This document shows, one piece after another, positions 1 to 64,000 of a DNA stretch of 64,000 nt. The position numbers were made by a program, and so were the translations under genes. The stretch comes from Sipunculus nudus (taxonomy: Eukaryota; Annelida; Sipuncula; Golfingiida; Sipunculidae), in NCBI GenBank assembly GCA_026874595.1, contig CM049308.1, positions 26,460,367-26,524,366 on the forward strand. Reading direction: 5' to 3'. The notes beneath the pieces were generated by a model that saw only the letters and a program-made list of their open reading frames with translations, searched no databases and was not told the origin of the DNA. Numbering within the stretch: position 1 is the stretch's first letter; each line of letters begins with the position of its first letter.

Positions 1-643
1 CCCTCCTTGCCGAAAAAGTCTATATACTCTGTATCCCTCCTCTACACTCACCCCCCCCCCCCCCCACCACCCCCATTGACGAACCTCACTGTATACGATT
101 TTTATTAAGTCTTTATCAAGATAGTCGATAATGACAAATATGAAGTCTTTTCGTTGACAACCTGTGTTTTTTTGCATATTTACATAATGTATACATAATA
201 TATAACGTAAGGTTAAAGGATATGTATAACTATAAGAGTGAACTTTTTACCACGTACGGGCAGCCTATTCGGGCAAAGTTCTTCAGAACTCATGTGCATT
301 GACCCACGCCAGAAGCCACGCTTCGTGACCACGTGATAAATGTATATATATGGCTATGGTTCTTTATTTATACCCGGGTATCCCCGTGCATGGTCAGATA
401 GAGAACTCATACAACAGGAAGAATTCCATTCAATGTTGTTTTAACCCACTTGTTTAATAATTCTCACTATAAATAATTTAAATTTATCTTTTTTTTTTTC
501 TTTTGGGGGGGGGGGCAATATATGCCTGTTACAATTAAATTATTAAAAATTATATAATTTATCAAAAATATGTAAGACCGCAGTCTTCCACAATATCACC
601 TCTCATATCTTTTATGGGGAAAAAAACTTGATAAGTACATAAA

Positions 644-832
644 TGGAGTGGAACCGCACACTTACGACCACCTTGCAATGGGATTGACCAAAGTGGTTGT
701 AATTTGAGGGTGGTCGTATTTGTAAAATTCTAAGGTAACTGGCTCATGTTTGATATTCGGGACCAAGAAAAATGTTTGCAATTGAAGAGTGGTCGCCGTT
801 GTGGGGTGGTCGTATAGCGGGGTTCCACTGTA
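644..832. mobile_element. pogo-like MITE (CAGTGGAACC ends)
   Basis: The left end reads agtggaaccgcacacttacgacc and the right end ggtcgtatagcggggttccactg, the inverse of it with a few changes. TA follows the right end. The interior repeats 'gtggtcgta' and 'gaccaccttgcaatggga'. Related ends occur at 35690, 49575, 55006 and 55881. The superfamily call rests on TA flanks and the CAGTRRAACC ends shared with the transposase-bearing element at 50772-51970. Confidence 0.6.
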
Positions 833-1944
833 TATCTCATTTATACACGCAGAACATGCATACATGGGAAGCCTGCACTGAGAACGTGCATTGGGACATA
901 AATAAAAGTCCTATAATATTTACGTTTCTTGAGGCATTTGATATTCTGGAAAATTTAGGATACATTTTTGTACATACACACGGAGTCTTTTCTTGCTGGC
1001 AGTAAATTCTTACAAAATAACTGGAAAAGCACTCAGCAGAGAGCATCATATACTTCTTTCTGGATCGGCACCAAAGTTTAACGGGGTCTTCCCTGGCATG
1101 CATGTAACCCACATCTCCTCATCACATTGAAAAACGGTAAAAACGGATGAAAACGGTAAGGTAGTTTTCCCGTTACTCTGTACATTAACAGAGAGAAAAC
1201 CCCAAGCGATGCACATAAAAAGAAAAATAGACAGACACGGCTAAAAAATTAATCTTCTTGGCGAAGTAATGGACAGGGTTGTTGGTAATATGATTCTCTT
1301 TATGTGAAATTTATCATAAGACCCTTAAAACCCCTTATTGTAATTATAAGTTATATTTTATACTTTAAAAAGGGTTGGAATAAAGACCAAAGCATAATGT
1401 AGAAAATTGCTGTTTAAAACCTCAACTTTTCATTTTAAGGAAAAATCAATTTTATGAATGTTGCTTATTGTTACGAATTTCCTTAAAACCGCGTGCTGTG
1501 CGTTAGATTTGGGTTATATAATTCTTCGGCCATATTCAGGTGGCATATATTAATTCAGTCATACGTAGCCCTTGATTCAGATATTTAAGCACAAGGACGA
1601 AAGGTGATCTGCCCATTTGAAAGGGATGGCGAGTGAACCGTAAAATAACGACAAACCCATAAGGCATACCCGAGGAGGGCGCTGTCCCGTGAAGGTTTCC
1701 TCTCAATGACGTCTTTGTAAAATGCTCAAGTCAAATACCATCAGTTTTAAAATGTTTCAAGATTAAAGTCACCCATATTTTTACCTTTAAAATTCCTATA
1801 TTACATTTAAAGGGACAATAAAGAGCACGACAAGAGCGCAGACCTCCGGTAAGTTCCATCTAAAGCAAATTCACTTCTGATTTTACATTTTTATTGCCTA
1901 TGACCGTTTTGTCCTATCTGTCATAACCCGACTCAGTATAGGCA

Positions 1945-2160
1945 ATGTTATTTGGGCTTATAAGCCTACTTGAGTCGTGATACGAGCAATATCGAGGAAT
2001 GCATCGCAGTGGTCCTCAATCAGGCTGCATTCATATTGTTGTTAACAGCCCATAATCTTAACATTATGTAACGAATGATGCATTAATGCAAGAGAATGCA
2101 TGTGAACTCACAACCGAAACAAACCCCGTCTCTATGGTAACGAGTCGTTTGCTGTATCGC
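1945..2160. repeat. Dispersed repeat, copy 1 (partner at 49205-49400)
   Basis: The segment contains aagcctacttgagt, ggaatgcatcgcagtggtc, cattcatat, acagcccataa.cttaacatta and a ccccgtctctatggtaacgagtc end. All of these recur in the same order in intron 15 at 49205-49400. No coding content is recognised. Element class unknown. Confidence 0.6.
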
Positions 2161-3849
2161 GTACAGGTTGGATGCACCCAGTAACCACGGAAGCCATGCT
2201 TGTATTCATGCGGTCAGAAATTCAGTTAACAAACATGTGGAGGGATTTACCAATATGCTGAGTTAGAATGGAACTTTTCTCCTTCATGTTGAGTGTTGTA
2301 AGAAAGAACACTGAAATTCAAACGAATAGTCTGGTTTGTGATATGACAGTGTATCTGTAGGTCATGAGGCGATGTTAGAAATGACGAAAATAATTGCATC
2401 CTCATGTGGCCTTAAAATGCGTTCCTCAGACCTAGACGTAAAGGCACTCCTGCAGGCCAGTAATAATGCAGGTCGTGATGTAAAAGGGCCGGTATGGCTC
2501 CAGTTTGTCCATGAAGTATCACTGCAAGTCATTAAAAGCTGTTTCAAGATTTCTTTTGTTCAGCAATTACGAAGCCTTTATCCTCGCGAGAGCCAATTCC
2601 TTTGTTCAGTGAATTCGATATTTAAAAAAGGGAGGCTAACATACAAAATAACTAATATACATATGGTCTTGTATAGAAAAATAATCTCGTTAAAGTCACA
2701 CTCAGCTCTGCATGAGTTGGCTCTGATGGAAACATATATACATGTGGACCAGATCATATTAGAAATTTCCCCTCAATATTTTTACTCTTAGCATAATTTT
2801 GTGGAAAAATTTTGTTTAGCTCATAACTTTAACAGTATGGTAAGTTAAATGAAAATGCAGAATACTAAGTCTGAACAGTATCTATCAATAACTAGATGGG
2901 TACAATCGCCATGCGATTAATGGGGCACGTGTCCGTGGCAAGTTCCAGTTCCAATACATGGCCGCAGATATATTCCGTATAAATAATGAAATGGTGTCTG
3001 CATGGCGTCTAAAGAAGCATGTGAGCATGTACTGAATGAGTAAATTGTATATTCCTATATTTTTTATAGAGTTTAATAGTTGTATGTTGTTTAATATAGG
3101 TTTACCAAAGTTTTTTTAGTGTTATACTTATAAGGCTGGGAGTATCGCTATTTTATTTGAAAATGTTAAAAAGATTATGTGCAACTTTACCAAAGCATAT
3201 CCAACTGGATGACAAATCCCATATGGTTCACAGTGATAGTGACAGTGAACATTTATGAATTTTGGCTCATTCAATCTGAACGATGATAATACGTTAAGGC
3301 GCATTTATACCAAACATAATTTTAAAAAGGAAATGTGCGCAGCGATTTTTCACAGGTTGATTATATGTTGATTTTCATTCTCCACAAGCACAATTTCGGA
3401 AACCGTTTCAACAAATTATGAAAATATGCTTATAAAGTTCTGGTCATGCATTTTACGATGTCAGTTTGCTTCTTGACCAAAAGGTGAGGCATTTCCTATT
3501 TCTATATTCACGTTTTTATGGGAAATGGTTAAAAAAGGAATCCAAATTTAAAAGCATTTTTTTAAATATTTTTGTTGGAGGTAAATACCCCATTATTTAT
3601 GCTCGCTTTACTTTATACTATACATCTGCAGATTTTCAATCCGGTTTTATAGACTACAGGACAGGGCTGTGTTTTTTACGCTTCCTCTCTTTGTACATCG
3701 TGGTGTTAACATGGCCCGGTGACTACTGCATCTGCGGGCCCTTAGTATGTAATATTTCCTGGGTCATAGCACAATGGCACCCCGGAAGTCGCATTCTTTT
3801 GTGATTGAAACACGGACTCTCCATTACGCCTGCAGAACACTCTGCTTGA

Positions 3850-3935
3850 TAAAAGTCTCTTTGGTTTAGATTGGAACCCATGATCTCTCGGCTTTGAGTC
3901 CTGTGCTCTACCCCTTAGCCACAGAAGCCGCTAAT
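3850..3935 (-). repeat. tRNA-like sequence, probable SINE head
   Basis: Read on the - strand: tgtggctaaggggtagagcac (A-box-like), then ggactcaaagccgagaga and atgggttccaatc (B-box-like GGTTCCAAT). This is the layout of a tRNA gene body. A clean acceptor stem is not visible, so a tRNA-derived SINE or decayed tRNA is more likely than a working tRNA. Confidence 0.45.
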
Positions 3936-4130
3936 TTAATAGCATTTGTTAATGAAAAAAAAAATCTTTTCAAGAAAGTTATTAGGTGTTATCCCTCAGC
4001 GTCCATCCATCCGTCACGCTCTTTCACAATAACTTTCTTAAGAACCATTGAGATAGTCAGGATAGTTGTGCTGGGAACCTTTTATATCCAGCAAGAATGT
4101 ACTAATTGCGTGAGATGTACCTTTATTAAA

Positions 4131-4545
4131 GGTGCCCATTCACCTACCTTTTGAAAAAGAATTTATGTGATTTCTGGCTTCCTCTATGTATATATTAATG
4201 ATCTAAGGGTAATTTTGGTTGTGACAAGTTCTTATAACGCCTACGTGAACGATGTATGAACCTGTTTATTAACAACATGTTTGTAAACACAGGAATGTTG
4301 ACAAACAGGAAAAAACATGAATAACCTAAGGTAGTAGGTTGCATATATGCGGAGGTAGAAAGGTCACTTGTTGCAAAACGCCATTTGCAAAGCTCTGTCT
4401 TATCTGACTTGCTGCCAGATGCCCTTGTTATTTAATTCTTTTGGCGGGTAAGCACATATTATAAACACTTTGATATAAACAAACAAGCAGCCTGCATGTG
4501 TACGGTGATATCCACGTTTTCTGTAAAAGCTCCATGGGATTACCA
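4131..4545 (+). repeat. Family-1 dispersed repeat, copy 1
   Basis: It begins ggtgcccattcacctaccttttgaaaaag and contains taatgatctaagggta, tgacaaacaggaaaaaacatg, acctaaggtagtaggttgca, gaaaggtcacttgttgcaaaacg and cagatgcccttgtt. The same blocks in the same order are found at 7001-7260, 28635-29040, 54120-54410 and, inverted, 42120-42420. Non-coding; class not identified. Confidence 0.7.
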
Positions 4546-4688
4546 TAGTTTATAAAGGTCAGATTGTTGATTGGGCCTCTTTAAACGATCATTTTAAGAT
4601 ATCTCAAATTTGTCCTTTACAAGATATGTAGAGCACATTTTAATTTATTTACTACTGAGGAAGAGTGAAACATTGTCTTCCCAAAACT

Positions 4689-5308
4689 CAGTGGCGTAAA
4701 TTTATTTTCAAGGGGGGGGGGGGGCGATTCGCAGGCTTGGGGGGGGATGTCAACATTGGGACTACCTTTTATACATTTTAAAAATTTGATTTAGACTGAA
4801 CAGTATCTGAATGTTTAAATGACACGTCGATGCCCGTCATTAATGGCCCAATTAAGATTTGGCATACTTCCACTCTATATAAGAACAGGTCGATTTAAGA
4901 ATATAAGGAATCCACGAACTTGTCGCTTGAGAAATACCATGCAGACCAGATGAACGTATTTGTAACATTTGCGATTTAAATAAAATGAAAAATGAATGCC
5001 ATTTTGTATGTCAATGTAACGCAATAATAAACAAAATTTCTTCTTTCTTTCTATTCACATTTCATATGTATTACAATTTAGTATAAGATTTAAAAGAAAT
5101 AATGTATTATGTTTCCAGTATGGGTTTATTCTAAATCAGGTTTAGATTTATAATATTTCATGCATAATAAACTAAGAAATGGATCTAAAGTGTATAATTC
5201 TGATTAAAAATAAATTTCATTTCCAATATAATAATGTTATTCACAGGGGGGATCATCCCCCCCCCCTTTTTTTGCTTAAAAGTTCAGTCGAGTGTATTGA
5301 CGCCCCAG
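4689..5308. mobile_element. Possible DNA-transposon relic with CAGTGGCGT ends and G/C runs
   Basis: The left end cagtggcgtaaattt is followed by a 12-G run. The right end is a C run, then gtattgacgccccag, a partial inverse of the left. The interior is AT-rich with no open frame. I see no clear target duplication, so the pairing of ends is tentative. Confidence 0.35.
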
Positions 5309-5968
5309 TATATGGGCACGTAACCTGATAACTGAACCCCGCCCTATATACGTGTAGGAGGGGGTGTAGCTACCACCTCAACCACCCACGCGCTCGTATT
5401 TTTTTCTTTCTTTTCTTTTTGCTCCGATGCCTCTGCTTCACAAAATCTTGCTCCTTGACTGTCGTTTACTTGGGGAATTATGGGGGCGTGGACCAGAGTG
5501 GAAAAGAGCTCTCCCTTTGAACCCAACTTAACCTTGAATATCCCGAACAGTTTTGGGAGACATAACGTTTCTAGTATTAGCATACTTCTTGAATATAATA
5601 TTAATGACCACATTTATGAAATTCCAGACACACCTAGTACCTGCTAATGTAAAAATTACAAAGTGAAAGCTACTTTCAAGACAAACAAAAAACTAAGACA
5701 TGATCATGTCAGTTTTCATTTATGATTTCATTCGCAACAACATACAAAACGTCGATCTCGAAAGACATTTTCCTGATACAAGACATCTAGGAATTACGCG
5801 AAATGTTTATAAATTTGATCTCTTTTTTCAGACACTGACCTTCTGATTGATCAATTCTAATTATTAATTTTTTTAACGTTGTGAAAATAATATTTTTTTA
5901 TATATTTTATATGATATACATTTTCTTCTTTAATGTTTTATTTGACTTATATATTCTTATATACTCTG

Positions 5969-5979
<11 letters not shown>

Positions 5980-6029
<50 letters not shown>
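5980..6029. repeat. (TA)n microsatellite
   Basis: About 25 uninterrupted TA units, preceded by shorter tatataaa variants. Upstream of the gene. Confidence 0.95.
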
Positions 6030-6032
<3 letters not shown>

Positions 6033-7000
6033 TATGTAAAAATTAATGCAACATTTAAATCCTCGGTAGGACTTTATAATCTTTAAAAGCTATTTAAAAA
6101 AATTAAAACAATTATAATGAAATATAATTAATGAGTGTATACAATAAATTCGCAACCAACAAAATAAACGCCCCCTCTGTATAAATCATGGATATATCCT
6201 TAATTGGTAAAGATAGGCGTCGTCTAGGTATCTTGCTCTCTTTATATACGGTCATTTTATTTCACAGGTGTTACGACAAGCATGATCTTGCCTCCCAAGT
6301 CATCGCCGCCCAATAACAAACCCATCAACCTACTCAGGGGTCATCTGATGGACCATTAAGGACCATTACTTAAAATATTCAAAAGTACCCACGGCTGCAC
6401 TTGGTGTTTGGTGAACGTGACCATAAAGAGTGCTCCATACAGTGTACCCCAAGTTATATACGGAGTCTCGGGTCCAAAATTATGAAAGATGGTCTCAATA
6501 CTGTCACAGGAGTCTGTCTACATATTGTTAAAGGTTTTCCGTATAATATTTGCTAAAGTGCTACTATATGATCACTTCAAATGTGAAATATTCTGAAAGC
6601 TAAAAGTATTCTCTACAACATTTTTATCAATATTTCTAAAAATTTCTTTGATGGGAAGCATATTATAGTTTTTTTTACATTCTTAAATAACCTATAAAAT
6701 CACAATTCTTACAGTCAAAACACCCCCCCCCCCCCTCCCCCCGCTAGTCTAGTTTACCTATATCTGACCATGATGGGATGATACATTTTTCATCTGTTAC
6801 AGGTATACTTAGATTAATGATTTTAGTCAAGTATCTGAAATTCATAAAAATATTTTAAAATCAAGAATCTAAAAAACTAGAATCCACCAGTGTCAGACAA
6901 CCGTATAGCTTTACATATACCAACATGTAAAGCACATTCCTAGCCTTTCGAATATGTACATGTCGAGGGTTTTTGGACAAGCAGTTAATAAAATATTTAA

Positions 7001-7260
7001 AGATGCTAATTTACCTACCTTTTGAAAAAATAATTTATATAATTTTGGCTTCCTCTGTGTATAAATTAATGATCTAAGGGTAGTTTTGGTTTTAAAAAGT
7101 TCTTATTAAGTCTTCGTGGGGATGTATGAACTTGTTGACAAACGGGAAAAACAAGTAACCTAAGGTGGTAAGTTGCATATTTGTGGAGTTAGAAAGGTGA
7201 CTTGTTGCAAAACGCTAATATATGCAAAGCCCTGGCTTATCTGACTTGACGCCTGCATGA
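7001..7260 (+). repeat. Family-1 dispersed repeat, copy 2, running into a minisatellite
   Basis: It shares ttacctaccttttgaaaaaa, taatgatctaagggta, gacaaacgggaaaaac and gaaaggtgacttgttgcaaaacgc with copy 1. Its right part stops at 'ctgacttgacgcctgc', where copy 1 has 'gacttgctgccagatgccc', and the 34-bp array begins there. Confidence 0.7.
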
Positions 7261-8140
7261 TGCATCCGTAGATGCCCAAACATCCAACCAAAACTGCACC
7301 TGTAGATGCCCAAACATCCAACCAAAACTGCACCTGTAGGTGCAAAAATATCCAACCAAAACTGCACCTGTAGATGCCAAAATATCCAACCAAAACTGCA
7401 CCTGTAGGTGCAAAAATATACAACCAAAACTGCACCTGTAGATGCCCAAACATCCAACCAAAACTGCACCTGTAGATGCCCAAACATCCAACCAAAACTG
7501 CACCTGTAGATGCCAAAATATCCAACCAAAACTACACCTGTAGGTGCAAAAATATCCAACCAAAACTGCACCTGTAGATGCCCAAACATCCAACCAAAAC
7601 TGCACCTGTAGGTGCAAAAATATCCAACCAAAACTGCACCTGTAGGTGCCAAAATATCCAAACAAAACTGCACCTGTAGATGCCAAAACATCCAACCAAA
7701 ACTGCACCTGTAGATGCCCAAACATCCAACCAAAACTGCACCTGTAGATGCCAAAATATCCAACCAAAACTGCACCTGTAGGTGCAAAAATATCCAACCA
7801 AAACTGCACCTGTAGGTGCCAAAAATATCCAACCAAAACTGCACCTGTAGATGCCCAAACATCCAACCAAAACTGCACCTGTAGATGCCCAAACATCCAA
7901 CCAAAACTGCACCTGTAGGTGCAAAAATATCCAACCAAAACTGCACCTGTAGATGCCCAAACATCCAACCAAAACTGCACCTGTAGATGCCCAAACATCC
8001 AACCAAAACTGCACCTGTAGGTGCAAAAATATCCAAACAAAACTGCACCTGTAGGTGCCTAAACATCCAACCAAAACTGCATCTGTAGTTGTCAAAACAT
8101 CCAACCAAAACTGAACCTGCATGTAGGTGCCTAAACAAAT
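7250..8140. repeat. 34-bp minisatellite, about 26 units
   Basis: The unit is ctgcacctgtagatgcc then caaacatccaaccaaaa (34 bp; one unit of 35). Two unit types are mixed: 'gatgcccaaacatcc' and 'ggtgcaaaaatatcc', the latter carrying the inverted repeat gcacct-gt-aggtgc. Because 34 is not a multiple of 3, all three reverse frames stay open for 200-300 codons; this is a by-product of the repeat and not a gene. The last two or three units (from 8060) are degenerate. Confidence 0.95.
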
Positions 8141-8224
8141 CATTAAAAAGAACATATGACTAGATACAATCATTGCATGCAGGAGCTAGAAGACCATAAG
8201 GCTGTTCCTGGGAAAATAACATAA

Positions 8225-8247
8225 ATATATATATATATATATATATT
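8225..8247. repeat. (TA)n microsatellite
   Basis: About 11 TA units directly before the SINE at 8248, possibly a target or tail sequence. Confidence 0.85.
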
Positions 8248-8445
8248 GTAGGGGCCTGGGCAGCTGAACGGTAAAACGCTCGGCCTTCTCCACTGGCGAC
8301 TCGGGTTCAATCCCAGGTGCTGCCATAAGAGTGGGTTGGAGTGGGCCGTCCAAGGTCGATGGTTCTCTCCGGGTTCTCCGGCTTCCTCCACCTCTCTCAC
8401 TGCGATCTTCAACTCTATCAGTATCCTCTATTTTCGCCTTAAATA
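8248..8445 (+). mobile_element. tRNA-derived SINE, copy a
   Basis: A-box-like ctgaacggtaaaacgctcgg and B-box gggttcaatccc are 30-40 bp apart, followed by a conserved body: gagtgggccgtccaaggtcg and ctccgggttctccggcttcctcc. The tail ends atcctctattttcgccttaa. Copies at 61793-61985 (inverted, same tail) and 52640-53155 (two, different tail) confirm a dispersed family. Confidence 0.8.
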
Positions 8446-9514
8446 TATAACTGTATACCGAGTAATCTGTCAAACTTTATCGTTGCTGTGATTCGATTTT
8501 ATAGAGAACATTGACTTCAATTTCAGTCAGTCATTCAGAACATTTTGTGATTTTATGCACTTAAACGTACAACCGTACGACAAACAAAGTTGCCTTTGTA
8601 AATGCTGCATGAAGATATCTGCAGAATATAAAGCCTGAACTGCTGATATATACATGCCCGAACATTAACCCTGCACTGTTTCTTTAAGTGCCAGAAAATC
8701 AACTGCCCGCTCTCTGTAGGTGCCAATTAAAACCATAACTACCGCTGTATGGGCATCAATGTATGTTACCAGTCTGTCTACTTAGCAGACATCTTTACTT
8801 GGCAAATACGTGCAATGCATATGTAAATCACCAGCCCTTGTGCATGTCACGTTATATATCGTTTTTTCAATTCCTGCTCTGAAATGTTTAAATTTTCAAG
8901 ACCTTATACACGGACATACGACTGTGAGATGGTACCTCCGATTATGAAATTCATAAATTATTATATAATTATATGATATCATAACACAATTATATAATGA
9001 TTATATAAAAATCTTTCTACCGCTGGAGAGCAGGGTGTAAGTCGGTAATCCTGAACATTCAATTGTATGTAAAGTTTGTCTAAAAAATTTCTCAATTATT
9101 AAGGTTATCTAAGCCTGTTATATTTAAAATTTTACTTAAAAAAATGGAAAATGGTTAAAATTCAGTAAACAACATAATTCTGGTAGAGTCATGCATGGTT
9201 GAGTTACACAATGGTGACTTTTCTTCCATGTGCCCTTTTAACAAGTTATTCATCACAAACGGTGTGTGAACACCCTGAATAAGACATAGGTCACTAGACA
9301 TAGGACGTTCAGCATCGTATGCCAAGGGGAACGGGTCAGAGAGCTCGATAGAGTTAACGGGCCACCTCGCTTCACGGACTAAACACACGAGCGCGGGTTC
9401 AGCAAGGTTCAGCTGAAGCAATTTTCTCCCACCCTGCAGTTGGTGGAGGACCGGACGGCTCCCCACACCCCACCCCAAGCCGACAGGAGAAATTGGTTTT
9501 TGCATGCCGCAAAC

Positions 9515-9602
9515 ATGGCATGCAGTAATCTGGTTTGCCTGCTGGTGCTCTTTTTGAGCGCCAGACTGGGAAATGCTGGATACGTTAATGAAAAATGGCA
9601 CA
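9515..9602 (+). CDS. Exon 1: signal peptide
   Basis: The frame opens at ATG 9515 (context aaacATGg, a good Kozak match) and codes for 29 residues. These begin with a short polar stretch, then a hydrophobic core LVCLLVLFLS and a small-residue site GNA before Gly22, a typical signal peptide with likely cleavage after residue 21. The exon ends at 9602 before GTGAGT and leaves phase 1. The start is chosen because it gives the signal peptide and splices in frame to exon 2. An upstream non-coding exon cannot be excluded. An open frame on the opposite strand over this region is a shadow. Confidence 0.82.
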
Positions 9603-10494
9603 GTGAGTACTTAATTTAGAATTTCTAGAAGTTTAAATATTTAAATAATTACTATGTGGAAGTTTCTCTATTAATGTTCATATTTCCATGAAGAATCTTA
9701 TAAAAGTGCAACTTTCAGTGTTTATAAATTTCTATGATTTCGTGTCTCGTTCAGCCATCATATACCGGACTTAAAGAACTTGAGTATTTGAAATATGACC
9801 AGTATTCAAAATCAAATACAAGTTTTTTTTTCAAATATACTTTGAAAAGTCATCTGCATTATCTATTTTGTATAATGAATGTGGCTAGATGCTCGTGTTT
9901 GAGCGCCAAGATAATATATATACCGGCTGTTTTGAAGAAAAAAAAACTATATATAATTATAAAAACGGAGTTCCTCCTTTTAAACGTTTAACAGCTAATT
10001 GAAAAGTCACTTGTAATAATTTTTATCGGCTATGTCTATTGTTATTTTGTTTCTTTATTTCCGTAATTTATCTTATTTTGTTCAGCTTCCTGGTCGCTCA
10101 GCTGCATGCATGCTTTGCCAAAATAATTACTCTATTGAAAAGTTACATTCACTGTTCTTAATTATTCAAATAAATGTCTGTTCAGCTGGTTTACCTACAG
10201 GACATTGTAAAACAAATAAAAAGGGACAATAAATATATTTTTTCCCTCGCATTTCTTTGATTATAGTTTCTTGCACTGTGAATTTTATTTTAAAATAATC
10301 CAGTTAATATATAGAGCATCCAGCTTGGAAAAGCTATACATAGATGTTGTTTAATTATAATATATTTAATTTTCAGTAAATTACATGTTACTCACCTTAA
10401 ATTTTACTAATAACTGGAAAAGTTCAAAATTTAACTTAATTTTCAATATTTATGAATATCAGAGTTAGTGATCCCCCTGAAGCGCCTAGCGATA

Positions 10495-10720
10495 AAATTC
10501 AGTAAGGCCACACACACAAAAAAAATGGGAACCAAAAAATATATGGTGCGGGCGGGCAATTTTTTTCTTTACCAGTAGAGACACATTAGGTAGAATTTGC
10601 AATCTTGCCTAGGAAACAGAAAAATTGCTTCAATTCTTGAAATGGGGTTTATAATTTACACTTAATTTGGTCCATTTTTAAACATTTATGTTTTTTTTTG
10701 GGGGGGGGGGGGGGTGTTTT
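10495..10720. repeat. Diverged relative of the 'ggttctcaggcac' MITE (tentative)
   Basis: taaggccacacacacaaaaaaaatgggaacc followed by ggtgcgggcggg resembles the end of the MITE copies at 21838, 40052 and 61392. A poly-T/poly-G run (10691-10716) lies near its right side. The right end is not clear. Confidence 0.3.
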
Positions 10721-10849
10721 TTTTCATATCGTAAGTCAGCCTGCACCATTACCAAGGACCTGGTCTTCATTTTAAAAAAAGTTGAGACACGGAATATACT
10801 CACATTTTTATTTGCATGGCCTAAGGAATTACGCATATTGAACGTACCC

Positions 10850-10925
10850 TAAACTGTATGGTTAAGGCCATGGCAGAAAGTCTGGGGTTCGAACTCTGCT
10901 GTGTATTCGTCAAACGCAAAATGGT
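10850..10925 (+). repeat. tRNA-like sequence
   Basis: tatggttaaggcc (A-box-like) and ggggttcgaactc (B-box) are spaced about 35 bp apart. Acceptor stem pairing is not evident, so it is likely a SINE relic. Located in intron 1. Confidence 0.4.
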
Positions 10926-11586
10926 GGCAGAATCTTTATAATTCCTCAGAGACTTTATCCAGTTTCTTTACGACATGTTGCGACTTATGTTATATTCTCG
11001 GACACTAATTAACGAAACATTCATTTGGTAATAAAAACTAATTTTTACCCCCTAACTCATTCAGTATAGAGAGTGCAAGTAGGCGTTATAGCGGGTCATT
11101 GTCCTGACCTTTAAAAGATTGACATTTTTATAAGCTTTCTATTGCTATTTTCAATGTGTTGATTTCTTAAATATCTGGTTTGCGATTTTTACGAACAGGT
11201 GTTGACCATACAGTGTACTGAAGAATGGAGCAATTAGTACCCAATTAAAATGCTAAAAACTTAACAGTTTCACATTGAAAGTGTCATATTAAATTTTTTT
11301 CTGGATTGGTGCTTCGTTGATTGGTGTGGACATTATTATTTTATAACTATTCTTTCAGCTGCCATACACTCCCAACGTTTATGTTTTTATCACAATGCCA
11401 CCATAAATGGTCATACCAAAGGATTTCTGAACTTTGAGCTTTACCTCCAGTGTTTAAAGAAATCGGTCTTTAAGTCTGTATCTGTGAAAGTATCAGATTC
11501 ATCTTTAGCAAGTTTTTTTTCAGTCATTCCAGATCTATTTTGTTTGAACTGCTGCTTTATATACCAAGATTCTCCGGGTCACAACA

Positions 11587-11715
11587 CCAGGGCCCGCACA
11601 GAGCAAACAATTGTAATCAGACCAGTGAGAGCGTGGTATCGCATTGTGTACCCAGTTTTAAATCCTCTCCAACCAGCTCTCGTTGGTCTGATTCTTGGCT
11701 CTGTGCCAGCTCTGG
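11587..11715. repeat. Foldback inverted repeat, about 45-bp arms
   Basis: The left arm (from ccagggcccgcacagagc to aatcagaccagtgagagc) is the near-perfect inverse of the right arm (gctctcgttggtctgatt to ggctctgtgccagctctgg), with a loop of about 40 bp. It explains why overlapping open frames exist on both strands here. It may be a short foldback transposon. Confidence 0.75.
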
Positions 11716-12174
11716 TTTTTAGGCCCCGAAAAACTAAGCTAAACAAGCAGAGGTTAGAACGAAGGAGATCTAGAACGACTGCAGTACATAACCACTGGGT
11801 GAGGAATGCATGTAAGTCGCAATATATAATCTGCCTTTCGTGTTGATCAGCTAATTCTCTCACTGATCAAACTTTTTATCTAATAATAATATATAAACAA
11901 AATATGTTTATGTTTATTTCGAATTCTCCACAAGGTGACTAAAAATTAAATATAACCTGCCTTTTCGAAAGCACCAAGATATATATGACGCACTACTGTC
12001 CGCATCATCATAATTCCCGAGATGAGTTTCACTTTTATTAATTAATGTTATAGTGATTATAAGGATGTAAGAAATATCTATAAACTTCATCTCAATTTTG
12101 AGTATCGGTGAGTATATAGAAAATTGGATACAATAGTTGACGCCGTATTATCTATTTCTAGGCCCCAGCCTAGA

Positions 12175-12375
12175 ATTTAAGACGCAGAGGCGGCTCAGGA
12201 TTTTCGAAAGGGGAGAGTCACGCTCAGGACGACTGAAGAATACATACAAAAGCTCCTCTGGTTCGGGAAGGAGGGGGTCAAGGTCGCAAAATTTGGTTTG
12301 AAACCATAAAAAAGATGTTGTTTCGGATCAAAGAGAGAACCCCTTGACCCCCCCCCCCCTGGATCCGCCAATGCC
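12175..12375. repeat. G/C-run dispersed repeat, copy 1
   Basis: ctctggttcgggaaggagggggtcaaggtcgc, then a poly-C run and ctggatccgcc. The same skeleton (ggtccag-poly G-gtcaaggtc; aaacc; gga-ccccc) is found at 13437-13545 and 21205-21410. Confidence 0.55.
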
Positions 12376-12957
12376 GCGGGGTGTCAAATAATTTAACAGA
12401 GGAAAATGATGCGCCTGTCCTTTACATATCTATATATAAGCGTGATTCACTTTGTTAGAGCAATCTGCAAAAATGTTCATTCATTACAGTTTTATAGTAT
12501 GTCAAACTCAGAAAATAAAACCATGGTGATATAGTTCATTTCTCATTATCATTTCATATAACAGCGATAACTTATAGAGTAACCTTAAGTACCTTTAATC
12601 TTCTATCCTGCATTACCATTTTTCCCTTAAAATGTAATTTTCACAGCAAAAAAAAAAAAAAAAAAAAAGCGATGGAATCGAGGGAATAGAACGGAGTATA
12701 GTGGGAAATAGTAGGTGTATCAGTGTCAGCTTATATGATATAAACTGTATATCTCGAGAAAATGGTTGGCAATGGGTGTTTAGAGTGGATACTCTTATTA
12801 AATAATAGGTAGGTGGCAGATTAATTTATAAGAAATCGAAATATTAATTTATCCCGTAAAATACAGAATATATCACTCTAGAATGTGGGGATAAATTTGC
12901 ATTCTTAATGCAACAATTTGTAGCATCTTTAATTATTTAATTTTTTTATGTCAACAG

Positions 12958-13194
12958 GTTGTTACGGCAGCTATATGGCTCACTACTCAGCCAAGTTCTC
13001 CGAAGCAGTCTCTACCGGGGCATCAACCACTTTCCACGCATGCGCCGCAGAGTGTAAAGCAACGAATTGCAAGGCGGCCCTGTGGAACCGTCTCGGCAAC
13101 ACTTGTGGCCTGTGCACATCTGCAGTTTCTGAAGGCTCACTGCAAGTGTCAAGCTCGTACGTCTCACTGCTTCCTGATGCCCGGTGCACTTCCG
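12958..13194 (+). CDS. Exon 2: PAN/Apple-like module 1
   Basis: The exon lies between a tcaacag acceptor and a GTGAGT donor, is 237 nt long and has phase 1 at both ends. It encodes residues 30-108. Seven cysteines are present, with a central C58-x3-C62-x4-C67 group followed by C79-x2-C82 and a last C106, plus a W-N-R turn. This resembles PAN/Apple folds, small disulfide modules that bind proteins or sugars outside the cell. The match is by cysteine spacing and length, so the family call is moderate while the exon call is strong. Confidence 0.8.
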
Positions 13195-13436
13195 GTGAGT
13201 TACACAGCTTGACCAACATTAAATTCCTATCTGATTTATAGTACGCCTATTTCATTACATAAATCTTTTCGCACCAAATCCGTCTTCCCAAAGACAAAGC
13301 CCTCGCTGAGCTACGCTCCAAGAGACCTTGCTCTGTTTCTGGCCGCTTTGCCACCTATTTTGAGAATTTTCACAGGCTTGCACCTTATTTAACAAGGATT
13401 TTGTATGTCTAATATAAACTCCTTGATTTAAACAAT

Positions 13437-13545
13437 GATAAAATCTAATAAAAATATCCCCTGGTCCGGAAAAGCAGGGGTCCAGGCCGCAAAAAATGGT
13501 CTTAAACCTTTTAAAAAGGTTGTGGCGGCTGGACCCCCTGCCCAA
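13437..13545. repeat. G/C-run dispersed repeat, copy 2
   Basis: ccctggtccggaaaagcaggggtccaggccgc, tggtcttaaacctttt and ggctggaccccctgc match the family at 12175 and 21205. Shortest copy; in intron 2. Confidence 0.5.
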
Positions 13546-14191
13546 CCCTTTCTGTTTAGGCATAACGAATAATGAAAGAGCCCTTTCACTGGTCTTGCTG
13601 TGGGGAAGTTAGCCAGTCAGATGTCGATTAATTTATTTCTGACTTACGATGTTTCACTTTACATGAGCTCGGCCGATAATTAAATGTTGAAGATCTGTAG
13701 CTCAATATTTTGTTTGATGGTTATATGTCATCAACGTTACGATACAGTATCTAAATCTGTTTTTAAAACCTGTATCGAAAGACGATGTATCAATGTGAAA
13801 TAAAGTACATCAATTGCACCAAACACCCGGACCATATAAAGCTATATAGTATTGTAACTGTAGCCGGGTTGGAATGTCCGATGTAAAATGCTTTTCATGG
13901 GCATGTCGATTGTTTTAACATGCTCCGAGGTGCAGCATAGGTCCTGGAATGCAGACACAAGACAGACGCTTAACCGCCTTTATTCAAAGCACTATGTGCT
14001 AACGACCTTCCTTTACCGTAGGTATCTGGTAACCAATATGTCATCATACGCCCCCAGGTGGCGCTATTTACATGCAAAGGCATATTATAATATCGATTTT
14101 TTTATTTAATAAGAGTAAATCCGCTACTGAATAATTATAGTAATTAAATTCATTATTAACTAGATTAATAATACTTTCTTTGTTCTTTCAG

Positions 14192-14428
14192 AGTGTGCGG
14201 GCTCTTTTGCCGTGTACAGATATCAGAAACTCAAAGTGGGTAGGAGCATCGGCAAAGTAGAGGAGTACAACTGTCACTCCGCGTGTTCCCAGCAGACACG
14301 TGCTGTGTGTACTGCGTACACTTGGGATCACGTTTCCAAAGACTGCATGATTGCCGGCTTGGGCGAGTACGATGGTTATGAGCCTTCAGACACTGGGCAT
14401 ACCTTTGTGGAAGAAGAGTCGTGTAGAA
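14192..14428 (+). CDS. Exon 3: PAN/Apple-like module 2
   Basis: Acceptor tctttcag, donor GTAAGT, phase 1 at both ends. The length is 237 nt, identical to exon 2. It encodes residues 109-187, with C110, then C136-x3-C140-x7-C148-x11-C160 and a terminal cysteine. The spacing fits PAN/Apple (alpha-helix C-x3-C followed by beta-strand cysteines). The N-terminal strand reads AVYRYQKLKVG and an aromatic T-W-D segment precedes the fourth cysteine. Identical length and phase with exon 2 suggest tandem exon duplication, although sequence identity is now low. Confidence 0.82.
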
Positions 14429-15459
14429 GTAAGTCCATATTACGTTAACCCCCTTTTTAATTACCTATAACAACAGATGCCTGGTCAGTTCCTTATGAAT
14501 AGGTCCATCATAACAAAATGAACCCTGCCAGTTAGACAGTGTAGGAAGACAGGGACTACTTTTTCACCTGTTACCTGTCAAAATCATTTTCTTTACATTT
14601 CAAGGAAACAACTTGTGTTAATATTTCAAAAGTGTATCCCAACCAAATATTACTTTTTCGCGAAGTCCTTACCACAAAAACTCTCATGTTTATTTAATTT
14701 ACCTTGAAACAATTCTTTGCCAACATACTTAAAAAAACTACATTATCCTGTTCACTGCATTTATATCTACGCCGCAGGTGTATTAGGACGCTCCAGGGCA
14801 TTTTGTACCGCAGATTTTGAAGCCAGCTTGTGAGTCCGATCCTGAGCAGTGTCACTGTGCAGGACCAAATGTGATGAGAGATTTAGTTTTGTTTTCTGCC
14901 ACTAGACTGCAGCACGTGTCATTAGGCGGACTGAAATACCTGGACCACCTTGGTTTGGGTACCTATGGTGAGACGCCACGAAACGCCCACTTAACATCAC
15001 ACACAGAGCCAGAAAATAGCATGGACTGAATACTTATCATGCACTTGTTTATAGCAGGTTATTTCCTAATATTTATATTTTCATGTGGCAGAATAAACAC
15101 GTTTGTTTTTGTTTGCTAGCTGGTCTGAAGTATTATTTAACTCACCAGCCCATGTGTTTATTGCTGAAGGAGCGCCTGATTTCCTCAACTACGGCGCTCG
15201 TCTTTTCCTTCTTTAGCTTTTTAACCCATTTGTTTAATTTAATCCGGGTTAAAAACTAAACACAGGTTTTTTTTTTTTTTGGTTTTCCAGTCCAAAGATT
15301 TTAATTTTAAGAACTAACGCCTAAATTGTAACTTCCAAGCCATCTACCCATCCCTCTGACACCCAATTACGCCGCACTCGATGACCACGGTATACAAGAA
15401 GACAGCATTCCAGAGTATCATCCGATCTGGGCGCGAATACGACTCTACTATTTTTTCTT

Positions 15460-15463
<4 letters not shown>

Positions 15464-15547
<84 letters not shown>
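15464..15547. repeat. (TA)n microsatellite
   Basis: About 40 TA units in intron 3. Confidence 0.95.
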
Positions 15548-15550
<3 letters not shown>

Positions 15551-16726
15551 CCCGTGCGTGCGGACTCACAGAGATTAAACTCTTGAAATGGTCCAAAACA
15601 GAGCTATAATTTGGACCCATGGATATATGCTACGCTAGACGTGCAACATCACTTAATTGAGACACAATTGAGACACGGACAGAAAACCTCAGAAGAACGC
15701 CAGCTACAATAGTATTTATCCCTCCTGTGCAAAATCTTCAACGATCCTCTCTGGCATCTATTTCATGAATAATGAATAAAGCAATTGACCGAAATACTTT
15801 TTCCTCCTTTTTTAGATGCGTCATATTTCTTTTAGAAAGCTTTAGCTTTCTGTCATAGTGGACAATCCCCTGGAAGGAGAGATAATGAAATATTATGAAT
15901 TTGATGGCATTATCTTCAAAATGGCGTCTTTACGATGCATGATGTAGGCTTAATATCTGTCACCTAACATCTCATTCTCAGGTCACCCGAGGAAATTGAT
16001 CGTGTGACTGCTGTGTGATTTTGAGCAACAGGTGACCATATTTCTGAGAGATGAAATGATAATTTCTATGTATTTCCTTAATTAGGCAGAACAAGCAAGC
16101 GAAAAGAATATATATATTTATTTCATACTTTTATTTAAAAAAAAAAACATAAGAAATTGCTACATGAACACTTGTGATATCAGCTGCATTATAGATCTCT
16201 AATAGCTAACGAAATAATTTTGAAAGAAATTTCACGAAGTATTACTGGACAATGTTGGGACACAGTATGCCCTTTGTGAAAATTGAAGCACATTTATAGC
16301 TAAACTAGCGCCTGAAATCTGCCTTTCGGTATCACTAAAAATGGTCCCATTTGTCTGTCGATCGTCCGCTAAACAGGTCTGGTCCTGACATCGACCAAGC
16401 ATCCTTCCGCCAGAGGTCGTTTCTACTCAAAACGAATCTCTTCTGTTTGGGCACTGTGGGAAGGACCGTACTACTTGAGAAGTGTAGCCTGGTACCAAAT
16501 TCTCTTAACACGATATTAACGGACGGACTGACGATTAACCATAACTACAGCACATATTTACTGGGTTACGTATCAGCTAATAGTCAGACTTCAGCTGAGC
16601 TAAAATTGTGGGTTCCTTTAACTTGCCGAAGCCCGAAGTTCAGCCCCGTATATATTATGCACCTATATAGTACGTCCCAGTACCCGTGTCAACATGTTTT
16701 CTGGGATATTTTTTCATACGTGTAAA

Positions 16727-16798
16727 GCAGTGTAAGCCTTTCTTGTCCAAAGGTTGCAGGAGCTATTCCTTGTCCAAAGGTTGCAGGAGCTATTCCGC
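16727..16798. repeat. 27-bp tandem duplication
   Basis: cttgtccaaaggttgcagga followed by gctattc occurs twice directly in tandem. No gene involved. Confidence 0.85.
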
Positions 16799-16935
16799 CG
16801 ACTACCTGCGTAAAAAGTAATGCCTCACCGTGTTTTGATTTTGTATGAGACAATCTAAAATATGACAAACAGATCACAGCGTTTACGAATTATTCCTTGT
16901 CTGAGAACTGGTAATAAAAAAGCCAGTCCAACTTA

Positions 16936-16994
16936 TGACGTCAGTCAATTGAAGGTGACGCGCGACCGAACATTGTGACGTCTTTCTGACGTCA
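16936..16994. promoter_or_regulatory. CRE-like cluster (TGACGTCA)
   Basis: Two full palindromes TGACGTCA (16936-16943 and 16987-16994) and one TGACGTCT (16976-16983) occur within 59 bp of intron 3, in a locally GC-richer patch. They match the CREB/ATF consensus. Function is inference only. Confidence 0.35.
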
Positions 16995-17689
16995 CTGTTC
17001 TCTAACGAACACAAAACGCAGTCATAGACACAAAGTGTATCATGGAAGAATGTACTGTCCAGCAGTGCCGACAAGACGCCAACCACGGTATTTCAGCATA
17101 AATAAAGCAAAAGAGTCGCATAGTAAATTCGTTTTACATGACATAGAACTACTTTACACAAAATTCAACGCATTTTAACGGACTACATTGGCTCCTTTTC
17201 AGCACTTGTGTATTTCCGCTGACAGTGTACGTGTTGATGCCGCGCGGTGCATTATTGGAGTCAGATTTTGACTCCAACAATCCCTAGACAGCAGTGTCCG
17301 AGTCCGAGTCTGCGCAGTGTGATCGACCAAGCACGTAGCGGAGTGACCTCTGGTGGAGACTGCAGAAAGAAGAATGTCTATTTAGAGAAATGCCCGAAAG
17401 GTGGCGCTGCTTCCAGGCGGGCTGCCGTAATATCGCTCCTTCACGAAACGACTGAACACTGGCAGAGCACTTACAACTTACACTCAACTCATGGCTTCTA
17501 TACCCATCCTTAGGCCTAGCAGGATGACAGCAGATATATCCAAAAGGACGAAATGTCAGATTAGATGGTATGAAATCCTGCAGTCGTTCCACAGTTTTTC
17601 CTTTATTGTAGATGAAAGTCAATATCACCGGTGCAGATTAAAAAAATTCCTGAAAAAGAAATAATAACTGAGATGAAAGTCGGTAAAAT

Positions 17690-18300
17690 GTGTTGTATAC
17701 TTTGTAGCACTTCATAACTTCATAATCATGACCAATTTAGCCAAAATTTTGCATGTGTATAGATTTTATATCTGAACTGGTGGCGCTACGTGCAACTATT
17801 TTTGCACAGCGTCCATCTGTTCGTCTGCTTTTGGAATAATTCACTCATATCTTGGCAGTGGTTTGACTTATCCTCCTGAAATTTTGCAGGTTATACATCC
17901 TGGACAGCTTGCTTGAATATGACAGGTGGCGCCACCTACATTCATGCTGATGCTGCAGACATCCAAGTTCATATCTTGGAAACCATTTGACCGATTTGGC
18001 CAAAATTTTGCATGTTTATAGATCTCAAATAGTTCTTTATCATATGCAAAACTGGTGGCGCCTCCTGCAACCATTTTTGCACAGCATCGATCTGTTTGTC
18101 TGCCATGGGATAAAATCACTCATATCTCGGCAGTGGTTTGACATATCTCCCTAAAATTTTGCAGGTTTATACATCTTGGATAGCTTTCTGGATTTATGTT
18201 AACGCTGCAGACATCCAGGCTTGTATCTCAGGACTGGTTTGCTGTATCCTCCCTAAATTTTGCATGTCCATAGATCTCACATAGCTCTTTATCATACAGC
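17690..18300. repeat. ~278-bp satellite-type repeat, block 1
   Basis: Contains ccaaaattttgcatgtgtatagatc, aggtggcgccacct, cagacatccaagttcatatct and tttgcacagcgtccatctgtt, the same units as at 33230-35060. About two units. Non-coding. Confidence 0.75.
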
Positions 18301-18567
18301 ACTTAACTGGAGGCAAAGAGGTTTGCCCTGTTTTGTTCCAGTATTGCACGTGTACCCCAACCAATCCTTTAGTGCCCCCGAGGATCAGTCACTCTTTCAC
18401 ATACCCCCCCCCCCCCCCGAATCGCACAAAGCATATTCTCATAATTTTGCAAAGTCTCGGCTTTTCAAACCATGCTGTTAGCTTCATTCTAACCTCATTC
18501 ACCTGATGCTCAGGTAGCATCCCGTGAAAAAGACTGTTGTGAATTTGCAGTGTTGTTTTTCTTCGGA

Positions 18568-18571
<4 letters not shown>

Positions 18572-18653
<82 letters not shown>
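18572..18653. repeat. (TA)n microsatellite
   Basis: About 40 TA units. The Tyr-Ile repeats predicted on both strands here are repeat artefacts. Confidence 0.95.
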
Positions 18654-18658
<5 letters not shown>

Positions 18659-18890
18659 CCATGGAAAATCTGAAGAAAATCCACTTGATAAATTTTTTCA
18701 CAAACTTCTGCAGACACAAATGCAAAAATACTAAAATCACAGCTATCTAACTCGATAGAATTTCTCGGTAACATAGTTCAGCCTAGTGTCATGACCCTGA
18801 GTCACTTGTTTTAATGCACAATATGTGTAATAGCATAATATAATTAATTAATAAAAGAGTAATACCTGAAATATTCATCTATTTTCGCAG

Positions 18891-19054
18891 TGGACTTGTC
18901 CTATTATTCTGTTGGTGGTGGAGCAATGGACCTCAAAACTACATGGAAAACCCCAGGTACTCTAGTGGTTGATATGAACAGTCAGTTCAAGTGGGGAGGA
19001 ACAATTGTGAGCTTTAAAGGATTCTTCAAAGCTGCTGGCAGTTTCCGCTTTGTG
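18891..19054 (+). CDS. Exon 4: module A1, first part
   Basis: Acceptor attttcgcag, donor GTATGT; it enters in phase 1 and leaves in phase 0. It codes for residues 188-242, a beta-rich stretch containing YYSVGGGAMDL, WGGTIVSFKGFF and AGSFRF. The last two line up with KFTGRLSQLSFF / SGSFTLF of module A3 (exon 9) and with the GTFYIGVWR region of module A2 (exon 7). I cannot name the family. It is best described as the first half of an extracellular beta-sandwich-like module occurring three times in this protein. Confidence 0.8.
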
Positions 19055-19724
19055 GTATGTATCCCAATTTCCATGTCTACAGGGCCTGTGCACCTTGTAT
19101 GCCTTTTTTGCCAAAAAGAATAGTTCAACCAGAAAGGCTTGGGAAAATGTCAGATGACTAAATTATTGGTGACTTAATATCTTTGTCCACTTTCAATATA
19201 AGTTACCATAAAAATTGCAAAAATAAGACTTCAGACATGATGTTGGACAAAGTTTCAAATTTGGAATAACTTTCACTTTGTGGTCACTTAGATGTCAATA
19301 TAAAATACAGAATCATTTGATGAAGTAAAATATTGGGTTTTTTTTATATAGTAAAACAGTTATGGAACATGAGAAAAATTAACAAGTAATGTTTTTTAGA
19401 TGGTTTACAATTTTGAACTTAAAAAATACTGTGATGAAAAAAAGTGAATGTGGCTTAAATAAAGTAAATGTGGCTAAAGTTATAGCTAAACCTTATTGGA
19501 AGGGAGCAGACCACTTGTGTATAGGGTGGTTTTAAATAAGTACTGCTATTCCTCAAACAGCAGTGTCTTTTTTTGGCAAATTCTTTTTTTTGGGTTGGCA
19601 ACTTGATTTGTCTGTTATCGACATTTCTCAAATGTTTTAATAAAACTTTATATGAATTTTGTGAAGGGCTAAGGTAACTCACAATGAACAATTCCTTATA
19701 TACATAAAAGCGTTGCCTAAGTAC

Positions 19725-21137
19725 CACCTTGTTTAGGGACCATTTCAAGTAGTGACCACTTTTTCATGGTCCCATTTCTGTTTTGCTCTTTATATCAAAC
19801 CTCACTGAGACAACCACCTCGAAAAATGTGACCATTTAATCAAGGTCCTGTTGCAGGGTTGGGTTTTATCCGGATAAAACTTGTTTTATACAGGACAATG
19901 GATAAAACTGGTTTTTTATCCGGTTTAATCCAGTTTTATCCGAATTATACAGGATTAAACTGGATCAAACTAAAAATCTTTTTGTAAAATGTAATTAAAT
20001 TAACATAAATGCTTACTTATCTTGATAAATAAATTCAGAAGCTTAATTAATATATTAACAATATATAAGTTTTATATCCAATTGGAAATTTCCACCAGGT
20101 TCATGTTTCACTGTTGTCAGCAGCCACTATAGCTTATGCTCAACACACACCAGGATGAAGAGCAGTCTCTCTTGTCTTCTAGGTTACTCTTCTGGTTAGT
20201 TGTCAATTTATCAGTAGGATTTATCATCTTTATAGCATCATCCTCAGCCATCAAATATTTACTAAAAGTCACAGGTCAGGCTTATAGGGTGACTTTTGCA
20301 TCCCAGTTGTCAACAACTTATTGAGTCTCGTGAAGGAGGATGCCAAAATGACTTTTATCCAATGGAGGTTTCTCCTGTCAGGCTGTCATGACTGGCTGGT
20401 TGTCATATGGTAGCCCACTGTAACTGCTTGTGTAAACAAGCCTTACCAGTTGGGAAAGGGACAAGGAATCACACTACCACCCAACTTTCAGAGAAAACAA
20501 CTGGGACGAAATAGCTTTTCAAGCATTTTATCATTTGCGTCTTTAAGAGATCACCCCTATAAAATTATGGACAGCTGAGGTAACTGTATATCTTAAGTCA
20601 TTTATGCAAAAAATGACTGGATTATGTACATCTCAGATGTAAGAATAGATGTTAATCTGTGAGTATATGATATTCTATGGTACCATTGATTGCTAAACGA
20701 AACATGTGTGAACTGCAGTTGTTTATCCTTTTTAAAATGAAATGTACAAAATAGGTGATAATGTTCAAATAATTCACACTCTGACTGACCTCGCTAAAGA
20801 AGAGAAATAATTTCAAGTTTCAAAATTATAATTAAATCATGGCATCACTATCTGTGATAAAAAATGCTTTTTATATATGATATATGGTCACATAATAATT
20901 AAGTTAACTATACACAAATGTTTCTTATTTACACTGTATTATTTTACAGTTGAAAGCTAAATTTAATATAAAATGTCTACTTCACAGACAGTATACACCC
21001 AAACTTCAGATAAAACTGGATAAAACCTGTTTTATCCGATCCGGATTAATCCGGATTAATCCAGTGGATTAAACCGGCTGCGGATAAAACTGCCAACCCT
21101 GTCCTGTTGACAGTTGTAATTTTGAGGTTTACAGTAC
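19725..21137. mobile_element. pogo-like MITE split by the hAT element
   Basis: The left part (ctttttcatggtcccatttctgttttgctctttatatcaaacctc) matches 35745-35800 closely. The right part (after 21109) ends in ggtttacagta. The middle is the hAT insertion. The left border is uncertain. Confidence 0.55.
19854..21101. mobile_element. hAT-type non-autonomous transposon with 8-bp TSD
   Basis: The 1248-bp element begins CAGGGTTGG and ends CCAACCCTG, and is flanked on both sides by TCCTGTTG (19846-19853, 21102-21109), a perfect 8-bp target duplication as made by hAT transposases. Sub-terminal arrays of TTTATCCGG / GGATTAAAC motifs occur at both ends (19865-19975; 21010-21095). No transposase frame is present. 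It sits inside an older pogo-like MITE: the target 'aaggtcctgttg' corresponds to 'aaggtcctattc' in the MITE at 35690-35865. Confidence 0.9.
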
Positions 21138-21204
21138 TTTGTAAGAAATCTTGGTCACTATAGTGTGTTTTTGCCCAAATGATTTGTTCCCATTATGAGA
21201 TAGT

Positions 21205-21410
21205 ATGGGTGGAACCAGGTTTTAGGAAAAGGGGGTCCAACCCAGGATTGCTGATGACAAAACCTCTAAAAAGTCCCCAGGTCCAGAAGGGGGGGGGGGT
21301 CAAGGTCATAAAAACTGGTCTGAAACCCTTAAAAAAGGTAGAAGTGGCCCAAAAAAGGGGGAGGGGGGTCTGGACCACCTGGACCCCCATGCATCCGCTT
21401 TTGGAATAGG
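21205..21410. repeat. G/C-run dispersed repeat, copy 3
   Basis: ggtccagaagggggggggggtcaaggtc, actggtctgaaaccc and ggtctggaccacctggacccc match the family at 12175 and 13437. The open frames on both strands here are by-products. Confidence 0.55.
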
Positions 21411-21837
21411 CAGTTACAATCCCCCTAAATCAAACGTTTTACAGGTATAAAGTGTCAGGTTCAGAATGTGTAAATATGCATAGTAATTACATAATTAAAC
21501 CATCTTTTACTTCTCAAGACCAGCTAGTCTTCCCTTTTGAAAGTATATAGACACTTAAAAGGAGTTTTGAATCCCATGAAATGGTAGTGAGGTAAGTTCA
21601 AAGTTCGAAGAGGTTGATGGGATGGATAATTGCAATGGTACAAACACAGAGTTTGACTTAGTTAATGATGAAATACATGTCACAGGACACCTTTGAAATA
21701 TTACAAGTATAATACATGGGATATTTAAGTTTTCAACATCTGAAGCAGTAGCTTAAAATAGCTTTAGACTTAAATGTGCCCTTGTCATGGCTCGATGTTC
21801 AGTAATTGAAAGATAGCAAACAACTGATGAGCAAGTA

Positions 21838-22147
21838 TTAGGCAAAAAAAAAATAAATAAAATGTATAGTTCTCAGGCACCGCCGGCATCAGTTTTACCA
21901 ATTTCAGCTCCAGCCTTTCCGACATTTCTTTCAAGAAGTTAAAATCATACAATTTTGATAAAATTTCCTTTGTTATGTAACAAGTGCTTTTGCTTGTTTA
22001 GCAAAATAAATTTGTTATTATCATGATTTTCACCTAACATTCGAAATTTTTATCGAAACACAAAAAAATAAAAAAAAAACACCTGCCCACATTGATTTCT
22101 TGAAAAAAAGTGCCTGTGAACCAAACCTTTTTTTTTTTTGGCCTTAA
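21838..22147 (+). mobile_element. MITE with 'ggttctcaggcac' inverted ends, copy 1
   Basis: The left end is ttaggcaaaaaaaaaa...agttctcaggcac and the right end gtgcctgtgaaccaaacctttttttttttggcctta, inverted to each other. The interior (catacaattttgataaaatttcctttgtta) recurs at 40052 and, inverted, at 61392. No open frame. Superfamily not determined. Confidence 0.75.
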
Positions 22148-22651
22148 TCATTATTCTTATGTTTCTTCTGTTTTACCATAATATTATATTATTTGCGCTA
22201 TCCCTTAAATGTTGACCAAGTAAATACTTGGACATCATGCTGAAAGGTCAAGTAATGGCCAAGCTGTTGACACTTGCTCACTGCACAAGCTGTTCACTAA
22301 TTCATGTCCCATCTTTCTAATTCCTATAACTGGATTAGAATATTTTTCTAATAAATATTTGTGATCGATTTAAAAAAATGCAACCAATTTAATGTTGTTA
22401 AAGAGAACAACCAATCATTGATATTATTGCTTAAAATGCCCACCACTTCCAGTGTCGCCGCTGCTTATCCCATTATTTGTGAATAACCAGTCTAGTATCT
22501 CTGTATGTCTGACTTTGATAATCTCAAGAATCTGCACAATCAGAGGTCAGAAGACTTGTGACAGGCATATAATGCACTCTTGCATTGCTAATTCTTTTTA
22601 TTTTAATAATGATATACATAAAGAGCTCACATGTTATATTTTTTTTTACAG

Positions 22652-22955
22652 ATCATGAGACCCACAGGTACTACAGGCAGTTTCTCTGTAGTTAGTTTCT
22701 ATGACATCGATGTAAAAGCTAAAGGCCTGCTGGCTTACAACACCTATAAACATGATCCAATCAGGGTGGAATCCGGGGATCTGCTAGGCTTTGTTGCAAC
22801 CAAAGCCCAGGTTACCTACGCTACAATTGACTGCAACGGCCTGACAACGCAGTTTACATACACTGGTGGAGATTCAATCAGTAATGGTGGCACATATACT
22901 TTCTCAGCAAGCCAAGTTTGTGCCAGCTTCTCTATCTATGCCCGGGTTATTGCAG
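22652..22955 (+). CDS. Exon 5: module A1, second part
   Basis: Acceptor tttttttacag, donor GTAAGA; enters phase 0, leaves phase 1. It codes for residues 243-343. It starts with MRPTGTTGSFSVVSF, which aligns with ARPNPAQTGSFNIIST of module A3, followed by DPIRVESGDLLGF, the counterpart of DKRPDIMTGEIFGI in A3 and AFQKDDMLGFHYP in A2. Two cysteines (IDC, SQVC) may pair with each other. The role is unknown; the exon is well supported by phase and by the internal repeats. Confidence 0.82.
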
Positions 22956-23880
22956 GTAAGATGTTAAACCCAGGTCTTTATAATACTGAGAAGGAAAAAC
23001 TTGACATCTAAAATGTTAAATTTAATTGCACCCTAAAGCTAAGATCAGGGCTTCCACTGTGTCTGATTCTTGTATTTCTTATAGATTCATAGAGTTTCTT
23101 ATGAAAAAATTGTCTTCTGTCATTTCCTGTATTTTCCAGCTTTCAGATAGTAATCTCCCATATTTGTCTATATTATTTCACTGAACAATATAGATCCCAG
23201 TGTAACTATTAATACAGAACATTTTTTTTTCATATGACCTTACATTATTGAAAACATACAGCCTTTTTGTAAAACTGGAAGTGAGTGTAATAGTCATACA
23301 AAAAAAAACTAAAACCCATTAGAGCTTTTGATGCTGCTATTTGAACTTATGGTCACTGTTAGTTATCAAGTAAAACATGATTATGCAGTGAAAACCCCTA
23401 TGTTTTTCAGATATTTCTACCTGAAAATTACTATAAACTCGCATAAAATTGTCTCAAGTGCTCTTATAAAATTCCTGTATTTCTCCTTGAATTCCAAGGG
23501 AGACCTGTAAGATTCCAAATGCATGGAATGCACCGTGCTGATGTTGATTGTGAACCAGAGATTTCATATGTTGGTAGCATGCTACATATTCTACCTCTGT
23601 TGCATCTGGTATACAATGCTGATCCGGCTCTGCTGCATGTCGTGATTTAGCTTCCTGGATTTTCATACTGCATGGCAGATATTATGTGCATAAGGCATCA
23701 CAAAATCAATACTTATTTTTATCAGCATTCAACATGCAGCATCTCTTGTTTGCACCACTAAAGTCTTAGTTTTACTCCTTCATATTTGCGTATGTCTAAA
23801 CCACCAAAAATCTTGGTTTACCCAGTTTAATCAGCTGGCCTTAAGCCTGTCCAAGTCCACACTCAAGTCCCCAATCACTG

Positions 23881-24360
23881 TTTTCAACATATGGCCTATT
23901 TCTCTCAGCCTTATTTTATCAACATTATGGCCTATTTCTCTCTGCCTTATTTTATCAACATTAGAATCTATTGCTCCCAGCCTTATTTTATCAACATTAT
24001 GACCTATTGATCCCAGTGTTATTTTATCAACATTATGCCCTATTGCTCCCAGCCTTATTTTATCAATACTATGACCAATTGCAACCAGCCTTATTTTTTT
24101 CAACATTATGGCCTATTGCTCCTAGCTGTATTTTATCAACATTATGGCCTATTACACACATCCTTATTTTATCAACATTAGGACCTATTTCTCTTGGTCC
24201 ACTTTTAACAACATTAGGACCTATTTTTCTCAGCCTTATTTTATTAACATTATGACCTATTTCTCTCAGCCTTATTTTATCAACAGTATGACCTATTTCT
24301 CTCAGCCTTATTTTTTAAACATTATGACCTATTTCTCTTAGCCTTATTTCCTTAACCTTA
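23881..24360. repeat. 36-bp minisatellite, about 13 units
   Basis: The unit is ttatcaacattatggcctat followed by ttctctcagccttatt, with divergence between units. 36 is a multiple of 3, so frames remain open on both strands; these periodic 12-residue peptides are not supported as genes. Immediately upstream of a Helentron-like copy in intron 5. Confidence 0.9.
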
Positions 24361-24390
24361 TAACCATGTCTCTTAGACTTATTTAATCAT

Positions 24391-25232
24391 TTTAAGCTCA
24401 GCTGACGATAAGTTAACTGAGCTATAGCGATGGTCCTTTGTCCATTCATCTGTCCATCAGTTAACTGGCATGTTTTGAAACCATCTGACATATGAATCCG
24501 AAATTTGGCATACATTTAAATGTCTCCGAAATCTCCTACCATACCGAAAATTGGGTCACTAGTACTTCATTCATCTAGATATTAAAGAAAAACCTCAAAT
24601 TACCATTAAAAACCCATTGTTATACTTCAAGACTGCCTTATATCAAAACCAACGCTCAGTTTTTGATCATATATAATATACATATTCCTTTATATATTTA
24701 TAATAAATTTTTACCTTTATTTCTGCTTAAGTCTGTTAAACTTAGTTAATCAGGAATATAGGGCAAATTTTTTGTGGAATTAATTTTTAATATGGCCATA
24801 TATTTAATTATGGAAAACTTAATTTAATTCACACATTTTTTGTTAATGAAATGTATCCTTTCATATAAAACTTAGGGCCATTTTTTTGATATTGCATCAT
24901 TAAATGGGTTCAGGCCACAAGTTTCATTTATTGTACAGTGAAAATGCAATTTATACTTAATTGATTTTGTTTTAACATGCTTATTAAATTTTGTTTGTGC
25001 AGATTTGAATTTTTTTACGGCATTTTATTTAAGGTAATAAATTAATGTTTATTATTATTATTTTACTCATGTCCTTTATTCTATAATTTCAAAGGGTTTC
25101 ATTTTACCAGGGCCTTTTCCTCTTAGCTTATCAAATGCTAATATATATGAAAAAAAGTATATTTTGCATTTGCTAAATTTTCCCAAATTCAGCTGAGCGA
25201 CATGAATCAGGGGTCCATTGTTTTAACTTGTG
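24391..25232 (+). mobile_element. Helentron-like repeat, short diverged copy
   Basis: It starts agctcagctgacgataagtt...ctgagctatagcgatggtcc and ends cagctgagcgacatgaatcaggggtcc, matching both termini of the longer copy at 30763-32659. The left third aligns (gttttgaaacc, aatccgaaattt, cttcaagactgcc); the rest is shorter. Confidence 0.6.
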
Positions 25233-25275
25233 TTTCATAATCCTTTTATCAATATAACTTTAATTCTTATTTCAG

Positions 25276-25566
25276 CTGAGTATGACGTTGTCAAAATTCA
25301 GGGGGTTTCCTTGTCAGAATGGAATGTTGAAGATCTACGGGACTTCACATATGAAACTTGCCTTCGTTATTGCCTGGGAACGGACAACTATCAGTGCCAG
25401 AGTGTAGAGTTTGGATCTGAGTTTTCCGGTCAGTGTCTAACCCAGAATGTCCTGAAGGAACAAGCTGCGAACTACTGGGACGACAAGTGGACAGCTTACT
25501 ATCACGCATACTTTGTGCCAAAGGCGGGTGCAAACCAGATTAGCACCACCATCACAATTGACTTCA
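25276..25566 (+). CDS. Exon 6: PAN/Apple-like module 3
   Basis: Acceptor tatttcag, donor GTGAGT, 291 nt, phase 1 at both ends. It encodes residues 344-440: a YDVVKIQGVSLSEW strand, then C372-x3-C376-x7-C384-x12-C397 with an Q-S-V-E-F segment after the third cysteine, typical of the PAN 'C..a.ey' strand. This is the clearest PAN module together with exon 21, whose layout (EGSDVKEI... E-C-x3-C) is very similar. The acceptor lies only about 45 bp downstream of the end of a Helentron-like repeat. Confidence 0.85.
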
Positions 25567-25619
25567 GTGAGTAGTTGTGAAATACAGTTTAATATCTCTA
25601 GCATGACATCCTGAGGGCC

Positions 25620-25765
25620 CAGCTGGAGTGGTATTGTGAGCAGGTTGGTTGTGTAAGTGGGAAGTTTTTATGATGATTTTCATTGGTCTAGGACCAAAAA
25701 TGATGGTCTTCTTAGCAGGCTGGTTGTGATAGAGTGGTGGTCATCACATGAGATTTCACTGTAAT
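25620..25765. repeat. pogo-like MITE fragment
   Basis: Contains ggtctaggaccaaaaatgatggtc, ggttgtgatagagtggtggtc and ends gagatttcactgta, matching the right ends of the family (cactgta). In intron 6, close to exon 6. Confidence 0.45.
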
Positions 25766-26483
25766 TTTAAGGGTCTCAGTATTATTGTCTCATGAGTGTG
25801 TGATAACATTGTTTAAATTTTTCCTTTTATTTAACAAACTAATACTCTTTGGTCCCTTGACTTGTACACATTCTGTGAAGGTAAAGAATGTCTTTGTTTT
25901 TTTTTTATATTGGGTAATTTTATTTAGATAATTAAAAAAATAATTGATTTCTGGTAATTGAAAAAGATTATTTATTCCAGCAAACATGTAGCAGATACAG
26001 AATACCTGCTAGCAGTATGTAAAAATATATTAACCCCCTGCCAGTTATTTTTTTCTGGGGGGGGGAAAGGATTTCAAAATTATGAATTCTTTGGTTTTTT
26101 AATTTAAAATGTACATGAATATTTTTTTTTTATTTTCATCAATAAGTGGCTTCCTGTGACAAATAGGCAAGAAAAAATAAAAATATTCATATTACAAGGT
26201 TGAAAACAGAAAATTTTGCACCAAAGATGGTTGAGAAATATTCATTTAAGATTAAAATATTCAAAACAAGTAATTTAAATCTTTAAAATTCAGCCTGTTT
26301 TGAAAAAAAAAAATTGAAAATTTTTTTGGCAGTATACTGTTAATCCCTTATGCAATTCGGTCTTATTTTTTTGTTTGTTAAAAATCAGTATATACAAGTC
26401 ATATCTTTCATATTATGTGTACAGTCTGCAAAAATAATCTAATATCAATATTTTTAAAATTGATTTTGTTGATTTTTTTTCAG

Positions 26484-26987
26484 AAGTAAACCTGTATCCC
26501 CAGATAGTTGTGGCAGCCTTGCCAAAAATCACGACTACTAGTATCTACATCTTTTCGACACTTAAATTTACGGGAACCGGAGGCTTGTCTGCTGTGTCAT
26601 ATTTTGCTCAACAAATCGGTACCTTTTATATTGGTGTCTGGCGTATAGTTAAGAGTAAGTTAACTCTGATCGCAAAGGTTCGTGTATACGCCGGATTTGT
26701 GGGTAAACAATACTTTTCCTTTGGAACAACGGCTATCGCTTTCCAAAAGGATGACATGCTGGGTTTCCATTACCCGGAGACTTTCCACAAAGAGTCTAAT
26801 GGTGTTGGAGTTCTTGCTTATGCTGATACTACTAGTACCCTCGTAACGGCTGCTCAGTTACAGTCATACTACGTCATCAGCGGAACATTTGACGAGGCAA
26901 TGCAAAGTGGATTTTCAATAACGATACCTAAGCCAGGACCGGGGAAGATCGCTTGTGCACTTCAGCCAGTCACAACAACAACAACTG
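26484..26987 (+). CDS. Exon 7: module A2 plus Thr/Pro tail
   Basis: Acceptor tttttttcag, donor GTAAGT, 504 nt, phase 1 at both ends. It encodes residues 441-608. The full module A lies in one exon here: STLKFTGTGGLSAVSYF, GTFYIGVWR, KDDMLGFHYPE, then a C-terminal VISGTF and FSITIP strands. It ends in a Pro/Gly and poly-Thr tail (PKPGPGK, TTTTT) that could carry O-glycans. The intron that splits modules A1 and A3 is missing here. The family is not recognised; secreted, beta-rich. Confidence 0.85.
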
Positions 26988-28544
26988 GTAAGTATTATTA
27001 ATACCTCCACTAAAAAATGATCAGAGTTTATATTTTATTCTAATAAGTTTTTCTGTTCAATTGAACCTGTGGGGGTTGAACTTTGTCCCATAGGCTTGGG
27101 GTCCCTGACGTTCCTGTGCCCCACATATGTTTATCATTCACTAATGAGTGTGTCTTTAGGGGTTCCTCAGTGTTATAAACCAGCAGTAGATGTGATTACA
27201 TTCAGAGGACCTGAAGAGCAGTAGACCCCTGGCCAGGGTGATACGAGGATATAAAATGAGAGGAAGCTAATTGCTACTGCCCTATCACATAGTCCCAAAC
27301 CAATATTGAAATATGCAATTGCACATACTTATTTCAAGAATTAGATGAGTCAGTGTTAAAATATGGAGGTGGTTACATCCACAGAAATATCTTTAAAACT
27401 AATTTTTAAAAGAAATAAAAAATTTATTCAGAAATCCCATTCTGATTGTAATTGCAGTTTGTCTGCTGTAACTAGATTATTCTTGTTCTGCAGGTAATAA
27501 GTGCAGCCTCTAAGAGAAACTTCATTATGTGAAGACAACTTATATTGATATTTAAAAAGAACTTAATTCATTATGCTGAGAAGCAATGGAGGATAGGCTG
27601 TTGATGATAAATGGCATGTTAAACCAATGATTGAATGTAGAACTACTTGAGGGGTTAAGCAAGTAATATGGATAACTGAACTGCTATGGTCATCCATCTG
27701 GGTGCATTGATATCTCTCTACTCAGGTAGTAATCTTAATATTGGATGATGAATGAGAAAAAAGTAATACATGTTAATGTACAGACCAAAGGGTTTATCGT
27801 AGACCCAGTTAAGGCTAGCTCTTTTGTATTACACTGGCCCAGTTTGTATGCGTAATTGTTGTTACATTGTAGCACCTAAGTAAGTCTGGGGGAGAAATGA
27901 TATGACTGGTTTGGTAAATTATATGACTAATTCACACTTGTCATGCCTCCTGGCATTAACGAATGGGAAAGTGAATCTGCAGAGAGGTATTAATGCCACC
28001 TGTCACCAAACAGGTTAACTAATGGTGTTTTCCATTGATGTCAGTAGTTATTGGGGTTTCTCCCAGAATTTCATGGCCAGACTAGCGTGGGTCATTCAGT
28101 GGTGTGGGTAGTCACTATCATTTCCACAACAATATTTGCTCTTGACTTAATGCATGACAAAACCTATATGTAAAAATGCAGGATCTACCCGAGTAACTGT
28201 TAGTATGAGCTAACTGTGAAAGCTAATCTGTAAGTAATCTGACAAATCACTCTTATTTAAAAGAGTCACTCTTTTTTTTTCAATATTCAAAAAATGACAT
28301 TAATTACTTTTTTCACTCTTTTTTTCAGCAGCACTTTTTCCCCCTCTTTTTTTCATGAAAGAATTCCAATAAATACTATTTATCTCCTACTTTAACAAAC
28401 CAGTAAGAAAATGTATCAAGAGTGTAGTCATTGTAAAGAGTACTTACCCAAGTCTAAGTTAGGTAATTATTAACTCTGATAACTATAGTGCAATACTTTT
28501 AACCAGTTTCAGCCCAATTTTAGTTCCTTTTTTTTCTGTTACAG
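26988..28544. other. Intron 7
   Basis: I see no repeat family member, RNA or coding signal in it that I can name. Confidence 0.6.
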
Positions 28545-28616
28545 TGCCACAGCCTCCACCAGCACCAACACCTAAGCCACCACCACCACCACCAACTCTA
28601 CCACCTGCACCTGTTG
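28545..28616 (+). CDS. Exon 8: proline-rich hinge
   Basis: A 72-nt mini-exon with acceptor tttctgttacag and donor GTAAGT, phase 1 at both ends. It encodes 24 residues, mostly proline with Thr, Ala, Lys and Val (KPPPPPPT core). It probably acts as a stiff spacer between module A2 and the glycine-rich start of exon 9. It is too short to be found by ORF length alone; support comes from both splice sites, symmetrical phase and its place between exons 7 and 9. Confidence 0.75.
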
Positions 28617-28634
28617 GTAAGTTAACCTGATGTT

Positions 28635-29040
28635 TCTATAGTTACTTACCTTTTATATAGAATTTGTGTGATTTCTGGCTTATCAATACATTAAGGGTCT
28701 CTGAGTAAGTCTTGTTTAGAAAAGTTCGTATAATGCATCTGTGATGGAAGTATGCTTGAGCCTGTTTATCTGCAAGCTGTTTATCTGCAAACATCCATGA
28801 TGACAAACGGTAAAAAACATGCAACTGAAAGTGGTTGGTTGCATGTACATGCAGAAGATAAAAGGTCATGTCACAAAAAAGCAATTTGCAAAACTGATTT
28901 GTCAACTTTCCTCCAGATGTCTTTGTTGAATGTGTTTGGATTATTTTGGCAGGGCCCCACATTTTATAAACACATGCATAAAAAGGAAATGAACAACCTG
29001 TGTGCAGTGAGATTGGCATTTTCTGGTCTATTTTTATAAA
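28635..29040 (+). repeat. Family-1 dispersed repeat, copy 3
   Basis: Shares tatgcttgagcctgtttatctgc, gacaaacggtaaaaaacatg, aaaggtcatgtcac, gcaatttgcaaaactgatttgtc and ccagatgtctttgttgaatgtg with copies at 4131 and 54120. Lies directly after exon 8. Confidence 0.7.
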
Positions 29041-29389
29041 ATGTTCAAGTGATTATCTTTAGTAAATAGACATCAGATACCAGAATAGTCCCTTTTAAAC
29101 TTTTCAAGTACCTTATATGTATTAAATAAAGATTATTCTTTGGACTTTTTTTAAACAGGCAAACAACCGCTGATCCAATGTTGCCCAGGTTGATAGCATA
29201 TGTGGGAGAGCCACTAAAAATTTAAAATGCCAACCGATCATAATCCATGCATGTCCAACAGTGATACCAGACGAGTTTTGAAAGATGGCTTTGCTTCACA
29301 TGCTGTTTTAACTGCCAGAAGCTAGTGACTTTCAACATAAACACATTTCTGGTCAATCTCTGTTACATGGAATTTTAATTTTTTAGCAA

Positions 29390-30245
29390 ACCTGCGTCAT
29401 GCGTCGTGCGTCATCTGTACTTTAACCATAGCTATCTCAAAAACGGCAGGAGCTAGCATCACCAAATTTTTTTTGCAAATAATAAGTCATCCAAAAAACT
29501 ATATCAAATTTTGTTTATTTTTTTTCTAACTGCATTTTCTTAGATTTCATAGGGAAAAAGCTAAAAAAGTTTTAAAAATCTTCTTCTCCAAAACTGTCCA
29601 GCCAAATTGTCCAATATTTCACAGAAATGACCTTGAACAGTCTTTCTCAAGTTTGTTCGAATGGTTCAAGTTCAGAGATTTTTGGTCGAGTTACTGGAGG
29701 TTGAACTTTGTTAACTGTGCAAAAAAGCATATTAAAATTTAAATCTCAGAAACGGCTGGAGCTATCATCACCAAATTTTATGCCAATGTTGGTCACATAG
29801 GTCATATCTGAAATTGAGGTATTGGTGGCGCCACCTGCATCGGCCTTTTTTTGTACAGGGTCATCAGTGCCTGTATCACACTGAGGGCTACAAGAAACTT
29901 CTTCTCTGAAACCATATGGCCAATTTGTTTAATATCACACAGAAATGATCCTAATGTATTGCTTTCTGAAGTTTGTTCAAATAGTCTCTTTTCAGTGATT
30001 TTTGGCTAAGTTATGGGAAGCTGAATTTAGTCATATGCCATAACAGCCCATTTTAGCTCAGTGGCTACAAAGATCTTCTTCTCAAAAACCACTGGGCCAA
30101 ATTCTTAAATCTCACACATTAATTATCCTCAGATGTTGTTAATTCAAGTTTGTTCAAATGGTTTTGGTTCAGTGCTTTTTGGCTGAGTTACGGGAAGCTG
30201 AACTTAGCCAGTTTGCTGTATCTTCCTATATGAGTTATAAACCTG
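29390..30245. repeat. Bivalve-type tandem dispersed repeat
   Basis: Units repeat 'aaaacggc-ggagcta-catcaccaaatttt', 'ttcttctccaaaac-gt---ccaaattgtc', 'cacagaaatgaccttgaacag' and 'caagtttgttcgaatggtt' three or more times. It also holds ggtggcgccacctgca (29824). This wording is typical of an abundant bivalve repeat, as I know it. Confidence 0.65.
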
Positions 30246-30762
30246 CGAAACGTTTTTCAACGGATGCCACTGAAGCCAGTTTGTTAAATATTTTACAAGA
30301 ATAATCCCTACAATAATTCTTATAATAATTGTCATTAATGGTTCCACATGAATGATTTTTGGCTGAATTATAGAGATTGAATTGAGTCATTTTACCATAT
30401 ATGTTAGCTGTGTTATGCTGTTACATCTAGCCTGGCACCAGTTTATCAGCATCTATAACATCATGTCACTAGACATTTAGATTTCAAGTTATCTTTGGTT
30501 AATATTGACAAGAAAGTTTTTTTAAAAGCTTTTAAAAAATTTAGATTTATGATTTAAGTTATTCATTATACCATACAATGTTACAATCATGGATATTCAG
30601 CTCTCTGTGGCTATATAAAGACAACTAAACGGGATTATAAATTATTGGTATCCCTACTCAACTTAATTCAAGAATTTGCCATCAGTGAGATATATCTGTA
30701 TTTTAATTTTGCATTCAGTATGCATCTGTAATAATTTTACATATATTCCTGATTTCTTTTTT

Positions 30763-32659
30763 TAGTTCAGCTGACTATAGGTCATCTGAGCTATAGTCGT
30801 GGTCCATTGTCCGTCGTCGGTCCGTCCATCCGTCCGTAGATGTGGCACGTTTTGAAACCGTAAGACCTAGGAATCCGAAATTCAGCATAATGTTAGATGT
30901 CCCCAAGATCTCCTACCAAGCCGAAAACTGGGTCTTTGCGACTTCGTTACTTTGAGAAATTAAGGAAAAACCTCAATTTTTTATTTAAATCCTATTTTCA
31001 CACTTCAGGACTGCCTAATTTCAAAACCACTCATCTGTTTTTCCTCATATTAACCATAAATATTCTTCTATATAGTTCCTATGTACATGCCAGAAATTAA
31101 GTCTGTTAAGTATAAATTCTTTAAGTTATGGGCCAAAACATAATGGACTTTGTAAAAAAACAGGAAAAATATTTACTCACCTAACATGAAAAATTTTGAA
31201 ACTAGAGTCTATTTTCCCAAGTATATAACTATGTTTAATTAAGATTCAATTGTTTACCCAAAATTAGATCTGAATTTTGTAAATTTTTTAAGTAATTAGC
31301 ATAAAAATAAAATCAGTACCTTAAATTTTGCCCAACTTTGACCATGGCACGTTTTTTTCCTGTAAGTACCATTGATTTAATTTTCACACCATGTAAACAT
31401 AAATATTTAATTTGTTTAAATCTGAAATTTGGAAGTAAAAGCTTGAAAATTAAGCTAGTTATTGATTTTTTTCTTGAGGCTCTATTGTAGTCATTTGCTT
31501 TGATTACAGATTACAGATGCAGGGTCCCACTCCAGGTCACTGGAAGTCAGCTATGCCAGGGTTTCTGATTTGTTACAGTCACTGGGGGAGATCCCCTGCT
31601 GTGACAGGTGTTCAGTTATTCTGATATCACCACCCCAATCCCCCCCCCCCCCCCCCCCCCCCCCGCAAACCCAACCCACCAAGTGTTATGCAGTATTGTT
31701 ATTGTTTTCACTGTATCTCCTTAATTGTAATGCTGTTTCCACTCTGATATGCAAAAGCTTTCCTTAAAAAAGTAATTCAAGGTGTAATCCAGAAGATGCA
31801 ATGTTGTGTAATGTAGCATTTTTAAAGAAATCATTTTTCTTTTAAATGATTTTACCAATCATAATGGAACCCATCAGTATGCTTAAATTATGATAAAATA
31901 TGAAGCACATTATGGATAAATAAAGACACAATTCAAAATTGTGAAATCTAAATCAAGTATTTTTTTTAGACATTTATTGTTTTGCAGATTTAAAAAATAT
32001 ATTTTTGTGGTAAAAAATAAATAAACATTTGTATGCATGATGTGTTGTTATCTGACAAGATTGAGATTTATGATGATGCAATTGAGAATTATGAATCAAC
32101 TTTTATATTCAGATATATATGTTATATTGAAAATGTATAGAAATATAAACTTAAATTAAAAAAAAAATGATGTGATATAAAAATGAGGATTAGTTACAAA
32201 CATTTGTTCATTATTTTCCTGCATCAGCAGAATTTGAGATCAGGCTTTGTTTGCCATGTTTTATGTTGTTAATTAGTTATATTTCAACTGTATACATTTC
32301 ATAAAAAAACATATTTAATAATTTATATTATACAAAAAAAAGATTTGATTGAACAAATGTGTAAACTACTGAAATGTCAACAGTTAATCGAAAAGCCAAC
32401 TAATGATCATGGTAATTGTACAGATCATTTGTTCACAAACTGCTCACATGCTTCAGTTTCAACATTAGGAAACACATGGTCAGGTCACAAAATATTATTT
32501 GCAACAATTTCTTGCTCATCAATACAAACCAATCATATAAACCAACCATGGCCTTTATTACCTCTTCCTCTTACACTTTATCTCCATTTGATATTATTTT
32601 AGATTTTTACCTTCAAGGTTAACATCAGCTGAGCACAGTGACCCATAGGTCCCTTGTTT
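30763..32659 (+). mobile_element. Helentron-like repeat, full-length copy with EEP-nuclease remnant
   Basis: Starts agttcagctgactataggtcatctgagctatagtc and ends catcagctgagcacagtgacccataggtccc. The second copy (59503-61353) is closely similar along the whole length, including a poly-C run (31640-31664). Near the 3' end, 32342-32520 encodes QQLIEKPTNDHGNCTDHLF then TWSGHKILF, which reads like the C-terminal part of an endonuclease/exonuclease/phosphatase (EEP) domain (motif 'lIDHi.tN ... SDH'), with SGH in place of SDH. The copy lacks a Rep/helicase frame. Assignment to Helentrons is inference from this nuclease, its 3' position and the end structure. Confidence 0.6.
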
Positions 32660-33229
32660 ATAAAAAGTCAGCTGAAAAGCATTTTGTATTGGGAAAATAA
32701 ATTTCAAAGTTAATTTAAGTTGATGTTAGCCATTAGCCAAGATGATGTCAGCTCTATAAATAGTTTTTGAATAGTGCCAATTTTGGAAGAAGTGCAGCCA
32801 GGTATAGGTCAAGAGTTCACTCAGTGCAGTAGCTGCATTCTATTTATAGCTTTGGCAGACTGCTCACTGCATCATATTTGGCACCAAAGTTCAGCCTGAA
32901 TCTATTTATAGCTTTGGCAGACTGCCAGCTGTGTCAGATTATGCAACAGGTATAGAGTTCACTCACTGCAGTCAGGTACAGGTCAAAAGTTCACTCAGTC
33001 TAGCCAGGTGCAGGTCAAGAGTTCACTCAGTACAGTAGCTTGAGGCAGCAATTCGTCACAGGTCACAAGGGGGCAACTGCCTTACTCACCTAAGCCTGGT
33101 CAGGCCAATGCGTCAAACTCTGGGGAAGTTTGATGTATTGGACTGATATTTTGACCAGTCTATGTGCCTTTGATGGTATTCTAATTTACAAGACAGGATT
33201 GACTTTTGCAGTGTATGCACCTGCTTATT

Positions 33230-35060
33230 TCTACAGAGGAATTTGATACATCAGCCTAAAATTATGCATGTTTATACATATAGGGTAGCTTAATAGTGTA
33301 CAGGACTGCTGGCACCACCTACAACAATTTTTGCACAGTGTATGTCCCTGCTTATTTCACAGGAGGGGTTTGACATATCAGACTGACATTGGGCATGTTT
33401 ATATATCTCTTCGTTGTATATAAGACTGGTGGTGCCAGCTACAATCATTGTATCCACAAAAACAGAGTTTTGCGGAGACTATGTTTTCAGCCGGACGCTG
33501 ACGCTGCCACAATCGCCGCATAGGTTTCCGGAGAACTCCATAACTGCTGGGCAGAATTTTTTAAAATTCAGAATTATGATGGGTCAATTTTGGTTGACCT
33601 CTGACCTTTCATCTCTGCCCAGCATCCATTTGTGCGTCAGTTTCCACACATAAACCCACATATCTCTGGAACCATTTGACCGATAAGGTTAAAGATTTTG
33701 TACAAATGTAGCCCTTGGAAAGCTTTATAACATACACTAAAAATAGTGGTGCCACCTGCAACCATTTTTTCACAGCGTCCATCTGTTCATCTGCCTTAGG
33801 ATAAAAACACTCATATCTCTGCATTGGTTGGACTTATCTATCTGAAATTTAGCATGTGTATACAACCTGGACAGTTTTCTTGATTTTATGATAGGTGGTG
33901 CCATCTACATTCACATTTAAGCTGCAGACATCCAAGCTCATATCTCGGGAACTGTGTGACCAGTTGGGCCAAAATTTTGCATGTGTATAGATCTCCCATA
34001 GCTCATTATCATACACAAAACTGGTGGTGCCACCTGCAACCATTTATGCACAGGGTCCATCTGTTCATCTACCTGGGGATAAAATCACTCATATCTTGGC
34101 AGTGGTTTGACTTAGCCACCTGATATTTTGCAGTTTATACATCATTGACAGCTTTCTTGATTTTATGACAGGTATCGCCACCTTCATTCAAATTTACCCT
34201 GCAGACATCCAATCTCATATCTCAGGAACCATTTGACCGATTGGGCAAAAATTTTGCATGTTTATAGATCTCACATAGCTCTTTATCATACGCAAAAGCG
34301 GTGGCGCCACCTGCAATCATTTTTGCACAGCATCCGTCTGTTTGTTTGCTGTGGGATTAAATCACTCATAACTCGGCAGTGGATTGACATGTCTGCCTAA
34401 AATTTTTCAAGTTTATACATCTTGGATAGCTTTCTGGATTTTATGCAGGTGGCACCACCTACATTTATGTATACGCTGCAGACATTCAGGCTTATATCTC
34501 AGGACTGGTTTGACATATCCCCCTGAAATTTTGCATGTGTATAGATCTCACATAGCTCTTAATCATACACAAAATTAGTGGTGCCGCCTGCCACCAGTTT
34601 TTGCACAGCGTCCGTCTGTTTGTCTGCCTTGGGCTAAAATCACTCATATCTCAGTAGTGGTTTGACTTATCTGCCTAAAATTTTTTCATGTTTATACATC
34701 TTGGATAGCTTTCTGGTATTTTGGCAGGTGGCGCTACCTACATTTATGTATACGCTGCAGACATTTAGGCTTATATCTCAGGACTGGTTTGACATATCCA
34801 CCTGAAATTTTGCATGTGTATAGATCTCACATAGCTCTTAATCATACACAAAATTAGTGGCGCCACCTGCCACCATTTTTGCACAGTGTCCATCTGTTTG
34901 TCTGCCGTGGGCTAAAATCACTCATATCTCAGTAGTGGTTTGACTTATTTGCCTAAAATTTTGCATGTTTATATATCTTGGACAGCTTTCTGGATTTAGT
35001 GGTAGGTGGCACAACCTACATACACTTTTCGGTTGCAGACATCCAGGCTATTAAGCAACA
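33230..35060. repeat. ~278-bp satellite-type repeat, block 2
   Basis: At least four units measured by the 'gtggcgccacctgca' mark (34021, 34298, 34575, 34854) with periods 277-279 bp, plus more diverged units to the left. Each has 'atctcggcagtggtttgacatatc', 'ttttgcatgtttatacatc', 'gctgcagacatcca' and 'tttgcacagcgtccatctg'. In the 7.7-kb intron 8. The short open frames inside are not genes. Confidence 0.85.
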
Positions 35061-35689
35061 CACCTCACTTTATTTCCCTTTGCCACTCAATCCATGCCTC
35101 ACTTCACCTTTCCCACTCTGATTTTGGAGGATGCACGTAGTCGCTTGTTGACTACCCGTATTCTAGTTTTTGTGTTGTGTGCACCCATGCCAGAATTGCA
35201 ACAGTGATGTTTGTTTAATTGTTTCTTGTTCTAAGTGTTTAGTACCTGCATTGTTCAGATACATGTTACACATGTTCTTGAAAAGTAATGGTCCAGCATT
35301 GAAGCATTATACCTGGTGTAATCTCATTGCACAGGTTTGCATTAGGCCTGTAGGCCTTGTTTAATATGGCATGTGCTGTTAGCTATTTTTTAGATAAACA
35401 AGATAACAACTTGTAACAGGGGTGTAATAATATTTTTTTTTAATAAAGATTATTTGGAATTCATTAATATGAAACCAGAATTTCATAAATGCAACAAAAA
35501 AGGCAGATGAATCACTGGTTTTAACTTTTTAATTTAAAAATATAATGGAATTTTATATGAGAGCATTGTGCTAAGATATCATGTAATTGTAAATTTTATG
35601 AACTTCATAATTATCTTAGTATATGAGATCATAGATGTACCCTTTAATCTAAAGGATGATGTAACCATGTGCTTTAAGTTTCTTAGATT

Positions 35690-35865
35690 CAGTAAAACCA
35701 TGCCTAGTGACCAAAGTAGTTTGGGAACCACCTCAAAATAACAACCATTTTTTAACTGTCCCAATTCTCTTTTGCTCTTTATATCAAACCTGGCTTAGAT
35801 GACCACTTAAGAAATGTGACTATTATATCAAGGTCCTATTCGTGGTTTAATTTAGGGAATTCACT
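35690..35865 (+). mobile_element. pogo-like MITE
   Basis: Left end cagtaaaaccatgcctagtgacc, right end gggaattcactg. The interior has gctctttatatcaaacct and aaggtcctatt, shared with 19725-19850 and, inverted, 55881-56060. Confidence 0.6.
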
Positions 35866-36328
35866 GTAATTTGTCACAATATGGAATTGAATTGAATTTG
35901 TTCTCCAGCACACTATAAGAAAATGTTCTCGACCAGTGAACACACTATCATCCATATGGTATTTTTTAATGTGCATGATCTGTTGAACTTATCACTGCCA
36001 AAATTCCCCATTACACAAATACACACCCCACAAACACATTTAATGAAAATTTCATTGCTGACACCAATGTAAAAGAGATTGGCAGTGGTCAGAATGGAAG
36101 TCAAATACCCTCTGGCCCCTATCTGGGGAAAGGGGGAAACTTCAGTGTAATTCGTTAATTCCGAGGGAAAATACAAAATGACAAAATATAGCAGCAGCTG
36201 ACAACATATAAAATCTGAAGTGTGATCGCATAAAGACCGTTTGCCCAGACGTATAATGGATATTTAATGATAATAGCACTTAAATAAATTTTCTTTGTGT
36301 AGAGTCATTAAGTTCTGTGCATTTTCAG

Positions 36329-36630
36329 GTGGAGGCGGTGGGGGAGGTGGCTTTTTACCCCCAGGGGAGCCAGTCGGACCAGGATTTGGGTTTATCACTC
36401 CACAGGCTGGTGGCATGACAATGAGACTTCCTCCAACGAATGCATACCTGCTGACCACTTTGACAAGCAAATTTACAGGGCGACTCTCACAACTGTCATT
36501 CTTCACCTTCATGTCTGGGTCTTTCACCTTGTTCATTGCAAGACCAAACCCAGCCCAGACGGGTTCATTCAACATTATATCGACTTTCACAATCACCGTT
36601 CCTGCCCCAACTGCAGTCCCTGGCTATGTT
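36329..36630 (+). CDS. Exon 9: glycine run and module A3, first part
   Basis: Acceptor gcattttcag, donor GTAAGT; enters phase 1, leaves phase 0. It codes for residues 633-733. It opens with eight glycines in its first eight residues or so (GGGGGGGG), then PPGEPVGPGFGF and module A strands: KFTGRLSQLSFF, SGSFTLFIARP, TGSFNIISTFTITVP, ending PGYV. It follows a 7.7-kb intron. The splice donor is used immediately after GYV, and the frame continues directly as TFRFP in exon 10. A reverse-strand open frame over this exon is a shadow. Confidence 0.83.
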
Positions 36631-36984
36631 GTAAGTATTATGGTAATCGTAGTAATGTACATTTTATATATATGGGAGCATACCAAAACAGGTTCATTTG
36701 GATTTTTAATGAAAACTTGACTGATGGATGGAAGAGATTCATAAAATTGATGTATTAAAATTTATATACTTGAAAATGTACTTATTATACGACTAAGAAA
36801 TAAATACCACAGGAGACTGTTAAGAGTTTAAAATATTTCATATGAAATAAAAAAAATATACATTCTGCCACCATACATGTAGGTAACCAAAGAAAAACCT
36901 AATCCAGCGATGATTATATTTTTCCAAAATTTTAATAAATTAAAGATTATACAAAATCCAAAATTTTATGTACAGTTTGATATT

Positions 36985-37076
36985 GCAAATTTCTTGACAA
37001 GAAATTAAAAAAAAACCTCAAACCTTATTCCACGAAACCAAATGTTACACTTCAGGACTGCCAAATATGCTGTTGT
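36985..37076 (+). repeat. Fragment of the Helentron-like repeat
   Basis: gaaattaaaaaaaaacctcaaacc ... cacttcaggactgccaaat matches gagaaattaaggaaaaacctcaa ... cacttcaggactgcctaat at 30955-31020. Short, diverged, in intron 9. Confidence 0.5.
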
Positions 37077-37689
37077 AAATAAGTACACAATCACATCTTA
37101 TAGTTTATTTAAAGAGACCGTTAGCCTTTAAAAAATGACTTAAATACCTGCATTATCATTGAGCAGTTTTCAGTATTGAAAGGTATGCCACTGTGACATC
37201 TAAAGGTGCTGCTACTCTCAATTTATTTTAAAGTAACATATTTTTTGGAGGCAAGATTTCTTTGTATACTTTTTCAAGAATTAATACTTTTTATACGTTT
37301 TCTAAATCATCTTCTGATGGTGATTAAACGCTGTTTACCTGAGCCAATTAAGTGTAATGGACACAGTATATCATAATAATGGCATTTAATTTGCAATATT
37401 ATGTTTTCTGCGATCTTGCCAGTATTGATACCTGAGGTTTGTTTTGAGTATTTGTATGCTGTAAAATTGTCTGAAAATTGCCCTATTTGGCATATATTTA
37501 TACTTTTTTTCATACTTTATTCAGATAATTTTATACTTCTTTCACGTAAGATTGTATATTGTATACTAAATCCATAGTAGCAATAGTATACTGTCTACAT
37601 AGATCTTTTATTTACTTTCACTAAACCCCACAAGTGCTCACTAACACAGATCATTATCTCATTTACATTCAGTCGTCGCTTTTTTTCAG

Positions 37690-37936
37690 ACTTTCCGTTT
37701 CCCAACCGACAAACGACCTGATATCATGACAGGTGAAATCTTCGGAATCGACTTTCCAGCAGGCATGGGACAGGGACTGCTACCAGTCATGTACCAGAAT
37801 GCTCTCCAGTTTGGCATCACTTCAGCACAGCTAACAGGATACATCCAAATTAACCTCGGGGTCAGGCCAGGTCAAATGATCACTGGTGGAATCGCAGGCA
37901 ACATCTACATCCCTATGTACTTCACAATCAACGAAG
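37690..37936 (+). CDS. Exon 10: module A3, second part
   Basis: Acceptor gctttttttcag, donor GTTGGT (weaker than its neighbours); enters phase 0, leaves phase 1. It codes for residues 734-815: TFRFPTDKRPDIMTGEIFGIDFPAG, equivalent to the DPIRVESGDLLGF and KDDMLGFHYP regions of A1 and A2, then LLPVMYQNA and a final strand IYIPMYFTI. Cysteine-free. The intron within A3 lies about 40 residues later in the module than the one within A1, so the two are not the same inherited intron. Confidence 0.82.
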
Positions 37937-38428
37937 GTTGGTGTCCACTTTTCTCATCATAAATGTATGAAACTTATGTCATAAGTTAGGACTTTATTAA
38001 CCTGGGCAAAGTGAAGGTTATTGTTTTCATTTGATTCTGTGTGTGTGTGTATGTCCGCATTATATCTGGAGACAGTATAACAGATGTTATTGAAATGTAT
38101 CATATATGTTGGTGTTGTGAAAATGTCCAAGAAGTTTAATTTTGTGTAAATCAAAGTGTAAATAACCCCAATATGAGTGTTGAAGGGTTTTTATAGCAGA
38201 CATGTTTTCACTAGGTAACCAAATAAAACATTATTTTGTAATGACAAGCACCAATATTTTACATATAATAATGGATGAAAATTCCTATGAACTCCTTTAT
38301 CTATAAAGTTCCTATATTCTTCAGGAACCTCTTGGGAGACCTGCTGAAAAACAGGGCTCTACAGAATGTAAATATCTTTATGTATGTAGAGGATTTGTCA
38401 GTGTTGTTATGTTTTTTTGTCTTTGCAG

Positions 38429-39091
38429 AACCGTTGTCCCAGTTGGCCTGGAAGTTTGACATTTCTGCACTGGTTGGAAACCTTCTTAAGCCCAATTCCC
38501 CCGGTGCACCATCCTGTTTAATAGGAAAACTCATCTCCTTTGTAACAGGACCGAATAACGCTCCACAGTCTGCTGTTGAGTTTAAGGGCTCCATAGACAG
38601 CCTTATCGAATTCCCAGCAAATTTCCAACTGGATTTCCGCTACTCCATCAGCGTACATTTATCCATGTACCTGACGCTGTTCCAGAGTGCTGTACTTTTC
38701 CAGTATAAAGATGTCTACGATGGCGTTGGTGTTTTCATGGGATTTTTAGGTCTATCCTTCATTGTACCAACTCGGGGAAAACGACCTAACCCAACTGCTG
38801 ATGCAGTGTTTGTAAATCGTTTAAGGATTGGCCTGTTTGGCTGGAGGGATCTCTTGGTAACCTATGATTACCATCAGAAACTAGCCATTTTGCGTATCAC
38901 AAACAGGAACATCATTGAGCAGAAGAGGTTCCCTTTCAGTAGGGAGATTGCAACCCAAGGCACCTTCACCCTGGGAGGCTGCAGAACAAGGAAGCACTAT
39001 TACAAAGGAAAAATAGGATGTATGACTATGGTTGGCACTGCTTACTCGGCAGCCAACGCAAATCTCAAACCATCAGCATGTGAACACATGC
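38429..39091 (+). CDS. Exon 11: laminin-G/ConA-like domain
   Basis: Acceptor gtctttgcag, donor GTAAGT, 663 nt, phase 1 at both ends. It encodes residues 816-1036. Features of a LamG/ConA-like jelly roll: SAVEFKGSIDSLIEFP near the start, SISVHLSMYL in the middle, ALLFQY-like strand (SAVLFQYKD), a W-R-D-L-L-V-T-Y-D strand matching the 'W..v..tyd' of LamG_3 domains, and a C-terminal GKIGCMTMVGTAYS strand, the usual '..G.I.c...y..al' ending. Two cysteines (GGC, IGC) lie close to the end as in LamG. It probably binds glycans or matrix proteins. Domain class fairly sure; subfamily not. Confidence 0.83.
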
Positions 39092-41037
39092 GTAAGTATT
39101 TTTACTCGTGTTTTATCAGTATACTCCATTAACATGTATTTCGGGATTTTTTTTATCTGATAATTCACTAAGGAAAGATGCTTTTGAAGCCTCATACCTG
39201 TGAGCCTGAACCTGATTTACAATATAAAAGCTACCTTGCAAAATATTTTAGTGATTAAATCAAATTAATAATTGAGGAAACAGTCGGTTTGAGACCTGCG
39301 GTCACATGAAAACACTGAAAATAAGTACTCGGCAAAAACAAAAATGACCCACTTAAATACTAAGTATTTGCATCTGTTGCTTGCTATCTAAGCAGAGAAA
39401 CTGGGTTCTCTAGTCGGTTCCACAGTAGGGTGCCCATTGAAAATTGGCAATTATTTTCTGAAACTAAAAAAATCATGACATGTTCTGACCTTAAAGCTGA
39501 TGAGGGTCCAAAGGCCTATTATGAGATGTAAAACCTCATAACAAAAACCAACATTTATATTTTGCAACCCTTTGGTTCTTATGAATGTTGTTGCCAAGTG
39601 ACATGGCGTCTGTCATTGGTTGCAGACAAATGCATATTTTAGAATATTTATGACCAATTATTGGCCAGTCAGGAGTGCAGTTGTTTGAGCATGTGACCAT
39701 TGAGATTAACATTCATGAATGGGGATGAGATATTGTAAAAAATAGACTGTTTACTCAGATATTGATATAATTGCATAACTTATATATTTCCCAAGATATG
39801 ATTTCAATTTAATTAAAGTTAATTGGGCCAGTACCCCATTCCTTCATTGCATCATACCATCTGATATTAAACTGCAGGCTCATGAAAATATTGCCAAATT
39901 TCAAAGGGCACCCAACTTTGGGACAGGCTATAGTACAGTTATGTTGGTGTTGACAGCATTTGTTAGGACACATTGACACCTGTGACTTTAAGGGGTGGGG
40001 AATACAGACTGAAAGGTTCTGGACCCTTTAGTGTAATACTAATAATAAAACTTAGGCCACATAAAATAAAAGATATGGTTCTCAGTCACTTGGCATCATC
40101 AATTTAACCCCCTTCATCTTAAATGATTATTTTGATTTTCAATAGGAACTTACCAGTTTTGAGCTCCAGCTACTCTGATATTTTTTTCCAAGAAGATAAA
40201 ATAATACAATTTTGATATTAAAAGTTTTCCTTTGTTTTATAGTGCTTTTACCTGTTATTATCTGTTATTATCATGCTGTTCCCTAATCATATGACAATTT
40301 AATCGGACCATTCGAAAAAAAGAACATTAGGCCATCACGCACTGATTTCTGTTAAAAAAAGTGCCTGAGAACCCAACCTATTTTTGGCCTAACAGGCCAT
40401 TCACATTGTCTTGCGGGAAAGTGAAGGGGGAAATTATTAGTGATTAACTCTTTATTAATGTAATAACGGCTTCTCAAAGGTGGAATTTAAAAAGCATCAG
40501 CCACATATTAAATAGACCTTTTGGAATGTATAATGACAAATATTCATGAGGGTTCCCCTTGAAATTAAACCGGTTTTACAGGTTTGAGTTAAGCGCATTT
40601 AAGTCATTGGTTTTGGTCCGGTTTCATGATATTTTCAAGTTGCTGATATTTCATGTAAAAGTGGAAGCATTTTTGTCTTTATTTATGTAGGCAGAATTAC
40701 TTATCAAAATGTTAAAGCAGATTAACTTAAGGGAACTTAGTGTTCAGAAAAATAATTATATATACAGTTGCATCCTTATTTAATAATATTTCTATACTCT
40801 ATAGTATGCTTGAATATAGGAATGTGGATATCTTGGAATGACAGGTTGTTCTTAAATCAGTACCAAACATAGTGGATCCCCACAATTATGACCACAATTA
40901 CAAAGAAAAAAAAATATAAATTTAAAAGTCAACATATAATTTGTTATTATCCCAGACTAATATTATTTTTTTAAATGACTTCTTGATTTTAAAGAAAAGT
41001 TTTTTGCCAAAGTTGCTACTGTAAGTGTCATATTCAG
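39092..41037. other. Intron 11
   Basis: Apart from the MITE at 40052-40392 I recognise no repeat, RNA or coding signal here. Confidence 0.55.
40052..40392 (+). mobile_element. MITE with 'ggttctcaggcac' inverted ends, copy 2
   Basis: Left ttaggccacataaaa...atggttctcagtcac; right gtgcctgagaacccaacctatttttggcctaa. Interior: gagctccagctactctgat, caattttgatattaaaa, ttgttttatagtgctttta, as in copies at 21838 and 61392. Confidence 0.7.
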
Positions 41038-41540
41038 ATGAGAACAAACTGGATGTAAACATCTTTACAGCAAAACCAACGCCACCCAGGCCACCAGTTT
41101 GTGGGGTTCGACCCCCTCTGCCTCCAACACGTCCACCTTGCAGACCACCATTTGGCTTTGGTGGATTTAAACCTCATTGCTCCCCACCAAAAGGACCCCC
41201 TGGTGGCTTCGGCTGGGGCGGTGGCTGCCGTCAAAGGCACCCATCCCCACCTAAAGGCTGTTGTGGAGGACATCATGGTCATGGACACCACCGTGGACAC
41301 CATGGACATCATGGACGTTGGAAGAGAGGTGCTGTCGAGCCACCTCCCCCACAGCAAGGCGACTTCATCTGCTACATCGAGGCTTCGGGTGTGGCCACGA
41401 TGACGCATCACGTCAAGGTGTTATGCGGAGGCACAGAAGTCTACGCCGAGTCCGTACAGGAGGAAGCTGGCGGCCCCAGCCCCATAGAAGTTGTAGCTCC
41501 TGCCGATACCGTGAGAGACTGTGACCTGATCAAAGATGGC
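41038..41540 (+). CDS. Exon 12: Pro/Cys/Gly/His-rich segment with RWKR site and start of VWDE-like core
   Basis: Acceptor catattcag, donor GTAAGT; enters phase 1, leaves phase 0. It codes for residues 1037-1204. First a Pro-rich stretch (PTPPRPP, PPLPPTRPPCRPP), then Gly/Cys-rich (GGCRQRH, GCCGG), then a histidine cluster with nine His in 15 residues (HHGHGHHRGHHGHHG), then RWKR (residues 1130-1133), fitting the furin R-x-K/R-R rule, and PPPPQQ. After this comes a folded-looking part (FICYIEASG, VKVLCGG, VRDCDLI) that begins the VWDE-like region. The His cluster could bind metal. Several alternative-frame open frames over this exon are shadows of its biased composition. Confidence 0.83.
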
Positions 41541-42119
41541 GTAAGTTCAGTTTTATTGCTGTATTTGATTTTGTAATGAAACACAGATTAAAGATAAGTC
41601 CAGATTATAGAATTCCAGTGCTTTAAACAGGCATAATTTGTCAACAGTCCCAATAGTCAGAGGCACATTTGGAAGGGCCTTAGAAAATGAAATCAATGTT
41701 TTGCATTATTGTATAATTAAAAATACAAGATTTTGGATACAGTATATTGCATAGTTTTGCATAACTGTAAGGAATAACCCAATAGTTTGTGAGAACCTCT
41801 CATGATAAAATGCACCATTTAGGGATAAGCTTCAGTTTCTAATTCAGATTAATGAAAAGTAGCCCATGTCATGTAATTCTGATATAAAATGCTACAACCT
41901 TCTATTGAAAAAGCTTCAGTATATATAAACATTTATTTAATAAAAATACAGGGAAAAAAATTCATGATTATGTATTAGATTAAATGGACCCTATCGATCA
42001 CCTATCTTACCTGTATAAACAAAGGTAATGCCTTGTAGCTATATCACTGCATGCTGGCTGCTTCTTTTGTTTATTTCAATATGTTTATATTATGTGGGGG
42101 GCCCACTAAAATAATCAAA

Positions 42120-42420
42120 ACAAAACCAAGAAGGGCATCAGGCATCAAGTCAGCTAAGCCAGAGCTTTTCAAATAGCGTTTTGCAACAAGTGACCTGTCT
42201 ACCACCAAGTATATGCATCCTACCACCTTAGGTTACATGTTTTTCCTGTTTGTCAACATTGCTATGTTTACAAACATGCTGTTGATAAACAAGTTCATGC
42301 ATTCTTCACGAAGGCTTTATATAACTTTTCACAACCAAAATGTCCCTGAGATCATTAATATATTAACAGAGGAAGCCAGCAATCACATAAATTCTTTTTC
42401 AAAATATGGGTGAATAGGCA
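42120..42420 (-). repeat. Family-1 dispersed repeat, copy 4 (inverted)
   Basis: Contains gcgttttgcaacaagtgacc, taccaccttaggttacatg, ttttcctgtttgtcaacatt and ttctttttcaaaatatgggtgaataggc, the inverse of the copy at 4131. In intron 12. Confidence 0.72.
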
Positions 42421-44804
42421 CCTATAAGGAGATTTTTAGCTGTGCAAGAATAGAATTATTAATCATTTAAATTAAAAGTAGCATGAGTGTGATAATCCTA
42501 CTCTGATCCATCCAAACAATATAAAAGCAAATTATTACTGGTCAACCAACTACGTCAAAGTCAAGCTGTAATCACACCTAGGTCTTTGTGGGCCATAATT
42601 AGCGAAGACAGTGCCAAGAATCCCTTTTGATCTTTTAGCAGGTGCAGCGAGAAACTGTGCATCCACTTGGACGCTCGAGGTCCTATATACAGCCGAGAGT
42701 CTGAAACATGTTTTGAGCATCTCTGATGCTTACTCCCATGGTATGAAAGCCCTGGAATTAACAGTTTTAAAATAATAAATATGTTAAACAGTGATGTAAG
42801 AGTCAAGTCCACTTTTTCAGGGACTCAGACTTGGACTCAAGGGTTCTGGGCTCTCACTTGGACACAGAGGTCAGTTCTCGATAAATCAGGCCGAGTCCAT
42901 CTCTAGTCAAAAAAAAGCTCTGTCATGTTAGGCCTGCCATACAGGAGCAATATTATTCCTATTCTTAAACACTATTATACGCTCCCGAGGCAGTGGAAAT
43001 CTTGCATTTCTAAAGAAGCTACTGATTATCCCGCTGACTGCTCTGACCGTGTATGATGCTCTTAAACACCAGGTGGTGCACATTGGCCTGGCTGCTTTAA
43101 AAAACTGCTGATGTGACTATCAGCCAACCAAATGCAAGTCAACAAACACTCGACAGGCATCAGGCTCCGCCCAGAAATCAAGTGTGGGGCAGTTTTTTCT
43201 GAGCCTGTGGCCTATTCAAATGGTTGCAGGGGTGATGAGCTGTCACTCAAAACGAAATGAACAACATTGGCTCTGTGTACTCCTCGCATGGCTGGTTAAC
43301 CTTTTTGTCTTCCAGCACAGGGTCTCATCTGATTGGACCAAAATACTGTGCTCCCCTCTGGTGTACAGATTCAGGATACAAGGTCATAACAAACAGCGCT
43401 TTCAATATAGGTAGTGCCTATGGGTAAAGCGCTGTGTAAAGAGCGTAACACTATCAGTTCAGTTTTGCTTTATACAAAAGTTTCCCTAGCAAAACCATTC
43501 CAGCACACAGTCTCATTTCCTCGCAGTCAGCTGACACCTTGTTATAGCCCTGCATGTTGGTAACACAGTCTGTTTACCATAACAAGGCTGCGTGACCAGA
43601 TGTCGGATTAAGTGGGGCAACACACGGTGTTTCAGCCAGTGGGAACATGTTTCACATTTTATTACCCAAGTCAGTTAGGGCATTTCCAGATTGGCACTAG
43701 TTATGGCTCCGCGCAGCACATGGCCCGATGCACTGTGTTGATGTTGACACCTGCGATTACACTTGGTTCACTGTTTTTAACTCTCATTTACATGAGTCAG
43801 AGGGTTTCAAGGCAATATTTTGACAGGTACAGATTTATTTTTAAATGAAGAAGCCATTTTTTATGTTAACTCAACATCCTTTAGCGGTGATTGGGCCCCT
43901 TTAAATGTGATGGAATTTTTTAATGCAATTCAGTATAAATGTAAAAACCTTGTATAACTTTACTTACAAATACGCATGACCTGGACTTCAACCCCCAAGG
44001 ATTCGGACTTGGACTTGAGTAGTTTGGAATGATATAAGACTGTAGGATATTTATGAGATATGCTTTTACATGAGGAAAGTTTAGACATCTGTTGATTGAA
44101 AATGGACTCAAAGGGGATCTGTGTTTTATTTATAATAATCCCACCCCCCAGCTAATTGCAAAGTATATCATAAAAGAAATAAAAACCATGTATGGTGGGG
44201 TCAAAACTGCTCCCTGATAATAATCAGTATATTTTGCATGTTTGGCTTACAATCACAAGCTACAGCCACACAAATGTAAGTCCCTGAGTCACAAGTTTTT
44301 ACCAAAATCCATGCATATTTAATAAGGTCATAGGTCACTAGGCTACTTTGTGGTATAGCCATGTTAACTTACCAGGATTATGATGGATTTTGAAAAAAAT
44401 TTAACAGAAATATTAATAAATATTACAACTTGCTTTAGTTCAATTTTCAGCAAAATTTTCCATGCATATTGAATGAGGAATGCATCGTTTGCAGTGCTAT
44501 GTTTTTTTTCACTCATTTACCTCTACATATTTTGTCCAAATGTGCCTTACACCCTTAAATATTCAATTATTTTTATATGTTCATTTGTCATGAATAATAC
44601 TTTGAGCTTAGAAATGTTTTTATACTGTGAATGTACATGTCAAATAAATTGATAATTTATTTTGAAAAAAATTGTGGAGTCAGTTGTCAAGGTGTTTTTT
44701 GTTGTCATTTTCCTTCCTTTGCTATTTCAGCCTGGTTATTTAATACTTGGTGAATAACCAAAGGTATACTTTACTTTAAATTCATTGTTTTTCTGAATTT
44801 ACAG

Positions 44805-44885
44805 CTTGTGTGTGAGGTTAAAAGCTGCACATCAAGAGATTGTGGAGATGAATTGACAACCCCTCCACTCAAGGAAGGTGTGACA
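44805..44885 (+). CDS. Exon 13: short Cys-rich segment
   Basis: An 81-nt exon with acceptor gaatttacag and donor GTAAGT, phase 0 at both ends, codes for 27 residues containing CEVKSCTSRDC. It continues exon 12 directly (DLIKDG | LVCEVK), so the cysteines C1207, C1212 and C1217 can pair with those of exon 12. Phase 0-0 differs from the phase 1-1 modules upstream, marking the switch to the core part. Open sequence past the donor is intron read-through. Confidence 0.78.
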
Positions 44886-45013
44886 GTAAGTAATCAACAT
44901 CCACCAGAGGTCCCCACTGTTCTTCAGTTTATAACTGTAGAGTCTGATGACAGACATGTTGAGATTCCTGTTAGGGGGAGTGTTGTGTATGATTCATATT
45001 TAATATTTTAAGA

Positions 45014-45062
45014 GTCACATGATCAAATTTGTACAGTCACATGATACACCAAGTCACGTGAT
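45014..45062 (+). promoter_or_regulatory. Triple GTCACRTGAT E-box cluster
   Basis: GTCACATGAT at 45014-45023 and 45036-45045, GTCACGTGAT at 45053-45062, about two helix turns apart. The last has the CACGTG core and is close to the CLEAR/MiT-family motif. Just downstream of exon 13; a regulatory role is inference. Confidence 0.35.
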
Positions 45063-46194
45063 ATATACAGCATATAATTGCCGCCACCTTGAGTAATAAG
45101 TAAACATTGGTTGCAGTTGCTCTGTCATGTTGTGCGTCATATAAAAACACACAACAGCTAGGGAAATAATTAAAGAATGCATCAGACAAGCATCTTTAAC
45201 CCTTTCCTGTTTACATTTATTTTAGATTTCCGGCAAATACTGACACTATTTATATTTACACTAACAGCGATATCTTTTCAAAATTATTTTGTATCTTTAT
45301 CAAATTTTCAACAGTTCCCACCAAGAGGGTTTGCTGAAAATTACTGAAAATCATGGAAACTTAGAAATAATATGCAATATTTTTGTCCTGAAAGAATCTA
45401 CACATATCATGGCATTCTATTTGTCCATTTTGAATGCTCTTTAGTGGCTTGTAAACAGTAAAGGGTTAATAATGAAGTGTCAGTATACCTCATGATAGAG
45501 AGAGCAGGGTCACAGCTCATACAATGCTGATATATCAATAAAATTTGCAGTTTAACTTAAATCAGTTATGATTTTGCTTTTTAATTTGAACAGTTTACCT
45601 TGAACAATTCTGGTTGACTGTTCATATATTCCAGTTGGGCCCAATATCTTTTGTTGTAAAACATTGAAACTACTGAAATTGTGTTCATTTTATATTATGA
45701 AACATGGCTCTGTTCCATTCAAGATCATCTCTTTTTGTCATACACAGATTAAGTTCTTTTCTTCTAGTCTCTAGTCTCTAATAATTAGTCTCTACTCAGT
45801 AAGAGATAGAACCAAATGTGTAAAATACACTGAGAGTATGTTATTTTCTTCAAATGGTCTGTGTTCTATTTGTATTATCTCTAACACTGAGAATATGTTT
45901 TCTGCTTCAATAAGTCTCTGTAGTCTATAAAACTTAATATCAGGCAGGGATTTAAATGTACCCTTGCCTTACACCCCAGGGTAGGTGACTGTGGCTTTAG
46001 GGCAGGTGAAAATATGTAACTGCCTGCCGGATAAGGCAGGCAGATTTTCCAACCAATCATAAATATTGGAAAGCAATCATTTATGCCTATGACCAATGTT
46101 GATCACGTCAGTTTGACATGAAAAAAATGACTCTTGTGTATATAATTAATGGGCAGTTTTACTCAAATGGTATGCATCATTGTATCCCCAGGCA

Positions 46195-46945
46195 GAGTCG
46201 GGATACTGTGGCTTAGGCACAGTCGCACTGCTGCTGCAGAGTTTCTTTCAGGCAAGATAACTCGAAAAGTATTTCACAGATCTTTACCAAACTTGACATG
46301 TGCATAGATATGGGTGAGAGGACAAAGTCTATTGAAAATGGGGTCATAATGGTTACTAGGAGAGTGACCTTGACCTTAAATAGATCTCTTTTCGGAGAAA
46401 ATCATACCAGTTCTTGAATATCTCAAGAAATCTTGCATGGATTGATCCAAAAAACAAGTTGACAGAAGATCTTGGATTAGTTAAAGAACAAATGTACATA
46501 TTTCTTTCATATAATGCATACACATGGGTTATGGGATGAGGTATATTTAAATTGGGGTCATGACCTTTCTTTTTAGAGTGGCCTTGACCTTGAATATTTC
46601 CAGTTTTGTTAAAAATTACACAAAATCTTAAATATCTCAATAAGAGATGCATGGATTGATCCAAAAATTAAGTTGAAAGAAGATTGCTTTCTCTTCTGTG
46701 GAAGACAGGTGGCTCAACCTTCTGTCCTGTTGAATTTTCTTGTTTTTGCACCTTTTGTTACCCCCTTCATTGCCACTTGATATTACTGTGAACATTCTAA
46801 GTAAAAAACTAATGGACAAATTTCTTTCATATTATGCATATACATATATATATAGGTTATAGGATGAGGTATATTTAAATTGGGATCATGACCTCTCATA
46901 TGAGAGTGGCCTTGACCTTGAATATTCCTATATTTGGTGAAAAAT
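46195..46945. repeat. ~320-bp tandem dispersed repeat
   Basis: tttctttcatataatgcata ... gggatgaggtatatttaaatt ... gagtggccttgaccttgaat occurs at 46501 and again at 46821. A diverged unit (gagtgaccttgaccttaaat) lies at 46360. Same general type as other bivalve 'gaccttgacc' repeats. In intron 13. Confidence 0.7.
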
Positions 46946-47521
46946 ATTGTTTCTCAGGGTGACAGATGGAAGATACCATGGTTGCTTGCTAAGTGTCAAT
47001 ATATGCTTCTGAAGATGGGCCTATTCTTAAAGGAGGGGGGGGGGGGGGTTAATTGTCTGGGGATAGTATGGTACCAAGAAATTCTAGTTGATATTTGTTT
47101 CTGTATCATTGATTTCCAGAGTACCCATTTCATTCACTGGAAATAATTTTCCGAATGAACCCTGCAAATAAATCTCTCTTAATATCCCTAGAATGAAATC
47201 TAAGTGAATAAACTTCTTGAGTCCTGAAACAGGTTATGAACTGAACAAGTTTTGAGGAATTAATTCTCCAAAGAAAATGCAGGGCAGGTGACAGACACAA
47301 TTTGGCAGGTTAATTTTATCAACCAGCTGCTAACTTTGCAGATAAGAAAATAGGTCCTTGTCTAACCCTGTAATCACATCTGTGAAACCCTGAGAATATG
47401 TTCAGTTTATAAACATTGTTCAAATTGTATGATACATGGCACATCATGATATTTATTGCCAGATATATCATCAATTTCTTTCACTTAAGACACAATGAAA
47501 TTGTGGACTTTTCTCACACAG

Positions 47522-47917
47522 ATTTCTAGTCCATTGACGATATCAGTTGAAGAGGGTGGTGATCCAGGCATCATTCAGATCCAGCTCGGAGCCCTGCCGT
47601 CCAAGATAACAGGCGACCCAGACGGTGAGGTTGTGATCACTGCTACCGTCACTCAGGAAGGGACACCATATAAGTGCACTTATGATAACACTGTGGAAAA
47701 ACCTCAGGTCGCCATCAGCTACCCAGTGACAATCGATGGCTACTCTGTCTGTGGATTCACTATCACCGATATGACCTTTGAAGACACTTGGGATATGAAT
47801 GTCATCGCAACACCTGATTGGCTGAAAGATGGCGATGCCACCGTCACTGTCACAGTTGTTTCAAAATATGTTGTTGGTGGCACAGTAACCTCTGAGCAGG
47901 AAGTTGGAGTGGTCACG
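47522..47917 (+). CDS. Exon 14: beta-sandwich domain before vWD
   Basis: Acceptor tttctcacacag, donor GTAAGG, 396 nt, phase 0 at both ends. It encodes residues 1232-1363 with alternating hydrophobic strands (LTISVEEGG, EVVITATVTQEG, ATVTVTVVS) and only two cysteines (YKC, SVC), which may form one disulfide. VWDE proteins have a similar beta-sandwich region just before the vWD domain, so position and composition both fit. Exact fold uncertain: Ig/FN3-like is my best guess. Confidence 0.83.
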
Positions 47918-48009
47918 GTAAGGATTTGATCAAATACCTTATTATTGAGGCTACCAGAGTATGAAAAGGGCTACACACTTTAAATCTTACACACAAACAC
48001 GTCCAGAGA

Positions 48010-48370
48010 ATTTTCTTGAAAAGATTATATTTCTTATCAAAAGAATATTTTTTCTGTTGACAAAAATTCCTCAATATATTTTTTCTTGATTTATAGGCAG
48101 TATGCTTAAAGTCAACAAAATATATCTAGATTTTCTTCAGACAAGATATAATATCTTATCGTAAGAAAAATTTCCTTTTTCTTAAATACCGAAGATAATA
48201 TTTCTTACCTTTAGATATCTTTATCTGATTGCAAGAAAAATTATCTGATCAGAAGAATAAAATTCCTATCAAAAGAAAATTATCTAGGACAACTTGATCA
48301 ATTTCTTGCAACACTCCCTAGAAAATTTTTGAGCCATAATATATTTTTCTTATATAGTAAGAAAATTCAG
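48010..48370. repeat. AT-rich repeat with many TTTCTTATC / GATAAGAAA motifs
   Basis: Motifs such as atttcttatcaaaagaa, atatcttatcgtaagaaaa and aaaattatctgatc recur on both strands, giving local inverted symmetry. In intron 14, ends unclear. Confidence 0.5.
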
Positions 48371-49006
48371 GGAGTGAGGGAACAAAATTTTATCTTTTTT
48401 TTTTTTTTAAATTTTTTTTTGGCAGTGTACTTGAAAATCAGAAATATATTCATTGTTGCTTTTCCTTGAAAGCCATTAGGGTAAACATATAGGGAACAGC
48501 ATATGTTTGTGAAACAAATCTGGAACCATAAAATTTAAATTAAGCTTAAAATTTGACCATTAAAATTAAATTAGCATGCTCGATTTTATAAACATATGTG
48601 CAAGTTGTTGTAATAAGTATGAAGAATATCAGCCTCAGGTCTCATTTTTTAAGATGTGTCACTAACAGTTTTATTATATAAGCATAGGTTAAATGTTAAA
48701 ACATCACTTATTAGAATCTGATTATTTAATGTTTTTCGAGGGACAATCATGATATAGCTGCCAGAAGGTGAAGTATATTACATTTCATTAAATCATGACA
48801 ATTTTGCAGGACAAGCCGTTTGGTTCCCTGATTTGAAAGCCAATAGAACAGATGTGACACTTGGTGCTGGACACTGATGCTTGGGGGTGAAGGGTGTGGT
48901 GGAGGGGGATGGGGGTGTGCTAGTTCTGGACCAATCACTAATATATATGACCAGCACTGATAAAATATACAAAAATACTTTTCATGTTTTTCTATATTCA
49001 CTACAG

Positions 49007-49086
49007 GTAACTGTGATTGACAAGGATGAGCCAGGTGTTGTCTGTGAATCTAGAAATGACCCACATATGAAGACATTTGACAATGT
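49007..49086 (+). CDS. Exon 15: start of vWD domain
   Basis: Acceptor ttcactacag, donor GTGAGT; enters phase 0, leaves phase 2. It codes for residues 1364 to about 1390. After VTVIDKDEPG comes C-E-S-R-N-D-P-H-M-K-T-F-D, the well-known start of vWD domains (C..gDPH..TFDg). Here N replaces the usual G in GDPH, as is common in VWDE. The D-P-H residues belong to the calcium-binding start of the fold. Confidence 0.85.
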
Positions 49087-49204
49087 GTGAGTATTGATGT
49101 CATCTTCAAATAATTAACAGTACTGAATTAATTTTGAAGTGCTTTTGGCACTGCAAATAATTAAATAATCCAAATGGTTTCAATAGCTAACATTCTAAAA
49201 TCTT

Positions 49205-49400
49205 GGCTTGTCCTTGGTAAGCCTAACTTGAGTGATGATACAACTTATATGCAGGAATGCATTGCAGTGGTCATCATGTTGCATTCATATCGGGGTAAAC
49301 AGCCCATAAGCTTAACATTAAGCTATAAATGATGAACAAAAGATTACCTGTGAACTAGTCAAACTGAACCTCCGTGTCTGTGGTATCGAGTCATGATAAG
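49205..49400. repeat. Dispersed repeat, copy 2 (partner at 1945-2160)
   Basis: taagcctaacttgagtgatgata, ggaatgcattgcagtggtcatc, cattcatat, aacagcccataagcttaacatta and tgtctgtggtatcgagtcatg match the copy upstream of the gene. Fills most of intron 15. Confidence 0.6.
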
Positions 49401-49477
49401 TTGCATTTTGTTGTTTTATGCTGAAATTTATGTTTGTGATATGTAGCTGCATGAATAAACAAATCTGACTTTTGCAG

Positions 49478-49541
49478 GAAATATGATGTATTCCTTATGC
49501 AGGAGTTTGTTATCTACCGTAACCTGAGAATGCCCGTACAG
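49478..49541 (+). CDS. Exon 16: vWD domain, second part
   Basis: A 64-nt exon with acceptor cttttgcag and donor GTGAGT; enters phase 2, leaves phase 0. It gives KYDVFLMQEFVIYRN followed by LRMPVQ. This is the Y-x-x-F..G.yvL strand pair of vWD and matches the 'tG.fvlYk' region of VWDE. It joins exon 15 as DNV-KYD without a gap. The exon is short but required by phase and domain continuity. Confidence 0.85.
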
Positions 49542-49574
49542 GTGAGTAATTATATCATGCTGTACTTTGACATA

Positions 49575-49657
49575 CAGTGGAACCTCGCAATTGCCACCAC
49601 TCCACATTTATGACCACTTTGGTAATTCCTAAAGGTCACCATTGTTGGGTTCCACTG
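49575..49657. mobile_element. 83-bp pogo-like MITE with TA duplication
   Basis: Begins cagtggaacc, ends gggttccactg, and is flanked by TA on each side (49573-49574, 49658-49659). It lies inside the 443-bp intron 16, between two vWD exons. Confidence 0.75.
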
Positions 49658-49984
49658 TACATCATAATGTATCACTGTCAAGGTGCTGCCATCACAGCAT
49701 TATACTTTTCTTCAAGAAACACTTTTTAAATACAACTTTTTTTATATTTTTTTTTAATTCTAAAGATTTTAAAGGTGAAGGTGGCCACCTCGAATTTTAA
49801 CTCAGCTGATTCAAAGCAAGATGTTCATTAGAAGTGCACAAATCTAAAACCATAAAAGCTAGAAACGATAAATTTTTCAGCCTGATAGAATTGAATAAAA
49901 TCTTACAAACCAAAAGTCAGGTCCCTATGGCCAGTCTGGTTATTAATTATTTCTGGGTTATTAATGGTGCTTTCTTCTTTATAG

Positions 49985-50197
49985 GTTCATGCTCGATTTG
50001 ATGTATGTCCAAACCAGTATCACAAAGCTCCAGCCTGTAACTGCGCTGTCATGATCCAGGCGGGTGATGATGTGTATGTCTACGACAGATGCCAGATACC
50101 AAAGTCCAACCCAGCAACCAGAGAAATCTTGTACTTGAATGGCAAGATGACCACAGGCTTTAGAATTTTCAAGATGGATAATGGCAGAACAATCCAG
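49985..50197 (+). CDS. Exon 17: vWD domain, central part
   Basis: Acceptor cttctttatag, donor GTGAGA, 213 nt, phase 0 at both ends. It encodes residues 1412-1482, with VHARFDVC followed by Y-H-K-A-P-A-C-N-C-A and a DDVYVYDRC strand. The order 'V.vr...C....asCncgv....gd.v..d.C' is the VWDE-type vWD signature, the strongest reason for the VWDE label. The frame stays open for a while past the donor, but the donor and the following domain parts show that this is intron. Confidence 0.86.
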
Positions 50198-50771
50198 GTG
50201 AGATGTATGATACATATAAACCGTTCTCATACACAGCTACTATCAACTTACTTGTTCATTCCCGTAACATCATGGCTATTCCAGGGCAGGGAATAGCCTC
50301 ACAGATGCTACGTGGGGAGTCCTTGGTTATGAGCCGGACATACACGGCAGCACGCACTTTGTGGCAAAGAAGTGCTCAAGTATTAGAAAGTTTATTACAA
50401 ATTCCTGCACAGTTTAGCTACTGTTTATTTGTACATGTGAAAATAATTATAAGAAAGTATTATGTGGTGTACCTTTCATGTGGAGCGTGACATGCCTGGA
50501 TATAACAAAATATAAACAAAAAACACATGTGACAAATGAGCGATAATCAGAGATGCTGTGATTTCATGGTTCATCATAGTCCTTTTTTAGTGAACTGCTG
50601 CAGAGGCAAAGAAAATGACGAGTTTGGATTTTTAAAACACCAAATACCACCTTTGTGTAAAATATTTGTTATTAGGGAATATGCACTGATGTACACTCAC
50701 TACAAAGGAATATAGGCCAAATAAGTGAATGCAAACATTATAGTGGAGGCTTGCATTCCTTTGAATGCAAA

Positions 50772-51970
50772 TACAGTAAAACTTGTATAATGCGGACAGT
50801 TAAGGGACTGACATATTTAGTCCTTAATAGCCAGGTGTCCTTATTAGGCAGGTTGCAATTAAATTGCTTGGAGAAAACATACAATTCAGAAAATATGTTT
50901 TTATTAGCACATATACCTATATATGTCTAGTTGAAGGTCTTTTCCTGAATTGATTGTCCACAGATCACAATGTTGGCTATACGGGCTCCCAAGAACCACT
51001 CCGATACTGCCAAGTGGAACTCCTCATGCATTTTTGACTCCTGGAGCAGAACTACTTTGTGTCACTGGCAGCATTTCCCTTGAAAACATCTAGATATATG
51101 GCTTTGTGTTTGAGAACATTCACAACTTGTATCTTTCTGCACTGACACTGGTCTGCCAATGCTCGCACTCCTTTCTTTGAGATTCTCCCCTTTTTCCAAA
51201 AGCATGAGCTCCCACCTGAGAGTAGGGGTGCTGGCGCCTGGAGGCATTTTCTTGTACTATTTTTTTGTCGTAAATTTCGTTGTCCGTTAAGATCAATGGT
51301 GATGTCAATGCACAAAGTGCAAATTCTGTAATGGCAGCTAAATATAGGTGAACGTACTATTTGGTGTTAAATAAACTTTCTTTAATTAATGAGTTTGTTT
51401 GAGCTTGCTTTCTTTCACGAACAATCGGTTTGAGATTAAAAGGGGGTTTGACTTAACATGAATATGTTCTCTTGATTAAATCTGGGCTTGTCACAAAGAA
51501 AGGCCTTTTTTGCATTAATTAATTGTGTGATGATCACTGATGTGGGAAACCCTTGCCTCGACATAGTCATTGGTGAAAAATCACTGCATTAATTGGTCAC
51601 TTGGTCTGCACTTGGTAGCACATCAAAGAATGACATGAACAAAGAGAAGTAAGCCAATAATGTTTTGACAGGAAAACACTTGTATTCTTTGTTGTAGTCG
51701 CGGACAAATAAACTAAGTGTTTGGTTGGCCTCACCAGCGGACATTGGACTGCTCACCCTGTCCATAATTACCAGGTTGATTTACCATGAAAACACTTTCA
51801 TGCTTTCGCCACCATCATCTGTCCATAGTCTACATTAGACAGGTGTCCTCTTTAGGGAGGTTTAACCTTTACATAACATAGAGGGAAAATTCAAGGGACT
51901 TGTATGTTGTGTCCATAATGGCCAGTTGTCCCCCTTGGAGAGGTGTCTGCAAGACTAGGTTGAACTGTAT
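50772..51970 (-). mobile_element. pogo/Tigger-like DNA transposon with decayed transposase
   Basis: Ends: cagtaaaacttgtataatgcggaca on the left and tgtctgcaagactaggttgaactg on the right, imperfect inverse repeats next to TA. On the - strand between 51310 and 50930 broken frames code for a CENP-B/pogo-like DNA-binding region: GVRALADQCQCRKIQVVNVL then FKGNAAS in one frame, and FHLAVSEWFLGARIANI in another, with stops and a frameshift between them. These match 'SVR.LA..F...KTQI..IL.nK' and '..ea...Wf..aR..ni' of Tigger transposases. No catalytic DDE part is seen. In intron 17. Confidence 0.75.
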
Positions 51971-52099
51971 CTAGTTTTCCTGATTAATTCCCAAAGTCCT
52001 TAACAGAAATTGCCAATATAACACCTTTGTGAACAAGAAGTACTTTCCATATGACTGTGTCCTTCACCTTTTGATCACTGTTCTTATTTATCTTTATAG

Positions 52100-52202
52100 G
52101 TTCATCTGCCGACTGGTGGATTTGTGCAGATTATTCAGGATGGCGCCAAGTTCCTGAATCTTAAAATTTACCCATCCACCTTGGACTTTGGAAACACTGA
52201 AG
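52100..52202 (+). CDS. Exon 18: vWD domain, later strands
   Basis: Acceptor tctttatag, donor GTAAAA; enters phase 0, leaves phase 1. It codes for residues 1483 to about 1516: VHLPTGGFVQIIQDG and LNLKIYPSTLDFGNTEG. These are the '.v.l.sG..v.......l.v.i..p' strands that lie just before GLCG in vWD domains. Cysteine-free, as expected. It lies between introns that contain the pogo-like element (left) and a 52-bp minisatellite (right). Confidence 0.84.
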
Positions 52203-52639
52203 GTAAAATTGGTTTCAACACCCTTAAGATATCCTTGTTGTTTGAACCCTCATATATTTTAATACAATTCAAAAGTGCTTTAAATTCATAAAAGACCCCA
52301 TAAAGTGTACTAAAACTAATTATTGAAGAAAAATTTTAAATTTCAGTTTTAGGCTAGATAGAGAGAAGAGAGGAAAACAAATAAATATTGTTGAGATATT
52401 GTCACGTAGTTTAATATAAGTCTATTCAAAAAAAGATTATTGTTACTGGGGCTTTTCTAAAATTTAATTTTTTTAAATGGTACAAAATTATGTGAAAATA
52501 AGTGAAAATTTCAAAAATATGTATACCATAAGAAAGATCACTTAACCAGGTTTAAATAATGTATACTTTATGGTGTCTTATATGAATATTAATCACTTTT
52601 TGATTGATTTAATTATAGGGGATTCAAACAATAATATAT

Positions 52640-52862
52640 ATAAACTTATTTATTTTACATGGATTGTACAAATAGCTATTATACCAAACAAGGCTCTCTC
52701 CATGGCTCAGAAGACTGCATTCTGTAGTCTGTAGTCATTCTGTGTAGTCCTTCTCCGGAGGAAACCACCGGCCTATAACCCACTCTCATAGCCATACTGG
52801 GGATCGAACATGGGACACCAGCGGAGAGAGCTGAGCGTTTTGCCCCTCGACTGATACCTTAA
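52640..52862 (-). mobile_element. tRNA-derived SINE, copy b (inverted)
   Basis: Read on the - strand: B-box-like ttcgatccccag, then ctccggaggaaacc inverse, and a tail with ccatggctcagaag... tttacatggattgtac. It faces copy c head to head. Confidence 0.75.
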
Positions 52863-52935
52863 AGACAGCTTTTCACATGCTTATCTGTAGAATTTCTGTG
52901 ATTTTCTTGCTTAATCTGTATGTATGCTGTATTAA

Positions 52936-53155
52936 TGGACAGTCAAGGGGTTAAAACACTCGGCTCTTAATTCAACTGGTGACCTGGGCTTGAACCCTGG
53001 CTTGGCTGTGGGTTTGAGTGGTTCGTCCAATACTGGTAGTTTTCTTGAGTTTCTCCGGTTTCCTCTAGACACTACCAAACGCCACCACCTGAGCCATGGA
53101 GAATGCCTTGATTAGTTATAATAACTAGTTGTTTAATCCATGTAAAATAAATAGA
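52936..53155 (+). mobile_element. tRNA-derived SINE, copy c
   Basis: gtcaaggggttaaaacactcgg (A-box-like), gggcttgaaccctggc (B-box), gagtggttcgtccaatact, tttctccggtttcctct, then ctgagccatggagaatg and tttaatccatgtaaaataaata as the tail. Same family as 8248, different tail. Confidence 0.78.
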
Positions 53156-53384
53156 GTACTGTAAATTTCTGTACTGTAATTTAAAACCATCCAGAGACAG
53201 GATCAAGGTTTAGGATGTTATCCTTCACTCATTCATAATATCACTGACTAAAGAGTTGCAGATTACACAATGAACTTCACAAGCTTTTTAATTCCAACCA
53301 TCATGTAAGTCAAAAGGCTTCGGTGTAACCAGCCCAGCACCCATGGCTTGGCCCTGAGGTGCTCAGTTCACATCAAGGGCCATG

Positions 53385-53803
53385 CATATCAAGACCTGAT
53401 TCTAGATGCCTATATTATTCTGGATAGCGACAGATGCATATCCAGACCTGATTCTAGATGCCTACATTATTCTGGATAGCGACAGATGCATATCCAGACC
53501 TGATTCTAGATGCCTATATTATTCTGGATAGCGACAGATGCATATCCAGACCTGATTCTAGATGCCTACATTATTCTGGATGGGGACAGATGCATATCCA
53601 GACCTGATTCTAGATGCCTACATTATTCTGGATGGGGACAGATGCATATCCAGACCTGATTCTAGAAGCCTACATTATTCTGGATGGTGACAGGTGCATA
53701 TCCAGACCTGATTCTAGATGCCTACATTATTCTGGATGGCAACAGATGCATATCCAGACCTGATTCTAGATGCCTACATTATTCTGGATGGCGACAGATG
53801 ATA
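53385..53803. repeat. 52-bp minisatellite, about 8 units
   Basis: The unit reads cagacctgattctagatgcc, tacattattctggatggcga, cagatgcatatc. It is highly homogeneous with a few variants (tagcga/tgggga/tggcga; tatatt/tacatt). In intron 18; the short open frame at its end is not a gene. Confidence 0.95.
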
Positions 53804-54119
53804 CAAACAAACTTCCACATGACTTCCTTGGTAGGCTTCTTGAGATGGAAAGTACCATGTGCACATGCACACTACTGATTTTCTTAACATGTTCTCGGTT
53901 ATAAATATATGAACTCTCTCTCTATGTAACTTGTTGGAAACTAGGTAAAAAATAAAAATTAAGGCTCTACTCAGCTACTCAATCAGTGAATCCCTTTTTA
54001 ATCCTTTGGTGAACTCCTACATTCCTCACTTGTTATGAATTTAAATGAAATCCAGCTGTACAATAACACCATATCGTCCCCAAAAAATATTATAACTAAT
54101 AGAACATCGACTAACAACA

Positions 54120-54410
54120 TAACTTTACCTAATGCCTGCTAAGAAAGGTCCTTATAATGCTTCTGTGACAGACGGACCTTATTTATCTAAAAGCTGTTTG
54201 TAAATCCAGTACATGAACCCATGTTGAATTTGGCTAGTTGCAAATGTGCACAAGTGGAAAGGTTATATTACTAGGTGCAGAACAACGTTTGCAAAACTGG
54301 TTTGTCTGAATTGCCACCAGATGTCTTTGTTGAATGTGCCTGACATGTTATAAACATATGAATAGTAAAAAGCAGCCTGTGTACTATAGGATCTGCCATT
54401 TTTTTGGTCA
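54120..54410 (+). repeat. Family-1 dispersed repeat, copy 5
   Basis: Contains ccttataatgcttctgtgac, ttatctaaaagctgtttgt, gtttgcaaaactggtttgtc and ccagatgtctttgttgaatgtg, best matching copy 3 at 28635. Confidence 0.7.
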
Positions 54411-55004
54411 GGAATTTTCATTTAAGATCATGAAAAAGCCCTGATAAATTAATTGGCTGAAAGTGAATGAACAAAATGGAAGGATTAACAATGTTCCATT
54501 TACCTTCATCTCACTGGTTTTGGTGATATTTTTTTTTCATTGTAAAGCTTTTCTTTGTGCATCATTTTTAGAAAAAGTCACATTTAAGGGACAACTTAAT
54601 GGAATTCAGGCATTTTCAGTTAAATCCAAAGTTTATGTTTTACTACTTTTTGGATTGTTTTTCCGTGATAAAAGAGATCAAATGTGTCCCTGTACCTGAA
54701 GCCATCTTTGTTTTGGTTGGATGAACAGGAGTTGATTAGTATCAGGTACAAATTTCAACATGACAGCACAACCAATGTGACATTAATCAAAATAATCAAT
54801 AGGTTGATCAGGACTGCTGTTTATGTCTGCTACATTTTAGCCATATTTCCTATTGGAGAAAGTATCCAAAAGAGAGTTTGCATATGTCAATAGTGAACTT
54901 GCCACGTGAACGTTGCCAGGTGCAGCCATTTTGTTGATGACGATGATCAAACACCTTGGCTACTCCTCAGTAAATGGGAGTATGTTCATGTCAGCTGGTA
55001 TACA

Positions 55005-55162
55005 GTAAAACTTGTATAATAAGCTTATAATATCACCCATGAAACTGGCCAAAAGTGATCTTAATTCACACATAATAGATAGTTTAAACTGATGTGAATG
55101 CTTTTGGTTTGCTAAGGGTGGTCTAATTAGATAGGTGGTCTTTCAGACTGGTTCCACTTATT
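55005..55162 (+). mobile_element. pogo-like MITE next to exon 19
   Basis: Left end cagtaaaacttgtataata is the same as the end of the transposase-bearing element at 50772; right end gactggttccact. It stops about 30 bp before the exon 19 acceptor. Confidence 0.55.
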
Positions 55163-55192
55163 TAATTTAATTTCTTATGTTTGTTCATATAG

Positions 55193-55301
55193 GGTTGTGT
55201 GGGGTGTATGATGGATCAGCAGAGGGTGACCTTATCCAGCCTGACGGGAACTCCTACACTGGGACAGAGCGGTTCCGTCACACGTTCGCCAGGATGTGGG
55301 A
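55193..55301 (+). CDS. Exon 19: vWD GLCG motif
   Basis: Acceptor gttcatatag, donor GTAAGG; enters phase 1, leaves phase 2. It codes for residues 1517-1552. It begins GLCGVYDGSAEGDLIQPDG, the classic vWD 'GLCG..dgn..dd....dG' motif, then the F-A-x-M-W-E segment equivalent to 'F...W.v'. The residue before GLCG is Glu, not Cys, so the CGLC isomerase-like motif of multimerising vWF D domains is absent. Confidence 0.86.
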
Positions 55302-55880
55302 GTAAGGCTAAATGTCTGATACATCTGAGATGATACGTCCAAAAGATTTTTCACACCTAGTCATAGCCCATCCCACCTAAATCGCCCATCAGTTTTTTTC
55401 GATATTAATCTACCAAGTCCTTCATTTTTTAAAATAACAAATTTTCAGGTAATTCACTAGATACTCAGGCACTTTATTTAATGTATAAGTAAACCGTCTA
55501 TTTTTTTCATGTAATGTTGACTGAAGTGATAAAATCAAGGACAAGTTTTGACAAATGTTGATTGAATGATGAAAGTTCATGATACCATTAATATGCTAAA
55601 ATACATTGTCAGCTAAAAGATGCCATCCCCCACTGTCACTACACGAGGAAATGTCTAGAAAGTTGCAAAGTATACATTCACTTAAGTTTACAACAATAGT
55701 TCAATTTATGTAGCAGGAGTGTAAATAATTTGGACTCTGATACTGGACAGAAATATGAGCATTTCATAATTATTTGCAAAAAACAATTGGCACCCCTTGG
55801 TTGGATAAATAATAGTTCCAACTGTTGATGAAAGCAGGTTCTGAATGTTCATGTTCCTTATATGAACCAGAGAGATCACA

Positions 55881-56060
55881 CAGTGAAACCTCTGAATTAT
55901 GATCACAAATGAGACCTTGATAAAGATGTTGCATTGTCAAGATGGTTGTCTAAGCAAGTTCTCATATAAAGAGCAAAAAAATGTTGGGACCGTGAATAGG
56001 TGGTCTTTGTTTTGAGGTGGTTGCTAAACTGAGATGGTCATTAGGTGAGGTTTTAATGCA
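55881..56060 (-). mobile_element. pogo-like MITE (inverted)
   Basis: cagtgaaacctctgaattatgatcac, gagaccttgataaa, atataaagagcaaaa and ttaggtgaggttttaa are the inverse of the MITE at 35690-35865. In intron 19. Confidence 0.6.
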
Positions 56061-56319
56061 TTTATATCATTATACTTGAATTGCATCAGTACCAGGTGGT
56101 TGGGATGCCTCTGAAGTCTGGGAATCATTTATATTATAGATTTTTCCTGATACAAAACCTGATTAAAAGCTGACCACAGGATACATCTTAACTAGAATAT
56201 GCAATTTTTGCCATTATTGAATCAAGAATAGAATCAAAAGGCAAGAATGGGTAATTAAATTAAATCAGAGACCCCTTGGCATTTTATTAGGTTAATTTGG
56301 TGTGATATGTATCTTCCAG

Positions 56320-56486
56320 AGTTGAAGCTGCAAACTCCATGAGATTTGGATTCTGTCCCCCCGACGATTTTACCTTTGAAGAAGTTCCTAACATCTTGTA
56401 TTGTGACTGCAAAGCTCCTGATGAGAGCATGTGCACCCATCATCACGCTACCAACCCATGTATACCCAACAAAAGAGGAATTACAG
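56320..56486 (+). CDS. Exon 20: end of vWD, Cys segment
   Basis: Acceptor tatcttccag, donor GTATTT; enters phase 2, leaves phase 1. It codes for residues 1553-1608: V-E-A-A-N-S-M-R-F continues the W-E of exon 19, then Cys-containing FGFCPPDD, LYCDC, MCTHHH and NPCIPNKRG. It is the C-terminal tail of the vWD unit, where VWDE proteins also carry a short Pro/Asp-rich stretch. The HHH triplet may be chance or metal-linked. Confidence 0.8.
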
Positions 56487-57755
56487 GTATTTATCTTTAA
56501 TTATAATTAGTTCCCTGCCATAGGGAGGAAGGACTACTAAAATGGTCCATGTCTGTCTTTTTGTCCATTTATCTGTCTGTCCATACGTTTTAATTCAGTA
56601 GCAATACACAAATTTTTAGAATATTTTTCACACTTTTTAAATTTTTACCAGCCAGATAGGTTTAAATTGGATTTCTGTGTATTCCTCTGACGATTTGGGT
56701 TAGTTTAAACTAATTTCTGTTACCTCACTTAAGGATTTCTTGTTAACTGTTAACATCTGGTTAATCCAGTGTTACAGCTACTTATATATTGCACATTTAT
56801 TATTTTGTCATGAATGACCAGTAAAGTTTAATTTCCAATACACAGATGGCACTGCAGGTTAGCCACTAGACAGTGGATACACATATATAGATTCTGCCAG
56901 AAGCTTAGATAGTGAAAAAATAGTCTCAGGATCTAAGGAGAAATATATAAAAATATAAATCTGCATCCCAATGGATACATGCCTTTGCCATGTCTGATTC
57001 CATTCCCTTCACAACTTAGACCACACATTTCCAAAACACTTTGTGAACACACTGGACACCATCATTCTAAGGTGCTTGGTGCTCAAGCATGACCTGAACA
57101 GGTGACCATGCAGGAGCCAATGCGCAGCACGAGGTTAGAATTCCTGTGCATTCATTTATTCATTGGCCCATATTCCCAGGTTCATTCGCCCATAAGTGAC
57201 CCTACATTTGTGAATATTCATTGACCATGCTCCACAATCCACAGAAGATGCTTGATCAACACCAAAATCTAATCAATTCTTCCATCGCCAATTTCTGAAA
57301 TACCCAGAAAATTACTTGGGATTCTGTTCATGGTTGTGTGAGTTAGCTTGTGAACAACACACAAACATACACAAATGAGAATAATTGCAAGCCTTACGTG
57401 CGGAGGCAGTAGCTCCCGTTACTATTTACTTGGCAATGTACGTTCCAGACACTTCAAGACCAAACAGTTGAGTGGCACCACTGTCAATTATAGTACAGAT
57501 TGGAAAAAAGCTGTATGTGCAGTGTCATGATATAAGTTTATAGTTTGTCTGATCTGAATGGTTTCTATTTCATTTAGAAAAAACATTTTTTAGAAATGAC
57601 CAATGTTTTTGTAGATGTTTGAATGGTGACGAGGCCTATATGCACAAAAAATCATGAAAATCCAAAGAAGTGCACTTGAATAGACATTGAAAATAAAATC
57701 TGATAAAGTTGTAAGAAAACTGATTTTCTTATGTGTACCTATTTTTTCATTTTAG
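56487..57755. other. Intron 20
   Basis: A 'tgtctgtctttttgtccatttatctgtctgtccat' patch at 56550-56585 is the only repeat-like sequence I notice. No coding or RNA signal. Confidence 0.55.
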
Positions 57756-58010
57756 TTGGAGAAAAAACAGTGCAATGGACACTGTACCAGGGATGGTCCA
57801 TTGAAGGTAGCGACGTAAAGGAAATTACAGCAAAAAATGCATTTGAATGCAAAGAACTATGCCTGGCCAATACAAAATGCAAGTCAATAGAATATTCAAA
57901 TCGTGGTGACCTGACTGTCTGTAAACTGAAATCTGCTCTTAAAGCCGATGCTGGAGATGCCTGGGTTGCCAGTCTGGATTTTGATTTCTATGAATTTACT
58001 GAAATTACAG
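57756..58010 (+). CDS. Exon 21: PAN/Apple-like module 4
   Basis: Acceptor ttcattttag, donor GTATGA, 255 nt, phase 1 at both ends. It encodes residues 1609-1693: WTLYQGWSIEGSDVKEI strand, then F-E-C-K-E-L-C (C-x3-C), a C-K-S-I-E-Y strand and T-V-C-K-L. This is a canonical PAN core ('C...C......C.s.ey.....C.l'). The same layout as exon 6 suggests they share a recent ancestor. Its phase 1-1 ends make it the only shuffled-type exon downstream of the vWD core in the window. Confidence 0.86.
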
Positions 58011-58329
58011 GTATGATGGCTTGTTACTTGTATATTTAACAATTTTAATTAAATTCAAATTGGATTTGAAGGTCACATTTGTCACCTCCGACTACAATAA
58101 AGATGATTATGTGAAAAAGATGATAATGTAAATAAATGTGTACATACATATTTTTATACACACACATAATCATATGTATATAGATATCTCCAATATAATC
58201 AGTTTTATCAATTTTTTTTCAGTTTCCTTCATAATTGATCGATATGCATTTTTTGCATAATTGATCACAAACAATTATGTATGCATATGTAAAGGAACCA
58301 TATAATCCTGAACAAAAGTTTTAATCCAG

Positions 58330-59040
58330 TCAGAGAAATAAGAAAAACGGGACAGAAAGTAGCAAACAGCATTAAACTTAACTTTTTGCAGCTTGAAAAT
58401 TGGCAAACAAAACCTGTTACCTTGAAATAGAACCTGTTACCATAAAACAGACCCTTGAAAAGAAAAGAAAATACTTCAGCCTTGTACATCTGCATAAAAT
58501 TATTCATGGAGCAGCTACAGAGTATTTACAAAATGTCCATCCACCAAGACAAGGGTTGAAAAGTCAGTATCCCAGCAGGAGAGAAGAGGACTTCACACCA
58601 ATACGAACAAACAAAGAGTCCTACAACAAATTACATATACCAGCAACAATAAGATACTGGAACCAACAGGAGGATCAATATAGAAAAACTCCCCACATTG
58701 GGACACTTCAAAAACGCATTAAAGCAATCATTATTCCCACAGCTGCAATAAATCATACGAGAATAAGAATGGGACTTAGCCCTCTACAATTCTTCAATAT
58801 CATTAATATCTGTACCACATTACTGAAAATAATAACTATTGTTATAATCAACCTGAAGATGCTGAACATTATTTTCTAAAATGTCCAAAATACAGTGTTG
58901 AAAGGCAGGAGATGCTGAAAAACATCATACATTTCACAGGAAGACTCAACTTAAACAGTAACACAGACTTAATCATTTTAATTTTAAAAGGACACTCTCA
59001 TCTAACATTTGAAGAAAACCACACATATTTTCTATTTTAG
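58330..59040 (+). mobile_element. LINE 3' fragment (reverse transcriptase C-terminal region)
   Basis: The first frame (from 58400) gives FSLVHLHKIIHGAATEYLQN, RTNKESYNKLHIPATIRYWNQ and NHTRIRMGLSPL, as in the C-terminal tail of Jockey/CR1-type LINE ORF2 proteins ('LyKIingl.p.yl', 'R......f.Psai..WN.L', 'R.r.Glspl'). After a frameshift near 58800 a second frame codes for NQPEDAEHYFLKCPKYSVER, the typical C-x..ED..H(Y)FL.CP zinc-knuckle-like end, and closes with TAG at 59038. The fragment is 5'-truncated and frameshifted, so it is a dead copy in intron 21. Confidence 0.75.
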
Positions 59041-59210
59041 ATACTTTGTTTACTGATACACATAGATTTCAATAGACATATAAAAAAATTAATGTAACAC
59101 ATGTAATATGAAGGTACATTGACATTGACATTATACATAATCATCTAGAGATTGACAGATAATAGACTGTGATCTGTATTCTGTGTAATTCTGATCCTTG
59201 CATTTTGTAG

Positions 59211-59362
59211 AGGACGATGTTAAGAAGATTAGGCTAAATCCAGGTGAGGAGATCACAGATTTCCTGATTAGCACTGCCCAGCAGCCCGAGGGATGTACAG
59301 AGCCACTTCCCCCTGACTTCAACCCACCCGCAGTGGATCCAGGCATCACTGACCAGTCAGTG
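59211..59362 (+). CDS. Exon 22: acidic/proline linker (last exon seen)
   Basis: Acceptor cattttgtag, donor GTATGT; enters phase 1, leaves phase 0. It codes for residues 1694-1744, including EDDVKKIRLNPGEEI, PEGCTEPLPPDFNPP and DPGITDQSV. The last part resembles the 'P.gIt...a...C' start of the region after vWD in VWDE, so the next exon should carry more of that region. No matching exon was found in 59363-64000. Confidence 0.78.
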
Positions 59363-59502
59363 GTATGTAGAGAAGTCTTCACAAAGCTCCTGTGTCTCCA
59401 GTATTTCCTTATTTTCTTGTAATTACCTATGAATATCATTTATTATTCAGCATTTATACTAATCTACTATATTTTCCTATTTTTACATTGCACAGTTGTT
59501 TT

Positions 59503-61353
59503 TAATAGTCGTGGTCCATTGTCCGTCGTCTGTCCGTCCGTCCGTAGATGTAGCACATTTTGAAACCGTACGTCCAAGGAATCCAAAATTCAGCATAATG
59601 TTAGATGTCCCCAAGATCTCTTACCAAGCTGAAAACTGGGTCTTTGCGACTTCGTTCCTTTGAGAAATCAAGGAAAAGCCTCAATTTTTTATGAAAATCC
59701 TATTTTCACACTTCAGGACTGCCTAATATCAAAACCACTCATCTGTTTTTCCTCATATTTACCATAAATATTCATCTATATAGTTCCTATGTACATGCAA
59801 GAAATTAAGTCTGTTAAGTATAAATTCTTTAAGTTATGGGCCCAACCATAATGGACTTTGTAAAAAATCAGGAAAAATATTTACTCACTTAACATGAAAA
59901 ATTTTGAAACTAGAGTCTATTTTCCCAAGTATTTAACTATGTTTAATTAAGATTCAATTGTTTACCCAAAATTAGATCTGAATTTTGTAAATTTTTTAAG
60001 TTATTAGCATAAAAATAAATTCAGTACCTTAAATTTTGCCCAACTTTATCCATGGCACGTTTTTTTCCTTTAAGTACCATTGATTTAATTTTCACAGCAT
60101 GAAAACATAAATATTTAATTTGTTTAGATCTGAAATCTGAAAATAAAAGCTTGAAAATTAAGCTAGTTATTGATTTTTTTTCTGTAGTCACTTGCTTTGA
60201 TTACAGATGCAGGGTCCTACTCCAGGTCACTGGAAGTCGGCTGTGCCAGGGTTTCTGATTTGTTACAGTCACTGGGGGAGATCCCCTGCTGTGACAGGTG
60301 TACAGTTATTCTCATATCACCACCCCAATCAACCCCCCCCCCCCCCCCACCAAACCCAACCCACCAAGTGTATGTTATGCAGTAATTGATATTGTTTTCA
60401 CTGTATCTCCTTAATTGTAATGCTGTTTCCACTCCGATATGCAAAAACTTTCCTTGAAAAAGTAATTCAAGGTGTAATTCAGATGATGCAATGTTGTGTA
60501 ATGTAGCATGTTTAAAGAAATCAAATTTTCTTTTAAATGATTTAAACAAATATAATTAAACCCATCAGTATGCTTAAATTTATAAAATATGAAGCACATT
60601 ATGGATAAATAAAGGCACAATTTAAAATTGTGAAATCTAAATCAAGTATTATTTTTAGATATTTATTGTTTTGCAGATTTAAAAGATATATTTTTGTGGT
60701 AAGAAATAAATAAACATTTGTATGCATGATGTGGTGTTATCTGACAAGATTGAGGATTATGATGATGCAATTGAGAATTATGAATCAACTTTTATATTCA
60801 GATATTTACATGTTATATTGGATATGTATAGAAACATAAACTTAAATTAAAAAAAGATTGATGTGATAAAAAAATGAGGATTTAATACAAACATTTGTTC
60901 ATTATTTTCCTGCCTCAGCAGAATTTGAGATCAGGCTTTGTTTGCCCTGTTTATGTTGTTAATTAGTTATATTTCAACTGTATACATTTCATTAAAAAAA
61001 ATACATATATATTTATAATATATATTATACAAAAAAATAGATTCAATTTAACAAATGTATAAACTACTGAAATGTCAACAGTTAATCAAGAAGCCAACTA
61101 ATGATGCATCTTAATAGTACAGATCATTTGTTCACAAACTGCTCACATGCTTCAGTATCAACATTAGGAAACACATGGTAAAGTCACAAAATATTATTTG
61201 CAACAATGTCTTGCTCATCAATACAAACCAATCATATAAACCAACCATGGCTTTTATTACCTCTTCCTCTTACACTTTATCTCCATTTGATATTATTTTA
61301 GATTTTTACCTTCAAGGTCAACTTCAGCTGAGCACAGTGACCCATGGGTCCCT
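59503..61353 (+). mobile_element. Helentron-like repeat, second long copy
   Basis: Closely matches 30783-32659 over 1.85 kb, including the duplicated 'gtccgtcgtc' start, poly-C run (60332-60349) and the end cttcagctgagcacagtgacccatgggtccc. It lacks the first 20 or so bases of the 5' end. The EEP remnant (about 61045-61215) now has an in-frame stop. Located downstream of exon 22. Confidence 0.65.
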
Positions 61354-61391
61354 TTTTTTTCAGTATAATGGTTATCATTTAATAATTCTTG

Positions 61392-61698
61392 TTAAGCCAA
61401 AAAAAAAAGTATGGGAGTCAGGCACTTTTTTTCAGAAATCAGTGCAGGTGGGCGATATTTATTTTTTTACCTTTTATGAATGTTTCGATAAAAATATCAT
61501 ATAATCAGGGAAAGCATGAAAATAACATATTTTTTTAGCTAAATAGTAAAAGCACTATATAACAAAGGATATATTATCAAAATTGTTTTATTTTATCTTT
61601 TTGAAAGATGAAAATACAATTTTTTATGCCGGGGGGGGGGGGGGTTAAATTGACGCGGGCGGTGCTTGAGAACCAAACCTTTAATTTTTTTGGCCTAA
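61392..61698 (-). mobile_element. MITE with 'ggttctcaggcac' inverted ends, copy 3
   Basis: ttaagccaaaaaaaaaagta...gagtcaggcac on the left and ggtgcttgagaaccaaacctttaatttttttggcctaa on the right. The interior is inverted relative to copies 1 and 2 and includes a 14-base G run (61632). Confidence 0.7.
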
Positions 61699-61792
61699 TT
61701 TTGGCTCGCTCTAGCCAGTCACAATCACAGCCTGCACTAGCTCCGTCACCAAAGACAAAGTTTGACTAATTGAGTTGGGTTTTTTGTTGATC

Positions 61793-61985
61793 TGAGATAT
61801 TTAAGGCAAAATCAGAAGATAGTGATAGAGTTGTATGAAGTCTGTATGGGTGGAGGAAACCGGAGAAAACCAACAGCCTTGGACGGGAAACTACAGCCCA
61901 CTCTCATAGCCACACCAGGAATCAAACCTTGGTTGCCAGTGGAGTCAGCTGAGCATTTTACCACTCAGCTATCCATGCCTCTAAC
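61793..61985 (-). mobile_element. tRNA-derived SINE, copy d (inverted)
   Basis: The inverse of copy a: tatttaaggcaaaatcagaagatagtgatagagttg (tail), gtggaggaaaccggagaaaacc, ccttggacggg, and the heads caggaatcaaacc and gctgagcattttaccactcagct. Confidence 0.78.
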
Positions 61986-64000
61986 TGTGAAATGGTGTAT
62001 ACGATCAACACAAAACATAGTTCAATTTCCTTGCTTTAAAGAATTCTTGTAGGGAATTTGTGCCATATAGTGCAAAGTTAGCAACATTACCAAATCCTGG
62101 CCTTCATTTGCCAAAAAAAAAATTGATCCATGAAAAATTACAAAAGCAAACCATTGAACAACAAATGTATGTATGACCTAACCAGGGTCAATTCAGTTTT
62201 TAAATTTAATTCAGTTCCAGTTAAAAAATGTTTATGACATTTCAATTCTAACTTGATTGCAGTGCAAGAATATTTATGGTAATTTAATCGAATTTCGATT
62301 ACAATTACAATTCTGTTAATTCCAATTCAATATATTTTCTTAAACGTCAGTTCCAATTCAGTTCTGTTTACCAAGTGAATTATCAATCAAAATTGGAGAC
62401 TTTTTATGAAACTGCAGTACCAGTTCATTTAAATTTGTCCAGACAAAAATCATTTTAATTTAGTTTAAATTCATTTCAGAATTCAAATTTAGTAAGACAG
62501 ATGTGTTCTTTTATCTGAATCTGTGGCAAAATTTGGCATGTGTCCTCCCCCTTTACAAAGTTTCACTGGAATTAGATCAGCAGCTTTTGCATATAGTCTT
62601 TGCTAAAAGACAAACATTAAGACAAGGGTGAAAAACATAACCTTCTTGTCAGTGGTATCTTAAGCTCTTTTACACAAAAATTATGTTTATGTGTTTCATT
62701 TGTCTAATATTGGGCATATGATTATGCAAATAAGTGAGTATGTTTCATTTTTAGCTCAGTTGACTGAAAGTCCTGAAGACTGGTGGCACCACCTGTATTT
62801 TTTCTGCTTTTTTTTTCCCCTTTATTTTGAGACTGCCAAATTATTTTAATACTAACTGATATGCAACTGTGGTTTCATCTGTGTCCTGAAATCTTGTGTG
62901 TTTATCAGGGCCCTCCTTGAATAAGCTTATTTATCCAGCCACACACCCATGCATTTGATCAAACAAAGATAAAAAACAAGGTCTGCCATTTATGTCATTT
63001 ATTAAAATGACTCAATAATTCAGCTGGATGTGCCCAAATTAAATGTCAATCATGCCAGGCAGAAACGTAAGCAGAGTCCAAGATTACCTGGGTGATAATA
63101 TTAATATGTACTAGTTAGTTATTATAATGCATTAAAGCTTCTCAAGGGGCACTGCCAGGTAAAATCAAACACCAAGTGATACAATTATAATTATAAACAT
63201 AAGACATAGTGCTTGGGGGAACCAAAAAAGGCCACCCCAGCATAAACACAAAGGCATAGAACTCGAGCATTGTTTATGTAAGTGTGGTGCAAAATGGAGC
63301 TTAAAAGAAAGAACCATAGCTGAGGTAAATTTTTTTACAACTAAAAGAACCCAAGTTAACAAACATACAAAAATTATTTGACAAAGGGTGGAGGATGGGG
63401 AGGTGGTAGAAAAAGTAAAAATTCTTGCCACGTGCTGTTCAGTGGCATGGCGCAAGAGAAAAGACCAGATATCCCAAGTGGAACTCTGACTACAAGTTCT
63501 GCGCATGCGCAGTGGAGAACTAACAATGTTTGATAAAGTGATAACCAATCACATTCAGTTATCTCTCCACCTTCTGTATATGATAGATCACTAAATCTAC
63601 AAGTTATACATGAGAAACCTTGAATGCATGTGTGGTGCTAAATAAATATTTAATGGTCCTTCGACCCTGAAAGGTCATATTCATCACCCTGTCAGATCTG
63701 TTTGTCTGTTCATCTGTTCGTCTTTCAGTTGTACCAGTATATCCGTCAAGTTTGTTTCCTGATGATAACTCCAGTGTGAATTGCCATATGGATTTCAAAC
63801 TTGACTTATATATGGCCCACCTCTAACGCAAGAATGTTGATTTTTTGGGTCATGAGGTCAAAGGTCAAATTCACGAACCCACTTATTTAGAAAGATTGTG
63901 GATGCATTTTAAGCCAAACTTTTTATTCTAAACTTTCCATCTTGCACATACAGCTCACCTGCCAATAGGGGAATGAATTGATTGATTTTGGGGTCACAAA
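61986..64000. other. Sequence downstream of the last exon seen
   Basis: No exon that continues the phase-0 frame from 59362 was found. 62180-62490 is low-complexity (ttccaattca-type). A short 'tagctcagttgactga...ggtggcaccacctg' patch lies at 62755-62795. A 127-codon reverse frame (63165-63548) shows no motif I know and is not called. Confidence 0.5.

Follow-up and report, generated by a model that had tools for sequence, protein, structure and literature searches.

In VWDE proteins, a beta region precedes the vWD domain. In planarians, the protein Equinox is described as predicted to be secreted and rich in EGF, with an EGF part related to VWDE; in contrast to VWDE it lacks vWD, and it carries TSP1 domains (PMC9117669). 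VWDE-like products have also been recorded in mineralizing animals: the first entry of a mantle-only transcript list from Mytilus is VWDE-named (PMC4581086), and a table of the coral skeletal proteome includes a VWDE-like protein (PMC7115838). As regards N-glycosylation, it has been stated that sequons are nearly eliminated at buried sites and selected for at exposed ones, that they are rare at interfaces, and that they were lost in BiP (PMC5562741).

In this work we analyzed a window of 64,000 nucleotides from Sipunculus nudus (contig CM049308.1, positions 26,460,367 to 26,524,366, forward strand), for which an earlier note had proposed one open frame of 1744 codons with 21 introns, encoding a VWDE-like core with PAN modules, LamG and a repeated module, here module A. 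From this analysis we conclude that the frame is probably the beginning of a single gene of 51 exons for a secreted, Cys-bearing VWDE-like mosaic of 4286 amino acids, in which two tandem units are combined with shuffled PAN and module A cassettes, and which would work as a scaffold.

Results

Gene model and its extent

A splice and codon model rebuilt from the sequence gave 22 exons, 21 GT-AG introns and 1733 stop-free codons at positions 9515-59362 of the window, all on the plus strand; the single open frame was thus recovered, with the modules in the order proposed before (PAN-type, module A, LamG-type, His-rich, vWD). The frame continues beyond the window, given that exon 59211-59362, which opens the stretch from vWD/PAN to EGF, is followed by a GT donor and not by a stop. 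Past 59362 there are 29 further exons, and the stop codon lies 64.2 kb beyond the window end. The whole gene (C3:26469881-26588542) has 51 exons and encodes a protein of about 462 kDa with a pI of 5.0; 50 of its 50 introns are GT-AG, the phases are compatible, and the single stop is at the end. The span within the window represents about 40% of the protein (its N-terminal part); beyond the first unit, LamG, beta region, vWD and EGF occur again, and the chain then continues with another five copies of module A plus EGF repeats. Exon 1 (9515-9602) includes the start codon and a signal peptide whose hydrophobicity (3.63) is the highest of 14 ATG-to-donor candidates listed from 1 kb to 130 kb in the window and downstream, and the 4286-aa protein is apparently secreted.

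The exons were scored with a codon table taken from myosin exons only and with general, untrained splice-site matrices. Using this codon table, all 35 exon candidates found in 130 kb with a score above 12 overlap exons of the model, 31 of them exactly; shuffling the 117 kb of non-coding sequence ten times yielded none, and the real minus strand gave 13. Several exons proposed by the programme, e.g. those at 11533, 60207, 74015 and 84781, were rejected since homologous exons or the phase fitted better, and exon 91624-91687 was chosen on homology over a higher-scoring candidate (3.1 vs 4.3). At the C-terminal end, A6-A10 and the EGF exon were joined on phase only.

A duplicated VWDE-like unit

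The whole protein includes two Pfam VWD domains (8.9e-12 and 3.8e-17), and Pfam EGF models above the cut-off are found behind both of them and at the C terminus. The first vWD, which the earlier note had placed in the window, is encoded by five exons: a (49007-49086), b (49478-49541), c (49985-50197), d (52100-52202) and e (55193-55301). Exons b to e are placed by Pfam and by comparison between units, and for exon b a different phase scores higher when called freely. The Cys-rich post-vWD exon (56320-56486) follows from the splice model and the unit comparison.

The vWD is part of a unit of 16 exons formed by LamG, beta region, vWD, post-vWD region, EGF, a TIG-like region and a Cys module. In the model, the intron phases are equal at 16/16 exons in unit 1, unit 2 and a VWDE-like paralogue on C1, and blastp values are 1e-72 (unit 1 vs 2), 1e-69 (unit 1 vs C1) and 1e-115 (unit 2 vs C1). 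Because the search for 10 of the 48 compared exons had prescribed their phase, part of this agreement stems from there and 16/16 alone would overstate it; the phases were therefore also called freely, and the three-way agreement was then 12/16 with the myosin codon table and 13/16 with the own table. Given that the phases of the 16-exon unit are equal in both halves and in the paralogue, we consider this a two-unit VWDE-like protein. The family assignment made before is supported, as each vWD has EGF behind it and a second VWDE-like gene in this genome has the unit as well. The genome-wide Pfam search for vWD scored 150 of 284 candidates, and the vWD of this gene is absent from that listing.

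Unit 1 starts with exon 38429-39091, which by itself has no Laminin_G_3 (PF13385) match in Pfam, so that the LamG claimed for it is labelled here only as LamG-type. The exon is, nonetheless, homologous to LamG exons that do pass Pfam, those of unit 2 (3.9e-12) and of the C1 paralogue (9e-15): a profile made from these two recovers it with an E of 1.7e-9, the best of 200 shuffles being 0.65. The next exon (41071-41540) encodes a Pro/Gly/His-rich segment with the motif RWKR and then the first part of the beta region, and its phases match those of unit 2 and the paralogue; the His-rich segment announced in the earlier note is present, with 10 His among the 30 residues that start at aa 1093. Beta region exon 2 (44805-44885) comes from the splice model and the unit comparison. 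For exon 3 (47522-47917), the predicted model (pLDDT 79.1) resembles NCX Ca-binding domains with Z 6.0-6.6, amid other Ig-like folds in the top rows, and Pfam gives no Calx-beta match; a Calx-beta-like nature is suggestive only.

PAN modules

Four PAN modules had been proposed, and two are above the Pfam PAN_1 (PF00024) cut-off of 21.4 bits: module 2 (14192-14428; 22.7 bits) and module 4 (57756-58010; 38.9 bits), a symmetric exon inserted in unit 1 that includes an RGD at aa 1647. PAN-like module 1 (12958-13194; E 0.0043, 17.3 bits) is below the cut-off, and module 3 (25276-25566) has no Pfam match and is PAN-like in its Cys pattern by eye only. A leave-one-out profile over the four copies recovered 0/4.

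Module A

The three copies of module A reported for the window were confirmed by leave-one-out profiles, and ten are present in the whole gene, each recovered by a profile from the other nine above 200 shuffles. Copy 1 (whole copy, E 1.1e-9) is divided between exons 18891-19054 and 22652-22955; copy 2 (26484-26987; E 3.3e-19) is a single exon, and was used for the structure model; copy 3 is preceded by a Gly-rich lead in its first exon (36329-36630) and ends in a second one (37690-37936), both placed by splice model and profile. A proline-rich linker exon (28545-28616), placed by the splice/codon model, lies between copies 2 and 3. Module A has no match in Pfam, PHROGs or NCBIfam, and no sequence match in PDB. 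A family of 80 matches was found in the same genome, 44 of them on C7 (hand count).

The AlphaFold2 model of copy 2 is a beta-sandwich (pLDDT 81.7). Among solved folds the top match is the lectin-like domain of Cwp84 (Z 9.5, 150 residues, 11% identity), but a viral capsid protein (Z 8.9) is level with it, as are esterase domains (8.6), among them CspAcXE, the N-terminal domain of an acetyl xylan esterase (Z 8.6, 8% identity); the fold alone reveals no ligand. CBMs gave Z of about 5-6, a comparison made at the level of the beta-sandwich. A Foldseek search of the model against PDB gave no match at E <0.001. Among viral structures, two matches were seen at E <0.001.

Absence of N-glycosylation sequons

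The whole protein has no N-x-S/T sequon, where shuffles give an expected 19.0 +/- 4.0; each half also has none, against 8.2 and 10.9 expected. Given the protein's own composition, the binomial probability of zero is 1.9e-9. Ser or Thr at other offsets from Asn occurs 18-25 times each, the reverse motif 17 times, and the other two reading frames show 18 and 19 sequons; NxC is not avoided, and all five N-x-S/T occurrences have Pro at x. Asn represents 3.3% of the protein vs 4.5% in the exons of the C1 paralogue, which has a normal number of sequons; a mucin-like gene on C16 has few as well (4 vs 9.8 expected). We read this as a chain kept free of N-glycans by selection.

Elsewhere in the assembly, a COX1 search listed 11 places, of which the two that were read (C60 and C123) look bacterial; a short match lies on C5, and no mitochondrion was identified. 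In GTDB, the C60 gene has its nearest relatives at up to 59%.

Discussion

The gene model, the modules, the homology of the units and the absence of sequons are direct observations on this locus. The mechanism that we favor is that cassettes of PAN and module A entered the phase-1 boundaries of a two-unit VWDE-like protein by shuffling. Through the vWD units the chains would be linked into a scaffold outside the cell, in which ten beta-sandwich modules, together with LamG and PAN modules, may bind many partners at once, either glycans or matrix proteins. Freedom from N-glycans, kept by selection, would allow dense packing or avoid the binding of self-glycans during secretion. We infer secretion, multimerization, ligand binding and tissue; the protein would be a secreted matrix, mucus or shell scaffold, with a putative matrix, mucus or adhesive role. 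A more specific version, which we consider rather unlikely, is that all sequons were cleared because the chain is a multivalent glycan-binding scaffold, module A being an unrecognized animal lectin-like family. If so, any N-glycan carried by the protein would serve its own beta-sandwich modules as a ligand, the chain would clot in the secretory pathway, and the same genome would hold dozens more copies of that family.

It is possible, albeit somewhat doubtful, that the protein belongs to a shell or skeletal matrix, as an acidic mantle scaffold whose lack of sequons would serve a tight organic-mineral packing. The pI and the Mytilus and coral records cited above are consistent with this analogy. 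Against it, the host looks mollusc-like only weakly, by one muscle myosin exon that scores highest with 3i5f, a squid structure, and next with a mixture of scallop and vertebrate myosins. An immune or symbiont-recognition protein, lectin-like, with PAN and module A as putative binders of microbial glycans, appears unlikely: the module A family is expanded in the genome, as is often the case for immune families, and bacterial contigs are present in the assembly, but the expanded copies belong to other genes and the contigs may be contaminants.

That two or three neighboring genes (PAN/module A; unit 1; unit 2 plus the run of module A copies) were wrongly joined we regard as quite unlikely. Because PAN, module A and the units all have symmetric phase-1 boundaries, joining them wrongly would leave the frame intact; introns of 5-8 kb divide some of the blocks; between the exons of the model there are 13 non-overlapping weak terminal-exon candidates (score 8.1 to 13.9); and 13 weaker hydrophobic first-exon candidates exist as well. 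However, by eye 0/13 of the terminal candidates resemble part of a module, the rival first exons reach 2.4-3.1 vs 3.63, several of them being read in another frame of a coding exon, and sequons are absent from both halves, which fits one ER-routed chain. In the C1 paralogue, the phase likewise permits passage from the Cys module to the next LamG, and no hydrophobic first exon was found in the 12 kb searched there. Finally, an accident of composition without selection, suggested by the somewhat scarce Asn and the low count of the C16 gene, is very improbable, since the binomial value already allows for composition, the related motifs and the other two frames give 17 to 25 occurrences each, and every N-x-S/T present has Pro at x.

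What stands out is an apparent selection against N-glycosylation over the full length of a very large secreted protein, which raises the question of which extracellular proteins cannot tolerate an N-glycan. The VWDE-like gene concerned has its unit doubled and repeats the cassette of a domain named by no library searched. Among the open-licence papers listed, neither a VWDE with PAN and LamG nor a sequon-free giant matrix protein was recognized.

Among known structures, the lectin-like domain of Cwp84 and the N-terminal domain of acetyl xylan esterase have the beta-sandwich in common with the modelled module A; both are from bacterial enzymes, the function of the former is termed unclear by its own authors (PMC4089489), and no function for module A follows from the likeness. 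Within the genome, the mucin-like mosaic at C16:16.70-16.73 Mb likewise has module A together with vWD and a pair of PAN-like exons; in this case, C8- and TIL-like exons come after vWD, C-type-lectin-like and kringle-like exons are present (translations read by eye), and its two vWDs fall outside the VWDE-like group in a tree of five rows. The VWDE-like gene at C1:57.68-57.716 Mb has the same 16-exon unit, which runs from LamG to the Cys module with equal phases and is repeated there too, and no PAN or module A was recognized among the exon candidates in the 36 kb read. LamG is therefore not unusual, and from the N-terminal set that had been singled out as unusual, PAN and module A stand as additions. 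With respect to Equinox, the gene described here has vWD, and no TSP1 model is among its Pfam matches. With VWDE, as judged by description, it shares its predicted secretion and the order beta region, vWD, then EGF; it differs in having two units per chain, PAN and module A cassettes, LamG before each unit, and no N-glycan sites.

The extended gene model

The earlier note had described one open frame over window positions 9515-59362. This part was rebuilt as 22 exons (9515-9602 through 59211-59362) with 1733 codons and no stop, and the frame does not end there, as position 59362 is followed by a GT donor (GTATGTAG). Beyond the window, 29 more exons (64774-64926 through 127869-128176; coordinates above 64000 continue the window numbering into the downstream loci L016-L025 of contig C3) keep the frame until a stop. 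The complete model, C3:26469881-26588542, comprises 51 exons and 4286 amino acids, and all 50 introns are GT-AG; the protein computed from it has about 462 kDa, a pI of 5.0 and 136 cysteines. The genome assembly has 1.43 Gb in 153 contigs, and the window covers C3:26460367-26524366.

Exons were scored with a codon table and generic donor and acceptor matrices in a phase-keeping dynamic programme, and the weak exons were decided by phase and by resemblance to the other VWDE-like unit. Exon 91624-91687, which scores 3.1, was chosen on homology over a candidate scoring 4.3, and the short exon 74777-74891 is likewise based on homology. As a check, a codon table built from myosin exons alone was applied to 130 kb; all 35 candidates scoring above 12 overlap the model, 31 of them exactly, which leaves 16 or more of the 51 exons outside this top score class. 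Ten shuffles of 117 kb of non-coding sequence gave zero candidates above 12, and the real minus strand gave 13; in a related scan, some minus-strand rows were antisense to model exons and some lay within a tandem array. Thirteen separate terminal-exon candidates, all weak (scores 8.1 to 13.9), lie between exons of the model, and no module-like content was seen in them by eye.

Several repeats accompany the gene. A repeat of about 1.8 kb, probably a mobile element, is present twice, at 30820-32659 (an intron of the window part) and 59528-61358 (the intron after 59362); the copies lie 28.7 kb apart, and their pieces are 91-96% alike. Tandem arrays with periods of 34, 36 and 52 bases occupy 7139-8221, 23818-24424 and 53278-53901; the first is upstream of the gene, and its three minus-strand frames are open over long stretches. 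A long intronic array at about 111193-114538 (continued numbering, L020-L021) also has an open minus strand, on which a WPILEQVDHLVRGNPWLQ-type peptide recurs. Elsewhere in the assembly, near-equal COX1-family genes occur at nine places on eight contigs (C60, C61, C62, C66, C72, C74, C75 and C89), with one more on C123. The two that were read, those of C60 (nearest GTDB match 59%) and C123, look bacterial, and the assembly therefore includes bacterial DNA from a symbiont or a contaminant.

Domain architecture and the VWDE-like units

The protein begins with a signal peptide, followed by PAN-like, PAN, A1 (the first of ten copies of a repeated module, module A), PAN-like, A2, a proline linker, A3, a LamG-type domain, a Pro/Gly/His-rich segment with RWKR, a beta region, vWD, a PAN with RGD, a post-vWD region, EGF, TIG-like, a Cys module, A4 and A5; then LamG, beta region, vWD, post-vWD region, EGF, TIG-like and Cys module; and finally A6-A10, EGF repeats and the stop. 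Both vWDs, PAN 2, PAN 4, the second LamG and the EGFs are above the Pfam cut-offs. The LamG of the window, PAN 1 and PAN 3 do not reach them. The evidence for TIG is weak (E 0.039, under the Pfam cut-off, in one unit only).

The stretch from LamG to the Cys module is a 16-exon unit, present twice in this gene and again in a paralogue on C1 (C1:57680001-57716000, L034-L037, 57.68-57.716 Mb, minus strand), which carries an array of such units. With PAN 4 omitted, a single extra symmetric exon within unit 1, the model exon phases are equal in unit 1, unit 2 and the C1 unit. Because the search for some exons had prescribed the phase, all 48 were re-called without this constraint; phases then agreed in all three units for 12 of 16 exons with the myosin table and 13 of 16 with our own table (for unit 1, unit 2 and C1 separately, 14, 14 and 15, or 13, 16 and 15). 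Whole-unit blastp gave E values of 1e-72 (units 1 and 2), 1e-69 (unit 1 and C1) and 1e-115 (unit 2 and C1) at about 28% identity; unit 2 resembles the C1 gene more than it does unit 1, and the VWDE-like units are old. In a five-row vWD tree the three VWDE-like vWDs stand apart from the two mucin-like vWDs of a mosaic gene on C16, with that of unit 1 on a long branch.

Since the C1 unit also has LamG, this domain is common to the VWDE-like unit in this genome. Of the N-terminal set that the earlier note had considered unusual, PAN and module A are indeed additions, and LamG belongs to the unit. The C1 array seems to continue from unit to unit: phase permits a Cys module to join the next LamG at two places, a first-exon search found no hydrophobic first exon ahead of the first such join, and the whole may form one multi-unit gene of much greater size.

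Module A

A profile built from any nine of the ten copies recovered the tenth (E 1e-9 to 1e-30; best shuffle, E 0.004), and no sequence match was found in Pfam, NCBIfam, PHROGs or PDB. An AlphaFold2 model from eight aligned copies is all-beta (pLDDT 81.7, pTM 0.81). Foldseek gave no PDB match under E 0.001; when VIA-align was run on its candidates, the Cwp84 lectin-like domain came first (Z 9.5, rmsd 3.5, 150 aligned), tied with a PBCV-1 capsid protein (8.9) and an acetyl xylan esterase (8.6), and carbohydrate-binding and discoidin-like domains followed at Z about 5-6. Where a PAN or module A copy occupies a single exon, that exon is symmetric and of phase 1, matching the prediction of exon shuffling.

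Searched against the genome, A6 matched five places in the gene and one each on C13 and C7. A C7 copy, which a PAN-like frame below cut-off adjoins, gave 80 matches, one in the gene and 44 on C7 (own count). A dense cluster of module A exons at C7:66-74 Mb (about 42 matches, own count) forms an expanded family without a name. Among the genome match places listed, no second gene with both module A and a VWDE-like unit was seen; the match at C7:8.79 Mb and a VWDE-like vWD match are about 86 kb apart. The C16 mosaic gene (C16:16703001-16733000, L031-L033, minus strand), whose exons were read by eye, includes module A, crystallin-like, PAN-like, C-type-lectin-like, vWD, kringle-like and EGF-like exons.

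Absence of N-glycosylation motifs

Beyond what the earlier note reported, the protein, with 142 Asn and 623 Ser and Thr, has no N-x(not P)-S/T sequon. Shuffles predict 19.0 +/- 4.0, zero was reached in 0 of 5000, and the binomial P is 1.9e-9; both halves are free of sequons (0 vs 8.2 and 0 vs 10.9 expected). The void is specific to the glycosylation motif: Ser or Thr occurs 18-25 times at each of N+1 and N+3 to N+6, and only five times at N+2, in every case with an intervening Pro (5 of 14 NP). In reverse order the motif is present 17 times. N-x-C, for which 4.5 were expected, is present 8 times, 6 of them without Pro, and the other two frames of the identical coding sequence hold 18 and 19 sequons. 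Elsewhere in the genome, counts were 11 in the C1 unit (7.5 expected), 16 in 24 C1 exons (12.1 expected) and 3 in the module A copies of C7 and C13 (2.8 expected). For the ten module A copies of this gene joined together, the one sequon counted arises where two pieces meet. The C16 gene is also low (4 against 9.8 expected), so this gene is not alone in showing some sequon depletion.

Possible function and related systems

The signal peptide, the disulphide-type modules and the sequon void together suggest that the chain passes through the ER. The vWD units may serve in the assembly of chains, and module A, LamG and PAN could provide multivalent binding. In the part of PMC5562741 consulted, sequons are reported as lost at buried sites and in BiP, and no void along the full length of a giant secreted chain is described there. 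As for the role of the protein, the earlier note had suggested that it could be a matrix, mucus or adhesive protein. A shell or skeletal matrix role is a fair rival to one in mucus or adhesion, because a transcript named VWDE ranks first in the mantle-only list of Mytilus (PMC4581086) and a VWDE-like protein is listed from coral skeleton (PMC7115838).
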